A stretch of 64,000 nucleotides of DNA, taken from Mailhella massiliensis. Lineage in GTDB: Bacteria > Desulfobacterota > Desulfovibrionia > Desulfovibrionales > Desulfovibrionaceae. Positions 1 through 64,000 of this stretch are shown here, one piece after another. The notes under the pieces are model-generated. The model was not told the origin of the DNA and did not search any database. It saw only the letters and a list, made by a program, of their open reading frames with translations. Numbering within the stretch: the stretch's first letter is position 1; the number at the start of each line of letters is the position of its first letter. The stretch is taken from assembly GCF_900155525.1 (NCBI RefSeq), contig NZ_LT706937.1, positions 143,478-207,477 of the forward strand, given 5' to 3'. Made by a program: the position numbers and the translations under genes.

Positions 1-143
1 TCTGCGTCCTTCCTTGAAAAGCATTCCGAGTGTCATAGTTTTTCTCCGGAAAGAGAATTCTGGTAATGTGGGGACAAAAACGTCCCTCACCGCTTCGGAC
101 ACATGTTCCGGCGGCCGAAAGAACAAAACAGAGCGGGGGAATT

Positions 144-204
144 TTCCTGCGGGGGAATTCCCCGCAGGAAGGGAGGCGGAAGGGAGCCTGGAATCCCTTC
201 CGCC
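144..204 (-). terminator. tandem hairpins after TAXI gene
   Basis: Two strong inverted repeats lie just past the stop of the minus-strand gene ending at 212. Arms 175-185/194-204 form an 11-bp stem, and arms 144-154/160-170 form an 11-bp stem around GAATT. Neither is followed by a clear T-run on either strand, so this may be a factor-assisted terminator or a transcript-stabilising structure. Confidence 0.4.
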
Positions 205-211
205 GGGAGGA

Positions 212-1195
212 CTACTTCTTCAGCTTCGCGGCATAGAACTTCTCCGCCGCAGGATGCATGGGAATGGCGGTATTGGCGGCCATGGCCTCCAGCGAGAGAT
301 CCTTCAGGTTGGAGTGCACGGTACGCAGGTAGTCGAGGTTCTGTTCCATGGCGTTCAGCACGCCTTCCACCAGTTCATCGGGCGTATCGATACTGGTGAT
401 GAGCAGAAGCTGCGTGGTTACGGTTTTGCAGTCTTCCTTCTGGAAGGGGTACGTTCCGGCGGGAATGGTGATGGAAGTGGAACCGAGTTCCCGGTTCAGC
501 CCTTCAATGACGGACTCGTCCAGAGAAAGCAGGCGCAGGTCATGCTTCTGCCCCAGCTCGAAGAAACGGCTGGAAGGGTACTGGCAGACTTCGATGATGG
601 CGTCCATCTGGCCGGCGTCCCACAGATCCGTGGCTTCCGGGCCGGGAATCTTGAAAATCTTGCCGCCCCAGGAGGTGATGTCCTTATACGGGGCGCCGTA
701 CAGCTCCAGCGTTTTTTCCGACATGATGTCGATCACCGTGCCCTGACGGTTCACGGTCACCTTGAGGGGATACTTCTTGGCCTTGATGTCGGAAGCCTTC
801 TCGATGCCGGTCTTCGCATCCACAAAGAACTGCAGGGCCTGCATGGGGTTCAGCACGGCCACAAGGCGGAGCTTGTCCATCTTCGCCCTGAAGGGAGCCT
901 CGCCCTTCAGAGCGCGGATGGTCAGAAGATCGCTGGCGATGCCGAACTGCACGTCGCCCTTGTTGACCATGACCTGATTGGGGCCGTCCTTGCCGGGTTC
1001 CGTGGTCACGCGCGCGCCCTCAAAGCTGCGGCGGACGGTTTCCCCCACACCTTCGGTAATGATGGCCCAGAGGCCGCCGGAACCGCCGCCCACAATGGTC
1101 ATGTCATGGCTTGCCGCACGGCAGGTCGCGGCGGAAGGAAGGGCGAAAACACCCGCCATGAAAAGACTCAGGCATGTTCTGGTAAGAGAGTTCAT
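212..1195 (-). CDS. TAXI-family TRAP transporter solute-binding protein
   Basis: Periplasmic substrate-binding protein of the TAXI subgroup of TRAP transporters (327 aa). The start at 1195 is chosen because AGGAGGG lies just upstream and because it begins a typical signal peptide (MNSLTRTCLSLFMAGVFA, then a small-residue cleavage region near CRAAS). The mature start, MTIVGGGSGG followed by an I-T-E-G-V-G segment, and the central GMQ/QFG-type segments match this family, which elsewhere binds glutamate or other small carboxylates; the ligand here cannot be read. No TRAP permease is seen beside it, but the window ends 211 bp downstream, so the membrane subunits may lie outside or be encoded elsewhere. 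It is divergent from the LysR gene at 1425, which may control it. Two hairpins follow the stop. Confidence 0.85.
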   Translation of the reverse strand: MNSLTRTCLSLFMAGVFALPSAATCRAASHDMTIVGGGSGGLWAIITEGVGETVRRSFEGARVTTEPGKDGPNQVMVNKGDVQFGIASDLLTIRALKGEAPFRAKMDKLRLVAVLNPMQALQFFVDAKTGIEKASDIKAKKYPLKVTVNRQGTVIDIMSEKTLELYGAPYKDITSWGGKIFKIPGPEATDLWDAGQMDAIIEVCQYPSSRFFELGQKHDLRLLSLDESVIEGLNRELGSTSITIPAGTYPFQKEDCKTVTTQLLLITSIDTPDELVEGVLNAMEQNLDYLRTVHSNLKDLSLEAMAANTAIPMHPAAEKFYAAKLKK

Positions 1196-1424
1196 ACATC
1201 CCTCCTGGTGAAAATTTTCATATATCATCTTGTAATGAAAAATAGACAGGAGGAAAAATATCTTTTAGTCTCGAAAATCATATCGAAAAGAAATAGATCG
1301 AAAGTATTGTTTTCAATAATTTCAGTAGAATGCATAAAAAAACTCTTTCTTAAAACTATTTTTCTCATGGCTTCGCCATACAGCCCCGCCCCGGGAGTTT
1401 CCCCGTAAGAACTTGGAGAAAGTC
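1196..1424. promoter_or_regulatory. divergent promoter region, TAXI gene / LysR gene
   Basis: AT-rich 229-bp intergenic region between divergent genes. It contains three copies of TCGAAA at 1271, 1283 and 1298 and a short inverted repeat ATTG-TTTT-CAAT at about 1308-1319. LysR proteins usually bind between themselves and a divergent target, so these are candidate operator elements; that role is inference. Confidence 0.4.
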
Positions 1425-2354
1425 ATGGATTTCAAAAGGTTGGAATACTTCTGCTCGCTTGTGGAATTCGGTTCGTTCAGCAAGGCGGCCACTTCCCTTC
1501 ACATTTCGCAGCCTCCGCTTTCCCAGCGGATCAAGGAACTGGAGGAGGAGCTCGGCGTTACGCTCATCCACCGCACCAGCCGGAGCTTTCAGATCACTCC
1601 TGCGGGGGAGGAACTCTATCACCGCGCCCAGTTCATCCTTTCCTACATTCACGCCTTTGAGAAAGATTTTCTGCGCAGCGGCGATCCTGTTTCCGGTCAT
1701 GTACGCATAGGCGTATGCCCGCCTTGCAATTCCTTCATGCTTGAGGCTCTGCCGGAACTGCAGAAGCTGTACCCGCAGCTTACCTACAGGCTCTGGCTCA
1801 TGGACAATCAGAGTCTGGAACGGCACATGCAGGAAGTGCATCTGGATCTGTGCCTGGCGCAGCTTCCGCTCAAGAATCAGAACTACCGGATCATTCCTCT
1901 GCGTTCCTCACACTACTGCGCGCTTTACGGCTCCGGCCTTGCCGCTCCCCGCAAAAAAAGCGTGCGCCCTGCCGACCTGAAGGATGTGCCGCTGCTTCTT
2001 TCCCGCCGCAGAGACGACGGCGGCAGCTACAACCAGATCATGAAAACCTTCCAGAAGGAAGGAATCGTGCCGCAGGTCTTTGCCGACACGCAGGATGTGC
2101 GCATCATGGTGGAACTTCTCAGCCGGGGGCTGAACGCCGCCGCCATTCTGCCGGAAAGCGAAGTCCCGAAGAACTGCACTCTGGAATGCCGGAGGGTGCA
2201 CTTCAGCGAGCTGTGCACCCTGCCCGTCATTCTGGTGCTCAGACAGGCGTACATTTCCCACGCGGCGTACCGTGTCATCCAGTTTCTCTACGAACGCTTC
2301 CGCTCCCCGGAAGACAGGAAGGATCATCTCTCCCAGCTCTTCAGTGAAGAATGA
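1425..2354 (+). CDS. LysR-family transcriptional regulator
   Basis: DNA-binding regulator of the LysR family, 309 aa, a normal length. The N-terminal winged helix-turn-helix begins MDFKRLEYFCSLVEFGSFS and contains the usual AATSLHISQPPLSQRIKELE recognition region and the LIHRTSR wing. The rest is the two-lobed inducer-binding domain. ATG 1425 is preferred because GGAG lies 7-10 bases upstream; an in-frame TTG at 1413 is an alternative. It is divergent from the TAXI solute-binding gene, which suggests control of that transporter in response to its ligand. Its stop codon (2352-2354) is directly followed by the terminal CRISPR repeat at 2355, with no room for an ordinary terminator. Confidence 0.9.
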   Translation: MDFKRLEYFCSLVEFGSFSKAATSLHISQPPLSQRIKELEEELGVTLIHRTSRSFQITPAGEELYHRAQFILSYIHAFEKDFLRSGDPVSGHVRIGVCPPCNSFMLEALPELQKLYPQLTYRLWLMDNQSLERHMQEVHLDLCLAQLPLKNQNYRIIPLRSSHYCALYGSGLAAPRKKSVRPADLKDVPLLLSRRRDDGGSYNQIMKTFQKEGIVPQVFADTQDVRIMVELLSRGLNAAAILPESEVPKNCTLECRRVHFSELCTLPVILVLRQAYISHAAYRVIQFLYERFRSPEDRKDHLSQLFSEE

Positions 2355-3762
2355 TCTCGATACCGCCTGCGCGGCGGATAACTTTCTCACCATGGCAGGA
2401 GTGACAATCCTGCACTTCTAAACCGCCTGCGCGGCGGATAACGTGATCGCAACCTGCATCCGTTTTCTGTGTGGCTTCTAAACCGCCTGCGCGGCGGATA
2501 ACAGCAGGAGCCGCAGAAATGAGCGGTGCGGACTCTTCTAAACCGCCTGCGCGGCGGATAACGACTACGGCAGGCTCGACGTGGACACGACCACCTTCTA
2601 AACCGCCTGCGCGGCGGATAACTCTTGATGAACCATCGCACGGGGTATGATCGTCTTCTAAACCGCCTGCGCGGCGGATAACGTTCTTCTGCGTGCTCTC
2701 GAAGTTATCAATGGCTTCTAAACCGCCTGCGCGGCGGATAACTCCCGCCGCCCCAGTCTGCGCTTCATCGGCAACTTCTAAACCGCCTGCGCGGCGGATA
2801 ACTTTCCGCCCATATCCACGGGCGTGATGGCATACTTCTAAACCGCCTGCGCGGCGGATAACGGCATATACGTTATAGCCGTTTTCCAGCAGCTCTTCTA
2901 AACCGCCTGCGCGGCGGATAACACGCCGAAGTGGGAGCCGAAGCCGGGGGAACTCTTCTAAACCGCCTGCGCGGCGGATAACACCATTGCCATGATGGAA
3001 TCGCGCATGGAGTTCTTCTAAACCGCCTGCGCGGCGGATAACATCCCCTTTAGCAAACAAGGGATGCTTCTGACCTTCTAAACCGCCTGCGCGGCGGATA
3101 ACGGTGGTGCAAGGCAGGCCCTGTCTGTCGTGATCTTCTAAACCGCCTGCGCGGCGGATAACGCAAGCTGCACGCGACGCTGTGCGAAGCTGTACTTCTA
3201 AACCGCCTGCGCGGCGGATAACTGGGGCCCATTCCGTTCTTTGTTGGCGTTGTCCTTCTAAACCGCCTGCGCGGCGGATAACTCACTACGTTCGAGTGTT
3301 TGTCGCCAAAAGTACTTCTAAACCGCCTGCGCGGCGGATAACGCTCCCACGTTGCCCGTGGTGCGCGGCATGGCCTTCTAAACCGCCTGCGCGGCGGATA
3401 ACAAGGTGGTGTCCACCCAGACGGGCACGTTCACCTTCTAAACCGCCTGCGCGGCGGATAACTACACCATGCAGGGCATCCAGAACGTCGAGCACTTCTA
3501 AACCGCCTGCGCGGCGGATAACGTTTTCCATTTCGTGCATGGCAGGACACTTCACTTCTAAACCGCCTGCGCGGCGGATAACCAGCCGTCCATACTGCGC
3601 TTGTCCTTCCCCTCCTTCTAAACCGCCTGCGCGGCGGATAACATCAAAGAAGAGCGCAGCGTCGATAAGGTCATCTTCTAAACCGCCTGCGCGGCGGATA
3701 ACAGCAGGCGGCGCAGGTGCTCGGCAGCGAGGAACTTCTAAACCGCCTGCGCGGCGGATAAC
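2355..3762 (-). CRISPR. type I-F CRISPR array, 24 repeats / 23 spacers
   Basis: Perfectly regular 60-bp period: 28-bp repeats starting at 2355, 2415 and so on to 3735, each separated by a spacer of exactly 32 bp. On the minus strand the repeat starts GTTATCC and ends TTTAGAAG, with the hairpin CCGCC-GCGCA-GGCGG. This is the 5-bp stem and 5-nt loop expected for Cas6f cleavage, leaving an 8-nt TTTAGAAG handle. The repeats at 2415-3762 look identical. The one at 2355-2382 has four mismatches, all in the seven bases at its low-coordinate end, and is the degenerate terminal repeat. This places the leader at the high-coordinate side, next to cas1. Repeat and spacer sizes agree with the type I-F cas genes. 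Confidence 0.98.
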
Positions 3763-3860
3763 TAGAGCTTTCTGCTAAAAAATTCTGTTATTTCAGCATA
3801 CGGCGACACTTTTTGCCTAAAAGTCTTCCCCATTGAGGGTATCCACATATCATACTTATA
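3763..3860 (-). promoter_or_regulatory. CRISPR leader
   Basis: AT-rich 98-bp segment between the cas1 stop and the first repeat on the leader side. Given the array orientation it should hold the pre-crRNA promoter and the integration signals used by Cas1-Cas2-3. Runs such as AATAATATAAG lie near the cas1 end. Assigned by position and composition only. Confidence 0.7.
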
Positions 3861-4814
3861 TTATTGAACTTTTTTACAAGCTTTCTCCATGAAGTCAAAA
3901 AGAAAGTCCAACACCTCCTTTTCCTGACACAAATCTATAAGACTCAGACGGAACTCCTGCGGAGAAGCCCCCTTCTGAGCGCATTCAAACGCCAGCGGCA
4001 TAACCAGGGCATCCTTGATGATATCGGCCAGATCGAACACCAGCGCGCCCCGACGTGTCTTGCCGTGCAGCACCGGCATGGCAAAGCTGATCCCCAGTCC
4101 GCAAAGAACTACCGACGCATAGCCATAGGCTATGTAATTGCCATGATCCAGAAAACCATTGCAGATATCTGCAAGAGAAGAAGATGCTCTTTTTCCTTCC
4201 TCTCTTTTAAAGGGAAAACCGTGCCCTCCGGCAAGATCGGCGTACAGGCGTCTGGCCCAGCGAGCTTCCACAAGCAACAGCTCCTGCGTTCCCTCTGCCC
4301 GACTCAACTCCGCATCCACCTGCTGCCGAAGCGCCTCTGAAACAGATATGCCAAGCTGAGACAAAGAGATATTATCCCGCCAGGCTTCCGCCGTCAGCCT
4401 CACTCGCTCCTTCAGGAAATACCGGGCCAGTTCCAGTCTTTTCTCTTCCTGAAACCAGAGCCTGCTCCACTCCTGCATATAGTGAGTCGGGCGATACTCA
4501 CTTTGCGGGACAAGAAAGACCGGATCAACCGCCCCCGACAAAGGGGAACCTCCAGACCCGCAAAATCCCACCAGTACCTGCGATGCCGCCAGCCTGCGCA
4601 TCGCGGCATCGGTAATGGAAGTCCCCTTTCCCAGCAGCAGAAAGGCCGTATTCCGCTCGGGAATGTTGAATATCTGTTCGAACTCGCCGCCGTCATCCGT
4701 AAGATAAACAACACGTTCATCCTGCTGTATTACCCGCGCGTGCTCCAAATAAAAGACATTGGCCCTTTTGGAAAGCATAAGCGGGCGGGGTTCCGTTTTA
4801 TTTCTCAAAGCCAT
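3861..4814 (-). CDS. cas1: CRISPR integrase Cas1, type I-F
   Basis: Integrase subunit that, with the Cas2 part of Cas2-3, inserts new spacers. The protein has 317 aa, and ATG 4814 is preceded by GGAGCTGCC and overlaps the cas6f stop by 10 bp. Family signatures seen: SKRANVFYLEHARV near the start, the stretch LLLGKGTSITDAAMRRLA, VGFCGSGGSPL and PQSEYRPTHYMQ. The three metal ligands are evident as the Glu in LLLVEARWARRL, the His in MPVLHGKTRRG and the Asp in FDLADIIKD. It resembles Cas1 of Pseudomonas type I-F systems throughout. Its position is odd: it is the last gene of the operon, directly before the leader, whereas canonical type I-F loci have cas1 upstream of cas2-3. Confidence 0.96.
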   Translation of the reverse strand: MALRNKTEPRPLMLSKRANVFYLEHARVIQQDERVVYLTDDGGEFEQIFNIPERNTAFLLLGKGTSITDAAMRRLAASQVLVGFCGSGGSPLSGAVDPVFLVPQSEYRPTHYMQEWSRLWFQEEKRLELARYFLKERVRLTAEAWRDNISLSQLGISVSEALRQQVDAELSRAEGTQELLLVEARWARRLYADLAGGHGFPFKREEGKRASSSLADICNGFLDHGNYIAYGYASVVLCGLGISFAMPVLHGKTRRGALVFDLADIIKDALVMPLAFECAQKGASPQEFRLSLIDLCQEKEVLDFLFDFMEKACKKVQ

Positions 4815-5386
4815 GGCAGCTCCGGCAGGCAGAACCGGTGTTCTGCTCCGCAGAATCCGTACCCGTTGGGGACGCACTCCCCAGTGGGAGCTTCTCCTTC
4901 CATACGCCGCACATGCAGAGAAAAACGGCTCTTATTGCTGCCGCTTCTGAGTATGAAGAATACCAGCCCCTCCGCTCTTGCCTGTCTCATGCGCCTCTCG
5001 CGCAAAAGGCCATGCTCCGCGCCTTCATGCCTGTCACTGGCAAGCGTAGGAATGCGAAACCGCGAATGACTGAACCATGGGCCGGTAAAATCTTCCGGTA
5101 CTCTGCGGGGGATTTCGCAGCGCCCATAATCTCTGAACCACGGAAAGGCGGCAAGCTCCCGCTGAAGCAGCTCAAGATCTTCACGGTCGGACGCAAACAC
5201 CCGCAGCTGCCCCGCCCTCTCCGCCACGCTGCCCGGCGAGGGTACGGCTACGGCAAAGAGCCCTTTTTTTTGAGAAAAAACACTGTGCAGGCAGGCCAGA
5301 ATACGGCCCCGCATGAAGGCCGCGCTCATACCGGAATCCTCGCCCTCCACTATCGGAGAAAGCGTGCAGTACCATAACGGCTTCAT
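4805..5386 (-). CDS. cas6f: Cas6f (Csy4) crRNA endoribonuclease
   Basis: Processes the precursor crRNA at the base of each repeat hairpin and stays bound to the 3' stem-loop. The protein has 193 aa; ATG 5386 is chosen because it lies 2 bp after the cas7f stop and gives a normal N-terminus (MKPLWYCTLSPIVEG), while an upstream in-frame ATG at 5428 would overlap cas7f. The arginine-rich helix (GLLRERRMRQARAEG), used by Csy4 to bind the major groove of the hairpin, precedes the beta-strand VFFILRSGSNKSRFSLHVRR. The C-terminal CVPNGYGFCG segment matches the family end. It is translationally linked to cas7f and cas1. Confidence 0.92.
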   Translation of the reverse strand: MKPLWYCTLSPIVEGEDSGMSAAFMRGRILACLHSVFSQKKGLFAVAVPSPGSVAERAGQLRVFASDREDLELLQRELAAFPWFRDYGRCEIPRRVPEDFTGPWFSHSRFRIPTLASDRHEGAEHGLLRERRMRQARAEGLVFFILRSGSNKSRFSLHVRRMEGEAPTGECVPNGYGFCGAEHRFCLPELPWL

Positions 5387-5388
5387 CT

Positions 5389-6447
5389 CTAATCGCTCCC
5401 GGAAAAAACGCCGCCACGGATAAGACATGCCAGCAGGAACTGCCCTTCATCCGAAAGCGGATCAAGCTCCGCCACACGCAACAGCAGCTTGAAACCGGAA
5501 GCATCCCCCTGGTTACGGAAAAACAGTTGAGCATCCAGACTTGCGCCGTTGGGCTCTACAGGAATGGGAATATTTCTTTCCGTAAAACCGGGATACCATG
5601 TGTCTACTGTACGCAGCGCATTGCCGATTTTCTGATCACGCAGCGCCGCCTGCCCCATGATGCGCACGGCATGCCTGTCCTGCTCTCCGGCAACCGCCCC
5701 CACGCAGTACAGGGGGCGTGCAAAACCACGAGCCTTGTTCTCCAGATAGTTCTGAGAAGGAAATACCTCTACGGGGCCCTCCATGCCGAAATCCATACGG
5801 GCGGTCACCCGCAGCGTTGCATGGGTGTCGCCCTTCCAGCCGCGGGCCAGTACCGATGCCGCCTTTTTCTCATCTTCGCTGAAGTCGGTAAAAGAATGCA
5901 GCGGGATACTGAGCGCATCAAATATGCAGGACGATCCTTCGGGCATATCCACTCGCACGGAAACCGCGGCAGCTGCGGCACGGTTGCGCCATAAAAAACG
6001 GCCGTTGGCAATGTTACGGACATAGCGCAGGGCCAGCCTGTCCAGAGCATCCCCGGCTTTGGCCCCGGCAAGGAAGGTTCGGATCTCCTCCTTGAAGGCA
6101 AGGATCTCCTTCATATCGTCTTTCTGTCCGGGCGCACAGGCAAAAAGAGCCTTGTCTACATCCACACCGCGCAGAGAAAAACGAACCTGAGCAGCCACGG
6201 ATCCGGCGGCGGTTTTAGCGCTGTCGGTAGTCTGAATATTGGAAACTTCCTCGCGCTTGGCGCTTGCGGCAGATTCCGCCCCCTTTTTACTTGCCTTGTT
6301 CACATTCTGCGTTCCCCGTATGCCGTGCCTCATCACAGGCAGAGGAACAACACTTCCATCCTTCATTTCACTGTAAAAAAGGCCGTCCGTCATCACAAGA
6401 CAACGCTGAAACGACAATACCCCGGGAAGTTTCTTTATTTTTGCCAT
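5389..6447 (-). CDS. cas7f: Cas7f (Csy3) Cascade backbone subunit
   Basis: Backbone protein (352 aa) of the type I-F surveillance complex, expected in six copies along the crRNA. It shares clear signatures with Pseudomonas Csy3: VLSFQRCLVMTDGLFYS near the start, RYVRNIANGRFLWRNR in the middle, EVFPSQNYLENK, then QKIGNALRTVDTWYPG and the closing ACLIRGGVFSGSD. ATG 6447 is preceded by AAGGAGCAGAT and lies 9 bp after the cas5f stop. A lysine- and serine-rich insertion at about residues 50-85 (KASKKGAESAASAKREE) looks like a flexible loop. Confidence 0.95.
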   Translation of the reverse strand: MAKIKKLPGVLSFQRCLVMTDGLFYSEMKDGSVVPLPVMRHGIRGTQNVNKASKKGAESAASAKREEVSNIQTTDSAKTAAGSVAAQVRFSLRGVDVDKALFACAPGQKDDMKEILAFKEEIRTFLAGAKAGDALDRLALRYVRNIANGRFLWRNRAAAAAVSVRVDMPEGSSCIFDALSIPLHSFTDFSEDEKKAASVLARGWKGDTHATLRVTARMDFGMEGPVEVFPSQNYLENKARGFARPLYCVGAVAGEQDRHAVRIMGQAALRDQKIGNALRTVDTWYPGFTERNIPIPVEPNGASLDAQLFFRNQGDASGFKLLLRVAELDPLSDEGQFLLACLIRGGVFSGSD

Positions 6448-6456
6448 ATCTGCTCC

Positions 6457-7290
6457 TTACCACTCATTATATGCTTCCTTGTCCTGCTGAAGGACAAATA
6501 CGTCGCCAGCCTCTTCCGGCCACAGAGGACGCCACAGGGCGTCTTCCGCATCATTTTCCCGCAGCCACGATCTCAGGGAACAGTACTGCACCATACCTAC
6601 AAGGGGCTCGGCAAACGCATGCAGAAAACCGTTTCTGGCTCCGGCTCTGTGCTCAAACGGAGTAACGGCAGCATACCCTACGCAGGCTGCAGCAAGCCAG
6701 GTATTCCCTTTTTCCGCATCCGGAGCTGCCCCCAGAGCCTCCACCAGAAGTGCAGCCTGATCTTTCCCCTTTCCTTCAAGCATATCCCTGCGATCCGTCA
6801 GCACATAGCCGCCGCCAAGACAGCGCAATGCATCATCCATACTGCGATACTCGCCGACAGGTCCGTGACGTATGATACTGCCGCCCGCAAAATGCGCATT
6901 ATGCAAAAATATCTCGGCCGCGCGCATGTCCTCCATGTTTTCCATCTCCCATATCATGCTGACGCTCATGTGTGCGCAGGCGACGGGCTGAAGGGAAAGC
7001 GCATGTTCATTTTTGGAAGAATAATCTTTTCCTCTGGACGAACTGCCGAAGGTAAACGCCGCTCCCCGCCTCTGCTGCGGAGAAAAAACGCCGAAAAAAC
7101 TCTGCCCCAGAGGTTCACGGTCATGATGAATGAAGGCAACGCCCGTTACCTTCGCACCTCCGCCCACATGATGGCACAGCGCTTCGCCAAGACCATACGC
7201 TGCGCACAGAGGCGGCCCGCCCATAAGAAAGGATGCCGACATCATATTGGCAGCCTGTACGCGTATACGGGGAAAAACAAGATATTTCAT
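6457..7290 (-). CDS. cas5f: Cas5f (Csy2) Cascade subunit
   Basis: Binds the 5' handle of the crRNA together with Cas8f. The protein has 277 aa and starts with the typical LVFPRIRVQAANMMSASFLMG segment, in which Csy2 proteins carry an RxxIQNANxxS-like motif. The later GGSIIRHGPVGEY and the aromatic C-terminal region (GMVQYCSLRSWLRE) also fit. The start ATG overlaps the cas8f stop by 4 bp, so translation is coupled. It is slightly shorter than Pseudomonas Csy2 (about 327 aa), lacking part of the middle insert. Confidence 0.92.
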   Translation of the reverse strand: MKYLVFPRIRVQAANMMSASFLMGGPPLCAAYGLGEALCHHVGGGAKVTGVAFIHHDREPLGQSFFGVFSPQQRRGAAFTFGSSSRGKDYSSKNEHALSLQPVACAHMSVSMIWEMENMEDMRAAEIFLHNAHFAGGSIIRHGPVGEYRSMDDALRCLGGGYVLTDRRDMLEGKGKDQAALLVEALGAAPDAEKGNTWLAAACVGYAAVTPFEHRAGARNGFLHAFAEPLVGMVQYCSLRSWLRENDAEDALWRPLWPEEAGDVFVLQQDKEAYNEW

Positions 7291-8498
7291 CGCAGAGCTG
7301 CCTCCAGAACAGCGGCTACCGTAGATCCTGCCGTAACATCAAGTGCCAGAATACGGCTTCCGTCCAGGTAAAGTGCCCTTTCCGCCGCGTCCATAATGGC
7401 CAGTGCCATGCGGCGGGGCCATGTTCCATCGCGCAGTTCCGGTTCCAGCAGTCCTCCCGTCGCCGACGAGGCCACACTTTCGGCAACAAGAATGCGCCGC
7501 CCCGTCTTTACATCGAAACGCTCGGGCAGTCTGTCCGCACATTCCAGCAACAGCCCGCGTGCATCATCCCCTGCTGAAAGTACAGCTTCCGCCAGCTTTT
7601 TCAGAAGGCGCTCCTCCTCCTGCCTCACATCAAGACGACTGCGTCCTTCCTGAGCCGACTCATTGTCCAGTCCATGGTGAGAACGGAACCGTGCATAGTC
7701 AAGAAGGCAATCCTTCATGGAACCGGGACGGGAAAAATCCAGCGGCAGACCGTGATGATAAAGAAAAAGCGCTTCCCTTATGCCGAAAGCAGTACGCGGG
7801 GCGTCGATAAACAGGGGTTTCTGCATGGCCCTCACCAGCCCGCCTATATTCTGCGGATTGGAACCGCCTATACCGAACTGCCCCTGTCGTATGCGCCGGA
7901 GCGAGGCCTGCCCGCTCTGTTCTTCCTCATGCTTTCCGTCGTCATCCGCCTTCTTGTTGTGGCGGGATACCAGTCCTTTCTCCGCACCGCAAATAAACTC
8001 GCACAATCCGCCGGAGGTGATGGGCGTCACGGCAACAAAGCCTTCTTCCACACGCTCACAGGGAAGAAGCACCTGCCGCAGACGATGATCCACAAAGTCC
8101 GTCCCTACGGTAAAATAGTTTCCATAGGCTTTTTCCACTTCTTCACGAATCATGTTCTTTTCTTCCGCAGAGGCCAATTTTGCACGTTCCTCTCCATTCA
8201 GCACAGCACGCATCTGAGCGTACACTCCGGCTGTTTTTGCACCTCCTTCCCCATAGTCGAGTGCCAGCCGTACACCACGGGACATAAGTGTCCTTACGGA
8301 AACATAAGGAGCATCCCATGCCTTTTTTTCCGTAATCCGCACACCGGAGAGTTTCGTATTGGAATTGACCGTCTTGGAAGAAAAATGAATCAATGCAGAA
8401 GAAACTTCGGCATACTCTTCAAAAGAATAAGACTTCCATCCCTTTTCCCCATGCTTCTTTTCTTCGACATTCTGCCCAATGGCTTCGGCATCATCCAT
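7287..8498 (-). CDS. cas8f: Cas8f (Csy1) large subunit
   Basis: Large subunit of the type I-F complex, responsible in characterised systems for PAM recognition and Cas2-3 recruitment. The protein has 403 aa. The most diagnostic part is the FGIGGSNPQNIGGL segment near residue 215, equivalent to FGGTKPQNIS in Pseudomonas Csy1; the C-terminal helical bundle (residues 280-400) follows. The N-terminal half is poorly conserved, as is usual for the family, and contains an acidic and lysine-rich linker (NKKADDDGKHEEEQSG). It starts 5 bp after the cas2-3 stop with GGAG upstream, in the position expected for cas8f. Confidence 0.85.
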   Translation of the reverse strand: MDDAEAIGQNVEEKKHGEKGWKSYSFEEYAEVSSALIHFSSKTVNSNTKLSGVRITEKKAWDAPYVSVRTLMSRGVRLALDYGEGGAKTAGVYAQMRAVLNGEERAKLASAEEKNMIREEVEKAYGNYFTVGTDFVDHRLRQVLLPCERVEEGFVAVTPITSGGLCEFICGAEKGLVSRHNKKADDDGKHEEEQSGQASLRRIRQGQFGIGGSNPQNIGGLVRAMQKPLFIDAPRTAFGIREALFLYHHGLPLDFSRPGSMKDCLLDYARFRSHHGLDNESAQEGRSRLDVRQEEERLLKKLAEAVLSAGDDARGLLLECADRLPERFDVKTGRRILVAESVASSATGGLLEPELRDGTWPRRMALAIMDAAERALYLDGSRILALDVTAGSTVAAVLEAALR

Positions 8499-8503
8499 AT
8501 TTT

Positions 8504-11500
8504 TTACTCCATATCCGTTATCATCCTTTTTATTCCAAAGCCTTCATCATACTCCCATCTCACATGTACGACTTCACCATTTTTTATATTATCATAATTT
8601 TGTAATTCTACTATCATGGATTTTTCGCCATGTACACCCATTTTTTCACATAACAGACACATTTCATCTACGTTAAGATTAAGCCATGCATTCTCTGGTG
8701 CAGAAGCAACAGTCCAGAATCGTTCATCTCTTGCCAGCCAGTCCTCTTTCGGACCTTTTGGTCCGGCACGCACGATCAATTCTTCAAACACGGTTCCGTC
8801 GTCATCACTTCGAGCACGCCACACGCTCGTCGTTCCGCTTCTATCACGAAGCGGAGTATCCTTGTAAATACGCTCGGAAAGAAGTTGTGCCGGAACAATG
8901 CTGCTGGAAAAAAGCCTCCTTCCTCCCTCCAGGGCGAAATATTCCCGCAGGCGTTCCATGATGGCACGGTCGTCCCTTCGCGCCAGACCGCACCATTCCG
9001 TATTCAGGCGAAGTGCTGCTGAAACGGCAAGCGTTTCGCCGTTCCACGGAAGCAGTCTGCCCAGATCATGCGTTTCATACCTGCTCCTTCTGCCCGGCCT
9101 CTCGTACCCCGGCCAGCAAAAGGCCGGAAGCATATGGCGCCCTCTCTCCTCATTGCGGCAATGCCTCCAGTTGAACTGCAGTACCGCGATGTTGGGCGTA
9201 TGACAGGGAGTGCAGCGATGCCGGTTGACACGCCCTGCTGTCTGCACCAGAGATTGGGCACTGGACACGTCTATGACTGCCCAGTCGAAATCGTGATCAC
9301 GCCCCACTTCCTCCACAGGCGTGGCCACAACCACAAAGGGGACATCCTCGCCGCTGCGGGCGGCCTGCTCCAGTATCGCATGAACCTCGGCATCCTCCGT
9401 GATATGGCCTTCGCCTCCTGCACGGGAAAGAAGAAAATCAAGCCGCAGCTCTTTGTAAAAACGGGCTATTTTCCAGTCGTTGCCATGATAACAGGCCACG
9501 CGGGCAAAAGGCAGAGAGACGGCAAGAAACCTGGCTGTGTCCACGGCGGTAGCCACGTTGGCTACACGGACAAGGCCGAAGGAATAGCGCGTGCCTGTAC
9601 TCCTGTCGGCAAGAGCATGGGCGGCATGCAGATCAAGTACCGCCCGCAGCACGGCTTCCTGCCAGCCTTTTTCATGCTCTTCCACACGGTACAGGCGCGC
9701 CATACGACAGGCTTTCTCCCGATGCAGTGCCTCAAGCTGCGCCTGCACACGGCGTTCATAATCCAGTCGTGCCGTTTTTCCCCGTTCCATGGGATCAAGG
9801 GCTGCGGGAAATGCCCTGCTTTCAGGAGCAAGCAGATTATCCACAAATGCTCTGACATAAAGAGTTCCTTCCCCGGCCCCTCCCCTCAGCAATCTGGACA
9901 TCTCCGCACCAGAGGCATAGGCATCCTCTACAGCCTCAGCCACAGGGCGGGACAACGTAGCCGTGGAACAGATCACATTGCGCCCGAAAAAAGCACTCCA
10001 CTGTACCAGCCGCAGTACCGCAACCAGCGCCTCGGGTTCGTAGGAATCAACCTCATCCAGCACCAAATCTGCGCTCATGAGGCGCAGAAGCGCTTTGACG
10101 TGATGCCCCTGCAACTGCGGTTCTCCCGCTGCGACAAGATAGTCAATGGTGGAAACTAAAAGAGGTGCTCCCAGTACACGCTTTTCCTGCGGACGGGAAA
10201 AAAATGGCTCCAGCCAGGTCGGTAATGTCCAGTGCCCTCCGAAAGTCGCTGCCTCCATTTCCGCAATGTTGCCGTCGTCGTCATTCCAGCCGTCAGCGCA
10301 GTTCTCTTCCGCAGCACGGAACAGGGCACAACTTACCGCGTCGCCCACCACCGTAGCCATATCCTCATCCGTTATGCCGAGCTGCTTCTTCAGCGCAGCC
10401 CCCGTCTGCAGTGTCAGGCTGCGCAGGTTCAAAGCAATGGAAAGGCGAGGTTCCGCCATACGGGAAAGAATGCATGCCGCCCGTACGTTCATACGGGTCT
10501 TGCCGCTGCCGGTTCCCGCCATATTGAAAAGCAGCACGCCGCATTCCGGGTAATCCTCCCTTATCTGCCCGAGAGCATCGGCCGCAACATCCTGCCAGAA
10601 AAAACGCCCCGGTCCGGCATGGTGCATCACTGCCTCCAGAGCAGAGGGAGAAAGTCCGTCCAGTTCCCTGTCCGGCTGCCGTACAAGAAATGCCATACGG
10701 TAAAGTACATCCGCAGCGCGCGTCGACACCATCCGTACATGCTGTTCCAGGCGCTGATTCAGCCCTCCAGCCCCATTTCCGCTGTTGGCAAACATGCGTT
10801 TCAGTTCCGTATCCGAAGGCATATTCACGGCGGATACGGTATGATCCGCAAAAATCAGCGCAGCACGCGCGTAGAGAAAAAGAGCCCTCCAGTAAGCCGT
10901 ATTCTCTTCTCCCTGATACCGCTCCGCCAAGTTCTCCAGACGGCGATGCAGGCGATGCACCTCATCCATAAGGCTTTCCTCAACATCTCCCCATGGACTG
11001 AACAGATCCTTAAGTTCTTCCGGGCTGATGAAACTTCCCTTCCGTACCAGTCTTCCTTCCGGCGAAGGCAGTTCTGAAGAAAAAAGTCCGTGATGCAAAG
11101 CAATAAGGGCATCCAAACATTCTCCGGCAGAGGAAATGCCGTAGCGAGAGGCATTGCAGAGCGTTCTTTCGCCAAGGCGTGTCTCCGTATAACGTATCTT
11201 CTCCAGCCCTTCCCATGCCTGCCGCCAGCTTTTTCCTCGGCGCAGTTCTCCCCATAGCATGCGGGAAATCCATTCATGGCGCACGGCGTCGGATTTTTCC
11301 GCAAGTTTTCTCAGCTTTTTCTGAAATTTGCATGAGCCTTTTCCCAAATCGTGCAGCAAACCGGCAAGGCGTACCAGAAGACCGGCCACACGCAGCCACT
11401 CTGGAAAAAGTCCGGCAGGCGCTTTTTTTCGGCGACGCCCTGCGGGAAATCTGCCGTCCGGTCCGAAGTTACGGCGCGACCCTACAATCCACAAAAGCTT

Positions 11501-11710
11501 CATTCGCCGCCCGCCGTCATTCCGATAACAGGCCACCGCCGTCTGTCTTGTGGCTTCCGAGGCAAGTGCCGTACGCACCTGCTGAAGCCCCTCCTCCGTC
11601 ATGGGAGAAAGCCAGCATCGCTCTCCCGCCCGCAACGCATAACTGTCCAAGATTCTGCGTGTCCGGCGAACCGCCTTCCTGCAACATGCAGAAATAAAAA
11701 CCACATGCAC
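8504..11710 (-). CDS. cas3: Cas2-3 fusion: adaptation subunit plus HD nuclease-helicase
   Basis: Type I-F-specific fusion of 1068 aa. Residues 1-95 form the Cas2-like domain (VVFISACCRKAVRRTRRILD, ending LLWIVGSRR). The HD nuclease follows (LAGLLHDLGKGSCKFQKKL, then VRHEWISRML). The helicase shows Walker A MAGTGSGKTRMN, the Walker B box LVLDEVDSYEPEA, the SAT motif CSTATLSRP and the C-terminal motif VVATPVEEVGRD followed by QTAGRVNRHR. It would degrade targets marked by Cascade and join Cas1 for spacer uptake. The start is a GTG at 11710, with a second GTG two codons later; a purine-rich AGGGGG lies upstream. It is the first gene of the operon, so the upstream AT-rich region should hold the cas promoter. 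Confidence 0.96.
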   Translation of the reverse strand: MHVVFISACCRKAVRRTRRILDSYALRAGERCWLSPMTEEGLQQVRTALASEATRQTAVACYRNDGGRRMKLLWIVGSRRNFGPDGRFPAGRRRKKAPAGLFPEWLRVAGLLVRLAGLLHDLGKGSCKFQKKLRKLAEKSDAVRHEWISRMLWGELRRGKSWRQAWEGLEKIRYTETRLGERTLCNASRYGISSAGECLDALIALHHGLFSSELPSPEGRLVRKGSFISPEELKDLFSPWGDVEESLMDEVHRLHRRLENLAERYQGEENTAYWRALFLYARAALIFADHTVSAVNMPSDTELKRMFANSGNGAGGLNQRLEQHVRMVSTRAADVLYRMAFLVRQPDRELDGLSPSALEAVMHHAGPGRFFWQDVAADALGQIREDYPECGVLLFNMAGTGSGKTRMNVRAACILSRMAEPRLSIALNLRSLTLQTGAALKKQLGITDEDMATVVGDAVSCALFRAAEENCADGWNDDDGNIAEMEAATFGGHWTLPTWLEPFFSRPQEKRVLGAPLLVSTIDYLVAAGEPQLQGHHVKALLRLMSADLVLDEVDSYEPEALVAVLRLVQWSAFFGRNVICSTATLSRPVAEAVEDAYASGAEMSRLLRGGAGEGTLYVRAFVDNLLAPESRAFPAALDPMERGKTARLDYERRVQAQLEALHREKACRMARLYRVEEHEKGWQEAVLRAVLDLHAAHALADRSTGTRYSFGLVRVANVATAVDTARFLAVSLPFARVACYHGNDWKIARFYKELRLDFLLSRAGGEGHITEDAEVHAILEQAARSGEDVPFVVVATPVEEVGRDHDFDWAVIDVSSAQSLVQTAGRVNRHRCTPCHTPNIAVLQFNWRHCRNEERGRHMLPAFCWPGYERPGRRSRYETHDLGRLLPWNGETLAVSAALRLNTEWCGLARRDDRAIMERLREYFALEGGRRLFSSSIVPAQLLSERIYKDTPLRDRSGTTSVWRARSDDDGTVFEELIVRAGPKGPKEDWLARDERFWTVASAPENAWLNLNVDEMCLLCEKMGVHGEKSMIVELQNYDNIKNGEVVHVRWEYDEGFGIKRMITDME

Positions 11711-12346
11711 CCTTGCCCCCTTTATATATGAAGTATCATAGAGTTACTTTTCCTCTTTCTTCTTGGAAAAACTTTTAGCGAGTTCAAGCAAGCATAGAAA
11801 ATCCCCTCTCCCCTTTCAACAGGAAAACACATCTACGCTACTCGAAAAAGCATTGCCATAATACAAAAGTCTTAATCCCCGTGCTCCATAATCTTCTTAT
11901 TCCTGCACAGTCTGCTCCCCGTCTGACTTTTCTCAAAATCTTCCGCAGAACCAAAACATTCACAATCTCGCATCGGTCATCTTTCCGCATATCGCTGTTC
12001 TCAAAAACGGCCCTCCTCTGACGACGTTTTCCCCATCTTTTTTCCACGTCAAAAAAAAAACATCCCGGCTGTTACTTCAAGATTTCCGTGCTGTACGAGA
12101 ATATACAATACATTTCCGTTCCGCCCCAAGGCTTTTCCGGCATGAGGAGATGCCGGGCACGGCATCGGCGCGTGCAACCGGCCTCCTCTTCTTCCCAAGA
12201 AGCTTGATTTTATTACACAGTGCGGGCACTTGCGCACAACTCACCCCCTGCGCTCACGCTGGACATGGCACAAGAAAGTGATACGTTTCTGTCATCATTT
12301 CCACCCGCTTCAAAAAAAACAGCAAGCCCCTGCCGTGGAGGAGACC
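11711..12346. other. AT-rich intergenic region, cas promoter and MATE leader
   Basis: No convincing gene is seen in these 636 bp. The left part is AT-rich and must contain the promoter of the minus-strand cas operon; TATGAT near 11740 could be its -10 element. On the plus side an imperfect hairpin (arms about 12144-12160 and 12172-12188, GAGGAGATGCCGG against CCGGCCTCCTC) followed by a small CTTCTT/AAGAAG stem and a T-rich stretch lies about 150 bp before the MATE start. It could be a terminator or attenuator. Confidence 0.4.
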
Positions 12347-13726
12347 ATGGGACATTCCCAGCACATGGATATGCTGCATGGCCCGCTGATGGGCAAACTC
12401 ATTCTGTTTGCCCTTCCCATCGCTTTCAGCAGCATCTTGCAGCAGTTATTTATTTCCGCGAATGTCGCCGTCGTCGGTCATTTCGTCAGCGCCCAGGCCA
12501 TGGCGGCCGTGGGCGGCAACGGCCCCATCGTCAACCTCATCATCAACCTCTTTCTCGGTCTTTCCGTCGGGGCGAACGTGGTCATTGCCCGGTACGTCGG
12601 CCGGGAAGATGAAGAAGGCTGCCAGTCGGCAGTACATACCGTCATGGCCGTCTCCATACTGAGCGGTCTCTTTCTGCTTGTCGCCGGGCAGGTGCTCGCA
12701 CCTTTCATGCTGAAGCTCGTGGATGTGCCGGAAGACGTCATGGATCTGGCGGTACTGTACCTGCGGATATACTTCCTCGGTATGCCGTGCATCATGGTCT
12801 ACAACTTCGGCGCGGCGGTACTGCGCAGCGTGGGCGATACGAAACGCCCCATGTACAGTCTGATCGCGGCGGGCATCGTCAACGTCACGCTGAGCCTTGT
12901 TCTTGTGCTGGTCTTCAACATGGGCGTCGCCGGTGTCGGTCTGGCCACGCTGGCGGGCAACGTCGTCAGTTCCGGGCTCGTGGTCTACTTTCTTCTGAAT
13001 GAAGACGACCTGATCCGCCTCTCTCTGCGCAAGCTGTCCATCGCCAGAGTACACCTTGTCAGAGTCATCAAGATAGGCGCCCCGGCGGGCCTTCAGGGCA
13101 TGATCTTCTCCCTGTCCAACGTCTGCATTCTCTCCGGCATCAACGGTTTCGGTTCCAGCACGGCGGCAGGCTCCGCCACGGCCATCAACTTCGAATTCAT
13201 CTCCTACTTCTTCATCAACGCCTTCTGCCAGGCAACGGTTACCTTCACCAGCCAGAACTACGCCATGTGCCGCCTCAGCCGGTGCAGGAAAATCTTCCGC
13301 GAAGCCATGACCTGCGGCATTCTGCTTTCCGGCGCAACCTGCCTCATCTTCACTCTGGGGGCGGCCTGGTTCACCGGATTCTATACCAGCGATCCGGAAG
13401 TCATACGCCATTCGGTAACGCGGGTCTCCATCGTGGAAAGTATGCAGTGGCTTTCGGCAACCTATGAAATCAGCGGCGCGGCCCTGCGCGGCATGGGCAT
13501 ATCCATGCTCCCGGCCATCGTCACCCTCGTCGGCTCCTGCATTCTGCGCATCGTGTGGGTCTATTCCGTCTTCCGCATGGTTCCCACCTACGAAATGCTG
13601 CTCTCCGTCTACCCCGTTTCGTGGGCCATCACCGGCCTCATCATGCTTGTCGCCTACTTCCTCATCCGTAAAAAGCTGTTCTCCGAACGCTCCGAAGGCG
13701 GTTACTGCAAGCCTCTGGACTTCTAG
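12347..13726 (+). CDS. MATE-family multidrug/metabolite efflux transporter
   Basis: Inner-membrane cation-coupled exporter of the MATE (NorM/DinF) family, 459 aa with twelve hydrophobic segments. ATG 12347 is preceded by GGAGGAGACC; an upstream in-frame ATG at 12230 would add a non-hydrophobic, implausible extension. Characteristic segments are GPLMGKLILFALPIAFSSIL at the N-terminus, VGHFVSAQAMAAVG in helix 2 and, in the second half, IGAPAGLQGMIFSLSN. It stands alone on the plus strand, divergent from the cas operon, and is followed by a good terminator. It could export a secondary metabolite, and the siderophore island begins about 3.5 kb downstream, but nothing in the sequence ties the two together. 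Confidence 0.9.
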   Translation: MGHSQHMDMLHGPLMGKLILFALPIAFSSILQQLFISANVAVVGHFVSAQAMAAVGGNGPIVNLIINLFLGLSVGANVVIARYVGREDEEGCQSAVHTVMAVSILSGLFLLVAGQVLAPFMLKLVDVPEDVMDLAVLYLRIYFLGMPCIMVYNFGAAVLRSVGDTKRPMYSLIAAGIVNVTLSLVLVLVFNMGVAGVGLATLAGNVVSSGLVVYFLLNEDDLIRLSLRKLSIARVHLVRVIKIGAPAGLQGMIFSLSNVCILSGINGFGSSTAAGSATAINFEFISYFFINAFCQATVTFTSQNYAMCRLSRCRKIFREAMTCGILLSGATCLIFTLGAAWFTGFYTSDPEVIRHSVTRVSIVESMQWLSATYEISGAALRGMGISMLPAIVTLVGSCILRIVWVYSVFRMVPTYEMLLSVYPVSWAITGLIMLVAYFLIRKKLFSERSEGGYCKPLDF

Positions 13727-13787
13727 CGAGTCCCCCCTTCTCCTCAGCCGGCCGCCGGAAAAAGCCCGAGCCCGGTAAAAACACATC

Positions 13788-13830
13788 TTCCCCCTGCCGG
13801 AACGCGCCGCTCTCCGTCAGGGGGAATTTT
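13788..13830 (+). terminator. intrinsic terminator of MATE gene
   Basis: A 9-bp perfect stem TTCCCCCTG (13788-13796) / CAGGGGGAA (13818-13826) followed directly by TTTT, about 60 bp after the MATE stop codon. Confidence 0.75.
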
Positions 13831-14049
13831 GCAGCCGGTCCATTCCGGCACAACGCCTGCGTCCGTTCTTACGGCACGATCAGGCAACTATTTGAGGCGA
13901 TCACACCTTTATTTCCGTCTTCTCTCCTTTTAACATCACAGGCAGAATCTCCCGTGCGCGAAACGCGGGGCTTCTCCCCGCCGCGCTCCGTACCGTCTGT
14001 CCTGCCGGAACGACGTTCCGCCTCCGTTCCGGCGCTCTGGAGGAACACC

Positions 14050-15009
14050 ATGAGCATTTCCCGTCGAAGCTTCGTCAAACAGGGGCTTCTTGCCGCCGGA
14101 GCCGTGGCTACCGGCCTTGTTCCCTCTCCCGCCCCGGGTTCATCCCACATTCCCAAAGTCTATTTCAGCAGAGAACTCAGCGCAGAAAGCCTGCTCAGGC
14201 TGTACGGCATGGTCAGCCGGAGCATCACCGGCAGGGTGGCCGTCAAGCTGCATACCGGGGAACCGGACGGGCCCAACATTCTGCCCCGGGAATGGGTCAA
14301 GGCTTTTCTTGCCGAAGTTCCGCAGGCAGCCATCGTGGAATGCAACGTGCTGTACGACAGCCCCCGACAGACCACGGAAGGGCACCGCAGAACGCTGGAA
14401 CAGAACGGATGGACCGGCTTCACCACCGTGGACATCATGGATGAGGACGGCGATACCCCGCTCCCCGTCCGGGGCGGCAGGCATCTCAAGGAAGTGGCCG
14501 TGGGGAGCCACCTGCTCCATTACGACTCCATGGTGGTGCTCACGCATTTCAAGGGGCATGTCATGGGCGGCTTCGGCGGTTCCCTCAAGAATATCTCCAT
14601 AGGCTGTGCCTCAGGAAAAACGGGAAAACGCCAGATACACAGCGATGGAAACCGGCTCTGGGTCGGAGGCCCGCTGTTCATGGAACGTATGGCGGAAGGC
14701 GGCAAGGCTGTCGCCGACTACTTCGGCAACCGCATCACCTACATCAACGTGCTCAGAAACATGTCCGTCAGCTGCGACTGCGAGGGGGTGAACGCCGAAC
14801 CGGTACGCCTGCCCGATCTGGGGATTCTCGCCTCTACGGATCTTCTCGCCATCGACAAGGCTTCCGTGGACATGATCTATGCCCTGCCGGAAGAGATTCG
14901 CGCTCCCATGGTGGAACGCATCGAATCCCGTTCCGGCCTGCGGCAGCTCTCCGCCATGAAGGAACTGGGCATGGGGAGCGAGCGGTATGAACTTGTCACC
15001 GTCTCATAA
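14050..15009 (+). CDS. Tat-exported DUF362-family protein
   Basis: The start at 14050 is preceded by GGAGGAACACC and opens with a twin-arginine signal (SRRSFVKQGLLAAGAVATGL), so the 319-aa protein should be folded in the cytoplasm and exported by Tat. The body fits the DUF362 family: VAVKLHTGEPDGPN near residue 60, HFKGHVMGGFGGSLKNISIG near residue 170, and LLAIDKASVDMIYA close to the C-terminus. Cysteines at the ECNVLYDS, IGCASG and SCDCEG segments could bind metal, but no classical ferredoxin CxxCxxC motif is present. Its substrate and role are unknown. It stands alone, with a terminator 57 bp downstream. Confidence 0.75.
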   Translation: MSISRRSFVKQGLLAAGAVATGLVPSPAPGSSHIPKVYFSRELSAESLLRLYGMVSRSITGRVAVKLHTGEPDGPNILPREWVKAFLAEVPQAAIVECNVLYDSPRQTTEGHRRTLEQNGWTGFTTVDIMDEDGDTPLPVRGGRHLKEVAVGSHLLHYDSMVVLTHFKGHVMGGFGGSLKNISIGCASGKTGKRQIHSDGNRLWVGGPLFMERMAEGGKAVADYFGNRITYINVLRNMSVSCDCEGVNAEPVRLPDLGILASTDLLAIDKASVDMIYALPEEIRAPMVERIESRSGLRQLSAMKELGMGSERYELVTVS

Positions 15010-15066
15010 GCGCCGCCTCTGCGCATGACGCCTTCAGGAGGACACATGGCGCTGCACGAGAGACAG

Positions 15067-15103
15067 GCCCGGGAAAGGCAGCAACACCTTTGCCCGGGCT
15101 TTT
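15067..15103 (+). terminator. intrinsic terminator of DUF362 gene
   Basis: Stem of GCCCGGG-AAAGG (15067-15078) with CCTTTGCCCGGGC (15087-15099), a single-base bulge, then TTTT. It lies 57 bp downstream of the DUF362 stop. Confidence 0.7.
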
Positions 15104-15401
15104 CCTGTTCCGGCCTTTTCCTCCGCCGCAGAGGCATACGCCCCCGGAGTGTGCCTGCCCGTCTCTTCCGAGAGGCAACACGCCGTTTCTCCATGAAACG
15201 AGCTTTCCGGCCTCATCGTCCTTCTTTTCCCCGCCCTTTTCCCCCCCTTAGTCGTATGGTCCCGCCCGTTCCGGGACCGGCATAACGGACATATCCGGTC
15301 TTGAAGTCGCAAGGAGCATACGCTATGCCGATACCAGAACTCTCTTTTCCCCGCCCCGGGAAGCCTCCTCCCCGCAGAGCTCCCGCCATGGAGGCCGCCT
15401 T

Positions 15402-16654
15402 ATGTCGCTGAACATCTCCCGCAGAACGCAGGGACTCTTCGGACTGCTGATCGGCTGCGTCATCCTCTTCGGGGGGCTTCTTCTGTGGCAGACGCATTCG
15501 TTCCGCACCATGACCGAAGCCGTATCCACGCGCCCCTTCGGCCCCTTTGTTCTGGAAGGCCGATTTCTCGACAAGGGCATTCTGCACGGAGGGCTGGAAC
15601 TTCGCCTGGGCTTTCCGGGAGAACAAGGCATGGAAGAGGCCTTTCTCACCTTGAAGGGCTCCTTCCGACCCGGACTTTCCCCTTCCCTCAAGCTTCATGC
15701 CGTTCCCCCGGACAAGGCGGAAGCGGACGTATTTTTTGAGGCGGAACCGAAAGTCCGTATCGACTTCAGCATGGGGATGACTCTCCTGAAAGCCGACATC
15801 CGCTGGAACAAAGCCACCACAGATCGCGATACGCTGGGCGAAGGCGCCATAACGGCCTGCCTTGAACCTGCGGCGGACAGCGTCGCCCGCATACGGGTGA
15901 AGGGTCGTCTTGCGCCTTCCGAAAGCCGCCTGGACAGCGGCGGATTCCTCTCTCTGGGCGAAAAAAACTTCTCCTATGCGTATGAGCCTGCCCCGCGGCG
16001 CATGGAACTTTCCTATGAAAGCGGGGGCGATATTCTGCAGGATGCCCCTCCCCTCTTCCTTTCGGGGCCTCTCCGCTTCTCGTTATCCGCCGTCGCTTCC
16101 GGGGAAGGAAACCGTCAGGAAAATCAGGCCTCCCTCGACCTGAATGCCAGAAACCTCACGCTTCCGGGCGAGGATATGCCCCCTGTGGACATCCGTTTTT
16201 CCGGTACGCTCGCCTCTCCGCCCTCCTTCTGGCTTCCCTGCGCGCTTTCGCAGCTTCTTTTCTCCTCATCCTGGTCGATGATACCGGGCATCTGTCCTTC
16301 CCCGGCTGCGGAAACGGGGAAACGTTCCATGCCCTGCAGCAGGGGCCCGTGCACGGCAGCGTGAACGAATGCGTACTTGCATGGCGCGGAACCTCTCTCA
16401 CCCTGAACGGAACATTCCATAACGAGAAAAGTTTTCTTGCCGAAGGCAACGTAAGGGCTGTTTTTCCCAGGGGCTCGTCGGAAAACATGGACGCTGCCGA
16501 CCTGCTGACGCAGCAGCTTCGCACCACGTTTGAAGAAATGACCGCCGAGGGGGCCGCCCGGTGTCTTTCCGTGGGCGAATATGAAACGCGCATCAGGGCA
16601 ACCGTCACGTCCGAAGGCGTCCTTGAACTGACCGGGGACGGCGTGGACCTGTAA
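15402..16654 (+). pseudogene. membrane-anchored YdgA/DUF945-like protein, frame-disrupted
   Basis: One N-terminal membrane segment (about residues 12-30, GLLIGCVILFGGLLLW) is followed by a long periplasmic beta-rich part. The layout and the C-terminal motif (LTLNGTFHN, then repeated short beta units) resemble YdgA/DUF945 proteins, but this is a weak match. The frame that starts at 15402 runs into stop at 16362-16364 with a nonsense-looking tail. A second frame carries a continuous, sensible continuation to the stop at 16654. Adding one T to the TTTT run near 16258-16261 joins them as QLLFLLILVDDTGHLSF and gives one protein of about 417 aa. It is therefore either a recent one-base deletion or a sequence error. 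Confidence 0.6.
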
Positions 16655-17289
16655 ACCCTTACCGCCCGACGAAACAAACGGATGCTGGGTGAGGCGGCCG
16701 AAACAGGTTCCCTCGTCATCGCCGTGTCGATCATTCCGGTGAATGAGACCTTCAGACGGAAGGGCGTGGAACAAGCCGCAGGCCTGCCGTGGAAAAAGCG
16801 CGTTCGCCCTGCTCCCGGCACATTGCCGAAGCCCCCTTTCCAAGGAGGAGAACTGCGCGCAAATATCCTTCCGACTCCCCGGCGCCTGCATGGACGGAAC
16901 ACGCTTCTTCCGTAAACGGTACCGTTCTTCCAGACTGGCCGGAGTTTCCTCTGCCGCATTCCCGGCATCACGCCCGTTAAAAAGCATCAGGCATGGCGTC
17001 ATATCCACGAAAACGCCGCTGAGTTTCGCAGAGCTGCCGCCTTTTCGCCCGAACGCCGGAGAACATGCGCATACTATCCGCTTCACATACCGCCTCCGGC
17101 CTTCCCGCCGCCATGCGGACGCCTTCGGCCGTTTCCGCCCTGGGTCTCCGAAGAAGGACTTTATGCTCAGAAAAAGAACCGATCGGGCATAGGATTTTCG
17201 CAGGCAAGTCCCTATGCTTCCTTATCCGCAGCCGCCCAGTTCTTTTTATAACTGCTTATCATAGAGCAACAACATTCAAGGATATTCTC
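16655..17289. other. 635-bp gap upstream of the siderophore island
   Basis: No gene that can be supported. Open frames here are GC-rich shadows without recognisable domains or ribosome sites. The last 60 bp before 17290 are AT-rich (TTTTTATAACTGCTTATCATAG) and probably contain the promoter for the salicylate genes; no good Fur site could be matched there. Confidence 0.5.
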
Positions 17290-17607
17290 ATGAAAACCCC
17301 TGAAGAGTGCTCCGGGCTGGACGACGTGCGTTGCGGCATCGACGCCATGGACAAGGCCATCATGGAACTGTTCGGAAGGCGACTTGCCTATGTACTCGCG
17401 GCCTCACGCTTCAAGCCTACGCTGGAAAGCATCCCTGCTCCGGAAAGAGTCGCCGCCATGCTCCCGGAAAGAAAGCACTGGGCGGCCGCCTGCGGCCTGC
17501 CTCCCCGCTTCGTCGACGAAGTTTTTCTTCCCGTCATACACTGGTACATATCGGAACAGACCTCTCACTGGAAACGCATACATGGTCTGACGGAGGCTTC
17601 GGAATGA
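17290..17607 (+). CDS. pchB: isochorismate pyruvate lyase (PchB type)
   Basis: Converts isochorismate to salicylate plus pyruvate; it is a small helical enzyme of the AroQ chorismate-mutase fold. The protein has 105 aa, like Pseudomonas PchB (101 aa), and begins MKTPEECSGLDDVR almost as PchB does. The PchB active-site residues Arg14, Arg31, Lys42 and Gln90 are all present at the same positions when counted from ATG 17290, which supports this start; AAGGATATTCTC precedes it. The IPAPERVAAMLPER segment is also highly conserved. The stop overlaps the next gene's start (ATGA), so it is translationally coupled to the isochorismate synthase. It supplies the salicylate starter of the siderophore. 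Confidence 0.93.
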   Translation: MKTPEECSGLDDVRCGIDAMDKAIMELFGRRLAYVLAASRFKPTLESIPAPERVAAMLPERKHWAAACGLPPRFVDEVFLPVIHWYISEQTSHWKRIHGLTEASE

Positions 17608-19003
17608 ACGGCGCAACGTCGGAACAGAACATGACGCAACTTCTTGCAGAGGCGGGAAAAAAGGCGGCTCTTCTCGGCAGGCCCGTTCTTATCGCAATCT
17701 CGGAACAGGTACGACCGGCAGACCTGCTCGCAGTCTTTGAGAGTCTTGCCTTCCGGGAAAAGGTCTTCCTCTGGCTGGGAACCGGCACACGCTCCCTGCT
17801 GGGGGCCGGAGACGCCTGCACGCTTTCCGCAGCAGGGGCATCACGCTTTCACGACCTGTCCTGCCGCTGGAATCGGCTTGCCGAGGAGGCCATCGTCTCG
17901 GGGCCCATCCTCCCGTTGCTCTCGGAGGTTTCCGTTTCGATGAACAAGGAACGCGCTCTCCGCTCTGGAGAGAATTTTCCGACGGAGAGCTGACCCTTCC
18001 CGAATACACGATTCTCAGGGAAGGAGAATGCTGGTACCGTATCAGAGCCGGTCTTCTTGCTCCGGGAGAAGAAAAAGACGCCTCTTCCTTTTTCAGAGAT
18101 GTTCCTGCAGAACATGCCGCTTCCGACCGTACCTGCGGAAAAGAAGATTATGCTGTCGACATCCACGAAAGCCCGGACGCCGAAGAACGGTGGAATACGC
18201 TCATCGCCCGGGCGCTTCATGCCATACGCCGGGGAGAACTGAAAAAAGTGGTGGCGGCCCGCCCTCTGCACCTTACCGCATCTCCGTCCTTTCCCCTCGC
18301 GTCCATCCTGCGCCGTATGCACCGGAACAATCCGGCGGCGTGCACCTTTGCCTTCGGCAGAGCGGAATCCTGCTTTCTCGGCGCCACTCCCGAAATACTC
18401 TTCCGGGCGGAAGGGGGATTTTTCCGAACCATGGCCCTTGCCGGAAGCGCTCCACGGGGGAAGACTCCCGAAGAAGATCAGCGCCTGGGAAAAGCCCTCC
18501 TTTCCTGCCGGAAGGAGAGAGAAGAACACGAATTCGTTGTCCGGGAAGTTCAAAAAACACTGGAACCGCTCTGCCGGAACATCCGGGTCGACGCCGGTCC
18601 CTCCCTGCACAGGCTGCCCAGAGTACAGCACCTCATCACCCGTTTCGAAGGAGAACTGAAACCGGGCAGGAGTCTGCTGCATATCGTGGAACGGCTTCAC
18701 CCTACTCCGGCCGTAGGCGGACTTCCTTCCGAGCAGGCCACAGCATTTCTGCGTGAACATGAAGGGTTCGACCGGGGATGGTACGCGGGCCCCGTCGGCT
18801 GGCTGGACATGAAGGGAGACGGCGAATTCATGGTCGCTCTGCGCTCGGGCCTGGCAGGCGAAACGCACGCCGACCTTTTTGCCGGCTGCGGCATCGTTTC
18901 CGGTTCCGACGCCGAAAACGAATACCGGGAAACCGGACTCAAGCTGAAGACCATGCTTGATGCCGTGCTTCCCCCGCAGGCAGCCGCATCTTCCCGAGAT
19001 TGA
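17604..19003 (+). pseudogene. pchA: isochorismate synthase (PchA type), frame-disrupted
   Basis: Chorismate-utilising enzyme making isochorismate for PchB. The first frame (17604-17993) gives about 100 good N-terminal residues ending ...EEAIVSG and then derails. From about 17900 another frame carries GGFRFDEQ, then LKKVVAARPL, GATPEILFRA, the LAGSAPRG segment, the EFVVREVQ region and VGGLPSEQA...DRGWYAGPVGW to the stop at 19003. All of these are diagnostic of the MenF/EntC/PchA family. Adding one G to the GGGG at about 17900-17903 reads VSGAHPPVALGGFRFD and restores one protein of 466 aa, close to PchA length. Without that base the cluster would lack its isochorismate supply, so a consensus error is plausible. 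Confidence 0.85.
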
Positions 19004-19169
19004 AGAACATGTTCCCGGCACGGAAAGAAGCCGTGAGAAAACTCTCCCCGGTCACTTTCTGCCCGTGCCGGGAACAGGCCGCCGCAGGGAAAACGCGCGT
19101 TGTACAAGAAGCACAGGACGGCGCATCCCTCCGGCCCGTGCGCATACCGACATCATTCAAGGACTGTCT

Positions 19170-19976
19170 ATGTATCCCGGCAAAGCCATCCGGCTCAATC
19201 GTCTTTTTGATAAAAAAACGCATCGAACGCTTATCATTCCCATGGATCACGGAGTTACCGGCGGCAACATCACAGGGCTCCGGTCGCTGACGGACGCCAT
19301 GGAAGACATGACAAAAGGCGGTGCAAACGCCGTCATCGTCCATAAGGGCGCCTTTCGCCTTCCTGTGGAATCCGACAGAGACATCGGCAGAATACTGCAT
19401 CTTTCCGCTTCCACGGAGCTTTCCCCGAAACAGCACGCCAAGGTGCTGGTCTCCACGGTGGAGGAAGCCCTCCGCCTGGGCGCGGATGCGGTTTCCCTCC
19501 ATGTCAATCTCGGCAACGCCGAGGAAAGCCGTATGCTCTCCGATCTGGGCTATGTGACCGAAACTTGCGAACGCTGGGGAATGCCGCTTCTGGCCATGAT
19601 GTACGCCCGGGGGCCCGGCATCGACAACGAATACGCCCCGGATGTCGTGGGCCACTGTGCCCGGGTCGGCATGGAGCTGGGAGCGGACATCGTCAAGATT
19701 CCCTATACCGGAAATGCGGAAAACTTCGCCGACATCATCAGATGCTGCGATATTCCCGTGGTCATTGCGGGAGGTCCGAAATCGGAAACGCTCCGGCAGT
19801 TTCTCGAGACCGCCCATGCGGCGATCACCGCAGGCGCCGCAGGACTTTCCGTGGGACGAAACGTTTTTCAGCATTCCGACAGACGTCGTCTGGTTCGCGT
19901 GCTCGGGCGCATGATACGCCGGGGCATCTCTGTTGAGGAAAGCCTCGCCCTTGCAGAGGGAAAAACACCTTTATAA
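19170..19976 (+). CDS. class I aldolase, AroA'-like (ADTH synthase / DhnA family)
   Basis: Lysine-type aldolase of the DhnA/FbaB family (268 aa). In archaea and Desulfovibrio-like bacteria, members make the 2-amino-3,7-dideoxy-heptulosonate precursor of 3-dehydroquinate, replacing DAHP synthase. The signatures are IIPMDHGVTGG near residue 25, LGADAVSLHVNLG, the Schiff-base lysine in ADIVKIPYTGN and the phosphate-binding VVIAGGPK and AAGLSVGRNVFQ segments. ATG 19170 follows AAGGA. Its position directly after the salicylate genes suggests it raises flux into the shikimate pathway and so to chorismate. A fructose-bisphosphate aldolase role is the alternative. Two terminator hairpins follow. Confidence 0.8.
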   Translation: MYPGKAIRLNRLFDKKTHRTLIIPMDHGVTGGNITGLRSLTDAMEDMTKGGANAVIVHKGAFRLPVESDRDIGRILHLSASTELSPKQHAKVLVSTVEEALRLGADAVSLHVNLGNAEESRMLSDLGYVTETCERWGMPLLAMMYARGPGIDNEYAPDVVGHCARVGMELGADIVKIPYTGNAENFADIIRCCDIPVVIAGGPKSETLRQFLETAHAAITAGAAGLSVGRNVFQHSDRRRLVRVLGRMIRRGISVEESLALAEGKTPL

Positions 19977-19992
19977 ACGCCGGACACGAACG

Positions 19993-20030
19993 ACGGGCGC
20001 TCTTCCCCCGGAAATGAGCGCCCGTGTTCT
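19993..20030 (+). terminator. terminator after AroA'-like gene
   Basis: Perfect 10-bp stem ACGGGCGCTC (19993-20002) / GAGCGCCCGT (20016-20025) followed by GTTCTT, 16 bp after the stop codon. Confidence 0.75.
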
Positions 20031-20033
20031 TAA

Positions 20034-20073
20034 GCCGCGGCCGTAGCGGAAATTCCGACGGCCGCGGCCTTTC
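20034..20073. terminator. second hairpin, between convergent aroA'-like and tonB
   Basis: Perfect 11-bp GC stem GCCGCGGCCGT (20034-20044) / ACGGCCGCGGC (20058-20068) followed by CTTTCTT on the plus strand. It lies between convergent genes and may act in both directions. The remainder up to 20268 shows nothing further. Confidence 0.65.
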
Positions 20074-20268
20074 TTAAAGTCCCCTTTCCGCCCCACAGGA
20101 ACGACGCGTACCATGCAGCCCCGTGCACGACAAAAAGGGGGAGGAGGAAAAACGCAAGAACTGCGGCGGGGATGGGCCGCAACGTGTCGCCGCAAGAAAA
20201 ATATCAGGTAAGAGGAAAACAGCCGGACGTCATTTCCCCGGTCTGACGGCTCATCCGCCGGGAACCTC

Positions 20269-21003
20269 CTACCGCAGAGAAAAACTGAAGGGAACGAGCA
20301 CCACGGTGTTGACCGCCTTTCCCTTGATTCTGCCCGGCATGAAACGCATTTTTTCCGCTGCGGCAAGGGCGGCATCCTCAAACCAGCCTCCGGGTTCCGC
20401 ACTTCTGATCCGGCATTCCCGCGCCCTGCCTTCCGTATCCACCACAAGCTGCACCACAACCCTGCCCTCAATCGCACGGCGGCGGGCTCTGGACGGATAC
20501 TCCACGGAAGAACGTCTGACGATGGACGGCCGCTGATCCACCTGATCCGTTTCATAGGCCAGAAAAGCTCCCACGCGGCCGGGAACGGGAGCTGCGGAAC
20601 CCTGCCCCACATGGGCCGAAGGCGGCACGGGTACGGGAGGAGCAGGCCGCGGCGCTTCCTTTTTCCGCAGGGGCGCTGGTTCCTTTTTCTTCTTCGGCCC
20701 GACGACTTCCGATACGGCCTTCTCCGGGACGGACGCAGGCTCAGACCCGGGCGGAGCTTCCGGCTCCGGTACCGGGACAGGCTCAGGTCCTGTATCAGGC
20801 GCGGCCTCCTGAGCGGGAGCGACGCTTTCCGCCGCAGGCGCAGCAGGAGCGGCGAATTCCGCCAGTGCGACCTGATAGACGGGTTCATCCTCCGGGGCTG
20901 TATCCCCCGTCCGGGAAAACGCATATACGCCGCCGAACAATACGGCATGTACACAGGCCGAAAGCAGCATTGTGGAAGCTCTGACGCATCGATGCATGGT
21001 CAT
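20269..21003 (-). CDS. tonB: TonB energy transducer
   Basis: Inner-membrane anchored protein (244 aa) that couples ExbB/ExbD to outer-membrane receptors. It has one N-terminal membrane segment (about residues 10-30), then a proline-, alanine- and glutamate-rich periplasmic spacer with KKKK and PVPVPEPEAP-like repeats (residues 45-130), then the C-terminal TonB domain (VEYPSRARRRAIEGRVVVQL, later AALAAAEKMRFMPGRIKGK). The start ATG at 21003 overlaps the exbD stop (ATGA). It is the last gene of the exbB-exbD-tonB set, which lies downstream of the siderophore receptor, so it is probably dedicated to this receptor. Confidence 0.92.
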   Translation of the reverse strand: MTMHRCVRASTMLLSACVHAVLFGGVYAFSRTGDTAPEDEPVYQVALAEFAAPAAPAAESVAPAQEAAPDTGPEPVPVPEPEAPPGSEPASVPEKAVSEVVGPKKKKEPAPLRKKEAPRPAPPVPVPPSAHVGQGSAAPVPGRVGAFLAYETDQVDQRPSIVRRSSVEYPSRARRRAIEGRVVVQLVVDTEGRARECRIRSAEPGGWFEDAALAAAEKMRFMPGRIKGKAVNTVVLVPFSFSLR

Positions 21004-21452
21004 GCACCCTGCCCGCCGGAGCTCTCCGCCGCTTCGCCGTCTCTGCCCGCGCCTTCCGCGGGAAGAGTGACCAGCCCCACGTCACGAATGCCTGCCTTGC
21101 GTATCTTCCCCATGATGTTCATGAACACGCCGTAGGGCACATGCTGGTCGGCACGAATGAAAAGGCGCCTTCCCGGCGCGACGACATGAACGTTCAGCAG
21201 GGAAGGGAGCTCTTCCGCAGCGGTCTCGTATTCATCAAGAAAAACGGAACCGTCGCCCCTGACGGTGAGCATGACGTGCTCATGGTCCGCAGGCAGCGTT
21301 TCCGAAACCTCCACCTTCGGAAGATTCACCTCCAGCCCCTCCGTCATCATGGGCGCCGTAACCATGAAAATGATGAGCAGCACCAGCATCACGTCCACAA
21401 GAGGAGTGACGTTGATGTCGGCCACGAAATCATCGGAAGACGGACCGCCCAT
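21000..21452 (-). CDS. exbD: ExbD biopolymer transport protein
   Basis: Subunit of the proton-driven TonB motor, 150 aa from ATG 21452, which sits just after the exbB stop. Upstream in-frame ATGs at 21488 and 21503 would overlap exbB. The family motif INVTPLVDVMLVLLIIFMV contains the membrane helix with the essential Asp, followed by a periplasmic domain (VNLPKVEVSE, LFIRADQHVPYG). The stop overlaps the tonB start. Confidence 0.92.
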   Translation of the reverse strand: MGGPSSDDFVADINVTPLVDVMLVLLIIFMVTAPMMTEGLEVNLPKVEVSETLPADHEHVMLTVRGDGSVFLDEYETAAEELPSLLNVHVVAPGRRLFIRADQHVPYGVFMNIMGKIRKAGIRDVGLVTLPAEGAGRDGEAAESSGGQGA

Positions 21453-21453
21453 G

Positions 21454-22134
21454 CTACCTGCCCTCTCCGAAACGGATGCCTCCCGCATGGAGTCCGGCCT
21501 CATGCTGCATACGGTTCAGAAGCTGCCCGGCAAAGGTGATGCACTCATTCTCAATGGCGGCAAGCCCCGCCCGGAACACGTTGAACCCCCATGTGGCGGG
21601 AATGGCCACAAAAAGTCCCACCGCCGTGGCGATGAGCGCCTCGGCTATGCCCGGGGCCACGGTGGCGATGGAAACGCTCTTCATCACCGCTATGGACTGG
21701 AAGGAATACATGATGCCCCATACCGTACCGAAAAGCCCTATGAACGGAGCGGTACTCGCCGTTGTCGCCAGAAGGGAAAGAGAAGATCTCAGCCGGGCCA
21801 TTTCATGGGCAATGCCGAAATGAAGCGCCCTTCTTACATTGTCGTTCATCAGGCGCTCGGCGTCTCCGGTGCGGCTGATGCGGTTGAATTCACGCACCCC
21901 CCTGCGCGTGATGCCATACAGGGGAGAACGTCCGTGGCGTTCCAGCTCCGCCAGAGACTCCAGAAGATCGTCCGAATCCATGACTTCAAGGCCATGGAGC
22001 ACCTGCCTGCGTACCCCGCGCAGGCAAAGCCATTTACCCAGCATGTAGGCCCAGCTCACCAGCGACATGAACAAAAGAAGCGCCAGAACCAGCTTGGAAA
22101 CCAGCGTAGCCTGCATAACGGCATGAAAAATCAT
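21454..22134 (-). CDS. exbB: ExbB proton channel protein
   Basis: MotA/TolQ/ExbB-family protein forming the pentameric proton channel of the TonB motor (226 aa). It has a membrane helix near residues 10-32 (VLALLLFMSLVSWAYMLG), a cytoplasmic part, and the conserved pair of helices with TASTAPFIGLFGTVWGIM and GIAEALIATAVGLFVAIPAT. ATG 22134 is chosen; a GTG two codons upstream has the better-placed GGGAG. It is the first gene of the exbB-exbD-tonB operon and lies 144 bp after the receptor gene, with a hairpin between. Confidence 0.9.
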   Translation of the reverse strand: MIFHAVMQATLVSKLVLALLLFMSLVSWAYMLGKWLCLRGVRRQVLHGLEVMDSDDLLESLAELERHGRSPLYGITRRGVREFNRISRTGDAERLMNDNVRRALHFGIAHEMARLRSSLSLLATTASTAPFIGLFGTVWGIMYSFQSIAVMKSVSIATVAPGIAEALIATAVGLFVAIPATWGFNVFRAGLAAIENECITFAGQLLNRMQHEAGLHAGGIRFGEGR

Positions 22135-22217
22135 ATCCACGACGAAAAACTCCCTGCCCGTCCGGAAGGGACGGATGAGACTGCACACACAAAAAAAAGT
22201 GAAAGGCCTCGTTCCCC

Positions 22218-22258
22218 GAAGCGCCGGAGTGGGCGCCCCCTCTCCGCCCCGGCGCTTC
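22218..22258 (-). terminator. hairpin after siderophore receptor gene
   Basis: Perfect 10-bp stem GAAGCGCCGG (22218-22227) / CCGGCGCTTC (22249-22258) with a 21-nt loop, 20 bp after the receptor stop. On the minus strand a run of eight T appears about 17 nt later, so this is a fair terminator that may separate the receptor from exbB. Confidence 0.55.
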
Positions 22259-22277
22259 AGAAAACGGGCCGCCCGGC

Positions 22278-24401
22278 TCAGAACCGGTAGGAAATGCCCA
22301 CACCGCCGTTCACACCTTCGGTGGCCACCCAGTAGGCGCCGCCGAAGCTGCGGACGTAATCGTAGTTCTTGTCGAAGATATTGTTCACATAGGCGTACAC
22401 GTCGACATTGTTGTCGAATTCATAGCCTGCGCGGGCGTTGACCAGCGTATGCGAGGGAATGTAGCCGCTGTTGTCGATGTTGAGATAGGACCTGGTGGCG
22501 CCGGTGGCGTCCACACGGGCGTAGAAACCGGATTCATGACGCCAGGAAGCGCCCACGCTGTAGGTCCATTCCGGCACATAGGGCACATGGTTTCCGTTCA
22601 GCCTGCCGTAGAAATCGTCGGTGATGTCGTCGAAGCGCAGATGCGTATAGCCCACGCCGGCAAACAGTTCGAAACCGGGCAGCACCATCCAGGCGATTTC
22701 CCCTTCCGCGCCCAGAGCCCAGGGATTACCGGCGTTGTCGATATAGCCGCCCATGCCGGAGGTGAATTTCTCCACCTGCATCCCGTTGTACTTGTTGGCG
22801 AAGACTGCGAGATTCAGACGCAGCCTGTTGTCGAGGAACTGGTTCTTGGAGCCGAGCTCGAAGGAATACACATGTTCCTCATCATATTTCTCATGGCCGG
22901 GCGTGGCATAGGCGGAATCGAAACCGCCGGCCTTGTAGCCTTCGGAGAAGCTGGCGTAGAGCATGTTGCTGTCCGTAATCGCGTATTCCAGCGCCACTCT
23001 GGGAGACACGTTGAACCAGCTTTCCTCCCCGGAATACGGAGCCTGCATCCCCATGCCCGCCCTCTTGGCGTGCGCCCATGCGCCGGTATGATAGTAATCC
23101 AGTCTGCCGCCAAGAGTGAGGGCCCAGCGTTCGGCAAAGGGCAGCTTCACCTGGCTGAAGAGCGAATAGGTATTGGTAATGTCACGCGCATTGGTCGCGC
23201 CCACGGAGTTGTAGTAGTCGTAGCGCTGACGGCGGTCGATATGGGAATAGGCCGCGCCGATGACGGCGTTCACGCCGCCCTCGTCGTAGGTCAGGCGGAA
23301 TTCCTGCCCGAAGTCGTACATGCCGCTGTTGTTGAGATCTTCCGAGGCCATGCCGTATTCCAGCGGAAGAAAGTTCGGGCCGAAGTCGTAGTCCACAAGA
23401 AAGCGTATATCGGCTTCGCTGCGGGTGGTCACGGAGGTGAACGTCCATGCAGGAGAAACATGATACTTTATGCTCAGGGACTGGTCATTGAGCATGGTCC
23501 TGTTGTAGCCGTTCTCGTTGGAGGTCACATGCCTCGGTGTCCGGGTACCGCCGTTCATGTCGTGGTACATCTGCGTCATCCCGGAGCCGTAGACCTTGTC
23601 GTATATGGCGAAGGCGTTGGGCGAATACATGCTGAACGTGCCTTCGTCATACTTGGTCATGCCGGCGGAAAGGCGGATCTCCCAGTCTTCCGTGGGAGTG
23701 AAAAGCAGACTGAAGCGGCCGCTGTAGTTTCTGCGGTCGTCCACATAGGTGCCGGTATGATCATTCCACACGTTGCCGCGATGGTTGTAGAACTGGAAGG
23801 AACCGCCGGCAAAGAGTCTGTCGTCGATGATGGGGCCGGACAGGGCGATGTTCGGTTTCACATGATTATGCGTACCGACTTCCACACCAACCTGACCATG
23901 AATTTCATTATCAGGTTTTCTGGTGGTAATCTTTATGACGCCGCCCGCTGCGTTCCTCCCGTACAGGGTACCCTGAGGCCCGCGCAGCACTTCGATGGAA
24001 TCAATATTGTACAGAGGCGCATCATAGGCGGTGGTGCTGGTCAGCGGAACGTCGTCTATGTAGGTGATGACGGACGGCACATAGGAGTGGGCGATGGACT
24101 GCGAGCCACGGATGGAGGGAAACTTCATCATGGACAGGCCGCCGGTGGGCATGACCAGGTTGGGCACTCGTGCCGAAAGATCGTCGAGGGAATCCATTCC
24201 CGCATCCCGTACCTCATCCTCGCTGATGACGGACACACTGAGAGGCACCTTCTGCTGATCTTCCGCAATCTTGTTGGCGGTAACGGTGACTTCCGGAAGA
24301 ACCAGGAGCTCTTCCGCCCGGCTTTCCCCCCATGCCCCGGCGAGCATACACATGCCGCATACTGCGGAGGCCGCCAGTTTTCCTGTTCTCTTCTTTGCCA
24401 T
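22278..24401 (-). CDS. TonB-dependent siderophore receptor (FyuA-like)
   Basis: Outer-membrane receptor for ferric siderophore, 707 aa. ATG 24401 follows GAGGAGTTTTTGCATC and begins a signal peptide (MAKKRTGKLAASAVCGMCML, cut near SRAEE). A TonB box (EVTVTA) comes next, then the plug domain with VPLSVSVISEDEVRDAG and the strongly conserved IDSIEVLRGPQGTLYGRNAAGGVI. The 22-strand barrel ends in YRF, with terminal aromatic residue as usual. The general layout resembles the yersiniabactin/pesticin receptor FyuA (673 aa). The gene lies between the AraC regulator and exbB-exbD-tonB, so its ligand is very probably the siderophore made by this island. A Fur-like site and a candidate AraC operator precede it. 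Confidence 0.9.
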   Translation of the reverse strand: MAKKRTGKLAASAVCGMCMLAGAWGESRAEELLVLPEVTVTANKIAEDQQKVPLSVSVISEDEVRDAGMDSLDDLSARVPNLVMPTGGLSMMKFPSIRGSQSIAHSYVPSVITYIDDVPLTSTTAYDAPLYNIDSIEVLRGPQGTLYGRNAAGGVIKITTRKPDNEIHGQVGVEVGTHNHVKPNIALSGPIIDDRLFAGGSFQFYNHRGNVWNDHTGTYVDDRRNYSGRFSLLFTPTEDWEIRLSAGMTKYDEGTFSMYSPNAFAIYDKVYGSGMTQMYHDMNGGTRTPRHVTSNENGYNRTMLNDQSLSIKYHVSPAWTFTSVTTRSEADIRFLVDYDFGPNFLPLEYGMASEDLNNSGMYDFGQEFRLTYDEGGVNAVIGAAYSHIDRRQRYDYYNSVGATNARDITNTYSLFSQVKLPFAERWALTLGGRLDYYHTGAWAHAKRAGMGMQAPYSGEESWFNVSPRVALEYAITDSNMLYASFSEGYKAGGFDSAYATPGHEKYDEEHVYSFELGSKNQFLDNRLRLNLAVFANKYNGMQVEKFTSGMGGYIDNAGNPWALGAEGEIAWMVLPGFELFAGVGYTHLRFDDITDDFYGRLNGNHVPYVPEWTYSVGASWRHESGFYARVDATGATRSYLNIDNSGYIPSHTLVNARAGYEFDNNVDVYAYVNNIFDKNYDYVRSFGGAYWVATEGVNGGVGISYRF

Positions 24402-24425
24402 GATGCAAAAACTCCTCTGTTGGAT

Positions 24426-24490
24426 GATAATGAACAATGATAAAAAGACACCATATAAAAGAGAGTATCCGAAAGGGCCAAAACCTTTCC
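24426..24490 (-). promoter_or_regulatory. receptor promoter: GATAAT repeats and AraC-box-like site
   Basis: GATAATGAACAATGATAA (24426-24443) contains two GATAA half-sites resembling a Fur box (about 11 of 19 positions match the classical consensus, so weak). Further upstream, GGGCCAAAACCTTTCC (24475-24490) matches 13 of 16 positions of the core of the motif found at 54929 and 60296. It lies about 75 bp upstream of the receptor start. Confidence 0.5.
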
Positions 24491-24500
24491 CTATCAGGTC

Positions 24501-25388
24501 TCATCCCTCGCGGACATTCTTGCGCCCCTCCCGGCGGCAGACCGAGGGCGAACATCCGTAGAAGCGTGAAAAGGCGCGGGAGAAATGCCCGGGCGATTCA
24601 TATCCCACGCGATAGGCAACCTCGGCCACGCTGTAGCCGCTCTCCTCAAGGAGTTTCCGTGCCTCTCCCATTCTGTGCCGCTGAAAGGAGGAAAAAATGG
24701 AATCGCCGTACATCGCACGGAAGGTACGCTTCAGGCTTGTTTCGCTCATGCCCACGGAACGCGCCAGTTCTCCTATGGACATGGGACGCTCAAGATTTTC
24801 ACGCATCATCTGCCATACGCGCACGCATTTGCTGTGCATGGCGCACATTTCGCAACTGTATTCCCTCTGCAGGAAAAACTGATGCAGATTCTCAAGCACA
24901 AGCTCCATGCCCTTTATCTCACGGTAGATCTGTCCCAGATGCCCCTGATAGGGGACATGCAGAAGCTGTCCCAGCAGAAGCTGCGCCGTTACGGAAGCCG
25001 GTATGGTATAGAGAAAAGGCTCAAGACTTCTGTGAACGGTAAGAAAGGCGGCCTTGCGGTTGAGACTCTCCTTTTCCCTATTGAAAAGATCAAAAATCCC
25101 TTCGTAGGCAACGGTAATGCCGAGAAAAACGCACGTCCCGTCCACGGAACGGCCGGTAACGGCTCCGTTCCCCTGCCCGCCCCCCCACACGCAGAGCGTA
25201 TGACGACGCAGCTCATGTTCCCCTCCCGCATGAAGCAGCATTTCCCCCTCAACCACATAGCCGAAGCCCAGCCTGTTCAGAAAGGCTTCGGTTCCGTACA
25301 GGGAATATTCTCCCCCGCTGAGTTCAAACCTGTGTATTTCAAGACCAAAACGACCGGTACCATCCAGAAGGCACTTGACGGAACTCAT
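24501..25388 (-). CDS. AraC-family regulator, PchR/YbtA-like
   Basis: Probable siderophore-responsive activator of the island (295 aa, the size of PchR). ATG 25388 is chosen over an upstream in-frame ATG at 25442 that would run through the operator-like repeat. The C-terminal double helix-turn-helix is clear: MSIGELARSVGMSETSLKRT and later GYSVAEVAYRVGYESPGHFS followed by FYGCSP. The N-terminal part is the ligand-sensing domain. Just before the DNA-binding part lies a cysteine cluster, CEMCAMHSKC, which could bind metal. The gene sits between the ABC importer and the receptor, as in pyochelin and yersiniabactin loci, and a Fur-like inverted repeat lies immediately upstream. Confidence 0.87.
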   Translation of the reverse strand: MSSVKCLLDGTGRFGLEIHRFELSGGEYSLYGTEAFLNRLGFGYVVEGEMLLHAGGEHELRRHTLCVWGGGQGNGAVTGRSVDGTCVFLGITVAYEGIFDLFNREKESLNRKAAFLTVHRSLEPFLYTIPASVTAQLLLGQLLHVPYQGHLGQIYREIKGMELVLENLHQFFLQREYSCEMCAMHSKCVRVWQMMRENLERPMSIGELARSVGMSETSLKRTFRAMYGDSIFSSFQRHRMGEARKLLEESGYSVAEVAYRVGYESPGHFSRAFSRFYGCSPSVCRREGRKNVREG

Positions 25389-25406
25389 GAAAAAACCCTT
25401 TCCCTT

Positions 25407-25435
25407 ATTATGAAAAAGAAATTCATTTTCATAAT
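25407..25435 (-). promoter_or_regulatory. Fur-like inverted repeat upstream of AraC gene
   Basis: Perfect 10-bp inverted repeat ATTATGAAAA (25407-25416) / TTTTCATAAT (25426-25435). The inner 19-mer GAAAAAGAAATTCATTTTC matches the classical Fur consensus at 14 of 19 positions. It lies 19-47 bp upstream of the AraC start, where a repressor would block transcription. Confidence 0.65.
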
Positions 25436-25599
25436 ATGACAATCATACGAACATCCCGGTCCCGCGCCCCGAAGGGGCTCGGGCTCCGACCGGATGCCGG
25501 CAGCAGGAAATCTTCCCCCGCGCATGAAATGCGCTGCTCCTGAGGAAAGTCCGCGGCGCGGCGTACGGCCCGGGAAAACGCCCCCCGCATTCTGCCGCC

Positions 25600-27360
25600 T
25601 CAACGGCAGGATGCGGAATCCGAAACTTCAAGCTTCCATGACTTCACGGAACATTCCCTCTCCCACAGTCTGCGGTACATGCCGTTCAGCGCCAGCAGCT
25701 CGTCGTGCCTTCCCCTTTCCACAATTCTGCCCCGATCCATCACCAGTATCCTCTCCGCATGGCGGATATGGTTCAGCGTATGAGCTATCATGATCACGGT
25801 TCTTTTCCGAGTGAGAGCCGAAAGCCCCTGCTGTATGGCCCAGGCATGTTCCGGGTCCACACTGGAAAAGGCCTCGTCGAGAAGCAGCACGGGAGCATCC
25901 TTGAGTATGGCCCGGGCTATGGCGATACGCTGACGTTCTCCGCCGGAGAGGTTGCATCCGCCCTCGCCCACGGGCGTGGCGTAGCCCTGCGGAAGATTCA
26001 CGATGAAGTCATGGCATCCCGCGGCACGGGCTGCCCGCACGACGTCTTCCGAGGTGGCTTCGGCTCTGCCCATGCGGATATTGTCGGCCACGCTGCCGGA
26101 AAAAAGATACACGTCCTGAAACACCATGGTGACGGACGACATGAGATGAGAAAAGGGAACATCCCTCACATCCGCCTCTCCCAAACACACCCGGCCTTTC
26201 TTCACATCCCAGAAACGCGCAAGCAGCATGAGGAGCGTGGTCTTGCCGCTGCCCGACCGGCCGACCACGGCATTGAGCGTACCGGGAAGAAAGTCGGCGC
26301 TCACATCGTTCAACGCGGGCGTCTCGGCCGAAGCATGGCAAAATTCCACATGCTCCGCCCGGGGAACGGCATGACGGGGATGCACGGCCCCGTTGTCGGG
26401 CATGACGGAACGGTCATGCAGGGCGTCGATATGGTCAAGACTCAGCGTCATGATGTTGAGCAGCCCGAACTCTCCGAGCAGCGCTTCCACAGGCTGATAG
26501 TAGGTTCCGCTGATGACGGCGAAAAACAGAAACACCGGCAGGCTCACCATGTCGTTGAGATAGAAGACAAGGCCGCAGAGAAAAATCAGCCCCATCCCCA
26601 TGCGTACGAAGAGCTGATACAGCATCATGGGAGGCAGAGCCTTCAGCTCGTAGGCGGCAGCGGCGTCCCTGTAGCCCGCCAGACGGTCGTTGATCCGCCC
26701 GAAAACATGACCGCTCATCCGGTAGGAACGTATGGTTTCCATACCCGAGACATATTCGAGAATGGCGCCGATAAGATCGCGCTCCATGCTCTGCCTTTTC
26801 ACGCCGGCCGCATGGAAAGCCCGTTTCGTGGCATTGTACACGAACCATGCGGGAACAAAACCCGCCATGGCGATGAAGGCAAGACGCACATCCATGATCA
26901 GCATGACGAGGGAGAGAAAGATCACCGACGTCATGCCGGCAATGAAATTCGCCGCGGCCGCCATGCAGCGCATTTCCACAAAGGCCATGTCGTTGGTGAA
27001 CACGGAAGAAAGAGCTCCCGCCTCCTCCGCCTGAAAAACGCCGAGAGGCAGTTCCGCCAGACGACGGCTCTCACGGATGCGCACATCGCGCATGATCTCA
27101 TAACCGAGTGACGACTGCATGGAGGTGGAAACATACTCCAGCACATAGCGGACGACCAGCAGCGCCGCCATGCCGAGCGTACAGTGAATGAGCGTTTCCG
27201 TGACGAAGCGCCCCTCAAGCAGTCTCACCATGGCAAAAAGTACCGTAAGACAGATGCCTCCCGTACAGCAGTTCTGAACGATGTTCAACAAGGCCGCCGC
27301 CAGAAGCCTGCCGCGCTGCGGGCCTGCAAGCTCGAAAATACGGCGTATCATCTCAATCAT
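25600..27360 (-). CDS. fused ABC permease/ATPase, YbtQ/YbtP-like siderophore importer subunit
   Basis: Half-transporter of 586 aa with an N-terminal six-helix domain and a C-terminal ATPase. The ATPase shows Walker A VVGRSGSGKTTLL, signature NLSGGERQRIAIARA, Walker B VLLLDEAFSSVD and the H-loop MIAHTLNHI. ATG 27360 follows GGAGGAAACTGCC and overlaps the preceding ABC gene by 8 bp, so the two should be made together as a heterodimer. In yersiniabactin systems a pair of such exporter-fold proteins (YbtP and YbtQ) imports ferric siderophore across the inner membrane without a binding protein. The absence of a periplasmic binding protein gene here agrees with that. An export role cannot be excluded from sequence alone. 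Confidence 0.85.
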   Translation of the reverse strand: MIEMIRRIFELAGPQRGRLLAAALLNIVQNCCTGGICLTVLFAMVRLLEGRFVTETLIHCTLGMAALLVVRYVLEYVSTSMQSSLGYEIMRDVRIRESRRLAELPLGVFQAEEAGALSSVFTNDMAFVEMRCMAAAANFIAGMTSVIFLSLVMLIMDVRLAFIAMAGFVPAWFVYNATKRAFHAAGVKRQSMERDLIGAILEYVSGMETIRSYRMSGHVFGRINDRLAGYRDAAAAYELKALPPMMLYQLFVRMGMGLIFLCGLVFYLNDMVSLPVFLFFAVISGTYYQPVEALLGEFGLLNIMTLSLDHIDALHDRSVMPDNGAVHPRHAVPRAEHVEFCHASAETPALNDVSADFLPGTLNAVVGRSGSGKTTLLMLLARFWDVKKGRVCLGEADVRDVPFSHLMSSVTMVFQDVYLFSGSVADNIRMGRAEATSEDVVRAARAAGCHDFIVNLPQGYATPVGEGGCNLSGGERQRIAIARAILKDAPVLLLDEAFSSVDPEHAWAIQQGLSALTRKRTVIMIAHTLNHIRHAERILVMDRGRIVERGRHDELLALNGMYRRLWERECSVKSWKLEVSDSASCR

Positions 27361-29098
27361 GGCAGTTTCCTCCGGCTGTCCAGTTTTCAGAAGATTCCAG
27401 AGCGTTCCACATATTCCGGTACACTCCGCAATCCTTCAGAAGGCCGTCATGCGTGCCCGAAGCCTCTATGCGGCCTTCCCGCAGTACGATGATCCTGTCC
27501 GCATCCATCACGCTTCTGAGTCTGTGGGCAATAACCAGCACCGTCTTTCCCCTCGCCAGCGCGGAAAGGGCTTTCTGCAGCTCATCCTCGTTGTCGGGGT
27601 CACAGTAGGCGGTGGCTTCGTCCAGAATGAGAACGGGAGCGTCCTTCAGAAGAGCCCGGGCAATGGCGATGCGCTGGCGTTCTCCCCCGGAAAGCGCCGT
27701 TCCCGCGCCGAGCACGGTATCGTACCCTTCGGGAAGGGAAAGGATGAAGTCATGGCAGCGTGCGGCTCTGGCCGCACGCTCCACCTCTTCCATGGTGGCG
27801 TCGGGCTTTCCGAGACGGATGTTGTCGAGCACGCTGCGCTCGAACACCACGTTGTTCTGGGTGACGAAGGCCACCGTGGAAGCGAGCGCCTCCGCCGTAA
27901 GAGAACGGATGTCCACTCCGCCTATGTTCACGGAACCTTCCTGCACATCCCAGAATCGGGCCACAAGCCGTGCGGCCGTACTCTTGCCGCTGCCGGAAGG
28001 GCCCACCAGCGCGGTCACGCTTCCGGCCTCCGCCGTGAAGGAGAGGCGACGGAAAACGCGCTTTTCCCCGTACGAAAAGGAAACATTGCGAAACTCCACG
28101 TCAAAACGCTCCGGCATGTCCGCGCAGGTACCGGGGGAAAGTTCTTCCATGGAAAGAAGATCCCGGAGTCTGGCCCCCACCTGCATACAGATGTTCATTT
28201 CATCGCCGTAGCGCCCTATCCTGGTAAGGGGCGCGGCATAGCAGAGCGCGGCGAACATATAGAAAAGCACGGAGGGAAGATCGGCCTTTCCCGAGACGAA
28301 GAGCCAGCCCGCCACGGGGAACACGAAAACGATGCCCGAACTCATGACGATGGAATTTATCGTCATGCCGTGGCGGCAGTCGGCAAACCAGCGCCGCATG
28401 AAGTCGCAGTACTCTTCCGATGCCTGTTCAAATCTCTTCCAGCGCGCGCTGCCGGCGAACATGCGTATTTCCTTCATGCCGCGCACATATTCCACAAGTC
28501 CGGCGTTCAGCTTCTGAGTCGAGGCTTCCATGAGGGGAAAGTTCTTCATGGCCAGTCTGCCCATGGTCCCCAGGCACATCACATAGATGACGATGGGGGC
28601 AAGAAGCGCCATTCCGATGCGCCAGTCCATGAAGAACACCAGCACGATCATGCCCACGGGAACAAGGAGATTGCCGATGATCTCCGGGTAGTGATGCCCG
28701 TAAAACATTTCCAGCTTCTCCACGTCGTCGAAAATCTGACTCTTGAGCTTGCCCGCCGGATTTTCGTCAAGCACCCCCTGGGGAACGCGGGAAAGTCTGT
28801 GGAGTATGTCCCTCCGCACGGCGTAAAGCGTGTCGAAGGCCGCCCTGTGGGAAAGCCGGGTGGACAGTCCATGAAACACGACCTGCAGAAAAATGCCCAT
28901 GAGCGCGACTCCGACGCCTGTAAAGGTTCCGGCGACATTCCCTGCGTCACAAAGCAGCGCCTTCAGCATGAGGTAAAGCCCCAGCATGGGCATCAGGCTG
29001 AACGCGGCCCCGACCACGGCAAGCACCCCTGAAAGCACAAGCCTGCGGCGGCTTGCCGCATCGGGCAGTTCGCACAATATCCGTATTCCGTTATTCAC
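27353..29098 (-). CDS. fused ABC permease/ATPase, YbtP/YbtQ-like partner
   Basis: Second half-transporter, 581 aa from GTG 29098, which has GGGAGGAAGAT upstream; earlier in-frame codons run into the preceding gene. Six membrane helices fill about residues 15-300. The ATPase has Walker A LVGPSGSGKSTAA, signature ALSGGERQRIAIARA, Walker B VLILDEATAYCDPDN and VIAHRLRSVM. The alanine-tyrosine-cysteine stretch after the catalytic Glu (DEATAYCD) replaces the usual DEATSALD, a variation also present in the partner (DEAFSSVD). It overlaps both the ACP-like gene upstream (8 bp) and the partner ABC gene downstream, giving a tightly coupled trio. Confidence 0.85.
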   Translation of the reverse strand: MNNGIRILCELPDAASRRRLVLSGVLAVVGAAFSLMPMLGLYLMLKALLCDAGNVAGTFTGVGVALMGIFLQVVFHGLSTRLSHRAAFDTLYAVRRDILHRLSRVPQGVLDENPAGKLKSQIFDDVEKLEMFYGHHYPEIIGNLLVPVGMIVLVFFMDWRIGMALLAPIVIYVMCLGTMGRLAMKNFPLMEASTQKLNAGLVEYVRGMKEIRMFAGSARWKRFEQASEEYCDFMRRWFADCRHGMTINSIVMSSGIVFVFPVAGWLFVSGKADLPSVLFYMFAALCYAAPLTRIGRYGDEMNICMQVGARLRDLLSMEELSPGTCADMPERFDVEFRNVSFSYGEKRVFRRLSFTAEAGSVTALVGPSGSGKSTAARLVARFWDVQEGSVNIGGVDIRSLTAEALASTVAFVTQNNVVFERSVLDNIRLGKPDATMEEVERAARAARCHDFILSLPEGYDTVLGAGTALSGGERQRIAIARALLKDAPVLILDEATAYCDPDNEDELQKALSALARGKTVLVIAHRLRSVMDADRIIVLREGRIEASGTHDGLLKDCGVYRNMWNALESSENWTAGGNCHD

Positions 29099-29417
29099 AT
29101 CTTCCTCCCGGGCAATGGACCGCCATGGCGGCATCCACACGGGCCTTGGCCTCAAAAAATGCCAGCGCCAGTTCCTGCCGTCTTATTTCCAGCCTGTCGT
29201 GCACATGGTTCACCAGATCCTCCACGGTCTTCACGCCTTCCAGCACACGGCTGTCGAGCGCTACGGCAAACTCAGTTTCCATCTCCATGGCGAGTTCCGG
29301 CAGATCAAGCACGTCGGCTTCCAGATCCGTATAGAAATCCGTCTGCGGACGGATGCTTTGTGTACCAACGCTGAAATGGGCGGCGATAAGCTCATTGATT
29401 CGTGATTCTACAGACAT
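29091..29417 (-). CDS. acyl carrier protein-like protein lacking the attachment serine
   Basis: Small acidic protein (108 aa) that aligns along its length with ACPs: FYTDLEADVLDLPELAMEME here against the LLEDLGADSLDITELVIAME of the discrete ACP at 60462. The phosphopantetheine serine of the DSL motif is Val36 (codon 29310-29312) and the preceding Gly is Glu, so it cannot be loaded in the normal way. After the ACP core (about 80 residues) a helical extension ends in CPGGRCE. ATG 29417 follows AAGGAGAGTTCAT. The gene lies between the RND pump and the ABC pair and overlaps the ABC start by 8 bp. It may act as a scaffold or partner protein; the function is unknown. Confidence 0.75.
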   Translation of the reverse strand: MSVESRINELIAAHFSVGTQSIRPQTDFYTDLEADVLDLPELAMEMETEFAVALDSRVLEGVKTVEDLVNHVHDRLEIRRQELALAFFEAKARVDAAMAVHCPGGRCE

Positions 29418-29519
29418 ATGAACTCTCCTTGAGCTTTTCCGTTGTGCGCGGGGCGGGCTGCGGCCCGCTTCACGCCTTTTCCGGCAAAAAAGTGATGTGC
29501 GGCGGCAGAGGCCGACATG

Positions 29520-31883
29520 CTATCCTTCCTTCCCGTTTCCGGCGCAGCGCTCCTCGCCGAACACTCTGAGCCTTACGATCAGGTTGGGCGTAATGAAGTA
29601 GTCGGAAAGAAACGCCGCCAGAATGCCGATGATCACCAGTATTCCCATGTGCACGAAAATGATCATCTTTGAGAACATGTATGCGGCAAAACTCAGGCAC
29701 AGGATGGACGAGGTGAGCAGCATGGCCTTTCCCGTGCTCAGGAAGGTGATGCGCACGCTCTCCCTGTAGGAACCTGTACGCATGAACTCAAGCTGGCAGT
29801 GGTTGATGAAATGAATGGTATCGTCCACGGCAAGGCCGAGCAGCATGGGAATGACCGTGACCGTCATCATGTCCAGAGGAATATTGCAGAATCCCATCAC
29901 CGCACAGACGAAGAACGCGGGCAGGATGTTGGGAATCATGGCGATGAGTCCTATTTTCAGACTGCCGAAAACCACGGCCATGAGCAGGGATATGACCACC
30001 ATGGAAATGAGAATGGACTGCACCTGCCCCCAGCTCACATAATCCTGAATCTGCGTGAACTGGCAAAGCGTACCGGTAAGGATGACCCTGGCCCCGGGAA
30101 AAAGCTCCTTTCCCCATGTACGGATGGCTTCCAGCTCCCTCACGGCCTCGCCGGAGTTGTAGTCGTCGATTTCTATCATCACGCGGAGACGGCGGTATTC
30201 ATAGTCTATCCATCGTTCCGCCTCGGTGCCCCCGGCGTTCTCGTAAAGAAGCAGCACCTGCGCTATTTCCTCGCGGGTCCGGGGTATGGCGTAGCTTTCA
30301 GGATTACCCGCATCCAGCACCTGATTGAGATCCTTCACCACATCAAGCACGCTGTGCACCTTCTTGGTCAGCGGAAATTCGCGGATGCGCTCGGTCAGAA
30401 TTTCCAGTTTCCTGAGGTTCTCGGGCAGGCGGGCCTCGTCGGGATTCGGAAACTCTATGCCCACGCCGAAGGAGTACAGGGAACCGAGGGGCGTTTCGCT
30501 GATGCGGCAGATACGGTCGATGTACGGTACCTCGGTACCGAAGGAACGACGCAGGTCAAACGCCACCTCCACACGGAAAATGCCTGCGACGGACGCCGCC
30601 AGTGCAAGCGCGGCAATGGTGAAAATGATGCGGGGATGATCGAGCACATGGCCGCCCATCCACTCCATGAGCCTGTCGAGAAGCACTTTCCTTTCGACGA
30701 TGCGCCCCGTTTTCCCCCTTCTGTTGCCCCCGAAGGAGAAAAGCACGGGCAGCAGCACGATGGTGAGCACATAAAGCAGCATGGTCATGGAGGCGGAGGT
30801 CATGCCCACCCAGCTTATGGGTCGCAGGTTCACGAAGCAGAACGACAGCAGCGAAGCCATGGTGGTGAATGCGCTGAAGAATATGGGCCAGCCGGTTTCC
30901 CCTACAGCATGTTCCAGCGCCCACAGACGGTCGCCCTTCTTCTGAAACTCCCATCGGAAAAAGTTGATGAAATACAAGGAGTAGCATATCGCCATGGAAA
31001 TGCAGAGGAATATGGGCATGAGCATGACCATGGGGTCCGTGGCCACACCGAGCAGCCCCTGTATGCCGAGCACGATGGAAAGCCCGGCCCCGGCAAGAAA
31101 CACGGGAAAAATGACGCCCCGCACGTTACGGAGCACAAGCGCAAGTACAAGAACGATGGACAGCAGGGAAAGCCCTATGAGTTTCGGCATTTCTCCGGCC
31201 ATGAAGTCGCGCTTTTCCAGGTTAATGACCGGCCAGCCTGTGGTTTCCGGGTTCATCCAGGCGTATTTCTCCTGTCCGGCGATCTCGTTGACCGTGCGGC
31301 CTATGACCATTTCGATGAACTCACCATGCTCGTCCACTGTACCGGAGGGTATGTGCTTGAGGCGCACCATGATCCATGCGTATCGTCCGTCCTCGGAAAC
31401 GATCTGATTCCTGAGCGAGGGCTTCGCCATGACGGCTTTGCGTATTTCCGCAAGTTGTGTGGGATCATCGGGAACAGGATCAGGTACGATGTCGGAAACT
31501 TCGAGTCCTTCCTCGTCGCCCCGCGTGAACTCCATGTCCGTTACGGAAATCACGTCGTCCACATACGGAACCCGGGCTTCCAGCTCCCTGCCCATCTCGC
31601 GTATGCCCGCAAGAACTCGGGGCGTGAACACATCGTCCACATGCACGAGCACCGCGCAGAAGTTGTCGTTGCCGAATATGGAGGCCATGTAATCCCTGGC
31701 CAACAGAAGCTCGTCCCCCTCATTGAAGTAGTGAGAATCATCCGTATCGGATTTGAGCTGCTTCAGCCCATAAAAGGATATCGCCAGAATCAGGACCATA
31801 GCCACAAGAATAACCGCCCTGAATTTCAGAATCACTTTGCTGAATGCAACAAATCTTTCGTTAATAGCCTCGATATTCAGCAT
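29520..31883 (-). CDS. RND-superfamily exporter (HAE3/MMPL type)
   Basis: Large inner-membrane transporter of 787 aa with two repeats, each having one membrane helix, a large periplasmic loop and five more helices. ATG 31883 follows GAGGGATAT. The first helix is at about residues 20-40, the first loop runs to about 215, then come helices including SIVLVLALVLRNVRGVIFPV and LPIFLCISM-like segments; the second half repeats this, with GLAVDDTIHFINH in the conserved helix 10 region. The size and lack of a membrane-fusion partner point to the HAE3/MMPL (hydrophobe exporter) group rather than AcrB-like pumps. It forms an operon with the DUF1302 and LolA-like genes. In this island, siderophore export is a reasonable guess, lipid transport the alternative. 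Confidence 0.85.
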   Translation of the reverse strand: MLNIEAINERFVAFSKVILKFRAVILVAMVLILAISFYGLKQLKSDTDDSHYFNEGDELLLARDYMASIFGNDNFCAVLVHVDDVFTPRVLAGIREMGRELEARVPYVDDVISVTDMEFTRGDEEGLEVSDIVPDPVPDDPTQLAEIRKAVMAKPSLRNQIVSEDGRYAWIMVRLKHIPSGTVDEHGEFIEMVIGRTVNEIAGQEKYAWMNPETTGWPVINLEKRDFMAGEMPKLIGLSLLSIVLVLALVLRNVRGVIFPVFLAGAGLSIVLGIQGLLGVATDPMVMLMPIFLCISMAICYSLYFINFFRWEFQKKGDRLWALEHAVGETGWPIFFSAFTTMASLLSFCFVNLRPISWVGMTSASMTMLLYVLTIVLLPVLFSFGGNRRGKTGRIVERKVLLDRLMEWMGGHVLDHPRIIFTIAALALAASVAGIFRVEVAFDLRRSFGTEVPYIDRICRISETPLGSLYSFGVGIEFPNPDEARLPENLRKLEILTERIREFPLTKKVHSVLDVVKDLNQVLDAGNPESYAIPRTREEIAQVLLLYENAGGTEAERWIDYEYRRLRVMIEIDDYNSGEAVRELEAIRTWGKELFPGARVILTGTLCQFTQIQDYVSWGQVQSILISMVVISLLMAVVFGSLKIGLIAMIPNILPAFFVCAVMGFCNIPLDMMTVTVIPMLLGLAVDDTIHFINHCQLEFMRTGSYRESVRITFLSTGKAMLLTSSILCLSFAAYMFSKMIIFVHMGILVIIGILAAFLSDYFITPNLIVRLRVFGEERCAGNGKEG

Positions 31884-31957
31884 ATATCCCTCACTTGCAT
31901 CGCGCTCCGTCCATGCGGACTTCATGTCTGCAATTCAGATGGCGGTGCGGCACATCG

Positions 31958-33268
31958 TTAAAAACTAAAGCGTAGCTTTCCCCATATCTGGGAATTACGT
32001 CGGTAGACTCCATACGAACCGTCGTCTCCGTAGAATTTGTCCCAGCCGATGGTGAGTTCCATGCCGTCGGCAAGCTCGTAGGCCGCCTGCAGACGGTTGA
32101 AAAACTCTCCGTCATTCAGGGACACATAGACCATGTCGGAAACGGTAAGCTGTTCGTTGAAAAAATTTTTGGAGACATTGAGTGTAGCCTGCGGGCTATG
32201 TTCCTCTGCGACAAGCCCCCTGTCGTAATTCATAATGAACTCATCCAGCAGCTGCGCCGTCACACTCCAGTTGCCGCCGGGACTCCAGTCCACTCCCACC
32301 AGATACTTGAGTACATCGTGCTTTTCATTTCCTCCGGTTGATGTGGAAAGGTACCTTCCTTGGAAATATGCGGCCTCTCCTCGGAATACGAAGTCCGACC
32401 AGGGTTTAGCAAAGTCGAAACCGTAAATCAGGATTCTATGATAATCCTGCTCCATGACTATTTCCCACCTTCCCCCACTAATATCACGCACAGACACGGA
32501 AGAGGCCGCCGTATCATCCCATGTATAGAAGGCGGAAAGAGATACGTCGAAGCCCGCCATGTAGGATGAGACCCTCAGGGCGAACTCACTGTCCTCCAGC
32601 GACCAGGAGGAAGGTTCCCCAGCGCTGTTCGTCCTTACCGGCAAAGCAGAAGGGAAAGAACGCTCTAGCGCCCAAGGATTGTTTCCTGTTGCAAGCTTTG
32701 CGGACTTGAACTCAGGAATCCATATAAATTCCGTAATTAGCGTATTACTGAGGAACCTGAGCTTGGCCGCGGTTACGGGAATGCGCATCTCGTCGATATT
32801 TCTGTTGAGATAGTCGGAAAAATCCGTAGGGCAGACATTGTCCGTAATACGTACGCCGTCCGCTTTGCCCCAGATGATGAGCTGGCGCCCTACCCGTATA
32901 TCCCAGCCGGAACCGACATGCTCAAGCCATGCTTCGCGGACGGAAAGCCCGTCGAGAGCCGGAATGGTCCAGTTCTTTTCCGCATCAAGAGAAAGAAATC
33001 CGTTGAACGTACCGGCAGTTCCCGAAACTTCAAGCCTTCCGTGCACGCGGGAGGTCACCTCATCATGCGGAGCGTAGGTACGCATAGACTGCACAAGCTC
33101 AATCCAGCCGGTAGAACTGAAGTGCTCGTTCCAAAAATCAGAAATTGCATCCAGACGTGACGATCCCCCCTCCTCCCCGGCCGTATCCGCAAGCGTACGA
33201 CAGGGGAGGAGGGACAGCAGCAAAAAAACAGAAAACAATATACTTCTGCAACACATGACGCCAGGCAT
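31958..33268 (-). CDS. DUF1302-family outer-membrane beta-barrel protein
   Basis: Secreted 436-aa protein with an N-terminal signal peptide (CCRSILFSVFLLLSLLPCRTLAD), alternating beta strands and a final aromatic strand ending LRFSF, as in outer-membrane barrels. The segments WDIRVGRQLIIWGKADGVRITD and NPWALERSFPSALPV are typical of the DUF1302 family, which is found next to MMPL-type RND pumps. The start ATG overlaps the LolA-like stop (TGATG), and a second ATG at 33256 is possible. With the RND pump and the LolA-like protein it could form an envelope-spanning route. Confidence 0.8.
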   Translation of the reverse strand: MPGVMCCRSILFSVFLLLSLLPCRTLADTAGEEGGSSRLDAISDFWNEHFSSTGWIELVQSMRTYAPHDEVTSRVHGRLEVSGTAGTFNGFLSLDAEKNWTIPALDGLSVREAWLEHVGSGWDIRVGRQLIIWGKADGVRITDNVCPTDFSDYLNRNIDEMRIPVTAAKLRFLSNTLITEFIWIPEFKSAKLATGNNPWALERSFPSALPVRTNSAGEPSSWSLEDSEFALRVSSYMAGFDVSLSAFYTWDDTAASSVSVRDISGGRWEIVMEQDYHRILIYGFDFAKPWSDFVFRGEAAYFQGRYLSTSTGGNEKHDVLKYLVGVDWSPGGNWSVTAQLLDEFIMNYDRGLVAEEHSPQATLNVSKNFFNEQLTVSDMVYVSLNDGEFFNRLQAAYELADGMELTIGWDKFYGDDGSYGVYRRNSQIWGKLRFSF

Positions 33269-34056
33269 CAGCCGCGCTGCAATACCGCGACCTGGAAAAG
33301 GTTGTCATCCACACCGCTATCATAGACAAACGGACTGAACTCCATAAGTGTCTGATGCTCTGTCTCAAGATTACGCATTCTTGCGCTTTTCACATTCCAG
33401 AAGCCTTGCTGCTGCTGAAGTTCGAGCACCTCATACACTCGGGAAAGTCCTTGATCCGTATAATATTCCAGGTACACAGGAATGCAGGTCTTCTTATCTA
33501 CCCACAATACGCGGCGGCGGACGGGATCATCCCTGTCCACGGGGACGGATTCCACCTTCCAGCACTCGTAAACGCCGCGCATATCCTCTCCCAGATAGGT
33601 GTGGGTATCTTTGCTGACATTGCGCCTGCCCATATCTATATCGTCATAAGTAAAGTCACTGCCCATGAAAAAGTCGTTGTTCGCCGAGCCGCTGATGCGG
33701 CGGACCTTTTTCATGGAAGGAATGTAGAGCCATTTGTCGTCATCTCTGCCGGGGGCGTCGTATGTCCAGGAAAGAAACTTTGTACCACGCACGTCTGCAG
33801 GTTCTTTGAAGACGATGATCGCCTTTCTGTCCATTCCGTAGTCTTTGGCGGTCTGCTCCATGACCCGCACACGTTTTGCGCCGCGCCTGTTGACAAGCGT
33901 CATGCTGACGGTGCCCTTCCGGTCTTCGCCGTCGGGGCGCATCCTCATTTTCATGATCACGTCCGCGCCGGTCAGCTCCTCCGCTCCTGCGAAGGAAGGT
34001 ATGACCAGCAGCACAAACGCAAGCAGCGCCAGTGCGCTCCTGATACGGTTGCGCAT
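33268..34056 (-). CDS. LolA-like outer-membrane lipoprotein-sorting family protein
   Basis: Periplasmic protein (262 aa) with a signal peptide (MRNRIRSALALLAFVLLVIP, cut near FAGAEE). ATG 34056 follows AGGAGGTTTTTT. The body, with VIMKMRMRPDGEDRKGTVSM, KFLSWTYDAPGRDDDKWLYI, FFMGSDFTYDDIDMG and the DRDDPVRRRVLWVDKKT stretch, matches the LolA-like outer-membrane lipoprotein-sorting family that is regularly encoded beside MMPL-type RND transporters. It probably carries a lipid or amphiphile across the periplasm. First gene of a three-gene operon, with a Fur-like site about 60 bp upstream, which would make the operon iron-regulated. Confidence 0.82.
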   Translation of the reverse strand: MRNRIRSALALLAFVLLVIPSFAGAEELTGADVIMKMRMRPDGEDRKGTVSMTLVNRRGAKRVRVMEQTAKDYGMDRKAIIVFKEPADVRGTKFLSWTYDAPGRDDDKWLYIPSMKKVRRISGSANNDFFMGSDFTYDDIDMGRRNVSKDTHTYLGEDMRGVYECWKVESVPVDRDDPVRRRVLWVDKKTCIPVYLEYYTDQGLSRVYEVLELQQQQGFWNVKSARMRNLETEHQTLMEFSPFVYDSGVDDNLFQVAVLQRG

Positions 34057-34113
34057 AAAAAACCTCCTGTTTTTCCGTACCTGCGGAAAACATGCTCCGC
34101 ACACATACATAAT

Positions 34114-34132
34114 GAAGTTGAAAATCATTTTC
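34114..34132 (-). promoter_or_regulatory. Fur-like box upstream of LolA-like/RND operon
   Basis: GAAGTTGAAAATCATTTTC matches the classical 19-bp Fur consensus at 14 of 19 positions, including the whole central and right half AATCATT-T-TC. It lies in the gap between the ccr stop and the LolA-like start. Confidence 0.65.
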
Positions 34133-34159
34133 AAATTAAATTATTACCGGCAGCTCTTT

Positions 34160-35554
34160 TCAGGCCACGACACTCCGGTCTTCCAGAGAAATCCCGTCGC
34201 CACGGCGGAACAGGCGTATTTTTTCCTCTCCCACCTTCTGCCTGAGCTCATGATCCCGGACGCCCGCATTCTCATCCGGGGCGATGTTGAGAAAGCCGAG
34301 CTTGCCCATGTGCGTGCCCTTGTGAAGCATGGAAAAGGCCTCCGCCCCTTCGGAGAGAGGAAAGACTCTGGAAAGCGTGGGATACAGAAAGCCCTTGCCT
34401 ATGAGTCTTGCGGTCTGCACGGCCTCGTAATAGTTCGCCGCATGGGAGCCTATGATATGCTTGACGGTCTGCCACAGATAGCGGTTGTCGAACACATGGT
34501 CGTAGCCGGAGGTGGAACCGCATGTCACGACCTTGCCTCCGGGACGGGCCACGGCGACGCTGGCAGCGAAGGTGGAACGGCCCGTATGCTCGAATACGAT
34601 GTCGGGGTCCTCGCCTCCGGTGAGTTTCCGTATCTGAGCCTTGAGCCGGAGTATCTGGCGGTTCTTCGTGTGCCCGTGCTCATCGAGAAAGCGGTCTTCC
34701 CCATTGCCCCGGGGCAGTACGATGACCCTCTCGCAGCCCATTCTGCGCACCATGTCGGCCTTTTCCTCACTGGAAACCACCCCCACGGGAATACCGCCGC
34801 CGTTCAGGACGAACTGAATGGCGAAGGTGCCGAGTCCGCCCGAGGCTCCCCAGATCAGGACGTTGTCGCCCTGGCTCATCTGCGCGCCGTTCTTGGACAC
34901 CAGCATTCTGTAGGTCGTAGTGGCCACGAGCGTCATGGAGGCGGCCTCCACCCAGGTAAGGTGTTCAGGCTTGGGCAGAAGCTGATGTTCACGCACCAGC
35001 GTGAAATCCGCAAACGAACCGAAATTGGTTTCAAAACCGTAAGCCATGAGATGCGGGTCGCGTATTTCGTCGTCAAAGACTTCGGGAGAGGAGACGTCGC
35101 AGGTAGGCCCGAAGATCATGACTCTGTCGCCCGGCTTCCATCGCGTGACCGCAGAACCCGTGCGCACCACCACTCCCGCACCGTCGGTGCCGAGAATATG
35201 GTAATCGAGATTGTGCTTGGCGTTCACCGGAGAATAGCGGGAATATTCGCCGATGTAGTTGAATCCCGGAGAAGGTTCGAACAGAGAGGACCAGACGTTG
35301 TTGAAGTTGAGTGCCGAAGCCATCACCGCAACCAGCACCTCGCCCGGCCCCACTTCCGGCAGCGGAACCTCGTCGTAATGCAGGGAACGCCGCGGGTCCT
35401 TCTCATGGAAGGCCAGACCGCGGAACATGTCCGTTTCGTCCCGGTGCACCGTCATGGCGCTCATGGTGTCGGGCAGGGGAAGATGGGCGAAGTCCTCGGA
35501 AGAAGCGGACTTCGATTCCGAAAGTTCCACAAGATGTTTCAATGCTGCTTTCAT
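34160..35554 (-). CDS. ccr: crotonyl-CoA carboxylase/reductase
   Basis: NADPH-dependent reductive carboxylase that turns crotonyl-CoA (or another enoyl-CoA) into ethylmalonyl-CoA (or another alkylmalonyl-CoA). The protein has 464 aa, full family length, and shares long stretches with known CCRs: MSAMTVHRDETDMFRGLA, VAVMASALNFNNVW, KNGAQMSQGDNVLIWGASGG, LTGGEDPDIVFEHTGR and DNRYLWQTVKHIIGSHAANY. The CO2-pocket residues described for the Kitasatospora enzyme (Asn, Phe-Glu, His) have counterparts in NFNN, the GFETNFG segment (Phe174-Glu175) and His371. Carboxylation, not just reduction, is therefore expected. It is the last gene of the assembly-line operon, 34 bp after the type II thioesterase, and probably provides the extender unit of the PKS. 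Confidence 0.93.
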   Translation of the reverse strand: MKAALKHLVELSESKSASSEDFAHLPLPDTMSAMTVHRDETDMFRGLAFHEKDPRRSLHYDEVPLPEVGPGEVLVAVMASALNFNNVWSSLFEPSPGFNYIGEYSRYSPVNAKHNLDYHILGTDGAGVVVRTGSAVTRWKPGDRVMIFGPTCDVSSPEVFDDEIRDPHLMAYGFETNFGSFADFTLVREHQLLPKPEHLTWVEAASMTLVATTTYRMLVSKNGAQMSQGDNVLIWGASGGLGTFAIQFVLNGGGIPVGVVSSEEKADMVRRMGCERVIVLPRGNGEDRFLDEHGHTKNRQILRLKAQIRKLTGGEDPDIVFEHTGRSTFAASVAVARPGGKVVTCGSTSGYDHVFDNRYLWQTVKHIIGSHAANYYEAVQTARLIGKGFLYPTLSRVFPLSEGAEAFSMLHKGTHMGKLGFLNIAPDENAGVRDHELRQKVGEEKIRLFRRGDGISLEDRSVVA

Positions 35555-35588
35555 GGCAGTTTCCGTCGGGTAGAAGTTCGGTACGTCC

Positions 35589-36359
35589 TCAGAGAACGTA
35601 CATGAGAAGGGACTGATCTATGACCGCGACGACGTCGTCGAGCCAGCGGCGCACATAGAAGTGACCGCCGGGCCAGGTAAGTATGCTGCACGATCTGGAA
35701 GTGAAGTCCTGCCACGCTCTCGCCCTTTCCAGAGGGACGAGCAGGTCCCGTTCCCCGGCCATGACCGTCACGGGCACGGCCAGCGGTTCCGTCCGCCCGT
35801 CGAGCAGGGAAAGCAGAAGTTCGTGATCACTGAGCAGCGTTCTCTTCACGATCTGCAGGCTTTCCTCATCCAGCAAGACGGACTCCGGCACCGTGCCCGA
35901 CTGGAGGATGCGGCGCAGAAACTCCTCTTCCTCCGAGGGCCGTCCGGTCATTTCCGGCGGCCGCACGGGCACGGGAGCGGCGGAAAGAAAAAGATGCACC
36001 GGAGGCGTTTCGCCGCGTCGGAGCAGATATCGGGCGAACTGGAAGGCCAGAAGTCCGCCCATGCTGTGCCCGAAAAAAGCCATGGCGGAGGAAAAATACG
36101 GCCGCAGTCCCTCATACATAGCCTCGTACATCCGTTCCGCATTCATTATCGCTTTCTCCTCGAAACGGTCTTCATGTCCGGGAAGTTGTACGGGGACAAG
36201 ACTGATGTAGTCGGGCAGAAGCTTTTTCCAAGGTAGAAATGCGGATGCGCCTCCTCCCGCAAAGGGAAAGCAGAACAGTCTCACCCTTTCGTCGGGAGCT
36301 TGTCTGAAAAAACGCACCCAGCTCAAACTCTCTTCACTATTCAGCACGCTTTTCTCCAT
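35589..36359 (-). CDS. type II thioesterase (YbtT/PchC-like)
   Basis: Editing alpha/beta hydrolase that removes wrong or stalled acyl groups from carrier proteins; 256 aa. The N-terminal CFPFAGGGASAF, the nucleophile elbow AFFGHSMGGLLAFQ (Ser), the Asp in VMAGERDLLVP and the His in WPGGHFYVRR give a full catalytic triad. It lies 69 bp after the terminal NRPS gene and 34 bp before ccr in the same operon. A second enzyme of the same family is encoded at 59295. Confidence 0.92.
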   Translation of the reverse strand: MEKSVLNSEESLSWVRFFRQAPDERVRLFCFPFAGGGASAFLPWKKLLPDYISLVPVQLPGHEDRFEEKAIMNAERMYEAMYEGLRPYFSSAMAFFGHSMGGLLAFQFARYLLRRGETPPVHLFLSAAPVPVRPPEMTGRPSEEEEFLRRILQSGTVPESVLLDEESLQIVKRTLLSDHELLLSLLDGRTEPLAVPVTVMAGERDLLVPLERARAWQDFTSRSCSILTWPGGHFYVRRWLDDVVAVIDQSLLMYVL

Positions 36360-36428
36360 GGCCGTCGTTCCAGAAATCCAAAACTGCCAGAACGACGGCC
36401 CTCATCCGCCGGTGGCGGTTCTGCCACC

Positions 36429-39400
36429 TTACGGCTTCAAATCGCGTATGATCCGCATGATACCGGGAACATGTTCTCCCAATATGCAGTTAAAGTGATT
36501 GCCCGGCACATCGATGACTTCCACACGCTTTGCAGGCATGGTTCTCCAGAAGGGCCTCGGGTCGGGAATCCCCTGAAGAAGATCCGTGGCAAAAAAGTAC
36601 ACCAGCGTCCCTTGGTATGGATTCGGCGTATAGGTCTTGGCGGAGCCTACGGTAGCCTCAAACAGCCTGTATTGATGAACGAAGTCCTCAAAGGATATCT
36701 CGTCGGAGAGCAGATTATGCGAAGTGACGTAATCGAATATGGTTCTTATGCAGTCATCCAGGCTCATGGCCATGAGCGATTCCAGCTCCATGGCATCGGG
36801 GACAACGTCCGGTTGCTTCAGTACACAAAGAATAGGATCGTTCTCGAGACCGGAATAGATGTTCATGGGCAAAAAATAGGTTCCCAGATACATGAACAGC
36901 AGGCTGAGCTTGTGGGAAAAGGCTGCACCCGGCGCACCCGTATCGAAAGCCAGCAGATGCTCCACCTGTACGCCCTGCCGCTCAAGCTGCACCGCCAGTT
37001 CATACCCCAGCATCCCGCCAACGCAGAAGCCCGCAATAGAAATGCGTATGCCCGGCCTGCGGCGTACAAGATCCAGCACACCTTGTGCCCAGTAGGCCGC
37101 AAGTTCTTCCACAGTACGCAGCGGTTCAACGCTTCTGTCGTCTTTCCCCGGAAGGATACAGCCGTAGAAGTCCGCTTCATCCCGGCAGGCACGGGCAAAG
37201 TCGGAGAAAATCTCGCCTACTCGGCCCCGGCCTTCGGCAATACCTATCCACACTTTCTCTCTGCCGTTTTCCTGCATAGGCAGCAGCACCTGTCCGGCCG
37301 TGCCGGGACCGGACACATATGCAGCCATCTGCTCCAGCGTGTTCAGCGAATACAGTTCCTGCACGCCGAGTTCCACGCCGAATTCCTCATGAATGCGGGC
37401 TATGAGCACGGTAGCCAGCAGGGAATCGCCGCCGAGTTCAAAGAAGCTGTCGTCCAGGCCAGGTTCGTCGACCTGAAGCACGGCGGCCCACATGCGGGCC
37501 AGACGCTTCTGCACGTCGTTCTCCGGCGGACGCACCGTTCTGTTCTGCACAATACCGGCTTCCGGCACGGGCAGGGCCTTGCGGTCCGTCTTGCCGGAGC
37601 GATTGCGCGGAATAGCTTCCATCTCCACAAAGGTCGAGGGAATCATGTACGAGGGCAGTCTTTCTCTCAGAAAAGCTTCCATTTTTTCAGGCTCAAATTC
37701 CCACACCTCCAACGGTGAACGGGCGATGATGACATTCTGCTCCGCACCGTCCACGGTACGGCACTGCCTCACACAGTCAAAACCAGCAAGTCTGAGCTGC
37801 TCTTCCCACTGGTTTCCGTCGAGCAGGGGATGCAGCGGCCTGAGCTCCGTATCCTCGAACACGTCGAAGCCCTGCTGGAGTCCCATAGTGATGTCGTGAT
37901 CCTTGTAAAATATGGTCTGCTCGATGATAAACATCACGCCGCCGGGCTTGAGCAACCTACGAAGAGCCGCCAAGGAAGGGGCTACCCGCTTCACGTCGTG
38001 CAGCACGCTTGCAGCGATGATGGCGTCAAAGGAATGAAGCTCAAATCCCTGCACCACGGGGTCTTCGTCAAGATCGAAGAGACGACAATGGAAAAACGGC
38101 CGTGCCCCGAATTTTTCTTCCGCATTCTGAAGAAAGTAACGCGAAATATCGGTAAAGCAGAAGCCTTTCGTCGTATCGGGGAGGACGGGAAGAACCACGC
38201 CCGTCGCTCCGCCATGGCCACCACCGACTTCCAGAATATTCAAAGGGTGATCCTCTGCCATGGCCGCCACCGCATCGCGGATAATCTGATAAGAATACCG
38301 GAATACGGCTCCATAGAGACCTTTGACACTGCCCGAGGCATAGACTTCCGCGGAATGACGCTTCTCAAGCAGAAGATCCGTCATGCTCTTCGCCTCCGAG
38401 GCGAGGAAACCGAGTCCTGAACCGGAAAAGGCGTTCTGCACGGCCTGCGCCGAAGTGAAGGCAAAGGGCTTCTCCAGGCGGAAATGCTCGCCACGACGGG
38501 AAAGAAAGCCCGCCTCCTCAAGATTGAGAAGCGCTCTTTTCAGCCAGCGTCCATAGCGGGGGCGTATGCCCGTCATACGGAGAATTTCCTCCACGTCGCG
38601 GCTTTCTCCCGTTTCCCTGTATACGCCGAGTTCGTAGAGAGAAGCCTGCACGGCCGCCTCATACAGGGCCGCCCCCACTCCCATGTTCTTCGCGTAATCC
38701 TTGCGCCGGCGCTCTTCCGCAATGCCCGCGATGTTCTCGTCCATGCGGGAAACCTTCTCCCACATGGCGTCGGCGTCGTTCCACTCCACCTTGCGGCGGC
38801 TGTGCAGTCCGTCGTTGCCCAGACTCGTGAAGTACGCCGCAACCCGGGGACTTTTCTTCTCGCCGTAGGTCTGCACCACAGCCTCGCGAATACCGGGATG
38901 CCTGAGCAGAGTATGCTCAATTTCGCCGAGTTCCACACGAAATCCATTGATTTTTATCTGATTATCTTCTCTTCCAAGGAAAACGACATGGCCGTCGGGG
39001 TGGAAAAAGCCCCTGTCGCCCGTACGGTAAAGCCTTTCTCCCGTAACGGGATGTCTGACGAAGGAACGCGCCGTTTTTTCCCTATCATGCCAGTAGCCGT
39101 CGGACAGGCCTTCGCCGCCTATGTACAGATCACCCGGCACATACTCGGGACAGACCCTCATGCACTCATCAAGGACATGAATACTCTGATTGGCCAGAGG
39201 ATAACCGTAGGGAATACTTTCCCGATCTCCGTCCACATCGCCCACGGGGTAGAAGATGGACCAGATGGCGGCTTCCGTCGCACCGCCCAGACTTATCACC
39301 TCGGCCCCGTAGTGCCTGCGGATGCGGCCGGGAAGCTCCACCGGCAGCCAGTCGCCGGAAAGCAGTACAAGGCGAAGCGTGCCCTCTGCGGAACCGTGAA

Positions 39401-41711
39401 GCGCCTCCTTGTACTCCATGAACATCTTCATCATGGCAGGAACGGTATTCCATACCGTCACCCGCTGCCTTTCCACGACATCCAGCCAGTGTGCGGGTTC
39501 ACGGAGCTGTCCGGCATCGGGCATGACCACGGTACCGCCGGCGGCAAGCATACCGAAGATGTCCCATACCGACAGATCGAAGCCGAGGCTGGCCAGCGCA
39601 AGCACCCTGTCCTGCGGCCCCACACGGAAGCGGGCATTGATGTCCGCAATGGTGTTCACCGCCGCCCTGTGGCTTATCATGACGCCTTTGGGCATACCGG
39701 TGGAACCGGAAGTATAGATGACGTAGGCAAGGTCGGAACTCTTCTGTACGATCGTACGGGCACAGAGTTCCTCCGCGCTTCCTTCGGGAAGCGTGTCCAC
39801 AAAGATCAGACGACGTCCGGCAAGAAGGCCGAGCTTTTCCTGAAGATGCGACTGCGAGAACACACAGTGCACGTCCGCATCGTCAAGGATGGCCGTCAGT
39901 CTTTCCATGGGCATGTCGGGATCAAGAGGCAGATACGCCGCCCCCGCGAACTGCGCGGCCAGCACGGCCACCACCTGTTCCCAGCCCTTTTCCATGATGA
40001 CGGCCACCAGCTCCCCGGGTCTGACACGGCCGTCGATACCCTTCGCCGCTTCCGACACGCGCCCGGCCAGTTCGCCGTAGGTCAGCGAACGGCCCGGCGC
40101 AGCCACGGCCTGCCGTTCGGGAAAAGCCCTGACGCTTTCCACAAAAAGTCCGTGCAGACATTCGTCGCGCACAGGAGAGGCCGTGGCGTTGTACGCCTCT
40201 CTTGCCTGAAGCTGACGCGCCGGCAGTTCCACGACGTCCTTCCTCTTCCAGAGCGATTCGTCGTCGGCAAGGCGCTCAAGAAGGTTCACATAGGCATCCA
40301 TCATGCTTTCCAGATAGCCTTCATGGAAATATTCCGCACGTACGTCCCAGTGAATGTTGAGCTGCCCCGCAGACTCATAGACCTGATGGTCGAGCAGCAG
40401 CTGCGGCGTCTGACTGGAAGTGAATATCTTTTTCACCGGATGACCGTCGAACATCATGCCTTCCAGACTGTCGCCGTAGTCGCCGAGCAGGAAGGTACTG
40501 GTGAACACAACCTCAAGGTATACTTGTTCCGAGGCGGAACGACCACGATTGAGTTCCCGCAGAACATCCACGCCGCCGAACTGCCTGTTGTCAAGATCAC
40601 TCCAGAGACGATCTCGCAGGGCAAGTGCACGTTCTTCAAAACTCGCATCAGGGTCGTCGCGCACTTCCAGAAGAAGCGTGTCGGTAAAATCGCCGATGAT
40701 GTCGTTGATTTCCCTGTGCAGGGGAAGTCTGTTAAAAAGTGTCAGATTCAGACAGAAGCTACGCTCTGCATTCCATCGACGGAGCACTTCGGAAAATACG
40801 GCCAACAGTATACTCGTAGGCGACAGGCCTATCTTCGTACCGTACTCCTTCAGTTTGCTCCAACGAACGGAATCAAGATGCCCCTCTAGCGGCTTGCTCA
40901 CGGGTTCCCCCACATGCTCCTCCTTCAGCACCGGCATACGGGGCCCAGGGGAAAGGGTGGGAATGCGGTCGAGCCAGTACTGCCTTGCCTGCCTGTAGGA
41001 CTCCATACTGCGGCGCTCCTCCAGAGACAATACATAGTCACGGAAAGTCAGTTCCAGCTCAGGCAGCGTCAGTGACGGATCATTATAGAATGCCTGGAGT
41101 TCCTTCATCATGAGCGGCAGGCTGAGCACGTCGGCATTCAATCCCTCAAGGCTGACATGCATACGAAAAGTATGTTCGTCAATGCGGGAAACATAGACGT
41201 CATACATGGGCCAGACATCCACAGGCTTGATTTTCTGGCGCAGTTCATCACGAATTTCCATCAGCACGCGCTGCCTCTCCTCCTCCGCCTTCCCGGAAAG
41301 GTCGAAGTATCTCACCTCAAAGGGCGGTACATGCTCAAGAATTTGTTGCTGACCGGTCTTATAAATAACGCAGCGCATCATGTCGTGTCGCGCCACGATC
41401 TTGCGCCAGGCGTTAGTATAGCGCTCGACATCCAGATCTTCGGTGTCCATCTCGAAATAGACGTGACTTGAAACATTGCTTGCACCAAGCGAGCCGTTTT
41501 CTCTGCCTATCATGTAGGCAAGCTGTATGTCGGTAAGGGGAAAGGGCTTGTATCTGTCTTCCGGGCGCGGAATGATGACGGGGGCCTTGTCCTCGGTCTT
41601 TTCCAGGGCGAAGTCGTCCTTTTCCAGAAACATCGCCAGAAGGGATTCCTGCTCTTCCGAAAGGCCGATGCCGCCGGGCAGCAGGGATTTATCGTGATGT
41701 ATGCTCGTCAT
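36429..41711 (-). CDS. NRPS Cy-A-MT-PCP-TE, terminal module (PchF-like)
   Basis: Last module of the assembly line, 1760 aa, close in size and order to PchF (1809 aa). The cyclisation domain covers about 50-480; its motif reads E-GLNA-D-VL-S (189-197), with Glu for the usual first Asp. The adenylation core (about 490-940) has YTSGSTGMPKG near 665, and the pocket read by eye (D-L-W-N-L-S-L-I-W-K) indicates cysteine. A SAM methyltransferase (about 1040-1340, motif LEVGGGHGGATG near 1165) is inserted before NRSGKTDRKAL. The carrier serine is Ser1430 (ELGGDSLL). The thioesterase (about 1500-1760) has GFCVGG with Cys1563 at the nucleophile place and a late His (GNHFNC). It should add, cyclise and methylate the last Cys, then release the product. 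Confidence 0.93.
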   Translation of the reverse strand: MTSIHHDKSLLPGGIGLSEEQESLLAMFLEKDDFALEKTEDKAPVIIPRPEDRYKPFPLTDIQLAYMIGRENGSLGASNVSSHVYFEMDTEDLDVERYTNAWRKIVARHDMMRCVIYKTGQQQILEHVPPFEVRYFDLSGKAEEERQRVLMEIRDELRQKIKPVDVWPMYDVYVSRIDEHTFRMHVSLEGLNADVLSLPLMMKELQAFYNDPSLTLPELELTFRDYVLSLEERRSMESYRQARQYWLDRIPTLSPGPRMPVLKEEHVGEPVSKPLEGHLDSVRWSKLKEYGTKIGLSPTSILLAVFSEVLRRWNAERSFCLNLTLFNRLPLHREINDIIGDFTDTLLLEVRDDPDASFEERALALRDRLWSDLDNRQFGGVDVLRELNRGRSASEQVYLEVVFTSTFLLGDYGDSLEGMMFDGHPVKKIFTSSQTPQLLLDHQVYESAGQLNIHWDVRAEYFHEGYLESMMDAYVNLLERLADDESLWKRKDVVELPARQLQAREAYNATASPVRDECLHGLFVESVRAFPERQAVAAPGRSLTYGELAGRVSEAAKGIDGRVRPGELVAVIMEKGWEQVVAVLAAQFAGAAYLPLDPDMPMERLTAILDDADVHCVFSQSHLQEKLGLLAGRRLIFVDTLPEGSAEELCARTIVQKSSDLAYVIYTSGSTGMPKGVMISHRAAVNTIADINARFRVGPQDRVLALASLGFDLSVWDIFGMLAAGGTVVMPDAGQLREPAHWLDVVERQRVTVWNTVPAMMKMFMEYKEALHGSAEGTLRLVLLSGDWLPVELPGRIRRHYGAEVISLGGATEAAIWSIFYPVGDVDGDRESIPYGYPLANQSIHVLDECMRVCPEYVPGDLYIGGEGLSDGYWHDREKTARSFVRHPVTGERLYRTGDRGFFHPDGHVVFLGREDNQIKINGFRVELGEIEHTLLRHPGIREAVVQTYGEKKSPRVAAYFTSLGNDGLHSRRKVEWNDADAMWEKVSRMDENIAGIAEERRRKDYAKNMGVGAALYEAAVQASLYELGVYRETGESRDVEEILRMTGIRPRYGRWLKRALLNLEEAGFLSRRGEHFRLEKPFAFTSAQAVQNAFSGSGLGFLASEAKSMTDLLLEKRHSAEVYASGSVKGLYGAVFRYSYQIIRDAVAAMAEDHPLNILEVGGGHGGATGVVLPVLPDTTKGFCFTDISRYFLQNAEEKFGARPFFHCRLFDLDEDPVVQGFELHSFDAIIAASVLHDVKRVAPSLAALRRLLKPGGVMFIIEQTIFYKDHDITMGLQQGFDVFEDTELRPLHPLLDGNQWEEQLRLAGFDCVRQCRTVDGAEQNVIIARSPLEVWEFEPEKMEAFLRERLPSYMIPSTFVEMEAIPRNRSGKTDRKALPVPEAGIVQNRTVRPPENDVQKRLARMWAAVLQVDEPGLDDSFFELGGDSLLATVLIARIHEEFGVELGVQELYSLNTLEQMAAYVSGPGTAGQVLLPMQENGREKVWIGIAEGRGRVGEIFSDFARACRDEADFYGCILPGKDDRSVEPLRTVEELAAYWAQGVLDLVRRRPGIRISIAGFCVGGMLGYELAVQLERQGVQVEHLLAFDTGAPGAAFSHKLSLLFMYLGTYFLPMNIYSGLENDPILCVLKQPDVVPDAMELESLMAMSLDDCIRTIFDYVTSHNLLSDEISFEDFVHQYRLFEATVGSAKTYTPNPYQGTLVYFFATDLLQGIPDPRPFWRTMPAKRVEVIDVPGNHFNCILGEHVPGIMRIIRDLKP

Positions 41712-41741
41712 ACCTTTTCCAAAGGGTTGAAGGGGGAAGGA

Positions 41742-44700
41742 TCACAGCTGACCTTTGCGGGCAAGCATGGCCTTGACCTCGTCGGCCGACATGTTTCTTA
41801 TTTTGATGAAAAGTTCCGCTATTCTGGCGGTCTGACCGGCTTTTCGTTCCCCGGCCATCAGATATGCGGCAAGCTTTCTCACCGTGTTTTCCTTAATCAG
41901 CGCACGGATGGGCACCCTGGTATGGAATATGCCTTCCAGACGGCTCACCATGGGAATGGCATGCAGCGAATCGCCGCCGAGTTCCGCAAAAGCGTCGTCC
42001 AGCCCCACGGCGTCGAAACCGAGTATCTCCTGCCAGACCGCAGCTATCACCTTTTCCACGGCGCTTTCGGGTTCAACGTAGGGCACGGAAAGCCGCGGTC
42101 GTTTCGAACAGGCTGAAGAAGCCCTGCCCGAAGCGTATTCCCGGAGCACCTTCTTGGCGCTGTTTCTCAGCTCCGCCGCAAGCGTGGGATAATCCGAGGG
42201 GGAAACCATGACCTGCGCTTCCGAAAGCTCAAGAATGCGGCGTATACACTCCATGCCCTCATGGGCAAGAATACCGCCCGTCTCCACACTCGCGCCCACG
42301 GTTTCCATCATCTTCGGCAGAAGTTCCATGCCGATGCCGATGCCGTCCCAGTAGCCCCAGTTCACGGAAACCACGCGATAGGGCAGTCTGTGCGCGGCGG
42401 CACGGGCGAAAGCGTCCATCACGCAGCAGCCTGCCGCATAGTCCGTGAAGCCCAGCGGCGCCGTGCATGAACACAGCGAGGAAAACAGCATCACGAAATC
42501 CGGCGCAGTCCGCTCCATCAGCTTCCCGATGACACGGGCGCCGCGGGCCTTGGTATCGATGACGGCCCGGGCACGTTCGTCGGTCTGCGCCTGTATCATG
42601 CCGGAAGACACGGTAGAGGCAGCGTGAAACACTCCGTTGATGACGGAAAAGCGCTCCAGCGCGGCGTCGCACACGCGCGTCATCTGCACAATATCGGCAG
42701 TATCGGCCGCCATCACCAGACATTCTCCGCCCATGGCTTCCAGCTCCCGCACATGCCGTATGCGGAAGGCGACGGCGTCGTCGGCACAGGAGGAAAGATA
42801 CGCATCCCATCTGTCGCGGGGAGGAAGGGGCGTTCTTCCCACAAGCACAAGGCGCGCCTCCCAGCCTCTGACCAGATAACGCGAAAGCTCGCAGGCCACC
42901 CCGCCGAAACCGCCCGTGATCATATAGACTCCGCCGCGGCGGAGCACGGAACTTCCGTTTTCCCTTCCCGGAGCAAGGGGAATGTGGGCAAATGTTTCCT
43001 CCAGCCGTGAACGCCCGCGATAGGCTATGGTTTCCGCATGGGCCGCCGCAGGCGACTTTTCTTCCAGAATGTCCCGCAGCACAAGAACATCGCTCAGCAC
43101 GGCGTCGAGAATATCATCGGGCAGAGCTTCGCCTCCGGCGGGAAGCTCGATGTCGATGCTGCACGTCTGCATGTTCCTGTATTCCTGCGGAATGACGCGG
43201 CACGGTCCGAGAACGGCGGCCTTTTCCGGCATCGTCCGTTCACGCCCGGTCACCGTCTGCACGCCGTCGGCAAGCACGGCGATTCCGACATGCCTCCCGT
43301 CCATGTTCAGGGAAGAGAGAGCGCGCACCAGCCCCACCAGACTCTGATACCCTCTGGCATACATCTCCTCTTCCGTCCCGTCTTCACCGCCTGCAAGCCA
43401 TGCATGAATGACGAAATCCGGCTCAAAGCCCGTATCGCGCAGCGTTTCCAGCACAGCCCGCATGTCTTCTTCCACGCCGGGCCGCGCGGAAAGCTCTCCG
43501 TCGTGCAGCTTTCCGCGCGCCATGCGGACAAGCGCAGCCTCGCCGCCGTGCAGCGCAATGCGCCCGGCAAGGGAATCCGCCACGCCGCTGTCATCGGCAA
43601 GAAGCAGAAAACGCCCGGCAGATGCCTTTTCGGGAAAACGCGGCAGGAAGGTCCGCCGCCACTGAGGAAGCACGAACCAGTCGTCGATACTGCTTTTTTT
43701 CTCCATGAACCTGCCCATCATGGAAGCAAGAGCCGTGCCTTCCGTCTGAACGGCGCTGCGCGGCCCTGCCTGGGGAGACCAGTAACTTCTGTGCGCAAAG
43801 GCGTAGGTCGGCATGGAAATGCGCAGCCCCTCTTCCGGCCAGACAAGTTCCGCACCGGCGACGTACAGCGCCGCGCAGGCCGAGGCGAAGGCCTGACCGT
43901 CGCCTATGCTCTGCCCCTCATCGCGCATGGAAAAAACGATGGGCTGCCCCTTGAGATCGGCATGACGGCGGGCAAGCGTGCCCAGCACCTTGCCGGGGCC
44001 TACTTCCAGCAGCACGGCGTTCCCGTCCTTCAGCACGGCGGCTATGTTCTCACTGTAGCGCACCGGACGACGGATATGCGCGGTCCAGCAGTCGGGACTC
44101 ACGGCCTCCTCATCGGTCATCCAGGTCCCGGAAACATTGGAAAGCAGCGGCAGAACCGGTTTCTGCATGTGCACGGAGGAAAGCATCTTCCTGAAGTCCT
44201 GCAGAATGGGTTCCATAAGTACGCTGTGTCCGGCCCTTGTGGCGGCCACACGACGATAATGGATACGCAGGGAACCGAGTTTTTCCTCCAGAGCATTCAT
44301 ATCCTCTGGACGGCCGGATACCGTGCAGAGCTTCTCCGCATTGACGGCGGCAACGGACAGACTTCCTTCCAGAAGCGGAAGTACCGCCTCCTCCGGGGCA
44401 TAGAGCAGCAGCATGGCCCCCTCTTCCACCCTGTCCATGAGCTGCCCGCGGCGGACGGCCACGGCAAGAGCGTCCTCCAGAGAAAACACGCCGGCCATGA
44501 CGGCCGCAAGATACTGGCCGAAACTGTGGCCCACGCAGCCGGCCGGGCGTATGCCTCTGTGCATCCAGAGCCGGGCAAGAGCATATTCCGTGGCGAAAAG
44601 CGAAGCGAAGCTGAAGGTGGGAGTCGCCATTTTCCGGGCGGCCTCTTCCGTCGCCGCCCCTTCGGCATAGAGCACGTCGCGGACATCCTCTCCCAGAAGC

Positions 44701-46376
44701 GGCAGAAGAATACGGGCGCACTCGTCCACGGCCTCGCGGTACACGGGTTCGTCCGCGTACAGTTCCCTGCCCATGCCCACATACTGTGACCCTGCTCCGG
44801 GGAACAGAAAATACACGGCGGGCGCGCCTGCCTCAGACGGCCGGGAGTTTTCGTTCCAGCGGCCTTCCTTCAGATGAGTCAGCAGGGAGGAAACGGAATC
44901 TGCCGCCAGGGCGCGGCGATGAGCAAAATGCCTGCGCCCGCGCTGAAGCGTGTATGCCGCATCCTGAAGCGGAATATCCGCGTGACGTTCAAGAAAGTCC
45001 GCAAGGCGTGCCGTCGCGCCGTTCAGCGACTCTTCCGTCGCCGCGGAAAGAGGTATCACGCACCACCTGCCGGAAGATCGGGAAGCTTCCCTGCAGGGTG
45101 CCTCCTCCAGTACCATATGACAGTTGGTGCCCCCGAGTCCGAAGGAACTCACGGCCGCCCGGAGCGGACCTTCCGCCTTCCACGGGCAGGCTTCGAGCTG
45201 CACATGGAACCGGCTGTTCTCAAAGTCTATTTCCGGGTTGGCCCGCTCAAAGTGCAGCGTGGGGGTGAGCATTCTTCTGTCGAGGCAGAGCATGGCGTGC
45301 ATAAATCCCGCTATACCCGCGGCGGAATTGAGGTGCCCCACGTTGGTCTTGACCGAACCGAGAGCGCAGGGCACGGAAGATGCGCCGTACACCTTTTCCA
45401 GCGCGCGTATTTCCATGGGATCTCCCAGGGGAGTGCCCGTGCCGTGCGTCTCTATGAAGGTGACGCTTCCGGCATCGACACCGGAAATATCCAGCGCCTC
45501 CTGAAGCACGCTCTGCTGACCGTGAACCCCGGGAGCGGAAAACCCCACCCTGTCGGAACCGTCGTTGTTCACGGCGAAACCGCGCACTACGCCGTAAATA
45601 TGATCTCCGGCCTCAAGGGCGTCTTCCAGTCTGCGGAGCAGCACCACGCCCACGCCGTTTCCGTACATCATGCCCGAGGCCCGGTGATCGAAGGCATGAC
45701 AGCAGGCGTCGCGCGACATCGCGCCGTCCTGTCCGGCAAGGTAGCCCGTCTTTTCCGGCAGAGAAACGGACACGCCCCCGGCAAGCGCCATGTCGCAGTG
45801 ATAGTCCAGAAGGGCCTGACAGGCCGTGGCCGCCGCCACCAGAGAACTGGAGCAGGCGCTCTGCACGCTGAATGCGGGCCCCTTCAGGCCCAGCTTGTAG
45901 GCTACCCGCGCGGCGGCATAGTCCTTGTCGTTGCCCATGAGTCTGCTGAAAAAAGGCATGGGATGTTCCGGCATGGTGAGATTGTCGGAAACAAGATAGC
46001 TGCTCTGGGTGATGCTTGCGTACACGCCCACCGAGCTTTCGACCCCCGGTACATGGCCGGCATCCTCGAAAGCCTCCCAGGCGCATTCCAGAAAAAGACG
46101 CTGCTGCGGATCCAGTTCCTCGGCCTCCCTGGGCGTATAGCCGAAAAATTCCGCATCGAATCCGTCCACGTTGCCGAGGACATAGCCTTTCTTCACATAC
46201 TGCTCGTTTTTCAAAAGCCGCCCGGGAATGATTCCGGCAAGCTCATCATCCGTGAACGTCGTGCGAACGTCGGCTCCGGATACCAGATTTTCCCAGAAGC
46301 GCTCCAGCGTATCCGCGCCGGGAAAACGCCCGGCCATGCCGATAACCGCTATGAGACCGTCCCTGTCTTCCGTCAT
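41742..46376 (-). CDS. type I polyketide synthase module KS-AT-KR-ACP
   Basis: Single PKS module of 1544 aa adding one two-carbon unit. The KS has Cys175 in VQSACSSSLV, then HGTGTPLGDP and KTNVGHLNSA. The AT has Ser618 in GHSFGQYLAA and, about 100 residues later, TRAGHS (714-719), an xAGH motif of the kind linked to ethylmalonyl-CoA. The KR begins near 1148 (MITGGFGGVA); its Tyr is in TDYAAGCCVMDA, where Cys replaces the usual Asn four residues on. The ACP has Ser1470 (ELGGDSLHA). There is no C-methyltransferase, unlike HMWP1 of yersiniabactin. ATG 46376 (GAGGTGACT upstream) is chosen; ATG 46412 also has a fair ribosome site. It sits between the two NRPS genes, in order of use. Confidence 0.93.
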   Translation of the reverse strand: MTEDRDGLIAVIGMAGRFPGADTLERFWENLVSGADVRTTFTDDELAGIIPGRLLKNEQYVKKGYVLGNVDGFDAEFFGYTPREAEELDPQQRLFLECAWEAFEDAGHVPGVESSVGVYASITQSSYLVSDNLTMPEHPMPFFSRLMGNDKDYAAARVAYKLGLKGPAFSVQSACSSSLVAAATACQALLDYHCDMALAGGVSVSLPEKTGYLAGQDGAMSRDACCHAFDHRASGMMYGNGVGVVLLRRLEDALEAGDHIYGVVRGFAVNNDGSDRVGFSAPGVHGQQSVLQEALDISGVDAGSVTFIETHGTGTPLGDPMEIRALEKVYGASSVPCALGSVKTNVGHLNSAAGIAGFMHAMLCLDRRMLTPTLHFERANPEIDFENSRFHVQLEACPWKAEGPLRAAVSSFGLGGTNCHMVLEEAPCREASRSSGRWCVIPLSAATEESLNGATARLADFLERHADIPLQDAAYTLQRGRRHFAHRRALAADSVSSLLTHLKEGRWNENSRPSEAGAPAVYFLFPGAGSQYVGMGRELYADEPVYREAVDECARILLPLLGEDVRDVLYAEGAATEEAARKMATPTFSFASLFATEYALARLWMHRGIRPAGCVGHSFGQYLAAVMAGVFSLEDALAVAVRRGQLMDRVEEGAMLLLYAPEEAVLPLLEGSLSVAAVNAEKLCTVSGRPEDMNALEEKLGSLRIHYRRVAATRAGHSVLMEPILQDFRKMLSSVHMQKPVLPLLSNVSGTWMTDEEAVSPDCWTAHIRRPVRYSENIAAVLKDGNAVLLEVGPGKVLGTLARRHADLKGQPIVFSMRDEGQSIGDGQAFASACAALYVAGAELVWPEEGLRISMPTYAFAHRSYWSPQAGPRSAVQTEGTALASMMGRFMEKKSSIDDWFVLPQWRRTFLPRFPEKASAGRFLLLADDSGVADSLAGRIALHGGEAALVRMARGKLHDGELSARPGVEEDMRAVLETLRDTGFEPDFVIHAWLAGGEDGTEEEMYARGYQSLVGLVRALSSLNMDGRHVGIAVLADGVQTVTGRERTMPEKAAVLGPCRVIPQEYRNMQTCSIDIELPAGGEALPDDILDAVLSDVLVLRDILEEKSPAAAHAETIAYRGRSRLEETFAHIPLAPGRENGSSVLRRGGVYMITGGFGGVACELSRYLVRGWEARLVLVGRTPLPPRDRWDAYLSSCADDAVAFRIRHVRELEAMGGECLVMAADTADIVQMTRVCDAALERFSVINGVFHAASTVSSGMIQAQTDERARAVIDTKARGARVIGKLMERTAPDFVMLFSSLCSCTAPLGFTDYAAGCCVMDAFARAAAHRLPYRVVSVNWGYWDGIGIGMELLPKMMETVGASVETGGILAHEGMECIRRILELSEAQVMVSPSDYPTLAAELRNSAKKVLREYASGRASSACSKRPRLSVPYVEPESAVEKVIAAVWQEILGFDAVGLDDAFAELGGDSLHAIPMVSRLEGIFHTRVPIRALIKENTVRKLAAYLMAGERKAGQTARIAELFIKIRNMSADEVKAMLARKGQL

Positions 46377-46440
46377 AGTCACCTCATTTCTTCCATGGTT
46401 TTCCGCCGCCATGTTCTCTCCGCCGCGCTCTTCCCCGCCG

Positions 46441-49400
46441 TCAGTTTCCGGCCCGCCGTATCCGGCCGAGGCGCTTTTTGCGCATGGCCGCACGGTCGGA
46501 TGTTTCGCGGCCCGCGCCGCCCCCTTCTCCGTCACCGGAAAGGAATGCCGCCATGGTGCGGATATCCGGGTATTCGAACACGCTCACCAGCGGAAACTCA
46601 CGCGCAAAACGCCGTACCAGTTCCCTGTGCAGTCTCACGGCCAGCACCGAGGTGCCGCCTGCATCGAAAAAGTTTTCGTCGATGCCCGAAGGTCTGCGTC
46701 CCAGCACGGCGGCCCAGGCGTCGGCTATCCTCTTCTCCGCTTCCGACGAAGCTTCGACCGCGGGCCTTTCCTGAACGGAACAGCCCTCCGCCATATCCCG
46801 AAGGCGCTTTCTGTCCACCTTGCCGTTGGAGGAAAGAGGCATGGCTTCCAGCTTCACTACGCCGGAAGGAACCATGTACCCGGGAAGTTTTTCCCGTACC
46901 GTCAGAAGAAGTTCTTCCGTATCCACCGTTTCTCCGGTCACTACGAAGGCGACAAGCCTGCGTTCCGACGCATGTTTCCCGGCGACCTCCACAACCGCCT
47001 CATGTACGTCTCCATGGGAAAGCAGCACGGACTCGATTTCTCCCAGCTCGATGCGGTGTCCGCGGATTTTCACCTGAAAATCCCTGCGGCCGAGAAATTC
47101 CACGTTACCGTCCGGCATCATGCGCCCCATGTCGCCCGTCCGGTACATCCGCTCGCCCGTCACGGGATGGAGGAAAAAGCTCTCGGCCGTACGTACCGGG
47201 TCTCTCCAGTAGCCGCGGGCAAGCCCCGCGCCTGCGATGTACAGTTCCCCGGGCACATGGTCGGGACAATCCTCAAGGCGCGAATTGAGCACATGCCAGC
47301 GCTGATTGCGCAGCGGCCTGCCGTAAGGCACGCTCTTCCATCCGGGAGCCACCTCCTCTATGGGATAGAAAATCGACCAGATGGAGGCTTCCGTTGCGCC
47401 GCCGAGACTGTACTGCTCCGCCCGGGGAGCCGCTCTGCGCAGCCGCTCTGGAAGATCAAGGGGAATCCAGTCGCCGCTCATAAGCACAAGGCGCAGCGGA
47501 ATACTCCCCGATTTACCGGTAAATTCCATATATTCCACCAGCATCTGTACAAGCATGGGCACGGAGTTCCATATCGTCACGCCTTTTTCCGCCGCCAGTT
47601 CCAGCCAGTGGGAAGGATCCTTCAGACGGTCCGCATCCGGGAGCACCACCGCCGCTCCGGCAAGGAGCGCCGCCCAGATGTCATACGCGGACAGGTCGAA
47701 CTGCAGCGCGGAAAGTCCGAAAAGCCTGTCCTCCGGCGTAAGATGAAAACGCCCGTTGATGTCGAGCACGGTATTCACCACGCCCCGGTGGTCGATGGCC
47801 ACGCCCTTGGGACGTCCGGTGGAACCGGAAGTATAGATGACATAGGCAAGGTCTTCTTCCGTCACGGCAGCATCCGCGGCTTCTTCGGCAGGGCCCAGGC
47901 AGTCCACGGCCAGAACGCCGATTCCCCCGGGCAGCCTCAGCGCAGGAACATGACGCTGCTGCACAAGCAGTACGCCGAGCCCCGCCTCCCGGACGATCTG
48001 CTCAAGACGTGCGGCAGGCACATGCACATCCACCGGCACATAGGCGGCCCCGCAGAGCACGACGCCTTCCGCGGCCGCCACCTGCTCCCAGCCCTTGTCC
48101 ATGACTATGCCCACAAGATCTCCGCGCTTCACTCCGGCCTGTGCAAGCCTGCCCGCCACGGCGCAGGCCCGCCGATACAGCTCCCCATGGGTCAGCGTCA
48201 GGTCCGGGGTTATCACGGCAGGCCTGTCCGCATGTTCGACCGCAGCCCTGCGGACAAGAGAAGCCAGCGTGCCCGCAGGCGTTTCCCAGGCCGTATCGTT
48301 GTAAAGAGCGCGGGCACGCAGCTGCGCATCCGACAGCGTCATGACGCTCTGCCTCGTCCACAGCTCCGCATCTGAAGACAGGCGCTGAAGAAGATCCACA
48401 TAGGCGCAGAACATCTCCTCCACCATGCCCTCGGGAAAAAGTCCTTCCACCACATCCCAGTTGAGCATGAGCGCCCCGTCCTGCTCATAGGTCTGATGGT
48501 CCAGCCAGACCTGCGGCGTCTGCGTGAGGCTGGTCACGAGCGTGCCCAGACCGGAAAAGCTCGACGCATCCCGCCCGGCCGCACCGAACCCCGCCGCCCC
48601 CGTAAACACCACGGGCATACGCATGGGCCGCCCCGCGGCAGCAAGCTCCCGCAGAACACGCACTCCGCTTACCGTGCGATGGCTCATGTCTTCCCACAGA
48701 CGGCTCTGGATGCGCCTCACCCTGCCGAGGAAGGAGGCTTCGGCATCCATATCCACTTCCAGAAGTTCCACGGAGGAAAAATCCCCTACGATGTCGTTCA
48801 CCTCGGGGTGCAGCGGCAGACGGTTGAACACCGTGAGATTCAGCGTGAACCGGGGCGAGGCGCTCCAGCGGCCTATGACCTCGGCATACACCGCCGCCAG
48901 CACGCTGGACGCGGACAGGCCCAGATCCCGTATGCGGGCCTGAAGAGCCGTCCATACGCCGGGTTCGAGCGAAGAGGCGAACCGTATCGTGCGGGCGCAG
49001 GAAAGTTCCCCGGGCTGCCGGGCAAGAGGCAGTTCGGGGGCAGGAGGAAGCGTATCCAGCCTTGCCTTCCAGTACTCGAAGTCCCTGCGCCTGCGTTCCG
49101 AGCCTTCCAGTTTCTCTTCCGCCAGTACATAATCGCGGAAGGAAAGGGAAAGCGGACGAAGTTCCGTCTCCGGTTCGGCGTACAGTTTCCGCCATTCCTC
49201 AAGCAGAAGAAAAATACTCCATGCGTCGGCGATCATGGCGTCGAAATCAAGGAAAAGGCGAAGCCGTTCCTTCCCTCTTTCTCCGTATCGCGCCGCGCGG
49301 ATGTCGAAAAGCGGCCAGACGTCCGCGGGAAGCATCTGGGAAGACATCTCCCGGCGGATTTTCGTCATGATGCTTCCGGCATTCTCCTCCCCGCCGAGTT

Positions 49401-52400
49401 CGTACACGCGGAAGGCATACGGCTCCGCAGCAGGCAGCACCTTCTGCGTTCCGTCCGGCAGAAAGACCGCACGCAGCATGTCGTGCCTCCTGATGAGCAT
49501 GTTCCATGCCCGGGCAAGGCGTTCAAGATCCATGCCGTCGTTGTCGAACTCGAAATAGACGTGACTGGAAACATTGCCGAGCTCATACGCCCCGATGCGT
49601 CCTATCCAGTAGGCGTGCTGCACGTCCGTCAGCGGGAAGGGAAGGAACCTGCCGTCGGCATTCTCCTCCACGCGGGGCAGCTCCTCTTCCTGCCGCTTTT
49701 CCCCGCTGTCCAGACATGCCGCCAGTCGGGATATGTCCGGGCAGCGGAACAGCATGTCCAGGGAAACCTCGCGTTTCAGTTCCCTGCGCATTTCCGCCAC
49801 AAGGTGCGTGGCCACAAGAGAATCGCCGCCGAGCTCAAAGAAGTTGTCGTGAGTTCCCACCTCGGGCAGATCAAGAACGCGCCGCCACACAAGGGCGAGT
49901 GCCTGTTCCGTAGCCGAAAGAGGCCCCGCCTCTTCCTGCGCCTTTTCCTCAAAAGCAGGCAGCGCCTTGCGGTCGAGCTTGCCGTTTGCGGAAAGAGGCA
50001 GCTGATCAAGCCTTCCGTACACGGAAGGAATCATGTATTCCGGCAGACATCCGGCAAGATGCGCGTCGAGCCCGGCAAAAAGAGCCTCATCCCCGTTTTC
50101 AAAGGCCTCGCTCACCACATAGGCGCCGAGCCTGCGTATGCCCCTGGCTCCGGTAACGATGACGGCCACGGCATCCTTCACGGCGGGGTGCCGCCTGAGG
50201 GCGGCCTCTATCTCGCCGAGTTCGATGCGGTGTCCCCGCACTTTTACCTGACTGTCGGCCCGGCCGAGAAACTCTATGGTACCGTCCGGCCAGAAGCGTC
50301 CCATATCACCCGTTCTGTACCAGCGTACGCCCTTTTCTTCGAGAAAACGTGCTGCGGAAAGCTCCGCATCGCCGAGATAGCCGCGAGCGACCCCGGCCCC
50401 GCCGATCCACAGTTCCCCCTCGACAAGATCCGGGCAGTCCCTGCCTCTGCCGTCCACCACGCGGTAGCTCTGATGCAGAAGCGGACGACCGTAGGGAATC
50501 GACTTCCAGAAGGACGGCACGGGGACGGAAACTTCCATGATGTTCGACCATACGGCGGCCTCCGTCGCGCCCCCCATGGCGATGAAGCGCGCCTGCGGCG
50601 CACGGAGCGCAAGACGGGAGGGCAGATCCAGTCCTATCCAGTCGCCGGAAAGCAGCGCGGCCCGCAGGGGCAGACTCTGCCCTCTTCCCTCGGCGGCGAC
50701 AAGGAGCATGTCCAGCAGTACGGGGACGGAATTCCACACCGTCACGCCCCATCGGAGGACAAGGTCGAGCCAGTCCTCGGCGCTGCGCCGCATGGATTCA
50801 CCCATGGTCACCAGTCTGGCCCCGGCAGACAGCGTGCCGAAAATATCGTACACGGAAAGATCGAAATCCAGGGAGGACACTGCAAGGCAGGCGTCTCCCT
50901 CGCCGAGACACAGCCTGTCGTTGATGTCTCGTATGGTGTTCGCCGCGCTTTTGTGCTCTATGGCCACACCCTTGGGTTCCCCCGTGGAACCGGACGTGAA
51001 AATGACGTAGGCAAGATCCGCGGCATCCGCTTCCACGGGAGCGTCCAGAGGCGGCACGGAAAAGCGTCCCGCCATATCCACAAATTCCGTCCCGTCAGGA
51101 AAAGAAGAGGGTTCCACCGCGTCGGCGGAACCGAGAACGAAGCGGCCGCCCGTGCGGCGAAGTATGCGCTCCCGCCTTGCCGAAGGCTGCGAAGGACTGA
51201 CCGGAACATAAAACGCTCCGGCGGCAAGCACGCCGAGCACGGCTACGACCTGCTCCCTGCCCCTGGGCAGAGTGACGGCCACGGGCATACCTTTCTTCAC
51301 GCCTCGTTCACGAAGAAGAGCCGCCGTGCACAGGGCATCGCGCGCAAGTTCCGCATAGGTGAACATCTCGCCGGTCACGCCGTCCACAAGGGCCGGAACG
51401 TCGCCGCGCTCCTGCGCAAGAGCAAAAAACTCCGCGTGAAGAAGGCGTTCTGGCGCAGGCCCGGCCAGCGCCCTGTCCCTTTCCCTCGCAACGCGCTGAT
51501 GTTCCGGCAGCACATCGGGCACCATATCCCAGCGCGCGGCGTCTTCGGAAAGCCATTCCAGAAGCTTTCCGCAGGCAAGAAGCATATCCTCCACCACGCC
51601 TTCCGCAAAAAGATCCTCGGCCGTATCCCACGCAAGAGTAAGCGCCCCGTCGGCTTCCTCATAGACCTGATGATCCAGCCAGACCTGAGGCGTCTGCGAA
51701 AGCATGTCGTGCATCTCGCCGAGGTGTTCCCTGCACTCGGAGGTGAGAAGAGGCGTACCGAGATTGCAGGCGAACACCACCGGAGCAAGGAACGCTTCGC
51801 CGGGACGGAGTTTCGCAAGTTCCCGCTGTACGCGCACACCGGAAAAGGAAGAATGCGCCGCATTTTCGTAAAACCGGGCCTGAACGTCCTTCAGCCGGGC
51901 AAAAAAGTCCTTTTCTTCCGTGCAGTCCACATCCACCAGCAGAAGACTGGTGAAATCCGCCACCACGTCTTCCAGGCCGGCTTCTCCCGTCTCGCGGTCG
52001 AACAGGGGAAGATTGATGAAAAAGCGGGAACAGGCGCTCCAGCGGTCCAGCACTTCGGCATAGGCCGTAAGCAGCACCATAGCAGGCGTGACGCCCCGGC
52101 GCCCGGCCGTATCCTTCACGGCCTTCCATGCTTCCGGAGCGAGACGGAAGACCCGGCGCCGGTATGCAGCCTTCTCCACCAGAGACGGATCGCACCTGAG
52201 CGGAAGCGCGGGCGGCCCGGGCAGCAGGGCAAGGCGGCTCTTCCACCACTTCTCGTCGCGCTCCGCATCGGCACGGATCCGCTCCGCCCTTTCCGCCAGA
52301 TAATCGGAAAAACGCCAGCCGGGAGGAGCCGCAGGCACAACGCCGCGCGCATAGGCGGCCGCCAGATCGCGCAGCACGATACAGAAGCTCTGCACGTCCG

Positions 52401-53097
52401 CCACCAGCAGATCGATATCAAAGAACAGGCGCGTACGGCCGCCGGAAAGCAGGCACAGCTCAAGCCCGGCCAGCTTTCCCGCCGACACGTCGAACCTGCG
52501 GCAGGAAAGCCTTTCCCGCAGCTCCGCCAGAAAGGCGGATTCCTCTTCTCCGTTCATATGGGCGCAGTCATGAACGATCAGAGGATCGGAAGCCGGTTCC
52601 GGCAGAATGCGCTGCCTGCCGTCCTCGAGGAAGGCCGTTCTCAGCATGGCATGATGACCGAGAACGATGTTCCACGCCCCGGCCAGACGAACGGGGTCCA
52701 CGTCGCGCCCGTCAAGCTCCATGTAGGCATGGCAGCCCACGCCGCCGAGAGCCTGCCCGTCTCTGCGACCTATCCAGTAGGCATACTGAACATCCGTCAG
52801 CGCAAAAGGAGCGTCCCCGTCTCCCGGGCCTTCCTGCCTGAGCGCCGGAACCTCCAGTCCCGCCCGGAGCTTCAGAAGTTCCATCCAGCGGCCGAGCGCA
52901 GGTTCCGCCATCATCTCGGCAAAGGTAACCTTCACTCCGGCCTTGCGCCACCGGCTCACAAGACGCATGATCTTCAGGGAATCCAGTCCCAGCCCGACAA
53001 GATTGTCCGTATCGGTGAAATCCGTCGTTGCGACCAGTTGTTCCACACTCCGGCGGACAACGCCGTACTCTATGACTGCAGAGTCCTTCACTGCCAT
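46441..53097 (-). CDS. NRPS ArCP-Cy-A-PCP-Cy-A-PCP (HMWP2-like)
   Basis: Starter NRPS, 2218 aa. The aryl carrier has Ser40 (LGLDSLKIM) and accepts the salicyl group. Cy1 (about 95-540) has the intact motif D229-LLVA-D-VQ-S237. A1 (about 550-1050) has SGSTGEPKG near 702, and its pocket reads D-L-Y-N-L-S-M-V-W-K. PCP1 is Ser1093. Cy2 (about 1153-1600) has D1286-AMIA-D-AW-S1294. A2 (about 1620-2080) reads D-L-Y-N-L-S-L-I-W-K, the standard cysteine code. PCP2 has Ser2150 in the variant DAGGTSVLAV. Two cysteines should be added and cyclised to thiazolines. HMWP2 of yersiniabactin has a single A domain for both cysteines; here each module has its own. The start lies 39 bp after the ligase stop. Confidence 0.94.
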   Translation of the reverse strand: MAVKDSAVIEYGVVRRSVEQLVATTDFTDTDNLVGLGLDSLKIMRLVSRWRKAGVKVTFAEMMAEPALGRWMELLKLRAGLEVPALRQEGPGDGDAPFALTDVQYAYWIGRRDGQALGGVGCHAYMELDGRDVDPVRLAGAWNIVLGHHAMLRTAFLEDGRQRILPEPASDPLIVHDCAHMNGEEESAFLAELRERLSCRRFDVSAGKLAGLELCLLSGGRTRLFFDIDLLVADVQSFCIVLRDLAAAYARGVVPAAPPGWRFSDYLAERAERIRADAERDEKWWKSRLALLPGPPALPLRCDPSLVEKAAYRRRVFRLAPEAWKAVKDTAGRRGVTPAMVLLTAYAEVLDRWSACSRFFINLPLFDRETGEAGLEDVVADFTSLLLVDVDCTEEKDFFARLKDVQARFYENAAHSSFSGVRVQRELAKLRPGEAFLAPVVFACNLGTPLLTSECREHLGEMHDMLSQTPQVWLDHQVYEEADGALTLAWDTAEDLFAEGVVEDMLLACGKLLEWLSEDAARWDMVPDVLPEHQRVARERDRALAGPAPERLLHAEFFALAQERGDVPALVDGVTGEMFTYAELARDALCTAALLRERGVKKGMPVAVTLPRGREQVVAVLGVLAAGAFYVPVSPSQPSARRERILRRTGGRFVLGSADAVEPSSFPDGTEFVDMAGRFSVPPLDAPVEADAADLAYVIFTSGSTGEPKGVAIEHKSAANTIRDINDRLCLGEGDACLAVSSLDFDLSVYDIFGTLSAGARLVTMGESMRRSAEDWLDLVLRWGVTVWNSVPVLLDMLLVAAEGRGQSLPLRAALLSGDWIGLDLPSRLALRAPQARFIAMGGATEAAVWSNIMEVSVPVPSFWKSIPYGRPLLHQSYRVVDGRGRDCPDLVEGELWIGGAGVARGYLGDAELSAARFLEEKGVRWYRTGDMGRFWPDGTIEFLGRADSQVKVRGHRIELGEIEAALRRHPAVKDAVAVIVTGARGIRRLGAYVVSEAFENGDEALFAGLDAHLAGCLPEYMIPSVYGRLDQLPLSANGKLDRKALPAFEEKAQEEAGPLSATEQALALVWRRVLDLPEVGTHDNFFELGGDSLVATHLVAEMRRELKREVSLDMLFRCPDISRLAACLDSGEKRQEEELPRVEENADGRFLPFPLTDVQHAYWIGRIGAYELGNVSSHVYFEFDNDGMDLERLARAWNMLIRRHDMLRAVFLPDGTQKVLPAAEPYAFRVYELGGEENAGSIMTKIRREMSSQMLPADVWPLFDIRAARYGERGKERLRLFLDFDAMIADAWSIFLLLEEWRKLYAEPETELRPLSLSFRDYVLAEEKLEGSERRRRDFEYWKARLDTLPPAPELPLARQPGELSCARTIRFASSLEPGVWTALQARIRDLGLSASSVLAAVYAEVIGRWSASPRFTLNLTVFNRLPLHPEVNDIVGDFSSVELLEVDMDAEASFLGRVRRIQSRLWEDMSHRTVSGVRVLRELAAAGRPMRMPVVFTGAAGFGAAGRDASSFSGLGTLVTSLTQTPQVWLDHQTYEQDGALMLNWDVVEGLFPEGMVEEMFCAYVDLLQRLSSDAELWTRQSVMTLSDAQLRARALYNDTAWETPAGTLASLVRRAAVEHADRPAVITPDLTLTHGELYRRACAVAGRLAQAGVKRGDLVGIVMDKGWEQVAAAEGVVLCGAAYVPVDVHVPAARLEQIVREAGLGVLLVQQRHVPALRLPGGIGVLAVDCLGPAEEAADAAVTEEDLAYVIYTSGSTGRPKGVAIDHRGVVNTVLDINGRFHLTPEDRLFGLSALQFDLSAYDIWAALLAGAAVVLPDADRLKDPSHWLELAAEKGVTIWNSVPMLVQMLVEYMEFTGKSGSIPLRLVLMSGDWIPLDLPERLRRAAPRAEQYSLGGATEASIWSIFYPIEEVAPGWKSVPYGRPLRNQRWHVLNSRLEDCPDHVPGELYIAGAGLARGYWRDPVRTAESFFLHPVTGERMYRTGDMGRMMPDGNVEFLGRRDFQVKIRGHRIELGEIESVLLSHGDVHEAVVEVAGKHASERRLVAFVVTGETVDTEELLLTVREKLPGYMVPSGVVKLEAMPLSSNGKVDRKRLRDMAEGCSVQERPAVEASSEAEKRIADAWAAVLGRRPSGIDENFFDAGGTSVLAVRLHRELVRRFAREFPLVSVFEYPDIRTMAAFLSGDGEGGGAGRETSDRAAMRKKRLGRIRRAGN

Positions 53098-53136
53098 GTA
53101 TTCCTACCTGTTTCCAAAAATTGTCTGCCGGAAAAA

Positions 53137-54738
53137 TCAGGATCGTGCGGAGCTTCTCCGGGCGGCCATGCCGGCCAGAGCGCGCTTGTCCACCTTGCCC
53201 ACGCTCGTGACGGGCCAGGCCTGCACCACTTCAAGCTGATCGGGATATTTGAAGCGCGCCATACCGCTTTTTTCAAAATGAGCATACACGTCCGCAAGCG
53301 CGGGCCCGTCGCCGTCCGTCATGATCCAGGCGCAGATGCGTTCCCCAAGCTCCGCATCCTCCACGCCCACAACGGCGGCATCGGTCACGCCGGGCATGGT
53401 CCGCAACACGGTTTCCACCTCCACCGGGGCGATCTTCTCTCCTGCCCGGTTGATCTGTTCCTTGATGCGGCCGCAGACCACGATGCGGCCCTCCGGGGTG
53501 AATCGGGCCACATCGCCCGTACGGTAGTAGCCGTCTTCCGTCACGGCATGGCGGTTCACCTCGGGAGCGCGGTAATAGCCCTGAATGGTATAGGGGCCCC
53601 GAACGATCATTTCCCCGGCCTGCCCGGCGGGCACGTCCCGTCCGTTCTCATCCACCATGCGCACTTCATCGGCGGGAGAAAGGGGCCGGCCCTGCGTGTT
53701 GCAGATGATCTCCTCATCATCCTCCAGCGCCGTGGTGCAGATGAGCCCTTCCGCCGTACCGAAAACATTGACCATTCTGCATCCCAGCACGGGTTCCACT
53801 CGGGCCGCCATTCCCGGATCTACTGCCGAACCGCCTGCTTCGATAAAGCGCAGAGAAGAAATATCGGCCTCCTCCCACTCCCGCACTTCCAGCCACAGAT
53901 TGAGCAGCGCCGGAACAAGCGCCGTAAAGGTCACCTTTTCCCGTTCGATGAGGGCAAAGGCCTCCTCCGGCCCCGCGTTTCCGGCAAGCACCACCTTGCC
54001 TCCGTGCATCAGCGTTCCGATGATGCCCGGCGCAGAAAGAGAAAAGTTGTGTGCGGCGGGCAGCACCACAAGACAGACGTCCTGTTCCGTAAGATGCAGG
54101 CGCTCCGATGCGGCCCTCGCGTTATAGGCGTAGTCGGTATGACGACGCGGAATGAGCTTGGGAGTCCCCGTGGTCCCCCCCGAAAGCAGAAGCAGCGCAG
54201 TATCCGTGAAGGAAGGTTCGCGGACCTCCGGTTTTCCGTTCCGTATGCGCAGAGTCTCCAGGGGAATCGTGCCTTCAATCTTCCCGTTGTCGGTAATGAT
54301 GTATCTGAGATAGTCGTGCCCCTGCCGCAGAGCCTCCACCGTGGAACGGTATTCCACGGAACCGGAGCTGTCGGTCGTAATGTAGGCCACAGGTTCCGCA
54401 AGAGCGCAGAGCGCCGTCACATCAGCCTGACGGCTGGCGGGAAGAGCCATGATGGGAACGGCGCCGAGGCGGAACAGCGCAAACGCCGTCACGATGAGCG
54501 AAAGACGGTTGGGAAGCTGCACCAGCACCCTGTCGCCGGGCATGATGCCGAGCTTTGCCATACCTGCGGCATATTCGTCCGCCATGCCGTCCAGCTCGCC
54601 GTAGCTCACCGAACCGTCGGGAGCCACCACGGCCGTTCTGTCGGCATGTCTGCGCGCGGAAATCCGCAACTCTTCTCCCAGCGTTCTGGGCTGCCAGTAT
54701 CCTTTTTCCACATATTCCCGTTCAGGAACCTGATACAC
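53137..54738 (-). CDS. salicyl-AMP ligase (YbtE/PchD-like aryl acid activating enzyme)
   Basis: Stand-alone adenylating enzyme (533 aa) that activates an aryl acid and loads the NRPS aryl carrier domain. Motifs seen: LLSGGTTGTPKLIPR, the aryl-acid pocket HNFSLSAPG, VFGTAEGLICTT, YYRTGDVARFTPEGRIVVCGR, RIKEQINRAGEKI and the C-terminal lysine in SVGKVDKRAL. The pocket segment differs from both usual types (ACPG in salicylate enzymes, SSPG in dihydroxybenzoate enzymes), so the acid cannot be read from it alone; the pchB gene in the same island argues for salicylate. The start is GTG 54738, with AAGGAG upstream. First gene of the assembly-line operon, preceded by a Fur box and the 21-bp motif. 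Confidence 0.9.
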   Translation of the reverse strand: MYQVPEREYVEKGYWQPRTLGEELRISARRHADRTAVVAPDGSVSYGELDGMADEYAAGMAKLGIMPGDRVLVQLPNRLSLIVTAFALFRLGAVPIMALPASRQADVTALCALAEPVAYITTDSSGSVEYRSTVEALRQGHDYLRYIITDNGKIEGTIPLETLRIRNGKPEVREPSFTDTALLLLSGGTTGTPKLIPRRHTDYAYNARAASERLHLTEQDVCLVVLPAAHNFSLSAPGIIGTLMHGGKVVLAGNAGPEEAFALIEREKVTFTALVPALLNLWLEVREWEEADISSLRFIEAGGSAVDPGMAARVEPVLGCRMVNVFGTAEGLICTTALEDDEEIICNTQGRPLSPADEVRMVDENGRDVPAGQAGEMIVRGPYTIQGYYRAPEVNRHAVTEDGYYRTGDVARFTPEGRIVVCGRIKEQINRAGEKIAPVEVETVLRTMPGVTDAAVVGVEDAELGERICAWIMTDGDGPALADVYAHFEKSGMARFKYPDQLEVVQAWPVTSVGKVDKRALAGMAARRSSARS

Positions 54739-54800
54739 TCTCTCTTCTCCTTTCTTCCGGGCATGACCGGCATGAACATGCGGGATGTCATTTCTTTTAT

Positions 54801-54819
54801 GAAAATGAAAGTCATTATC
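54801..54819 (-). promoter_or_regulatory. Fur box of the assembly-line operon
   Basis: GAAAATGAAAGTCATTATC matches the classical Fur consensus at 16 of 19 positions. It lies about 65 bp upstream of the ligase GTG start and is the best Fur-like site in the window, so the operon is probably repressed in iron-replete cells. Confidence 0.75.
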
Positions 54820-54928
54820 AACTTTATGCCGTTTCTGTACGTCGAAGAGCGCCCGCTCCGCTCATTCTTCCCCGAAATATCAGGCACGGCAGTAACCATA
54901 ACGTGCCGCCTCACGGCTGAACATCCCC

Positions 54929-54949
54929 TATCAGACCAAAAGCTTGCCA
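54929..54949 (-). promoter_or_regulatory. candidate AraC-regulator operator upstream of ligase/NRPS operon
   Basis: A 21-bp motif, TATCAGACCAAAA followed by GCTTGCCA, that matches the sequence at 60296-60316 at 19 of 21 positions. It lies about 190 bp upstream of the ligase start and upstream of the Fur box, a layout suited to an activator site. Assignment to the PchR/YbtA-like regulator is inference. Confidence 0.6.
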
Positions 54950-54993
54950 GGAACTTTCCCCGGTGTCTTCCGCGCCGGACACGGCCGGCCCTG

Positions 54994-56295
54994 TCAGTTC
55001 ATCCGAGAGGGAAGCCACAGGCTCAGCGCCGGAAAGGCGAAAAGCAGCACAAGATGAAGCACGTCGGCCACAAGAAACCACGATACCCCGCGGAATATCG
55101 TCGTGAGGGGGACGTCGTGCGCCACGGATTTAATGACGAAGACATTGAGTCCCACGGGCGGCGTGATCTGCGCTATCTCGAAAATTCGCACCACGATGAT
55201 GCCGAACCATACGGGATCATAGCCCAGGGAGGTAATGAGGGGAAACACGATGGGCATGGTGAGCACGACCATGGCGACGGGTATCATCACGCAGCCGAGC
55301 AGAACATACATGGCCACAAGCATCACCATGATCATGACGGGACTGACGTTCAGGGCGCTCACCTCGGAAGCCAGCGTAAAGGGGATGCGCGTCACCGAAA
55401 AGAAATAGCCGAGCAGCATGGCGCCGACCATGACCACCATGATCATGGCCGTGGATTTGACGGCATCCATAAGGGACATGCCGAAGGCACGCCACGAAAG
55501 CCTGCGCCGGAGAAGCGCAAGAAGCAATGCGCCCGCAGCCCCCACCGCCGCCGCTTCCGAAGGGCTGAACCAGCCTCTGCATATTCCCCCCATGACAAGC
55601 CCGAAAAGAACCAGCACCGTCCAGCAGCCTTTCAGCGAAGCAAGACGCTCCTTCCAGGAAAAGGGAACGGAGGCAGGTCCCGCGTCCGGTTTCACCCGGC
55701 ATACGACAGCCACCGTCACGGCGTAGAAAAGAGCCTGAAGCAGGCCGGGAATCACGCCCGCCATGAAGAGTACGGCAATATTCTGTTCCGTGAGCATACC
55801 GTAGATGACAAGTACCGTAGAGGGGGGAATAAGTACGCCCAGCGTTCCTCCCGCGGCCACGACTCCCGTACTCAATGCCGGATCGTAGCCGTGTTTCTTC
55901 ATTTCCGGCAGGGCCACGGCCCCCATGGTCACGGCCGTGGCCAGCGTCGTTCCGCTCAGGGCGGCGAATCCGGCACAGGCTCCCACCGCGGCCAGCGCCA
56001 GTCCTCCCCGGAAATGCCCCACCCAGCGGTGCAGCATACGGAAAAGTTCTTCGGATATCCCGCTGTGAAAGCAGATGTTTCCCATGAGCATGAACAGCGG
56101 AATGACGGCATAGTCATAGGAAGCCACACTGGTCCACGGAGCCGTACGCAGCACATTCATGCCCGCGCCCGCACCGAGCAGCGCCGTCATGCCTGCCACA
56201 CCGACCACGCCCATGGCAACGGCCACCGGCACACGCAGAAAAAGAAGCGCAAGCAGCGCGACAAGGCCGAGAACGCCGACTGATTCAGCAGTCAT
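54994..56295 (-). CDS. TRAP transporter large permease (DctM family)
   Basis: Twelve-helix membrane subunit of a TRAP transporter, 433 aa. ATG 56295 overlaps the end of the small-permease gene; longer upstream extensions in this frame are not hydrophobic and lie inside that gene. Signatures: AVIPLFMLMGNICFHSG, GFAALSGTTLATAVTMGAVA, GVVAAGGTLGVLIPPSTVLV and the C-terminal QITPPVGLNVFVIK. It works with the DctQ-like and DctP-like proteins encoded upstream. The operon sits inside the siderophore island, its end only 45 bp from the 21-bp motif; no functional link is evident. Confidence 0.92.
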   Translation of the reverse strand: MTAESVGVLGLVALLALLFLRVPVAVAMGVVGVAGMTALLGAGAGMNVLRTAPWTSVASYDYAVIPLFMLMGNICFHSGISEELFRMLHRWVGHFRGGLALAAVGACAGFAALSGTTLATAVTMGAVALPEMKKHGYDPALSTGVVAAGGTLGVLIPPSTVLVIYGMLTEQNIAVLFMAGVIPGLLQALFYAVTVAVVCRVKPDAGPASVPFSWKERLASLKGCWTVLVLFGLVMGGICRGWFSPSEAAAVGAAGALLLALLRRRLSWRAFGMSLMDAVKSTAMIMVVMVGAMLLGYFFSVTRIPFTLASEVSALNVSPVMIMVMLVAMYVLLGCVMIPVAMVVLTMPIVFPLITSLGYDPVWFGIIVVRIFEIAQITPPVGLNVFVIKSVAHDVPLTTIFRGVSWFLVADVLHLVLLFAFPALSLWLPSRMN

Positions 56296-56797
56296 GCCGC
56301 GCCTCCTTTCCGCCCTCTGAAAAAACGTCGCGGGCATGGAGCAGAAACACGACGGCAAGCAGCAGAAAACCGAGTCCGAAAACAAAAATGAACGGCCCCG
56401 TCCGCAGGCTTGTGGTCGGCGTACATTCTCCGTTTGCAAAGGCGTCCAGCGCATAGCTCAACGTCTTCATGCCTGCGGCAAGACAGAAAAGAAAGCCCAG
56501 AACATGGCCGGATATCCTTGCATATCGCCGGGCTCCGGGCGGCATGAGTTCCGTGACGATCTCCACATCAAGATGACTGTGCGTCACCCCGGTAAAGGCC
56601 AGCCCGCAGCCCACGAGAGCCCCCATGCACACCTCCGCCACCTCGAATACTCCGGGAATGGAAGTCCCCGCCAGCGAACGGATGACAACGTCCGACGTTA
56701 TCAGAAGCGCCATGAAGAACAGCAGAAGGCAGCCCGCCCGGTTTCCCCAGCGGGCCGCACTGTTCACGGCACCGCGCAACATTGCAGCAGCTTTCAT
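56285..56797 (-). CDS. TRAP transporter small permease (DctQ family)
   Basis: Four-helix small membrane subunit, 170 aa. It has the hydrophobic stretch CLLLFFMALLITSDVVIRSL at the start, the AEVCMGALVGCGLAFTGVTHSHLDVEI region typical of DctQ, and two further helices near 95-112 and 130-155. The stop overlaps the DctM start, and the start lies 12 bp after the solute-binding gene. Confidence 0.88.
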   Translation of the reverse strand: MKAAAMLRGAVNSAARWGNRAGCLLLFFMALLITSDVVIRSLAGTSIPGVFEVAEVCMGALVGCGLAFTGVTHSHLDVEIVTELMPPGARRYARISGHVLGFLFCLAAGMKTLSYALDAFANGECTPTTSLRTGPFIFVFGLGFLLLAVVFLLHARDVFSEGGKEARHDC

Positions 56798-56809
56798 AGA
56801 AAGGCGCTC

Positions 56810-57844
56810 CTACCGCGTTTCATACTTCTTCATCAGTTCCAGAAATTCCGCGACGTAGCGCCTCGCATCGGCCACCCCTTCTTTTTCCATGCGGGCAAGT
56901 TCCCTTTCCCGCACCTCGGCGCATACCCGGTCCATCCTTTCCCGTTCCTTACCGGAAAGCATCAGCACCTTTTTGCCTTCACGTGCAAGTTCAGCCTTCA
57001 CGTCGGCGGCAATGAAGGCCTCCGTCTCGCCGCCGAGGGCCGCAAAACGTGCACCGCTCTGTTCTTCCAGCACCTTCTTCAGGTCGGGAGGCAGCGCATC
57101 CCAGCGATGCCGGTTGATGACCAGGTAAAAATAGATGGGAGGAAGAAAATCGCCTTCGGTAAAGGACGTGCACAGACTCGTCAGACCGAATCCGCGATGC
57201 CCTTCCCACGCGGCTACGGCCGCTTCCACAATCTTCTTCTGAAGGTTCATGAAAATATCGGGTCCGGGCACCGTCATCACCGTGGCCCCCATGTGTTCGG
57301 CAAGCACGGCCGTACTCTTGCCGTTGGTGCGCAGACGCAGACCGTCAAAATCGTCCACCCCCATTACCGGTCCGGTCACGCTGCCTATGACCATGGGAGA
57401 AACGTGCACACCGAGAATCTTCACCCCTTTCGCCTCGTCGTGGAAGGCGGGATGCCTCTCCATAAGCTCCCATACGGCCAGAGACGCAGCCCGGGGATCG
57501 GATATATTCAGCCCCGGCACATAAAGTGTTTCCAGAGCCTTCAGCCTGTCCGTAAAGAAGAAGGAATGCAGGTAGGCGATATCCACAAGCCCGTCCTGGC
57601 AGGCCGTCAGATTGACGTTGGGCCTGGCCAGAGAACCGTTGGGATAAAGATGGATTCTTATGCGGCCCCGGGAAGCCTTCTCCACCGCCGCGCTCCAGGC
57701 CTCCAGCGTGCGCACCTGCTGTACGGACCGGGAGCCGAGACCCGTTTCAAAATTAAACACAAAAGTTTCCGAAGCCGAAGCCGGAAACGACAACGCGGCG
57801 CAGCTCAACACCGCACCGAGCAGCGAATGCACGAGCCTTTTCAT
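56810..57844 (-). CDS. TRAP transporter solute-binding protein (DctP family)
   Basis: Periplasmic binding protein, 344 aa, with a signal peptide (MKRLVHSLLGAVLSCAAL, cut near ASASE). ATG 57844 follows AAGGAGAAAAC. Typical features are SRGRIRIHLYPNGSLARPN, GVDDFDGLRLRTNG and the ligand arginine region thereafter, followed by AAVAAWEGHRGFG and long C-terminal helices rich in Glu and Lys. The ligand is an organic acid in most relatives but cannot be deduced here. First gene of the dctP-dctQ-dctM operon. Confidence 0.88.
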   Translation of the reverse strand: MKRLVHSLLGAVLSCAALSFPASASETFVFNFETGLGSRSVQQVRTLEAWSAAVEKASRGRIRIHLYPNGSLARPNVNLTACQDGLVDIAYLHSFFFTDRLKALETLYVPGLNISDPRAASLAVWELMERHPAFHDEAKGVKILGVHVSPMVIGSVTGPVMGVDDFDGLRLRTNGKSTAVLAEHMGATVMTVPGPDIFMNLQKKIVEAAVAAWEGHRGFGLTSLCTSFTEGDFLPPIYFYLVINRHRWDALPPDLKKVLEEQSGARFAALGGETEAFIAADVKAELAREGKKVLMLSGKERERMDRVCAEVRERELARMEKEGVADARRYVAEFLELMKKYETR

Positions 57845-57962
57845 GTTTTCTCCTTTTCGACCTCCTCCCCACCGTCTTTCACCATGTGTCCGCGACAGGC
57901 CTGACCATGCCGCATCCTCTTCGTCGAATCCTTCTTCTCCCGGCGTACCGCATTCCGGGCGT

Positions 57963-58394
57963 TCAGCCCTGCCGCCGGCGGACCATGGCCGCGCGTATCT
58001 TTTCCGCCATGGTCTTCATCTGCGTATGCGAGTCGTAAATCCCCGGTTTCCACGGCTCGAAGCCGTCCCCTTCCCGCCGGGGAATAAGATGCCAGTGAAG
58101 ATGATCCACCGTCTGCCAGGCGCTGCGTCCGTTGTTCTGAATGATGTTCAGCCCCGTTGCCCCGGTCGCTTCCGTCACGGCGGCTCCGACGCGGCGCATC
58201 ATATCCAGAAGTTCTGCGCCGACACTCGTATCCGCCCGAAAGATATTTTCCTCATGCGCTCTGGGAATAATGAGCGTATGGCCGGGAAAGGCGGGATTCA
58301 CATCCAGAATGGCCAGAAGATGTTCGCTCTCATCAAGCACGGTACAGGGAATCTCACCGGCAGCGATACGGCAGAATATGCAGGCATGTTTCAT
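57963..58394 (-). CDS. HIT-family nucleotide hydrolase/transferase
   Basis: Small cytoplasmic protein (143 aa) of the histidine-triad superfamily. It starts CIFCRIAAGEIPC, has the GHTLIIPRAHEENIF segment and ends the core with the triad HLHWHLIPRR. The two N-terminal cysteines (CIFC) may bind zinc with a histidine, as in many HIT proteins. Related enzymes hydrolyse nucleoside phosphoramidates or AP4A-type compounds. ATG 58394 follows AAGGAGCTGCC. It stands between the TRAP operon and the PPTase gene; a link to the siderophore is not evident. Confidence 0.88.
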   Translation of the reverse strand: MKHACIFCRIAAGEIPCTVLDESEHLLAILDVNPAFPGHTLIIPRAHEENIFRADTSVGAELLDMMRRVGAAVTEATGATGLNIIQNNGRSAWQTVDHLHWHLIPRREGDGFEPWKPGIYDSHTQMKTMAEKIRAAMVRRRQG

Positions 58395-58542
58395 GGCAGC
58401 TCCTTGTTCTATGGTTCATACCGTTTCCGGGCGGTTCGCCATTCCCGCCTCCTGCGCGCACCTCTCCTCCGTCTTCTCCCGGCCCTTCCTGTGACGGAGG
58501 CGCCGAAAAAACGCATGAAAACTCGCCCGCCCTTTACATACG

Positions 58543-59298
58543 TCAGCCCGGATACATGCCATGGCATACCCTCTGCGCATCAGGGCATGAAGCGTCGCGC
58601 ACCTCCACTTCCGCAACGGCGGCCGTGACATCGGCAAAAGGCTGCCATTCCATCAGCCGCACGGGGAAAAAACGACCGTCCGTCATGGCTATGCCGGGAG
58701 TCTCTCCCGGCCGGGAAGGCATGTGTACGGCAAAGGCTTCCAGCGGCAGCGAAAGCCCCAGACCGAGGGCTTTGACAAAGGCCTCCCTGAGCACCCAGCA
58801 GCGGAAGAAACGTTTCCACGCCCCGGCTCCCCGGTTTATCCACAGGCGTTCCTGAGGGGAAAAAAAGGCGGCTATCTCATCCCTTCCCGGAAAATCGCGC
58901 ACATGCTCCACGTCGACACCGACTTCGGACGATGCGGAAATCGCCACAAGCGCCGTATTCCGGGTATGGGACATATTGAAAAAAGGCCCTCCCGACACCC
59001 GCGGCTTGCCGAAGCGTCCCTCCGTCAGACAAAGATCGCACGGCCGGCATTTCATCCAGCGTCCGAGAAGCATACGCAGGCTCCAGTGGGCCACGGCAAA
59101 GTTCCAAACCAGCTCCTGAGTGGCGAAACGTTCCGCCCGTCGTCTTTCTTCGGAAGAAAGCGCCTGAAACACCTGCTCCCTGTCATAGGAACCATCGAGC
59201 CGTATTGCCCAGCACTCCGGCCGGTCGTCCTTTTTTTCCTCCAGCATACCGTGCACGGGAAAAAAACGTCTTACCCAGTTTCCCTCCCCTTCCTTCAT
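58543..59298 (-). CDS. Sfp-type 4'-phosphopantetheinyl transferase
   Basis: Transfers phosphopantetheine from CoA to the carrier-domain serines of the NRPS and PKS proteins. The protein has 251 aa from ATG 59298, which overlaps the thioesterase stop (ATGA). The family motifs are FFNMSHTRNTALVAIS, GVDVEHVRDF (the metal-binding Asp and Glu) and CWVLREAFVKALGLGL, a variant of WxxKEAxxK with Arg for Lys. Sfp-type enzymes have broad range, suited to all seven carrier sites of this island. Coupled to the type II thioesterase gene upstream. Confidence 0.92.
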   Translation of the reverse strand: MKEGEGNWVRRFFPVHGMLEEKKDDRPECWAIRLDGSYDREQVFQALSSEERRRAERFATQELVWNFAVAHWSLRMLLGRWMKCRPCDLCLTEGRFGKPRVSGGPFFNMSHTRNTALVAISASSEVGVDVEHVRDFPGRDEIAAFFSPQERLWINRGAGAWKRFFRCWVLREAFVKALGLGLSLPLEAFAVHMPSRPGETPGIAMTDGRFFPVRLMEWQPFADVTAAVAEVEVRDASCPDAQRVCHGMYPG

Positions 59299-60017
59299 AA
59301 GGAAAGCTCCGCACGGATACGGGCAACCACAAGACCGGAAGCGCGGGTGACAAAAAAATGATCTCCGGGAATTTCGCAGCAGTTGAACTTCCGACAGGTC
59401 TGCTTCTCCCACCCCTGTACTTCGAAAGCGTCGGCCTCCCTGTCTTCGGAACCGAAAAACGCCGTCACCGGAAGAGGCAGCGCCGCCTCTTCCCTGTACC
59501 GGTAGGTTTCATCCACCGTGAAATCCGCCCGAAGCATGGGCAGGAACAGTTTTCGTACCTCTCTGTTTTCCAGAAAAATCCGGGAAGTGCCTCCGTACCG
59601 GGCAAGAGCGGTGAAAAACTCATCCTCATCCAGATCGTGCAGAGGTTGCGGCTCAGGAATTTCCGGCGCACGGCTGCCGGAAACAAAAAGATGCACCGGG
59701 AGGGCATATCCTCTGCGCCGCATGAACCTTGCCACCTCAAAGCCTACACGTGCGCCGAGACTGTGTCCGAACAGCGCATAAGGGGCATCGACATACGGAA
59801 GCATGGCCTGCGCAGTCTGCTCCACAATCTCGTCCATGGACAGAAGCGGAGCCTCCGCCATGCGGTTTTCTCTGCCCGGAAGCTGTACGGGAACAACGCC
59901 GAGCGAATCGTCCCGGGGCCAGGAACGAAACGTCGAAGCGCCGCCGCCGGCGTAAGAAAAACAAAAAAGCCGTATTGCCGCCGCCGGAACCGTTTCCGGC
60001 ATAAACCAGGATGACAT
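59295..60017 (-). CDS. second type II thioesterase
   Basis: Alpha/beta hydrolase of the NRPS/PKS editing family, 240 aa from ATG 60017 (AAGGAAGAACG upstream). It has CFSYAGGGASTFRSW, nucleophile elbow ALFGHSLGARVGFE (Ser), the Asp in FFGSEDREAD and the His in IPGDHFFVTR. It is clearly distinct from the enzyme at 35589 and translationally coupled to the PPTase. Having two such enzymes suggests different editing tasks, for example one for the carrier proteins of the main line and one for the discrete ACP or for mis-primed carriers after phosphopantetheinylation. Confidence 0.88.
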   Translation of the reverse strand: MSSWFMPETVPAAAIRLFCFSYAGGGASTFRSWPRDDSLGVVPVQLPGRENRMAEAPLLSMDEIVEQTAQAMLPYVDAPYALFGHSLGARVGFEVARFMRRRGYALPVHLFVSGSRAPEIPEPQPLHDLDEDEFFTALARYGGTSRIFLENREVRKLFLPMLRADFTVDETYRYREEAALPLPVTAFFGSEDREADAFEVQGWEKQTCRKFNCCEIPGDHFFVTRASGLVVARIRAELSL

Positions 60018-60295
60018 CGTTCTTCCTTCATCATGCCGCGGGACGGATCTGCCCGTCCGCGGCATCCGCTGCTTTCGGTCCTGCTCCTTTCCTGAAAAGC
60101 GTGCTGCTCAAAAAGCCGCGTGCCGGATGACGCACGGGCGGAAAAAGGAGCAGAAGACCGAATATCCGTTTTCCGATTTTTGTTCTGCCGGTATGCCGGC
60201 CCGCCGCCGGAGAAAGAGGGAAAGGGGGAAACGCCCTTCACTCTCCTTCCCGCATCTTGCCCAGTATAGGAAACGACAAGTTCACAGCCATACCA

Positions 60296-60349
60296 TATCG
60301 GACCAAAAACTTGCCATATTTTACTAATAATTTTACTATGTTATATAAT
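60296..60349 (+). promoter_or_regulatory. candidate AraC operator and promoter of discrete ACP
   Basis: TATCGGACCAAAA followed by ACTTGCCA (60296-60316) matches the motif at 54929 at 19 of 21 positions. TATAAT at 60344-60349, with a weak TTACTA at 60321-60326 spaced 17 bp, could form the promoter. The motif would then lie just upstream of the -35, as for a typical AraC activator. The region is shared with the divergent thioesterase/PPTase operon. Confidence 0.6.
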
Positions 60350-60461
60350 TTATCCGTTGACTTTGCGGCCCTGTCTCTCCTATGCTTTTCCCGTGTCGTA
60401 CGGTATGCGCCGTATTCCACAGGCCGCACAATCCCTACCCGTCCCTTGTAAAGGATCATCT

Positions 60462-60698
60462 ATGTCCATCGAAGAACAGGTCATCAACATCATCAGAAAC
60501 CAGCTGGACACGCCCCCCGAAGCCATCGTTCCCGGAGCCTCCCTTCTGGAAGATCTCGGCGCCGACTCTCTCGACATCACGGAACTGGTCATCGCCATGG
60601 AAGAAGCCTTCAACATCAAAATCGCCGATGACGAGGTGCAGATGATCCGCACGGTGCAGGATGCCGTAGACCATGTAAAAGCTTCCGCAGGCCGATGA
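60462..60698 (+). CDS. discrete acyl carrier protein
   Basis: Acidic 78-aa ACP with the intact attachment motif LGADSLDITELV (Ser36) and the usual four-helix pattern. ATG 60462 follows AAAGGATCATCT; longer in-frame extensions have no ribosome site. It is the only plus-strand gene at this end of the island, divergent from the thioesterase/PPTase pair, and has the 21-bp motif in its promoter region. It could be the fatty-acid ACP, but the position and motif suggest a role in siderophore assembly, such as carrying or preparing the acyl precursor of the extender unit. Confidence 0.88.
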   Translation: MSIEEQVINIIRNQLDTPPEAIVPGASLLEDLGADSLDITELVIAMEEAFNIKIADDEVQMIRTVQDAVDHVKASAGR

Positions 60699-60773
60699 AC
60701 CGACGCGCCGCGCAACCTGCGGAAGCTTCGGTATCCGGTTCTTCCGCGGCGAAATTTATTCCCTTCTCATAAG

Positions 60774-60830
60774 AAAACACCTTTTCGAGCACACGCGGAA
60801 GTCCGCTCCGTCTTCTCGAAAAGGTGTTTT
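60774..60830. terminator. terminator after discrete ACP
   Basis: Perfect 16-bp inverted repeat: AAAACACCTTTTCGAG (60774-60789) and CTCGAAAAGGTGTTTT (60815-60830), 25-nt loop. The arms end in A4/T4, so it can act in both directions. It closes the siderophore island on this side. Confidence 0.7.
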
Positions 60831-61174
60831 TCAGAGAGGCCTCGTGCGCCCCCTCATCTCTCCGGCGGCTGTTTTCCGTTCCGGGCACTTCGTCCATCCG
60901 CGGCCGGAAAAAACAAACTCATGTTCGTCATCCCTGCAAAACACAGCGGAATCTGCCTGTGTCCCCGCCGGTTCCGCATCGTACCGCCGGATACTGCCGC
61001 AATGCGGCTACTCCCCTCCGGCCATGAACAGCAACAGAACAGTTCCGGACTTCGGCCCGAAAAACATTTCAGACCATCATGTCATGGAGAGGAAGGAGTA
61101 CATGTCTCTGCGTCTCCAGAAAGGATGAACAGCAAGAAAAAAACGGCATTGGGAACAGACGGAGGACGCAGCAA

Positions 61175-61521
61175 TTATTCCCAGCAGTTCCAGCGAAGCA
61201 TTAAAAAGGCTTCAAGGCTGCAGATACTGATCATGACCATCCATATCAATAACAGATGTTTTCCTGTATAGCTGCCGTGAAATCTCGAAAAAATTTCCTT
61301 CTTCCGCCTTTCCGTATATCTTAAAATATCAGGATGGGCATTGCAATTACATAGAACGGCCATCCGGGTTCCACTTCGTGGATAGCTGTCAGCAGCGGCA
61401 GAAACGCATCCAGGTACCAGCACCACATCAGCAGCGTTTCCCCATCGCCCGGAGCCTTTTCTCTTCCGTGAAAGGATTCACCCACAAACCATATATAGTC
61501 AATGCATCTTACTATATTCAT
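61175..61521 (-). pseudogene. small two-helix membrane protein, frame-disrupted
   Basis: From ATG 61521 a frame gives MNIVRCIDYIWFVGESF and a first hydrophobic segment ending PFYVIAMPILIF, then stops (TAA) at about 61321. The next frame continues without break as RYTERRKKEIFSRFHGSYTG and a second hydrophobic segment (HLLLIWMVMISICSLEAF) to a stop at 61175-61177. Adding one T to the TTTT run at about 61322-61325 joins them (ILIFLRYTERR) into a protein of about 115 aa: helix, basic loop, helix. The protein is not recognised. No other gene is supported between 60831 and 61736. Confidence 0.45.
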
Positions 61522-61736
61522 GGTGATATTCCACAGCCGTCCACAGCAGCTTCAAGTACGACTTGCCATCCATCCTTTCTACTGCCGACGCATCTCTCGT
61601 CCGGGCAGCGGCAAGAAAAAACAGCCCGTTCAGCATCGGATTCCAAAAATCTCATATGAAGAAACATGTTAAACCAAATGCAGCAGAAAAGCGCTTCCCA
61701 TGAAGAAAACCTTTCCTGCCGCATATCGCATCATAC

Positions 61737-61823
61737 GGCGTTTCCCCGCCGGATTGAAACCGCATCTGACGCCATGAACGCCGTTTTACATGGGGCTGAC
61801 GCCATTCTATTTCCATACGTTAT
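61737..61823. repeat. diverged copy A of tRNA-Glu-derived repeat
   Basis: This 87-bp sequence aligns along its whole length with 63870-63955, with the exact shared block GCCGTTTTACATG and further matching blocks CGCCATT and TATTTC. In the other copy the left half is the 3' part of a tRNA-Glu gene; here that half is degraded. The two copies are direct repeats about 2.1 kb apart and look like remnants of attachment sites. Confidence 0.55.
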
Positions 61824-62147
61824 CGCCCGGTAAGGGATATATGCAAGGCCCCATGCCAGTACCCCGCCATCTCCCATATTCCCGGCACACCGCGCTGTTT
61901 TTGCACGCGGAAGACGTCCTCTTCCCTGGAAAATCCAGCGGAAACACATTATCGAAAATCCCCATGCTCCAAAAGACGACAGGACCGGTAAAGAAAACTT
62001 CCCGGCCCGCTTTTTCCCCATACCACACCCGGATATTCAAGTTTCCCTTTCATGTGTCCCGTCGGGGAAGAGGAACATTGCCTTAACAAATCACGCCGTT
62101 TGTTTTCTGTATTCAATATATGGAGAAAAAAACGTCATTCTGCAACT

Positions 62148-62549
62148 TCATTTCGTTCCATTTAAATGTATTTCTGTCGCATAGTCACATTTTTTACATT
62201 GCGCCGTATGCGGTTCATCCTTTTTCTTATAGTATACTCCAGACCATCGGCATATATTTTGAAGTATAGGAACTACGGACAGGCCTTTCTCCGTAAGACG
62301 GTATTCCACACGAGGCGGAATTTCGTCGAACGATGTACGCCTGACCATGCCGTCGGCAATCAGTTCCTTCAGATTCTGCGCAAGTACGGCATCGGTTATA
62401 TTCGTCATTTCTTCCTTTAGCCTGCCATAGCGCAGCGTGTCCTGATGAGCCAGCACACAGATGATGCGCGATTTCCATCTCCCTCCAAAAACATTCAGTC
62501 CGTATTCCAGTGGGCAGCGGATGTCTTTCTCAAATTTTGCCTGATACAT
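62148..62549 (-). CDS. HxlR-family transcriptional regulator
   Basis: Winged-helix regulator of 133 aa. The diagnostic HxlR core is present: CPLEYGLNVFGGRWKSRI, then LRYGRLKEEMTNITDAVLAQ and the DEIPPRVEYRLTEKGLS wing. Cysteines occur at the core start and as a C-terminal CKKCDYA motif, which might sense redox state or metal. It is divergent from the monooxygenase-like gene at 62740, with a 25-bp palindrome between them, which is the usual arrangement for an HxlR regulator and its target. Confidence 0.9.
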   Translation of the reverse strand: MYQAKFEKDIRCPLEYGLNVFGGRWKSRIICVLAHQDTLRYGRLKEEMTNITDAVLAQNLKELIADGMVRRTSFDEIPPRVEYRLTEKGLSVVPILQNICRWSGVYYKKKDEPHTAQCKKCDYATEIHLNGTK

Positions 62550-62624
62550 GTGTTTCCTCTATCTGAACCAGATATCGAACATGCACATTCTATGCAGACA
62601 TGCCGCCGTCGGCAAGCCACTATG

Positions 62625-62649
62625 AAATTTATGAGTAACTCATAAATTT
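62625..62649. promoter_or_regulatory. palindromic operator between HxlR and its divergent gene
   Basis: Perfect 12-bp arms AAATTTATGAGT (62625-62636) and ACTCATAAATTT (62638-62649) around one base. It lies in the 190-bp divergent region, 75 bp from the HxlR start and 90 bp from the monooxygenase-like start. Probably the HxlR dimer site. Confidence 0.7.
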
Positions 62650-62739
62650 GCGGATGTCTTTTCTTTTGGCGACAGCCGGCTACTCTTTTCCCCGTGGCGA
62701 ACACGCCGACAACATTTTATCTGTCACAGGAGATATATC

Positions 62740-63030
62740 ATGGAAGTCAAAGCTTATCTCGAAATCACCATGAAGATCGATAACGCCAACCGTCCCGCAG
62801 CAGCAAAAGTCTATGCCGACTACCGTGCCCCGTTTCTGAATACCATCAGGGGGGCGCTCACCAAGGAGCTGCTTATTCGCGACGAAGATGTGCAGGTTCT
62901 TCACGGATTCGACTCCGTCGAGCACGCTGCTGCCTATCTGAGCAGCAGCCTCTTCAATAACGATGTGGTCAAGGGCCTCAAGCCGCTCTGGAGCGCCGAT
63001 CCTGAAGTACGAATCTACACCGCAGCATAG
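62740..63030 (+). CDS. small ABM-like (antibiotic biosynthesis monooxygenase-type) protein
   Basis: A 96-aa soluble protein. ATG 62740 follows AGGAGATATATC. The pattern (a first strand EVKAYLEITMKID, a helix, a central strand TKELLIRDEDVQVLHGFDS, the EHAAAYLSSSLF helix and a final strand PEVRIYTA) fits a single ABM-type ferredoxin-like domain, which dimerises into a small barrel. Relatives include quinol monooxygenases and heme-degrading enzymes; no catalytic residue can be named, so function is open. Divergent from HxlR and probably controlled by it. Confidence 0.7.
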   Translation: MEVKAYLEITMKIDNANRPAAAKVYADYRAPFLNTIRGALTKELLIRDEDVQVLHGFDSVEHAAAYLSSSLFNNDVVKGLKPLWSADPEVRIYTAA

Positions 63031-63040
63031 TCGTCATGAG

Positions 63041-63073
63041 GATGGGGAAAGCGGGAATCCCGCTTCCCCCATC
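63041..63073 (+). terminator. hairpin after ABM-like gene
   Basis: Arms 63041-63056 and 63058-63073 pair over 16 bp with one mismatch (GATGGGGAAAGCGGGA against TCCCGCTTCCCCCATC). There is no T-run afterwards, so termination strength is uncertain. Confidence 0.5.
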
Positions 63074-63868
63074 TCGTCCGTCAGTATTTTCTTCCTGAAA
63101 GGATGCCATCTGTTGGTATAGACAATATATGCATGATACTTCTGCGGAAAAATTCGCTTATCTGCCGACAGTCTCTCGTGAAATAGGAATACAGCATGGT
63201 TTCCGAAGTGTACACGGCAGTTCGGAACCTGCCGGCTGCGGCAACGCTCCGCGTACCTAGACGGACAGAATCGTGCAATCCGCACAGGCACAGAACATAT
63301 CCATGTCAGACATGAACCCGGCGTATTTCCCGGTGTACCCTGTTTTCTGACTTTTCAGGGAGCGAAAGGCCTGTATCCTTCGACAACCTTCAAACATGGC
63401 GGAGAGCCTCTATGCGAAAGGTTGGCGTGCCTTCAAGGATAATGACGACGAAGTCCGTGCGAAAACAGAAAGGCAGGATACGGAAACCGGAATGACAGCG
63501 GGTATGTATCGAACAAAGAACGGCACTATCCGGCGTGCTGCCGGCAGGCATGACACAGGGAGCGCGGCTTATCTTCGACGCCTATCCCCCGGCCGTCGAT
63601 GCGGAATGATGCGATTCCCATTGATATTCCCGACGCGCTCGACAACAGCGGCACCTTCCGTCGACTTCTACGCCGACGATACCGGCACGGAGCGCTCTCA
63701 GGCCCGCAGGACGGGAACCCCGGAGCTCTTTTGAAGGGAATGGATCAACGGCATAGCCGCCACCAGGCAATATCGGCGAGAACCTCATCCGTCTTGCGGA
63801 GGGACCGCTTAAAACAAAAATTCCTCAAGAGAAAATCTCCTGAGGAAAAATTGAACCCGTTGAAATTT
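63074..63868. other. region without intact gene; possible degraded coding sequence
   Basis: No intact gene is supported. Between about 63530 and 63740, short protein-like pieces occur in different plus frames (MTQGARLIFDAYPPAVDAE, then IPIDIPDALDNSGTFRRL, then ALSGPQDGNPGALLKGMD). They look like one coding sequence broken by several frameshifts; the family was not recognised. Confidence 0.35.
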
Positions 63869-63955
63869 TGGCGTCCCCAGGCGGATTTGAACCGCCGTTG
63901 ACGGCGTGAAAGCCGTTTTACATGCGCCTACCGCCATTATATTTCAATGAGTTAT
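63869..63955 (-). repeat. 3' half of tRNA-Glu fused to att-like arm (copy B)
   Basis: On the minus strand the end reads GGCGGTTCAAATCCGCC, then TGGGGACGCCA: the T-arm, acceptor 3' strand and CCA of tRNA-Glu. Before it stands TTTCAC with GCCGT, the anticodon loop (TTC) and 3' anticodon stem. The 5' half (acceptor 5' strand, D-arm) is missing and is replaced by sequence ending GCCGTTTTACATG on the plus strand, also found in copy A. The loop has six rather than seven bases, so it is not a functional tRNA. This is the expected look of an attachment site left by an element integrating at the tRNA-Glu anticodon loop. Confidence 0.6.
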
Positions 63956-64000
63956 AGCACATTGAGGGACATAAAATGTCACCAAAAACCTCTGTGCTTG

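Follow-up and report, generated by a model that had tools for sequence, protein, structure and literature searches.

The window, i.e., the whole stretch of 64,000 nucleotides analysed here, contains on its minus strand, at positions 34160-54738, an operon that probably makes an aryl-thiazoline siderophore by a yersiniabactin-type NRPS-PKS line, where an alkyl-branched extender supplied by a crotonyl-CoA carboxylase/reductase (CCR) would replace the gem-dimethyl group. It is the non-malonyl motif of the AT that makes this reading likely. Moreover, CCR and AT go together in the Desulfovibrionaceae, the family of this probably gut-inhabiting Desulfovibrio relative, a pairing that is a new finding here. 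The interpretation of the initial annotation, which had described the line from the DNA letters, is on the whole supported by our sequence analysis, with the iron binding and the product being predicted.

Gene organization of the cluster

The coordinates and gene order given previously for the operon are correct, the order (ligase, ArCP-Cy-A-PCP-Cy-A-PCP, KS-AT-KR-ACP, Cy-A-MT-PCP-TE, thioesterase, CCR) being borne out by Pfam and NCBIfam domain matches that lie far above chance level (best E 1.3e-156, Pfam). From the ligase through the CCR the intergenic gaps are 28-69 bases. As was also claimed, the PKS has no C-methyltransferase, with no methyltransferase family among its matches (Pfam; 25 NCBIfam matches listed), and the CCR is the closing gene, after which the second Fur-like palindrome comes next. 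The features are as follows.

17065..17607, plus strand: PchB-type isochorismate pyruvate lyase (PF01817; PchB 2h9d, E 3.3e-32)
17741..19003, plus strand: isochorismate synthase, EntC-like (PF00425, 1.5e-79; EntC, 7.3e-48)
21000..22188, minus strand: ExbB and ExbD (Pfam)
22278..24437, minus strand: TonB-dependent receptor, FyuA-like (Pfam; solved relative 4epa)
24501..25442, minus strand: AraC-family regulator (PF12833)
25600..29155, minus strand: two ABC half-transporters, YbtP/YbtQ-like (Pfam)
29520..31925, minus strand: MMPL/RND-type transporter (PF03176)
31958..33268, minus strand: DUF1302 protein (PF06980, 4.6e-6)
33268..34056, minus strand: LolA-like periplasmic lipoprotein carrier (PF17131, 2.3e-56)
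34119..34133, no strand: second Fur-like palindrome, between the CCR and LolA-like genes (pattern search of the window)
34160..35554, minus strand: CCR (TIGR01751, 456.6 bits)
35589..36359, minus strand: type II thioesterase (PF00975, 1.4e-34)
36429..41711, minus strand: NRPS2, Cy-A(MT)-PCP-TE (Pfam; motif reading)
41742..46412, minus strand: PKS, KS-AT-KR-ACP, AT motif RAGH, without methyltransferase (Pfam/NCBIfam; motif reading)
46441..53097, minus strand: NRPS1, ArCP-Cy-A-PCP-Cy-A-PCP (Pfam)
53137..54738, minus strand: salicylate/DHB-AMP ligase, starter loading (TIGR02275, 545.6 bits; solved relative 5wm2)
54801..54819, no strand: Fur-like box, 16/19 of the presumed consensus (1 match vs 0.00 expected)
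54994..57844, minus strand: TRAP transporter genes DctM, DctQ and DctP, upstream of the ligase (Pfam)
58543..59412, minus strand: 4'-phosphopantetheinyl transferase (PF01648)
59295..60065, minus strand: second type II thioesterase (PF00975)
60357..60698, plus strand: stand-alone carrier protein (PF00550)

The ligase scores below the equivalog cut-off of TIGR02275 (545.6 vs 723.55 bits), and its top solved relative is the salicylate-AMP ligase 5wm2 (E 2.6e-151), in agreement with a salicylate starter ligase as in yersiniabactin. In NRPS1, three PP-binding, two Condensation and two AMP-binding stretches are matched by Pfam, and the A-domain codes read by hand, DLYNLSMVW and DLYNLSLIW, are both cysteine-type, with the anchor positions and the Cys code being those that we take to apply. 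The PKS has a length of 1556 aa from the start common to its homologues (41742-46412). The A domain of NRPS2, with the code DLWNLSLIW, has an embedded methyltransferase. It is noted that the Cy domain of NRPS2, the third of the line, has the motif ExxxxDxxS vs DxxxxDxxS, the first Asp being replaced by Glu in all four sequences examined, which counts against the best explanation. The stand-alone carrier protein has 47% identity to the ACP that this genome encodes next to FabF, and the cluster stretches searched in the relatives showed no such protein.

Siderophore-type surroundings

The assignment to a siderophore-type cluster is supported, as far as homology can indicate, by the FyuA-like receptor, the YbtP/Q-like importer and the PchB/EntC-like salicylate genes. 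The closest solved relative of the receptor is the pesticin (FyuA-type) receptor 4epa (E 2.2e-37). The solved-structure search of the ABC pair covered the gene at 27353-29155, its partner being that at 25600-27360; the top scores were those of full-size eukaryotic transporters, and the best half-size solved relatives were YbtPQ 6p6i (8.3e-99) and IrtA. A FyuA-type receptor with a YbtP/Q importer, as in yersiniabactin, is thus present, the importer being recognized via one of the two ABC proteins and among half-size transporters.

Two chorismate-binding genes were found in the genome, the EntC-like one beside the PchB homologue and another in a 504-aa frame, and neither is a one-gene salicylate synthase of the YbtS type. 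The frame of the isochorismate synthase looks interrupted, with no ATG, GTG or TTG near the N-terminus and the N-terminal beginning lying in another frame, and this counts against the best explanation, as does the presence, in two of four genomes examined (G190 and G016), of a single chorismate-binding enzyme, of TrpE size. No thiazolinyl reductase of the YbtU type was found among the window ORFs scanned. The Fur-like box at 54801..54819, judged from the letters against a consensus that we assume, sits 62 bases ahead of the ligase start. The palindrome search gave five matches in the window vs 0.86 expected, three of the five lying inside the ExbD and receptor genes.

Beyond the second palindrome, after the CCR, lies the LolA-like/DUF1302/MMPL unit. 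The ATG start of the LolA-like gene is preceded by AGGAGG, the listed ORF extending to 34134, and the DUF1302 protein is possibly, as a guess, an outer-membrane barrel. The export-like look of this unit adjoining the operon would suit another explanation, that the metabolite is a signal or an antibacterial aryl-thiazole and no iron carrier, which is compatible with an alkyl branch. In preliminary tests the bilothiazoles, which the sister line yields as shunt products, were weakly antibacterial, with no significant metal binding (PMC11934131). However, these shunt products do not contain the PKS part, and the FyuA-like receptor, the YbtP/Q-like ABC pair, ExbB/ExbD, the AraC regulator and the Fur-like boxes are all nearby, so that we consider this explanation improbable.

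AT motif and its pairing with the CCR

The specificity motif of the window AT is RAGH, vs HAFH for malonyl and YASH for methylmalonyl units, and all 12 PKS of the close clade have RAGH or RPGH. ATs that load exotic alkylmalonyl units typically have such small-residue motifs (PMC6490886), VPGH being one example (PMC3943440). None of the motifs quoted in the available parts of these two papers begins with Arg or Lys, which counts against the best explanation.

A CCR is present in 10 of 288 family genomes, one of these being a fragment (3.7e-29) in G037, located where the contig ends; at E 0.001 as many as 166 of the 288 match, nearly all with other dehydrogenases, and 9 match below 1e-100. A PKS match at 1e-30 is found in 88 of the 288 genomes. 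In the 10 of these with a CCR, nine ATs could be read (that of G084 could not), and all nine have RAGH, RPGH or KAGH (xGH), the AT of the G037 locus L197 reading KAGH. Among the other 78, the motif is xFH in all 59 CCR-free genomes read, 17 having been left out with matches that end at query residue 588 or earlier (the KS part) and two (G045 and G095) having given sequences with no readable AT motif; in G045 the AT of a related PKS has lost the GHSxG serine, and there is no CCR. The readings cover the listed PKS places rather than every PKS of each genome, and many of the CCR-free ATs come from other, distant PKS kinds. Since the CCR-linked ATs form one clade, the contrast of 9 vs 59 rests on one origin. 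Note also that two deeply separate CCR lineages accompany this single AT clade.

That the CCR is a chance neighbour is ruled out, since nine of the ten family genomes with a CCR carry it on one contig together with such NRPS genes; in the remaining genome (G066) the gene sits on a contig of 5.1 kb, where an MMPL homologue adjoins it. The alkylmalonyl extender of the initial annotation is supported by the RAGH motif, the retained CO2-binding residues and this adjacency.

The motif is no proof of a neighbouring CCR, which also counts against the best explanation. As a control, 98 of the other 108 PKS listed gave 99 AT segments (81 HAFH, 9 VAAH, 2 HGFH, 2 RAGH and 5 single others), RAGH thus occurring outside the clade in P0134 and P0182. 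From the best 80 of the 479 relatives found with the PKS profile, 77 loci of named genomes were obtained, 69 of which gave an AT segment, with xGH in L006, L043 (KAGH), L035 (SAGH) and L065 (VGGH); a CCR at E 1e-40 was present in the locus DNA of L006 only (a Mailhella MAG, congeneric with the window's host), and L043, L035 and L065 had none at that threshold.

The CCR enzyme and its substrate

The score of the window CCR, the single copy found in the genome, exceeds the equivalog cut-off of TIGR01751 (456.6 vs 378.55 bits), as do all seven CCR proteins scored. The four CO2-binding residues N85, F174, E175 and H371 are conserved. Immediately following the catalytic H371 is Ala, where canonical crotonyl enzymes have Phe; among the matches listed, this position is Gly or Ala in 26/26 of the window clade and Phe in 93/94 others. 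A branch longer than ethyl is therefore possible, as the pocket may admit chains longer than crotonyl. Overall, the enzyme scores 518.7 bits to crotonyl enzymes vs 451.4 bits to CinF.

An ethylmalonyl-CoA pathway is ruled out as the role of the CCR, since PF01642, the ethylmalonyl-CoA mutase domain, has no match in the genome, vs matches in 8 of the 14 genomes used as controls, and the gene lies inside the operon. No crotonyl-CoA route was found in the genome, where thiolase and 3-hydroxyacyl-CoA dehydrogenase stay under the cut-off, acyl-CoA dehydrogenase and the HpaB_N domain are absent and the sole crotonase-family protein is MenB; this counts against the best explanation.

The missing route would fit a PKS that loads malonyl-CoA, giving an unbranched polyketide unit in a still yersiniabactin-like line, with the CCR serving something else. 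Malonyl-CoA is indeed predicted for BilK of the sister bil cluster (PMC11934131), and xGH motifs occur also away from any CCR seen. This is nevertheless quite unlikely, because the AT has RAGH, not HAFH, CCR and AT co-occur within the family, and there is no ethylmalonyl-CoA pathway for the CCR to serve. Equally unlikely is a CCR that uses acryloyl-CoA or another substrate of similar shortness, the extender being methylmalonyl-CoA and the branch a single methyl. Acryloyl-CoA tolerance has been reported for a CCR (PMC8252502), and another source of methylmalonyl-CoA would be needed as the genome has no methylmalonyl-CoA mutase domain; but the AT lacks YASH, and Gly/Ala in the clade vs the canonical Phe points to a larger pocket.

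Proposed pathway and product

For the preferred alkyl-branched siderophore, the pathway would be as follows. The ligase would load salicylate, and NRPS1 would condense and cyclise two cysteines. The CCR would convert an enoyl thioester with NADPH and CO2 to an alkylmalonyl unit, which the PKS would add, its KR reducing the ketone. NRPS2 would then add an alpha-methylated cysteine, the TE releasing the acid. With R = ethyl and a closed third ring the predicted product is C21H25N3O4S3 ([M+H]+ 480.108), where R may be longer. For re-entry the iron complex would use the FyuA-like receptor together with the YbtP/Q-like ABC pair, with Fur and AraC in control. The ethyl branch proposed earlier cannot be recognized by its LC-MS mass alone, because CH(ethyl) is isomeric with C(CH3)2.

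It is conceivable, albeit doubtful when all its parts are taken jointly, that a Desulfovibrionaceae metallophore family bears an alkyl tail longer than ethyl, made by carboxylating reductases with the pocket-closing Phe changed to Gly, Ala or Cys from enoyl thioesters of fatty-acid synthesis, perhaps on the cluster's carrier protein, with LolA/DUF1302/MMPL moving the lipid-like siderophore through the envelope and bil having stalled in E. coli for want of the extender.

Comparison with known systems

With yersiniabactin the window shares the salicyl-thiazoline logic, one reducing PKS module, the terminal MT and TE, the FyuA-like receptor, the YbtP/Q-like importer and the AraC regulator. It differs in having a PKS without the C-methyltransferase (gem-dimethyl), an A domain in every Cy module, a CCR, and salicylate from PchB- and EntC-like genes rather than one salicylate synthase gene. 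With pyochelin (pch) it shares salicylate genes of the PchA/PchB kind and a last-module A domain with embedded MT; to our knowledge, pyochelin is made without a PKS module or a CCR. Like CinF (2-octenoyl-CoA carboxylase/reductase), whose position 362 we take to be Gly, the window CCR has a small residue where crotonyl enzymes have Phe. The actinobacterial CCR-fed PKS (ossamycin) also have a dedicated CCR and a small-residue AT motif, but are macrolide-type lines, whereas the window has a one-module PKS within a siderophore-type NRPS (PMC6490886).

In the literature searched, as far as its texts were available, no pairing of a CCR-made extender with a salicyl-thiazoline siderophore was found, so that the line, if our reading is true, would be the first known there. 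One review ties ethylmalonyl-CoA to another compound. The novelty claimed at the outset applies to this pairing and not to the core architecture, which was published in 2025 as the bil cluster of an uncultured Bilophila, with malonyl-CoA predicted and only shunt products obtained in E. coli (PMC11934131). None of the proteins listed carries the name bil. The two clusters share the bacterial family and the order of ligase, two-cysteine Cy-A-Cy-A NRPS, KS-AT-KR PKS and Cy-A-CMT-T-TE NRPS, and the gene sizes are nearly equal (bilKL 9,956 bp vs 9,954 in the window; bilJ 6,690 vs 6,657). The bil cluster also has another AMP-ligase and a HIT protein, neither of which was seen among the window ORFs scanned; in the available main text of that paper no word beginning with crotonyl, reductase or bilN occurs. 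A missing alkylmalonyl extender in E. coli would explain the shunt-only output of the bil pathway, which offers a way towards what is really produced by this anaerobic lineage of the gut, from which few metabolites are known, and the CCR-AT pairing may allow side-chain prediction for other clusters of the family.

Operon and surroundings

The genes of the predicted siderophore operon lie consecutively on the minus strand in the order ligase, NRPS1, PKS, NRPS2, TE and CCR (crotonyl-CoA carboxylase/reductase), which is the order given by the initial annotation; the intergenic gaps measure 28–69 bases. The window spans 143478-207477 of contig C13 in G000, a genome of 3.47 Mb. Its two further statements on the operon are also confirmed: the PKS would be devoid of a C-methyltransferase, since no methyltransferase family is found among its domain matches, and the terminal gene would encode a CCR, since it scores 456.6 bits against TIGR01751 (cut-off 378.55), being the single copy found in the genome. 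The features needed below are as follows.

17741-19003, plus strand, EntC-like isochorismate synthase, by sequence similarity
Plus strand, PchB homologue, by sequence similarity
34160-35554, minus strand, CCR
36429-41711, minus strand, NRPS2
41742-46412, minus strand, PKS (KS-AT-KR-ACP)

The closest solved relative of the ligase is a salicylate-AMP ligase and that of the TonB-dependent receptor is the pesticin receptor 4epa, while the ABC protein (27353-29155) is, among half-size transporters, closest to YbtPQ and IrtA, with full-size eukaryotic transporters outscoring these. The codes of the three A domains, read by hand from sequence segments, are DLYNLSMVW, DLYNLSLIW and DLWNLSLIW, which we take to be the cysteine code. 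A Fur-like box, matching 16 of 19 consensus positions, lies 62 bases ahead of the ligase gene (chance expectation 0.00), and a second Fur-like palindrome sits between the CCR gene and the LolA-like/DUF1302/MMPL unit; a shorter Fur-like pattern gives 5 matches versus 0.86 expected, three of the five being inside the ExbD and receptor genes.

Elsewhere in the window, 4805-11710 carries type I-F CRISPR-Cas genes (Csy4, Csy3, Csy2 and Cas3 fused to Cas2), with the ORF at the place of Csy1 (7287-8498) having no Pfam match, and 60700-64000, at the contig end, has few genes, lower GC and an HxlR regulator.

Pairing of the CCR with the acyltransferase

It is known that the motif HAFH in the acyltransferase (AT) domain corresponds to malonyl and YASH to methylmalonyl specificity. 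The AT of the window PKS has RAGH. RAGH or RPGH is present in all 12 members of its close clade, and in the other PKSs listed, where 98 of 108 gave 99 AT segments, HAFH occurs in 81 and RAGH in two. Small residues at this motif are described in the available text of PMC6490886 as typical for exotic alkylmalonyl units, for example SPGH, and VPGH is reported in that of PMC3943440; none of the motifs quoted in these texts begins with Arg or Lys. The window AT does not resemble a malonyl AT.

Among the 288 genomes of the family set, a CCR is found at E < 1e-100 in nine, with a tenth (G037) having a fragment at a contig end. The CCR shares its contig with NRPS genes of this kind in 9 of these 10 genomes, that of G066 being on a 5.1 kb contig. 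Three genomes, G000 (that of the window), G190 and G016, share the cluster layout of the window, fragments of which occur in G066 and G084; a second, longer layout with two PKS pieces is seen in G057, G036, G078 and G043. Where the AT is legible in the CCR-bearing genomes (9 of 10), it reads RAGH, RPGH or KAGH, whereas the third motif position is Phe in all 59 CCR-free genomes with a legible AT. These 59 are drawn from 78 genomes that lack a CCR and match the PKS, the other 19 lying outside the comparison. The Fisher value for the contrast, 1.2e-9, includes one miscounted genome and ignores relatedness: the ATs linked to CCR form one clade in a quick tree (SH-aLRT 97), which gives the motif a single origin within the reach of that tree. 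The CCRs of G036, G078 and G043 belong to a lineage distant from the window type (branch 1.61), and G057, with the same layout, has a window-type CCR. The independent element in the pairing is the CCR, not the AT. In G045, which has no CCR in its genome, a related PKS (locus L138, 7904-12214) has lost the AT active serine, GQGAG replacing GHSxG.

Outside the family, no CCR was found at E 1e-40 in the locus DNA examined of three loci with xGH-type motifs, L043, L035 and L065 (from the best 80 of 479 relatives), so that there the motif does not prove that a CCR lies nearby. L043 (KAGH) comes from an Aminicenantes MAG, L035 (SAGH) from Actinacidiphila and L065 (VGGH) from Bradyrhizobium.

CCR residues and extender supply

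The CO2-binding residues N81, F170, E171 and H365 of the K. setae enzyme (PMC10966969, available text) correspond to N85, F174, E175 and H371 in the window CCR, assuming a chain numbering two above that of the paper, which fits all four. In the G036-type CCRs Tyr replaces the CO2-binding Phe, as it does in two Streptomyces enzymes among the CCRs listed. The position following the catalytic His is Gly or Ala in all 26 members of the window's CCR clade and Phe in 93 of the 94 other CCRs listed. By register it aligns with residue 362 of CinF, an enzyme acting on octenoyl-CoA, where it is presumably Gly and part of a wide pocket. With Gly or Ala in place of Phe, a side branch longer than ethyl is possible. 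The CCRs of G036, G078 and G043 (L112, L114 and L116) have Cys at this position, beside the same AT type.

A role of the CCR in the ethylmalonyl-CoA pathway is ruled out, because the genome has no match to the PF01642 mutase. Neither a thiolase nor a 3-hydroxyacyl-CoA dehydrogenase is above cut-off in the genome, an acyl-CoA dehydrogenase and the HpaB_N domain were not found in it, and its sole crotonase-family protein is MenB. Our guess is that fatty acid synthesis provides the enoyl thioester, be it crotonyl-CoA or a longer one. A second carrier protein, 47% identical to the ACP adjoining FabF and seen in none of the relatives' cluster stretches, may participate in this supply.

Predicted product and salicylate

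With a salicylate starter, an ethyl branch and three closed rings, the predicted product is C21H25N3O4S3 (computed [M+H]+ 480.108; 466.092 for a methyl branch and 452.077 unbranched). CH(C2H5) and C(CH3)2 being isomers, the mass of the ethyl compound equals that of didehydro-yersiniabactin. The presence of an alkyl branch on the predicted product is well supported at the sequence level. It is uncertain whether the third ring closes, because in the third Cy domain (in NRPS2) ExxxxDxxS replaces DxxxxDxxS, with Glu for the first Asp, in all four sequences examined (window, G190, G016 and G066, with L006, L105 and L194 as the loci of the three relatives).

The reading frame of the isochorismate synthase lacks an ordinary start codon near the beginning of the protein, whose first residues are encoded in a different frame; the gene is either interrupted or affected by an assembly error. 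Of four genomes examined, two (G190 and G016) show a single chorismate-binding enzyme, which has the size of TrpE. Some members of this group may obtain their salicylate externally. Adjoining the salicylate genes, 18957-19976 encodes a 2-amino-3,7-dideoxy-D-threo-hept-6-ulosonate synthase above two NCBIfam cut-offs, which may feed the shikimate route.

Comparison with the bil cluster

The CCR and the yersiniabactin-type line make a real, conserved pairing. The initial annotation knew of no salicyl-thiazoline siderophore built with a CCR; such a pairing was indeed not found described in the literature searched, but the core gene order is already published for bil, a cluster from an uncultured Bilophila (PMC11934131), with identical order and nearly equal gene sizes in the text available. 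There, malonyl-CoA is predicted as the extender of its PKS, BilK, and no word beginning crotonyl, reductase or bilN occurs in the main text as available. Going by gene order, we guess that bilN, as the gene following the thioesterase gene, may be the counterpart of the window CCR. Expression of bil in E. coli BAP1 gave bilothiazoles, termed shunt products by the authors, who saw no evidence of a larger product and proposed inactivity of bilKL (the PKS and the following NRPS) or product instability. If BilK is of the window kind, the stall in E. coli would be explained by there being no alkylmalonyl extender in that host.
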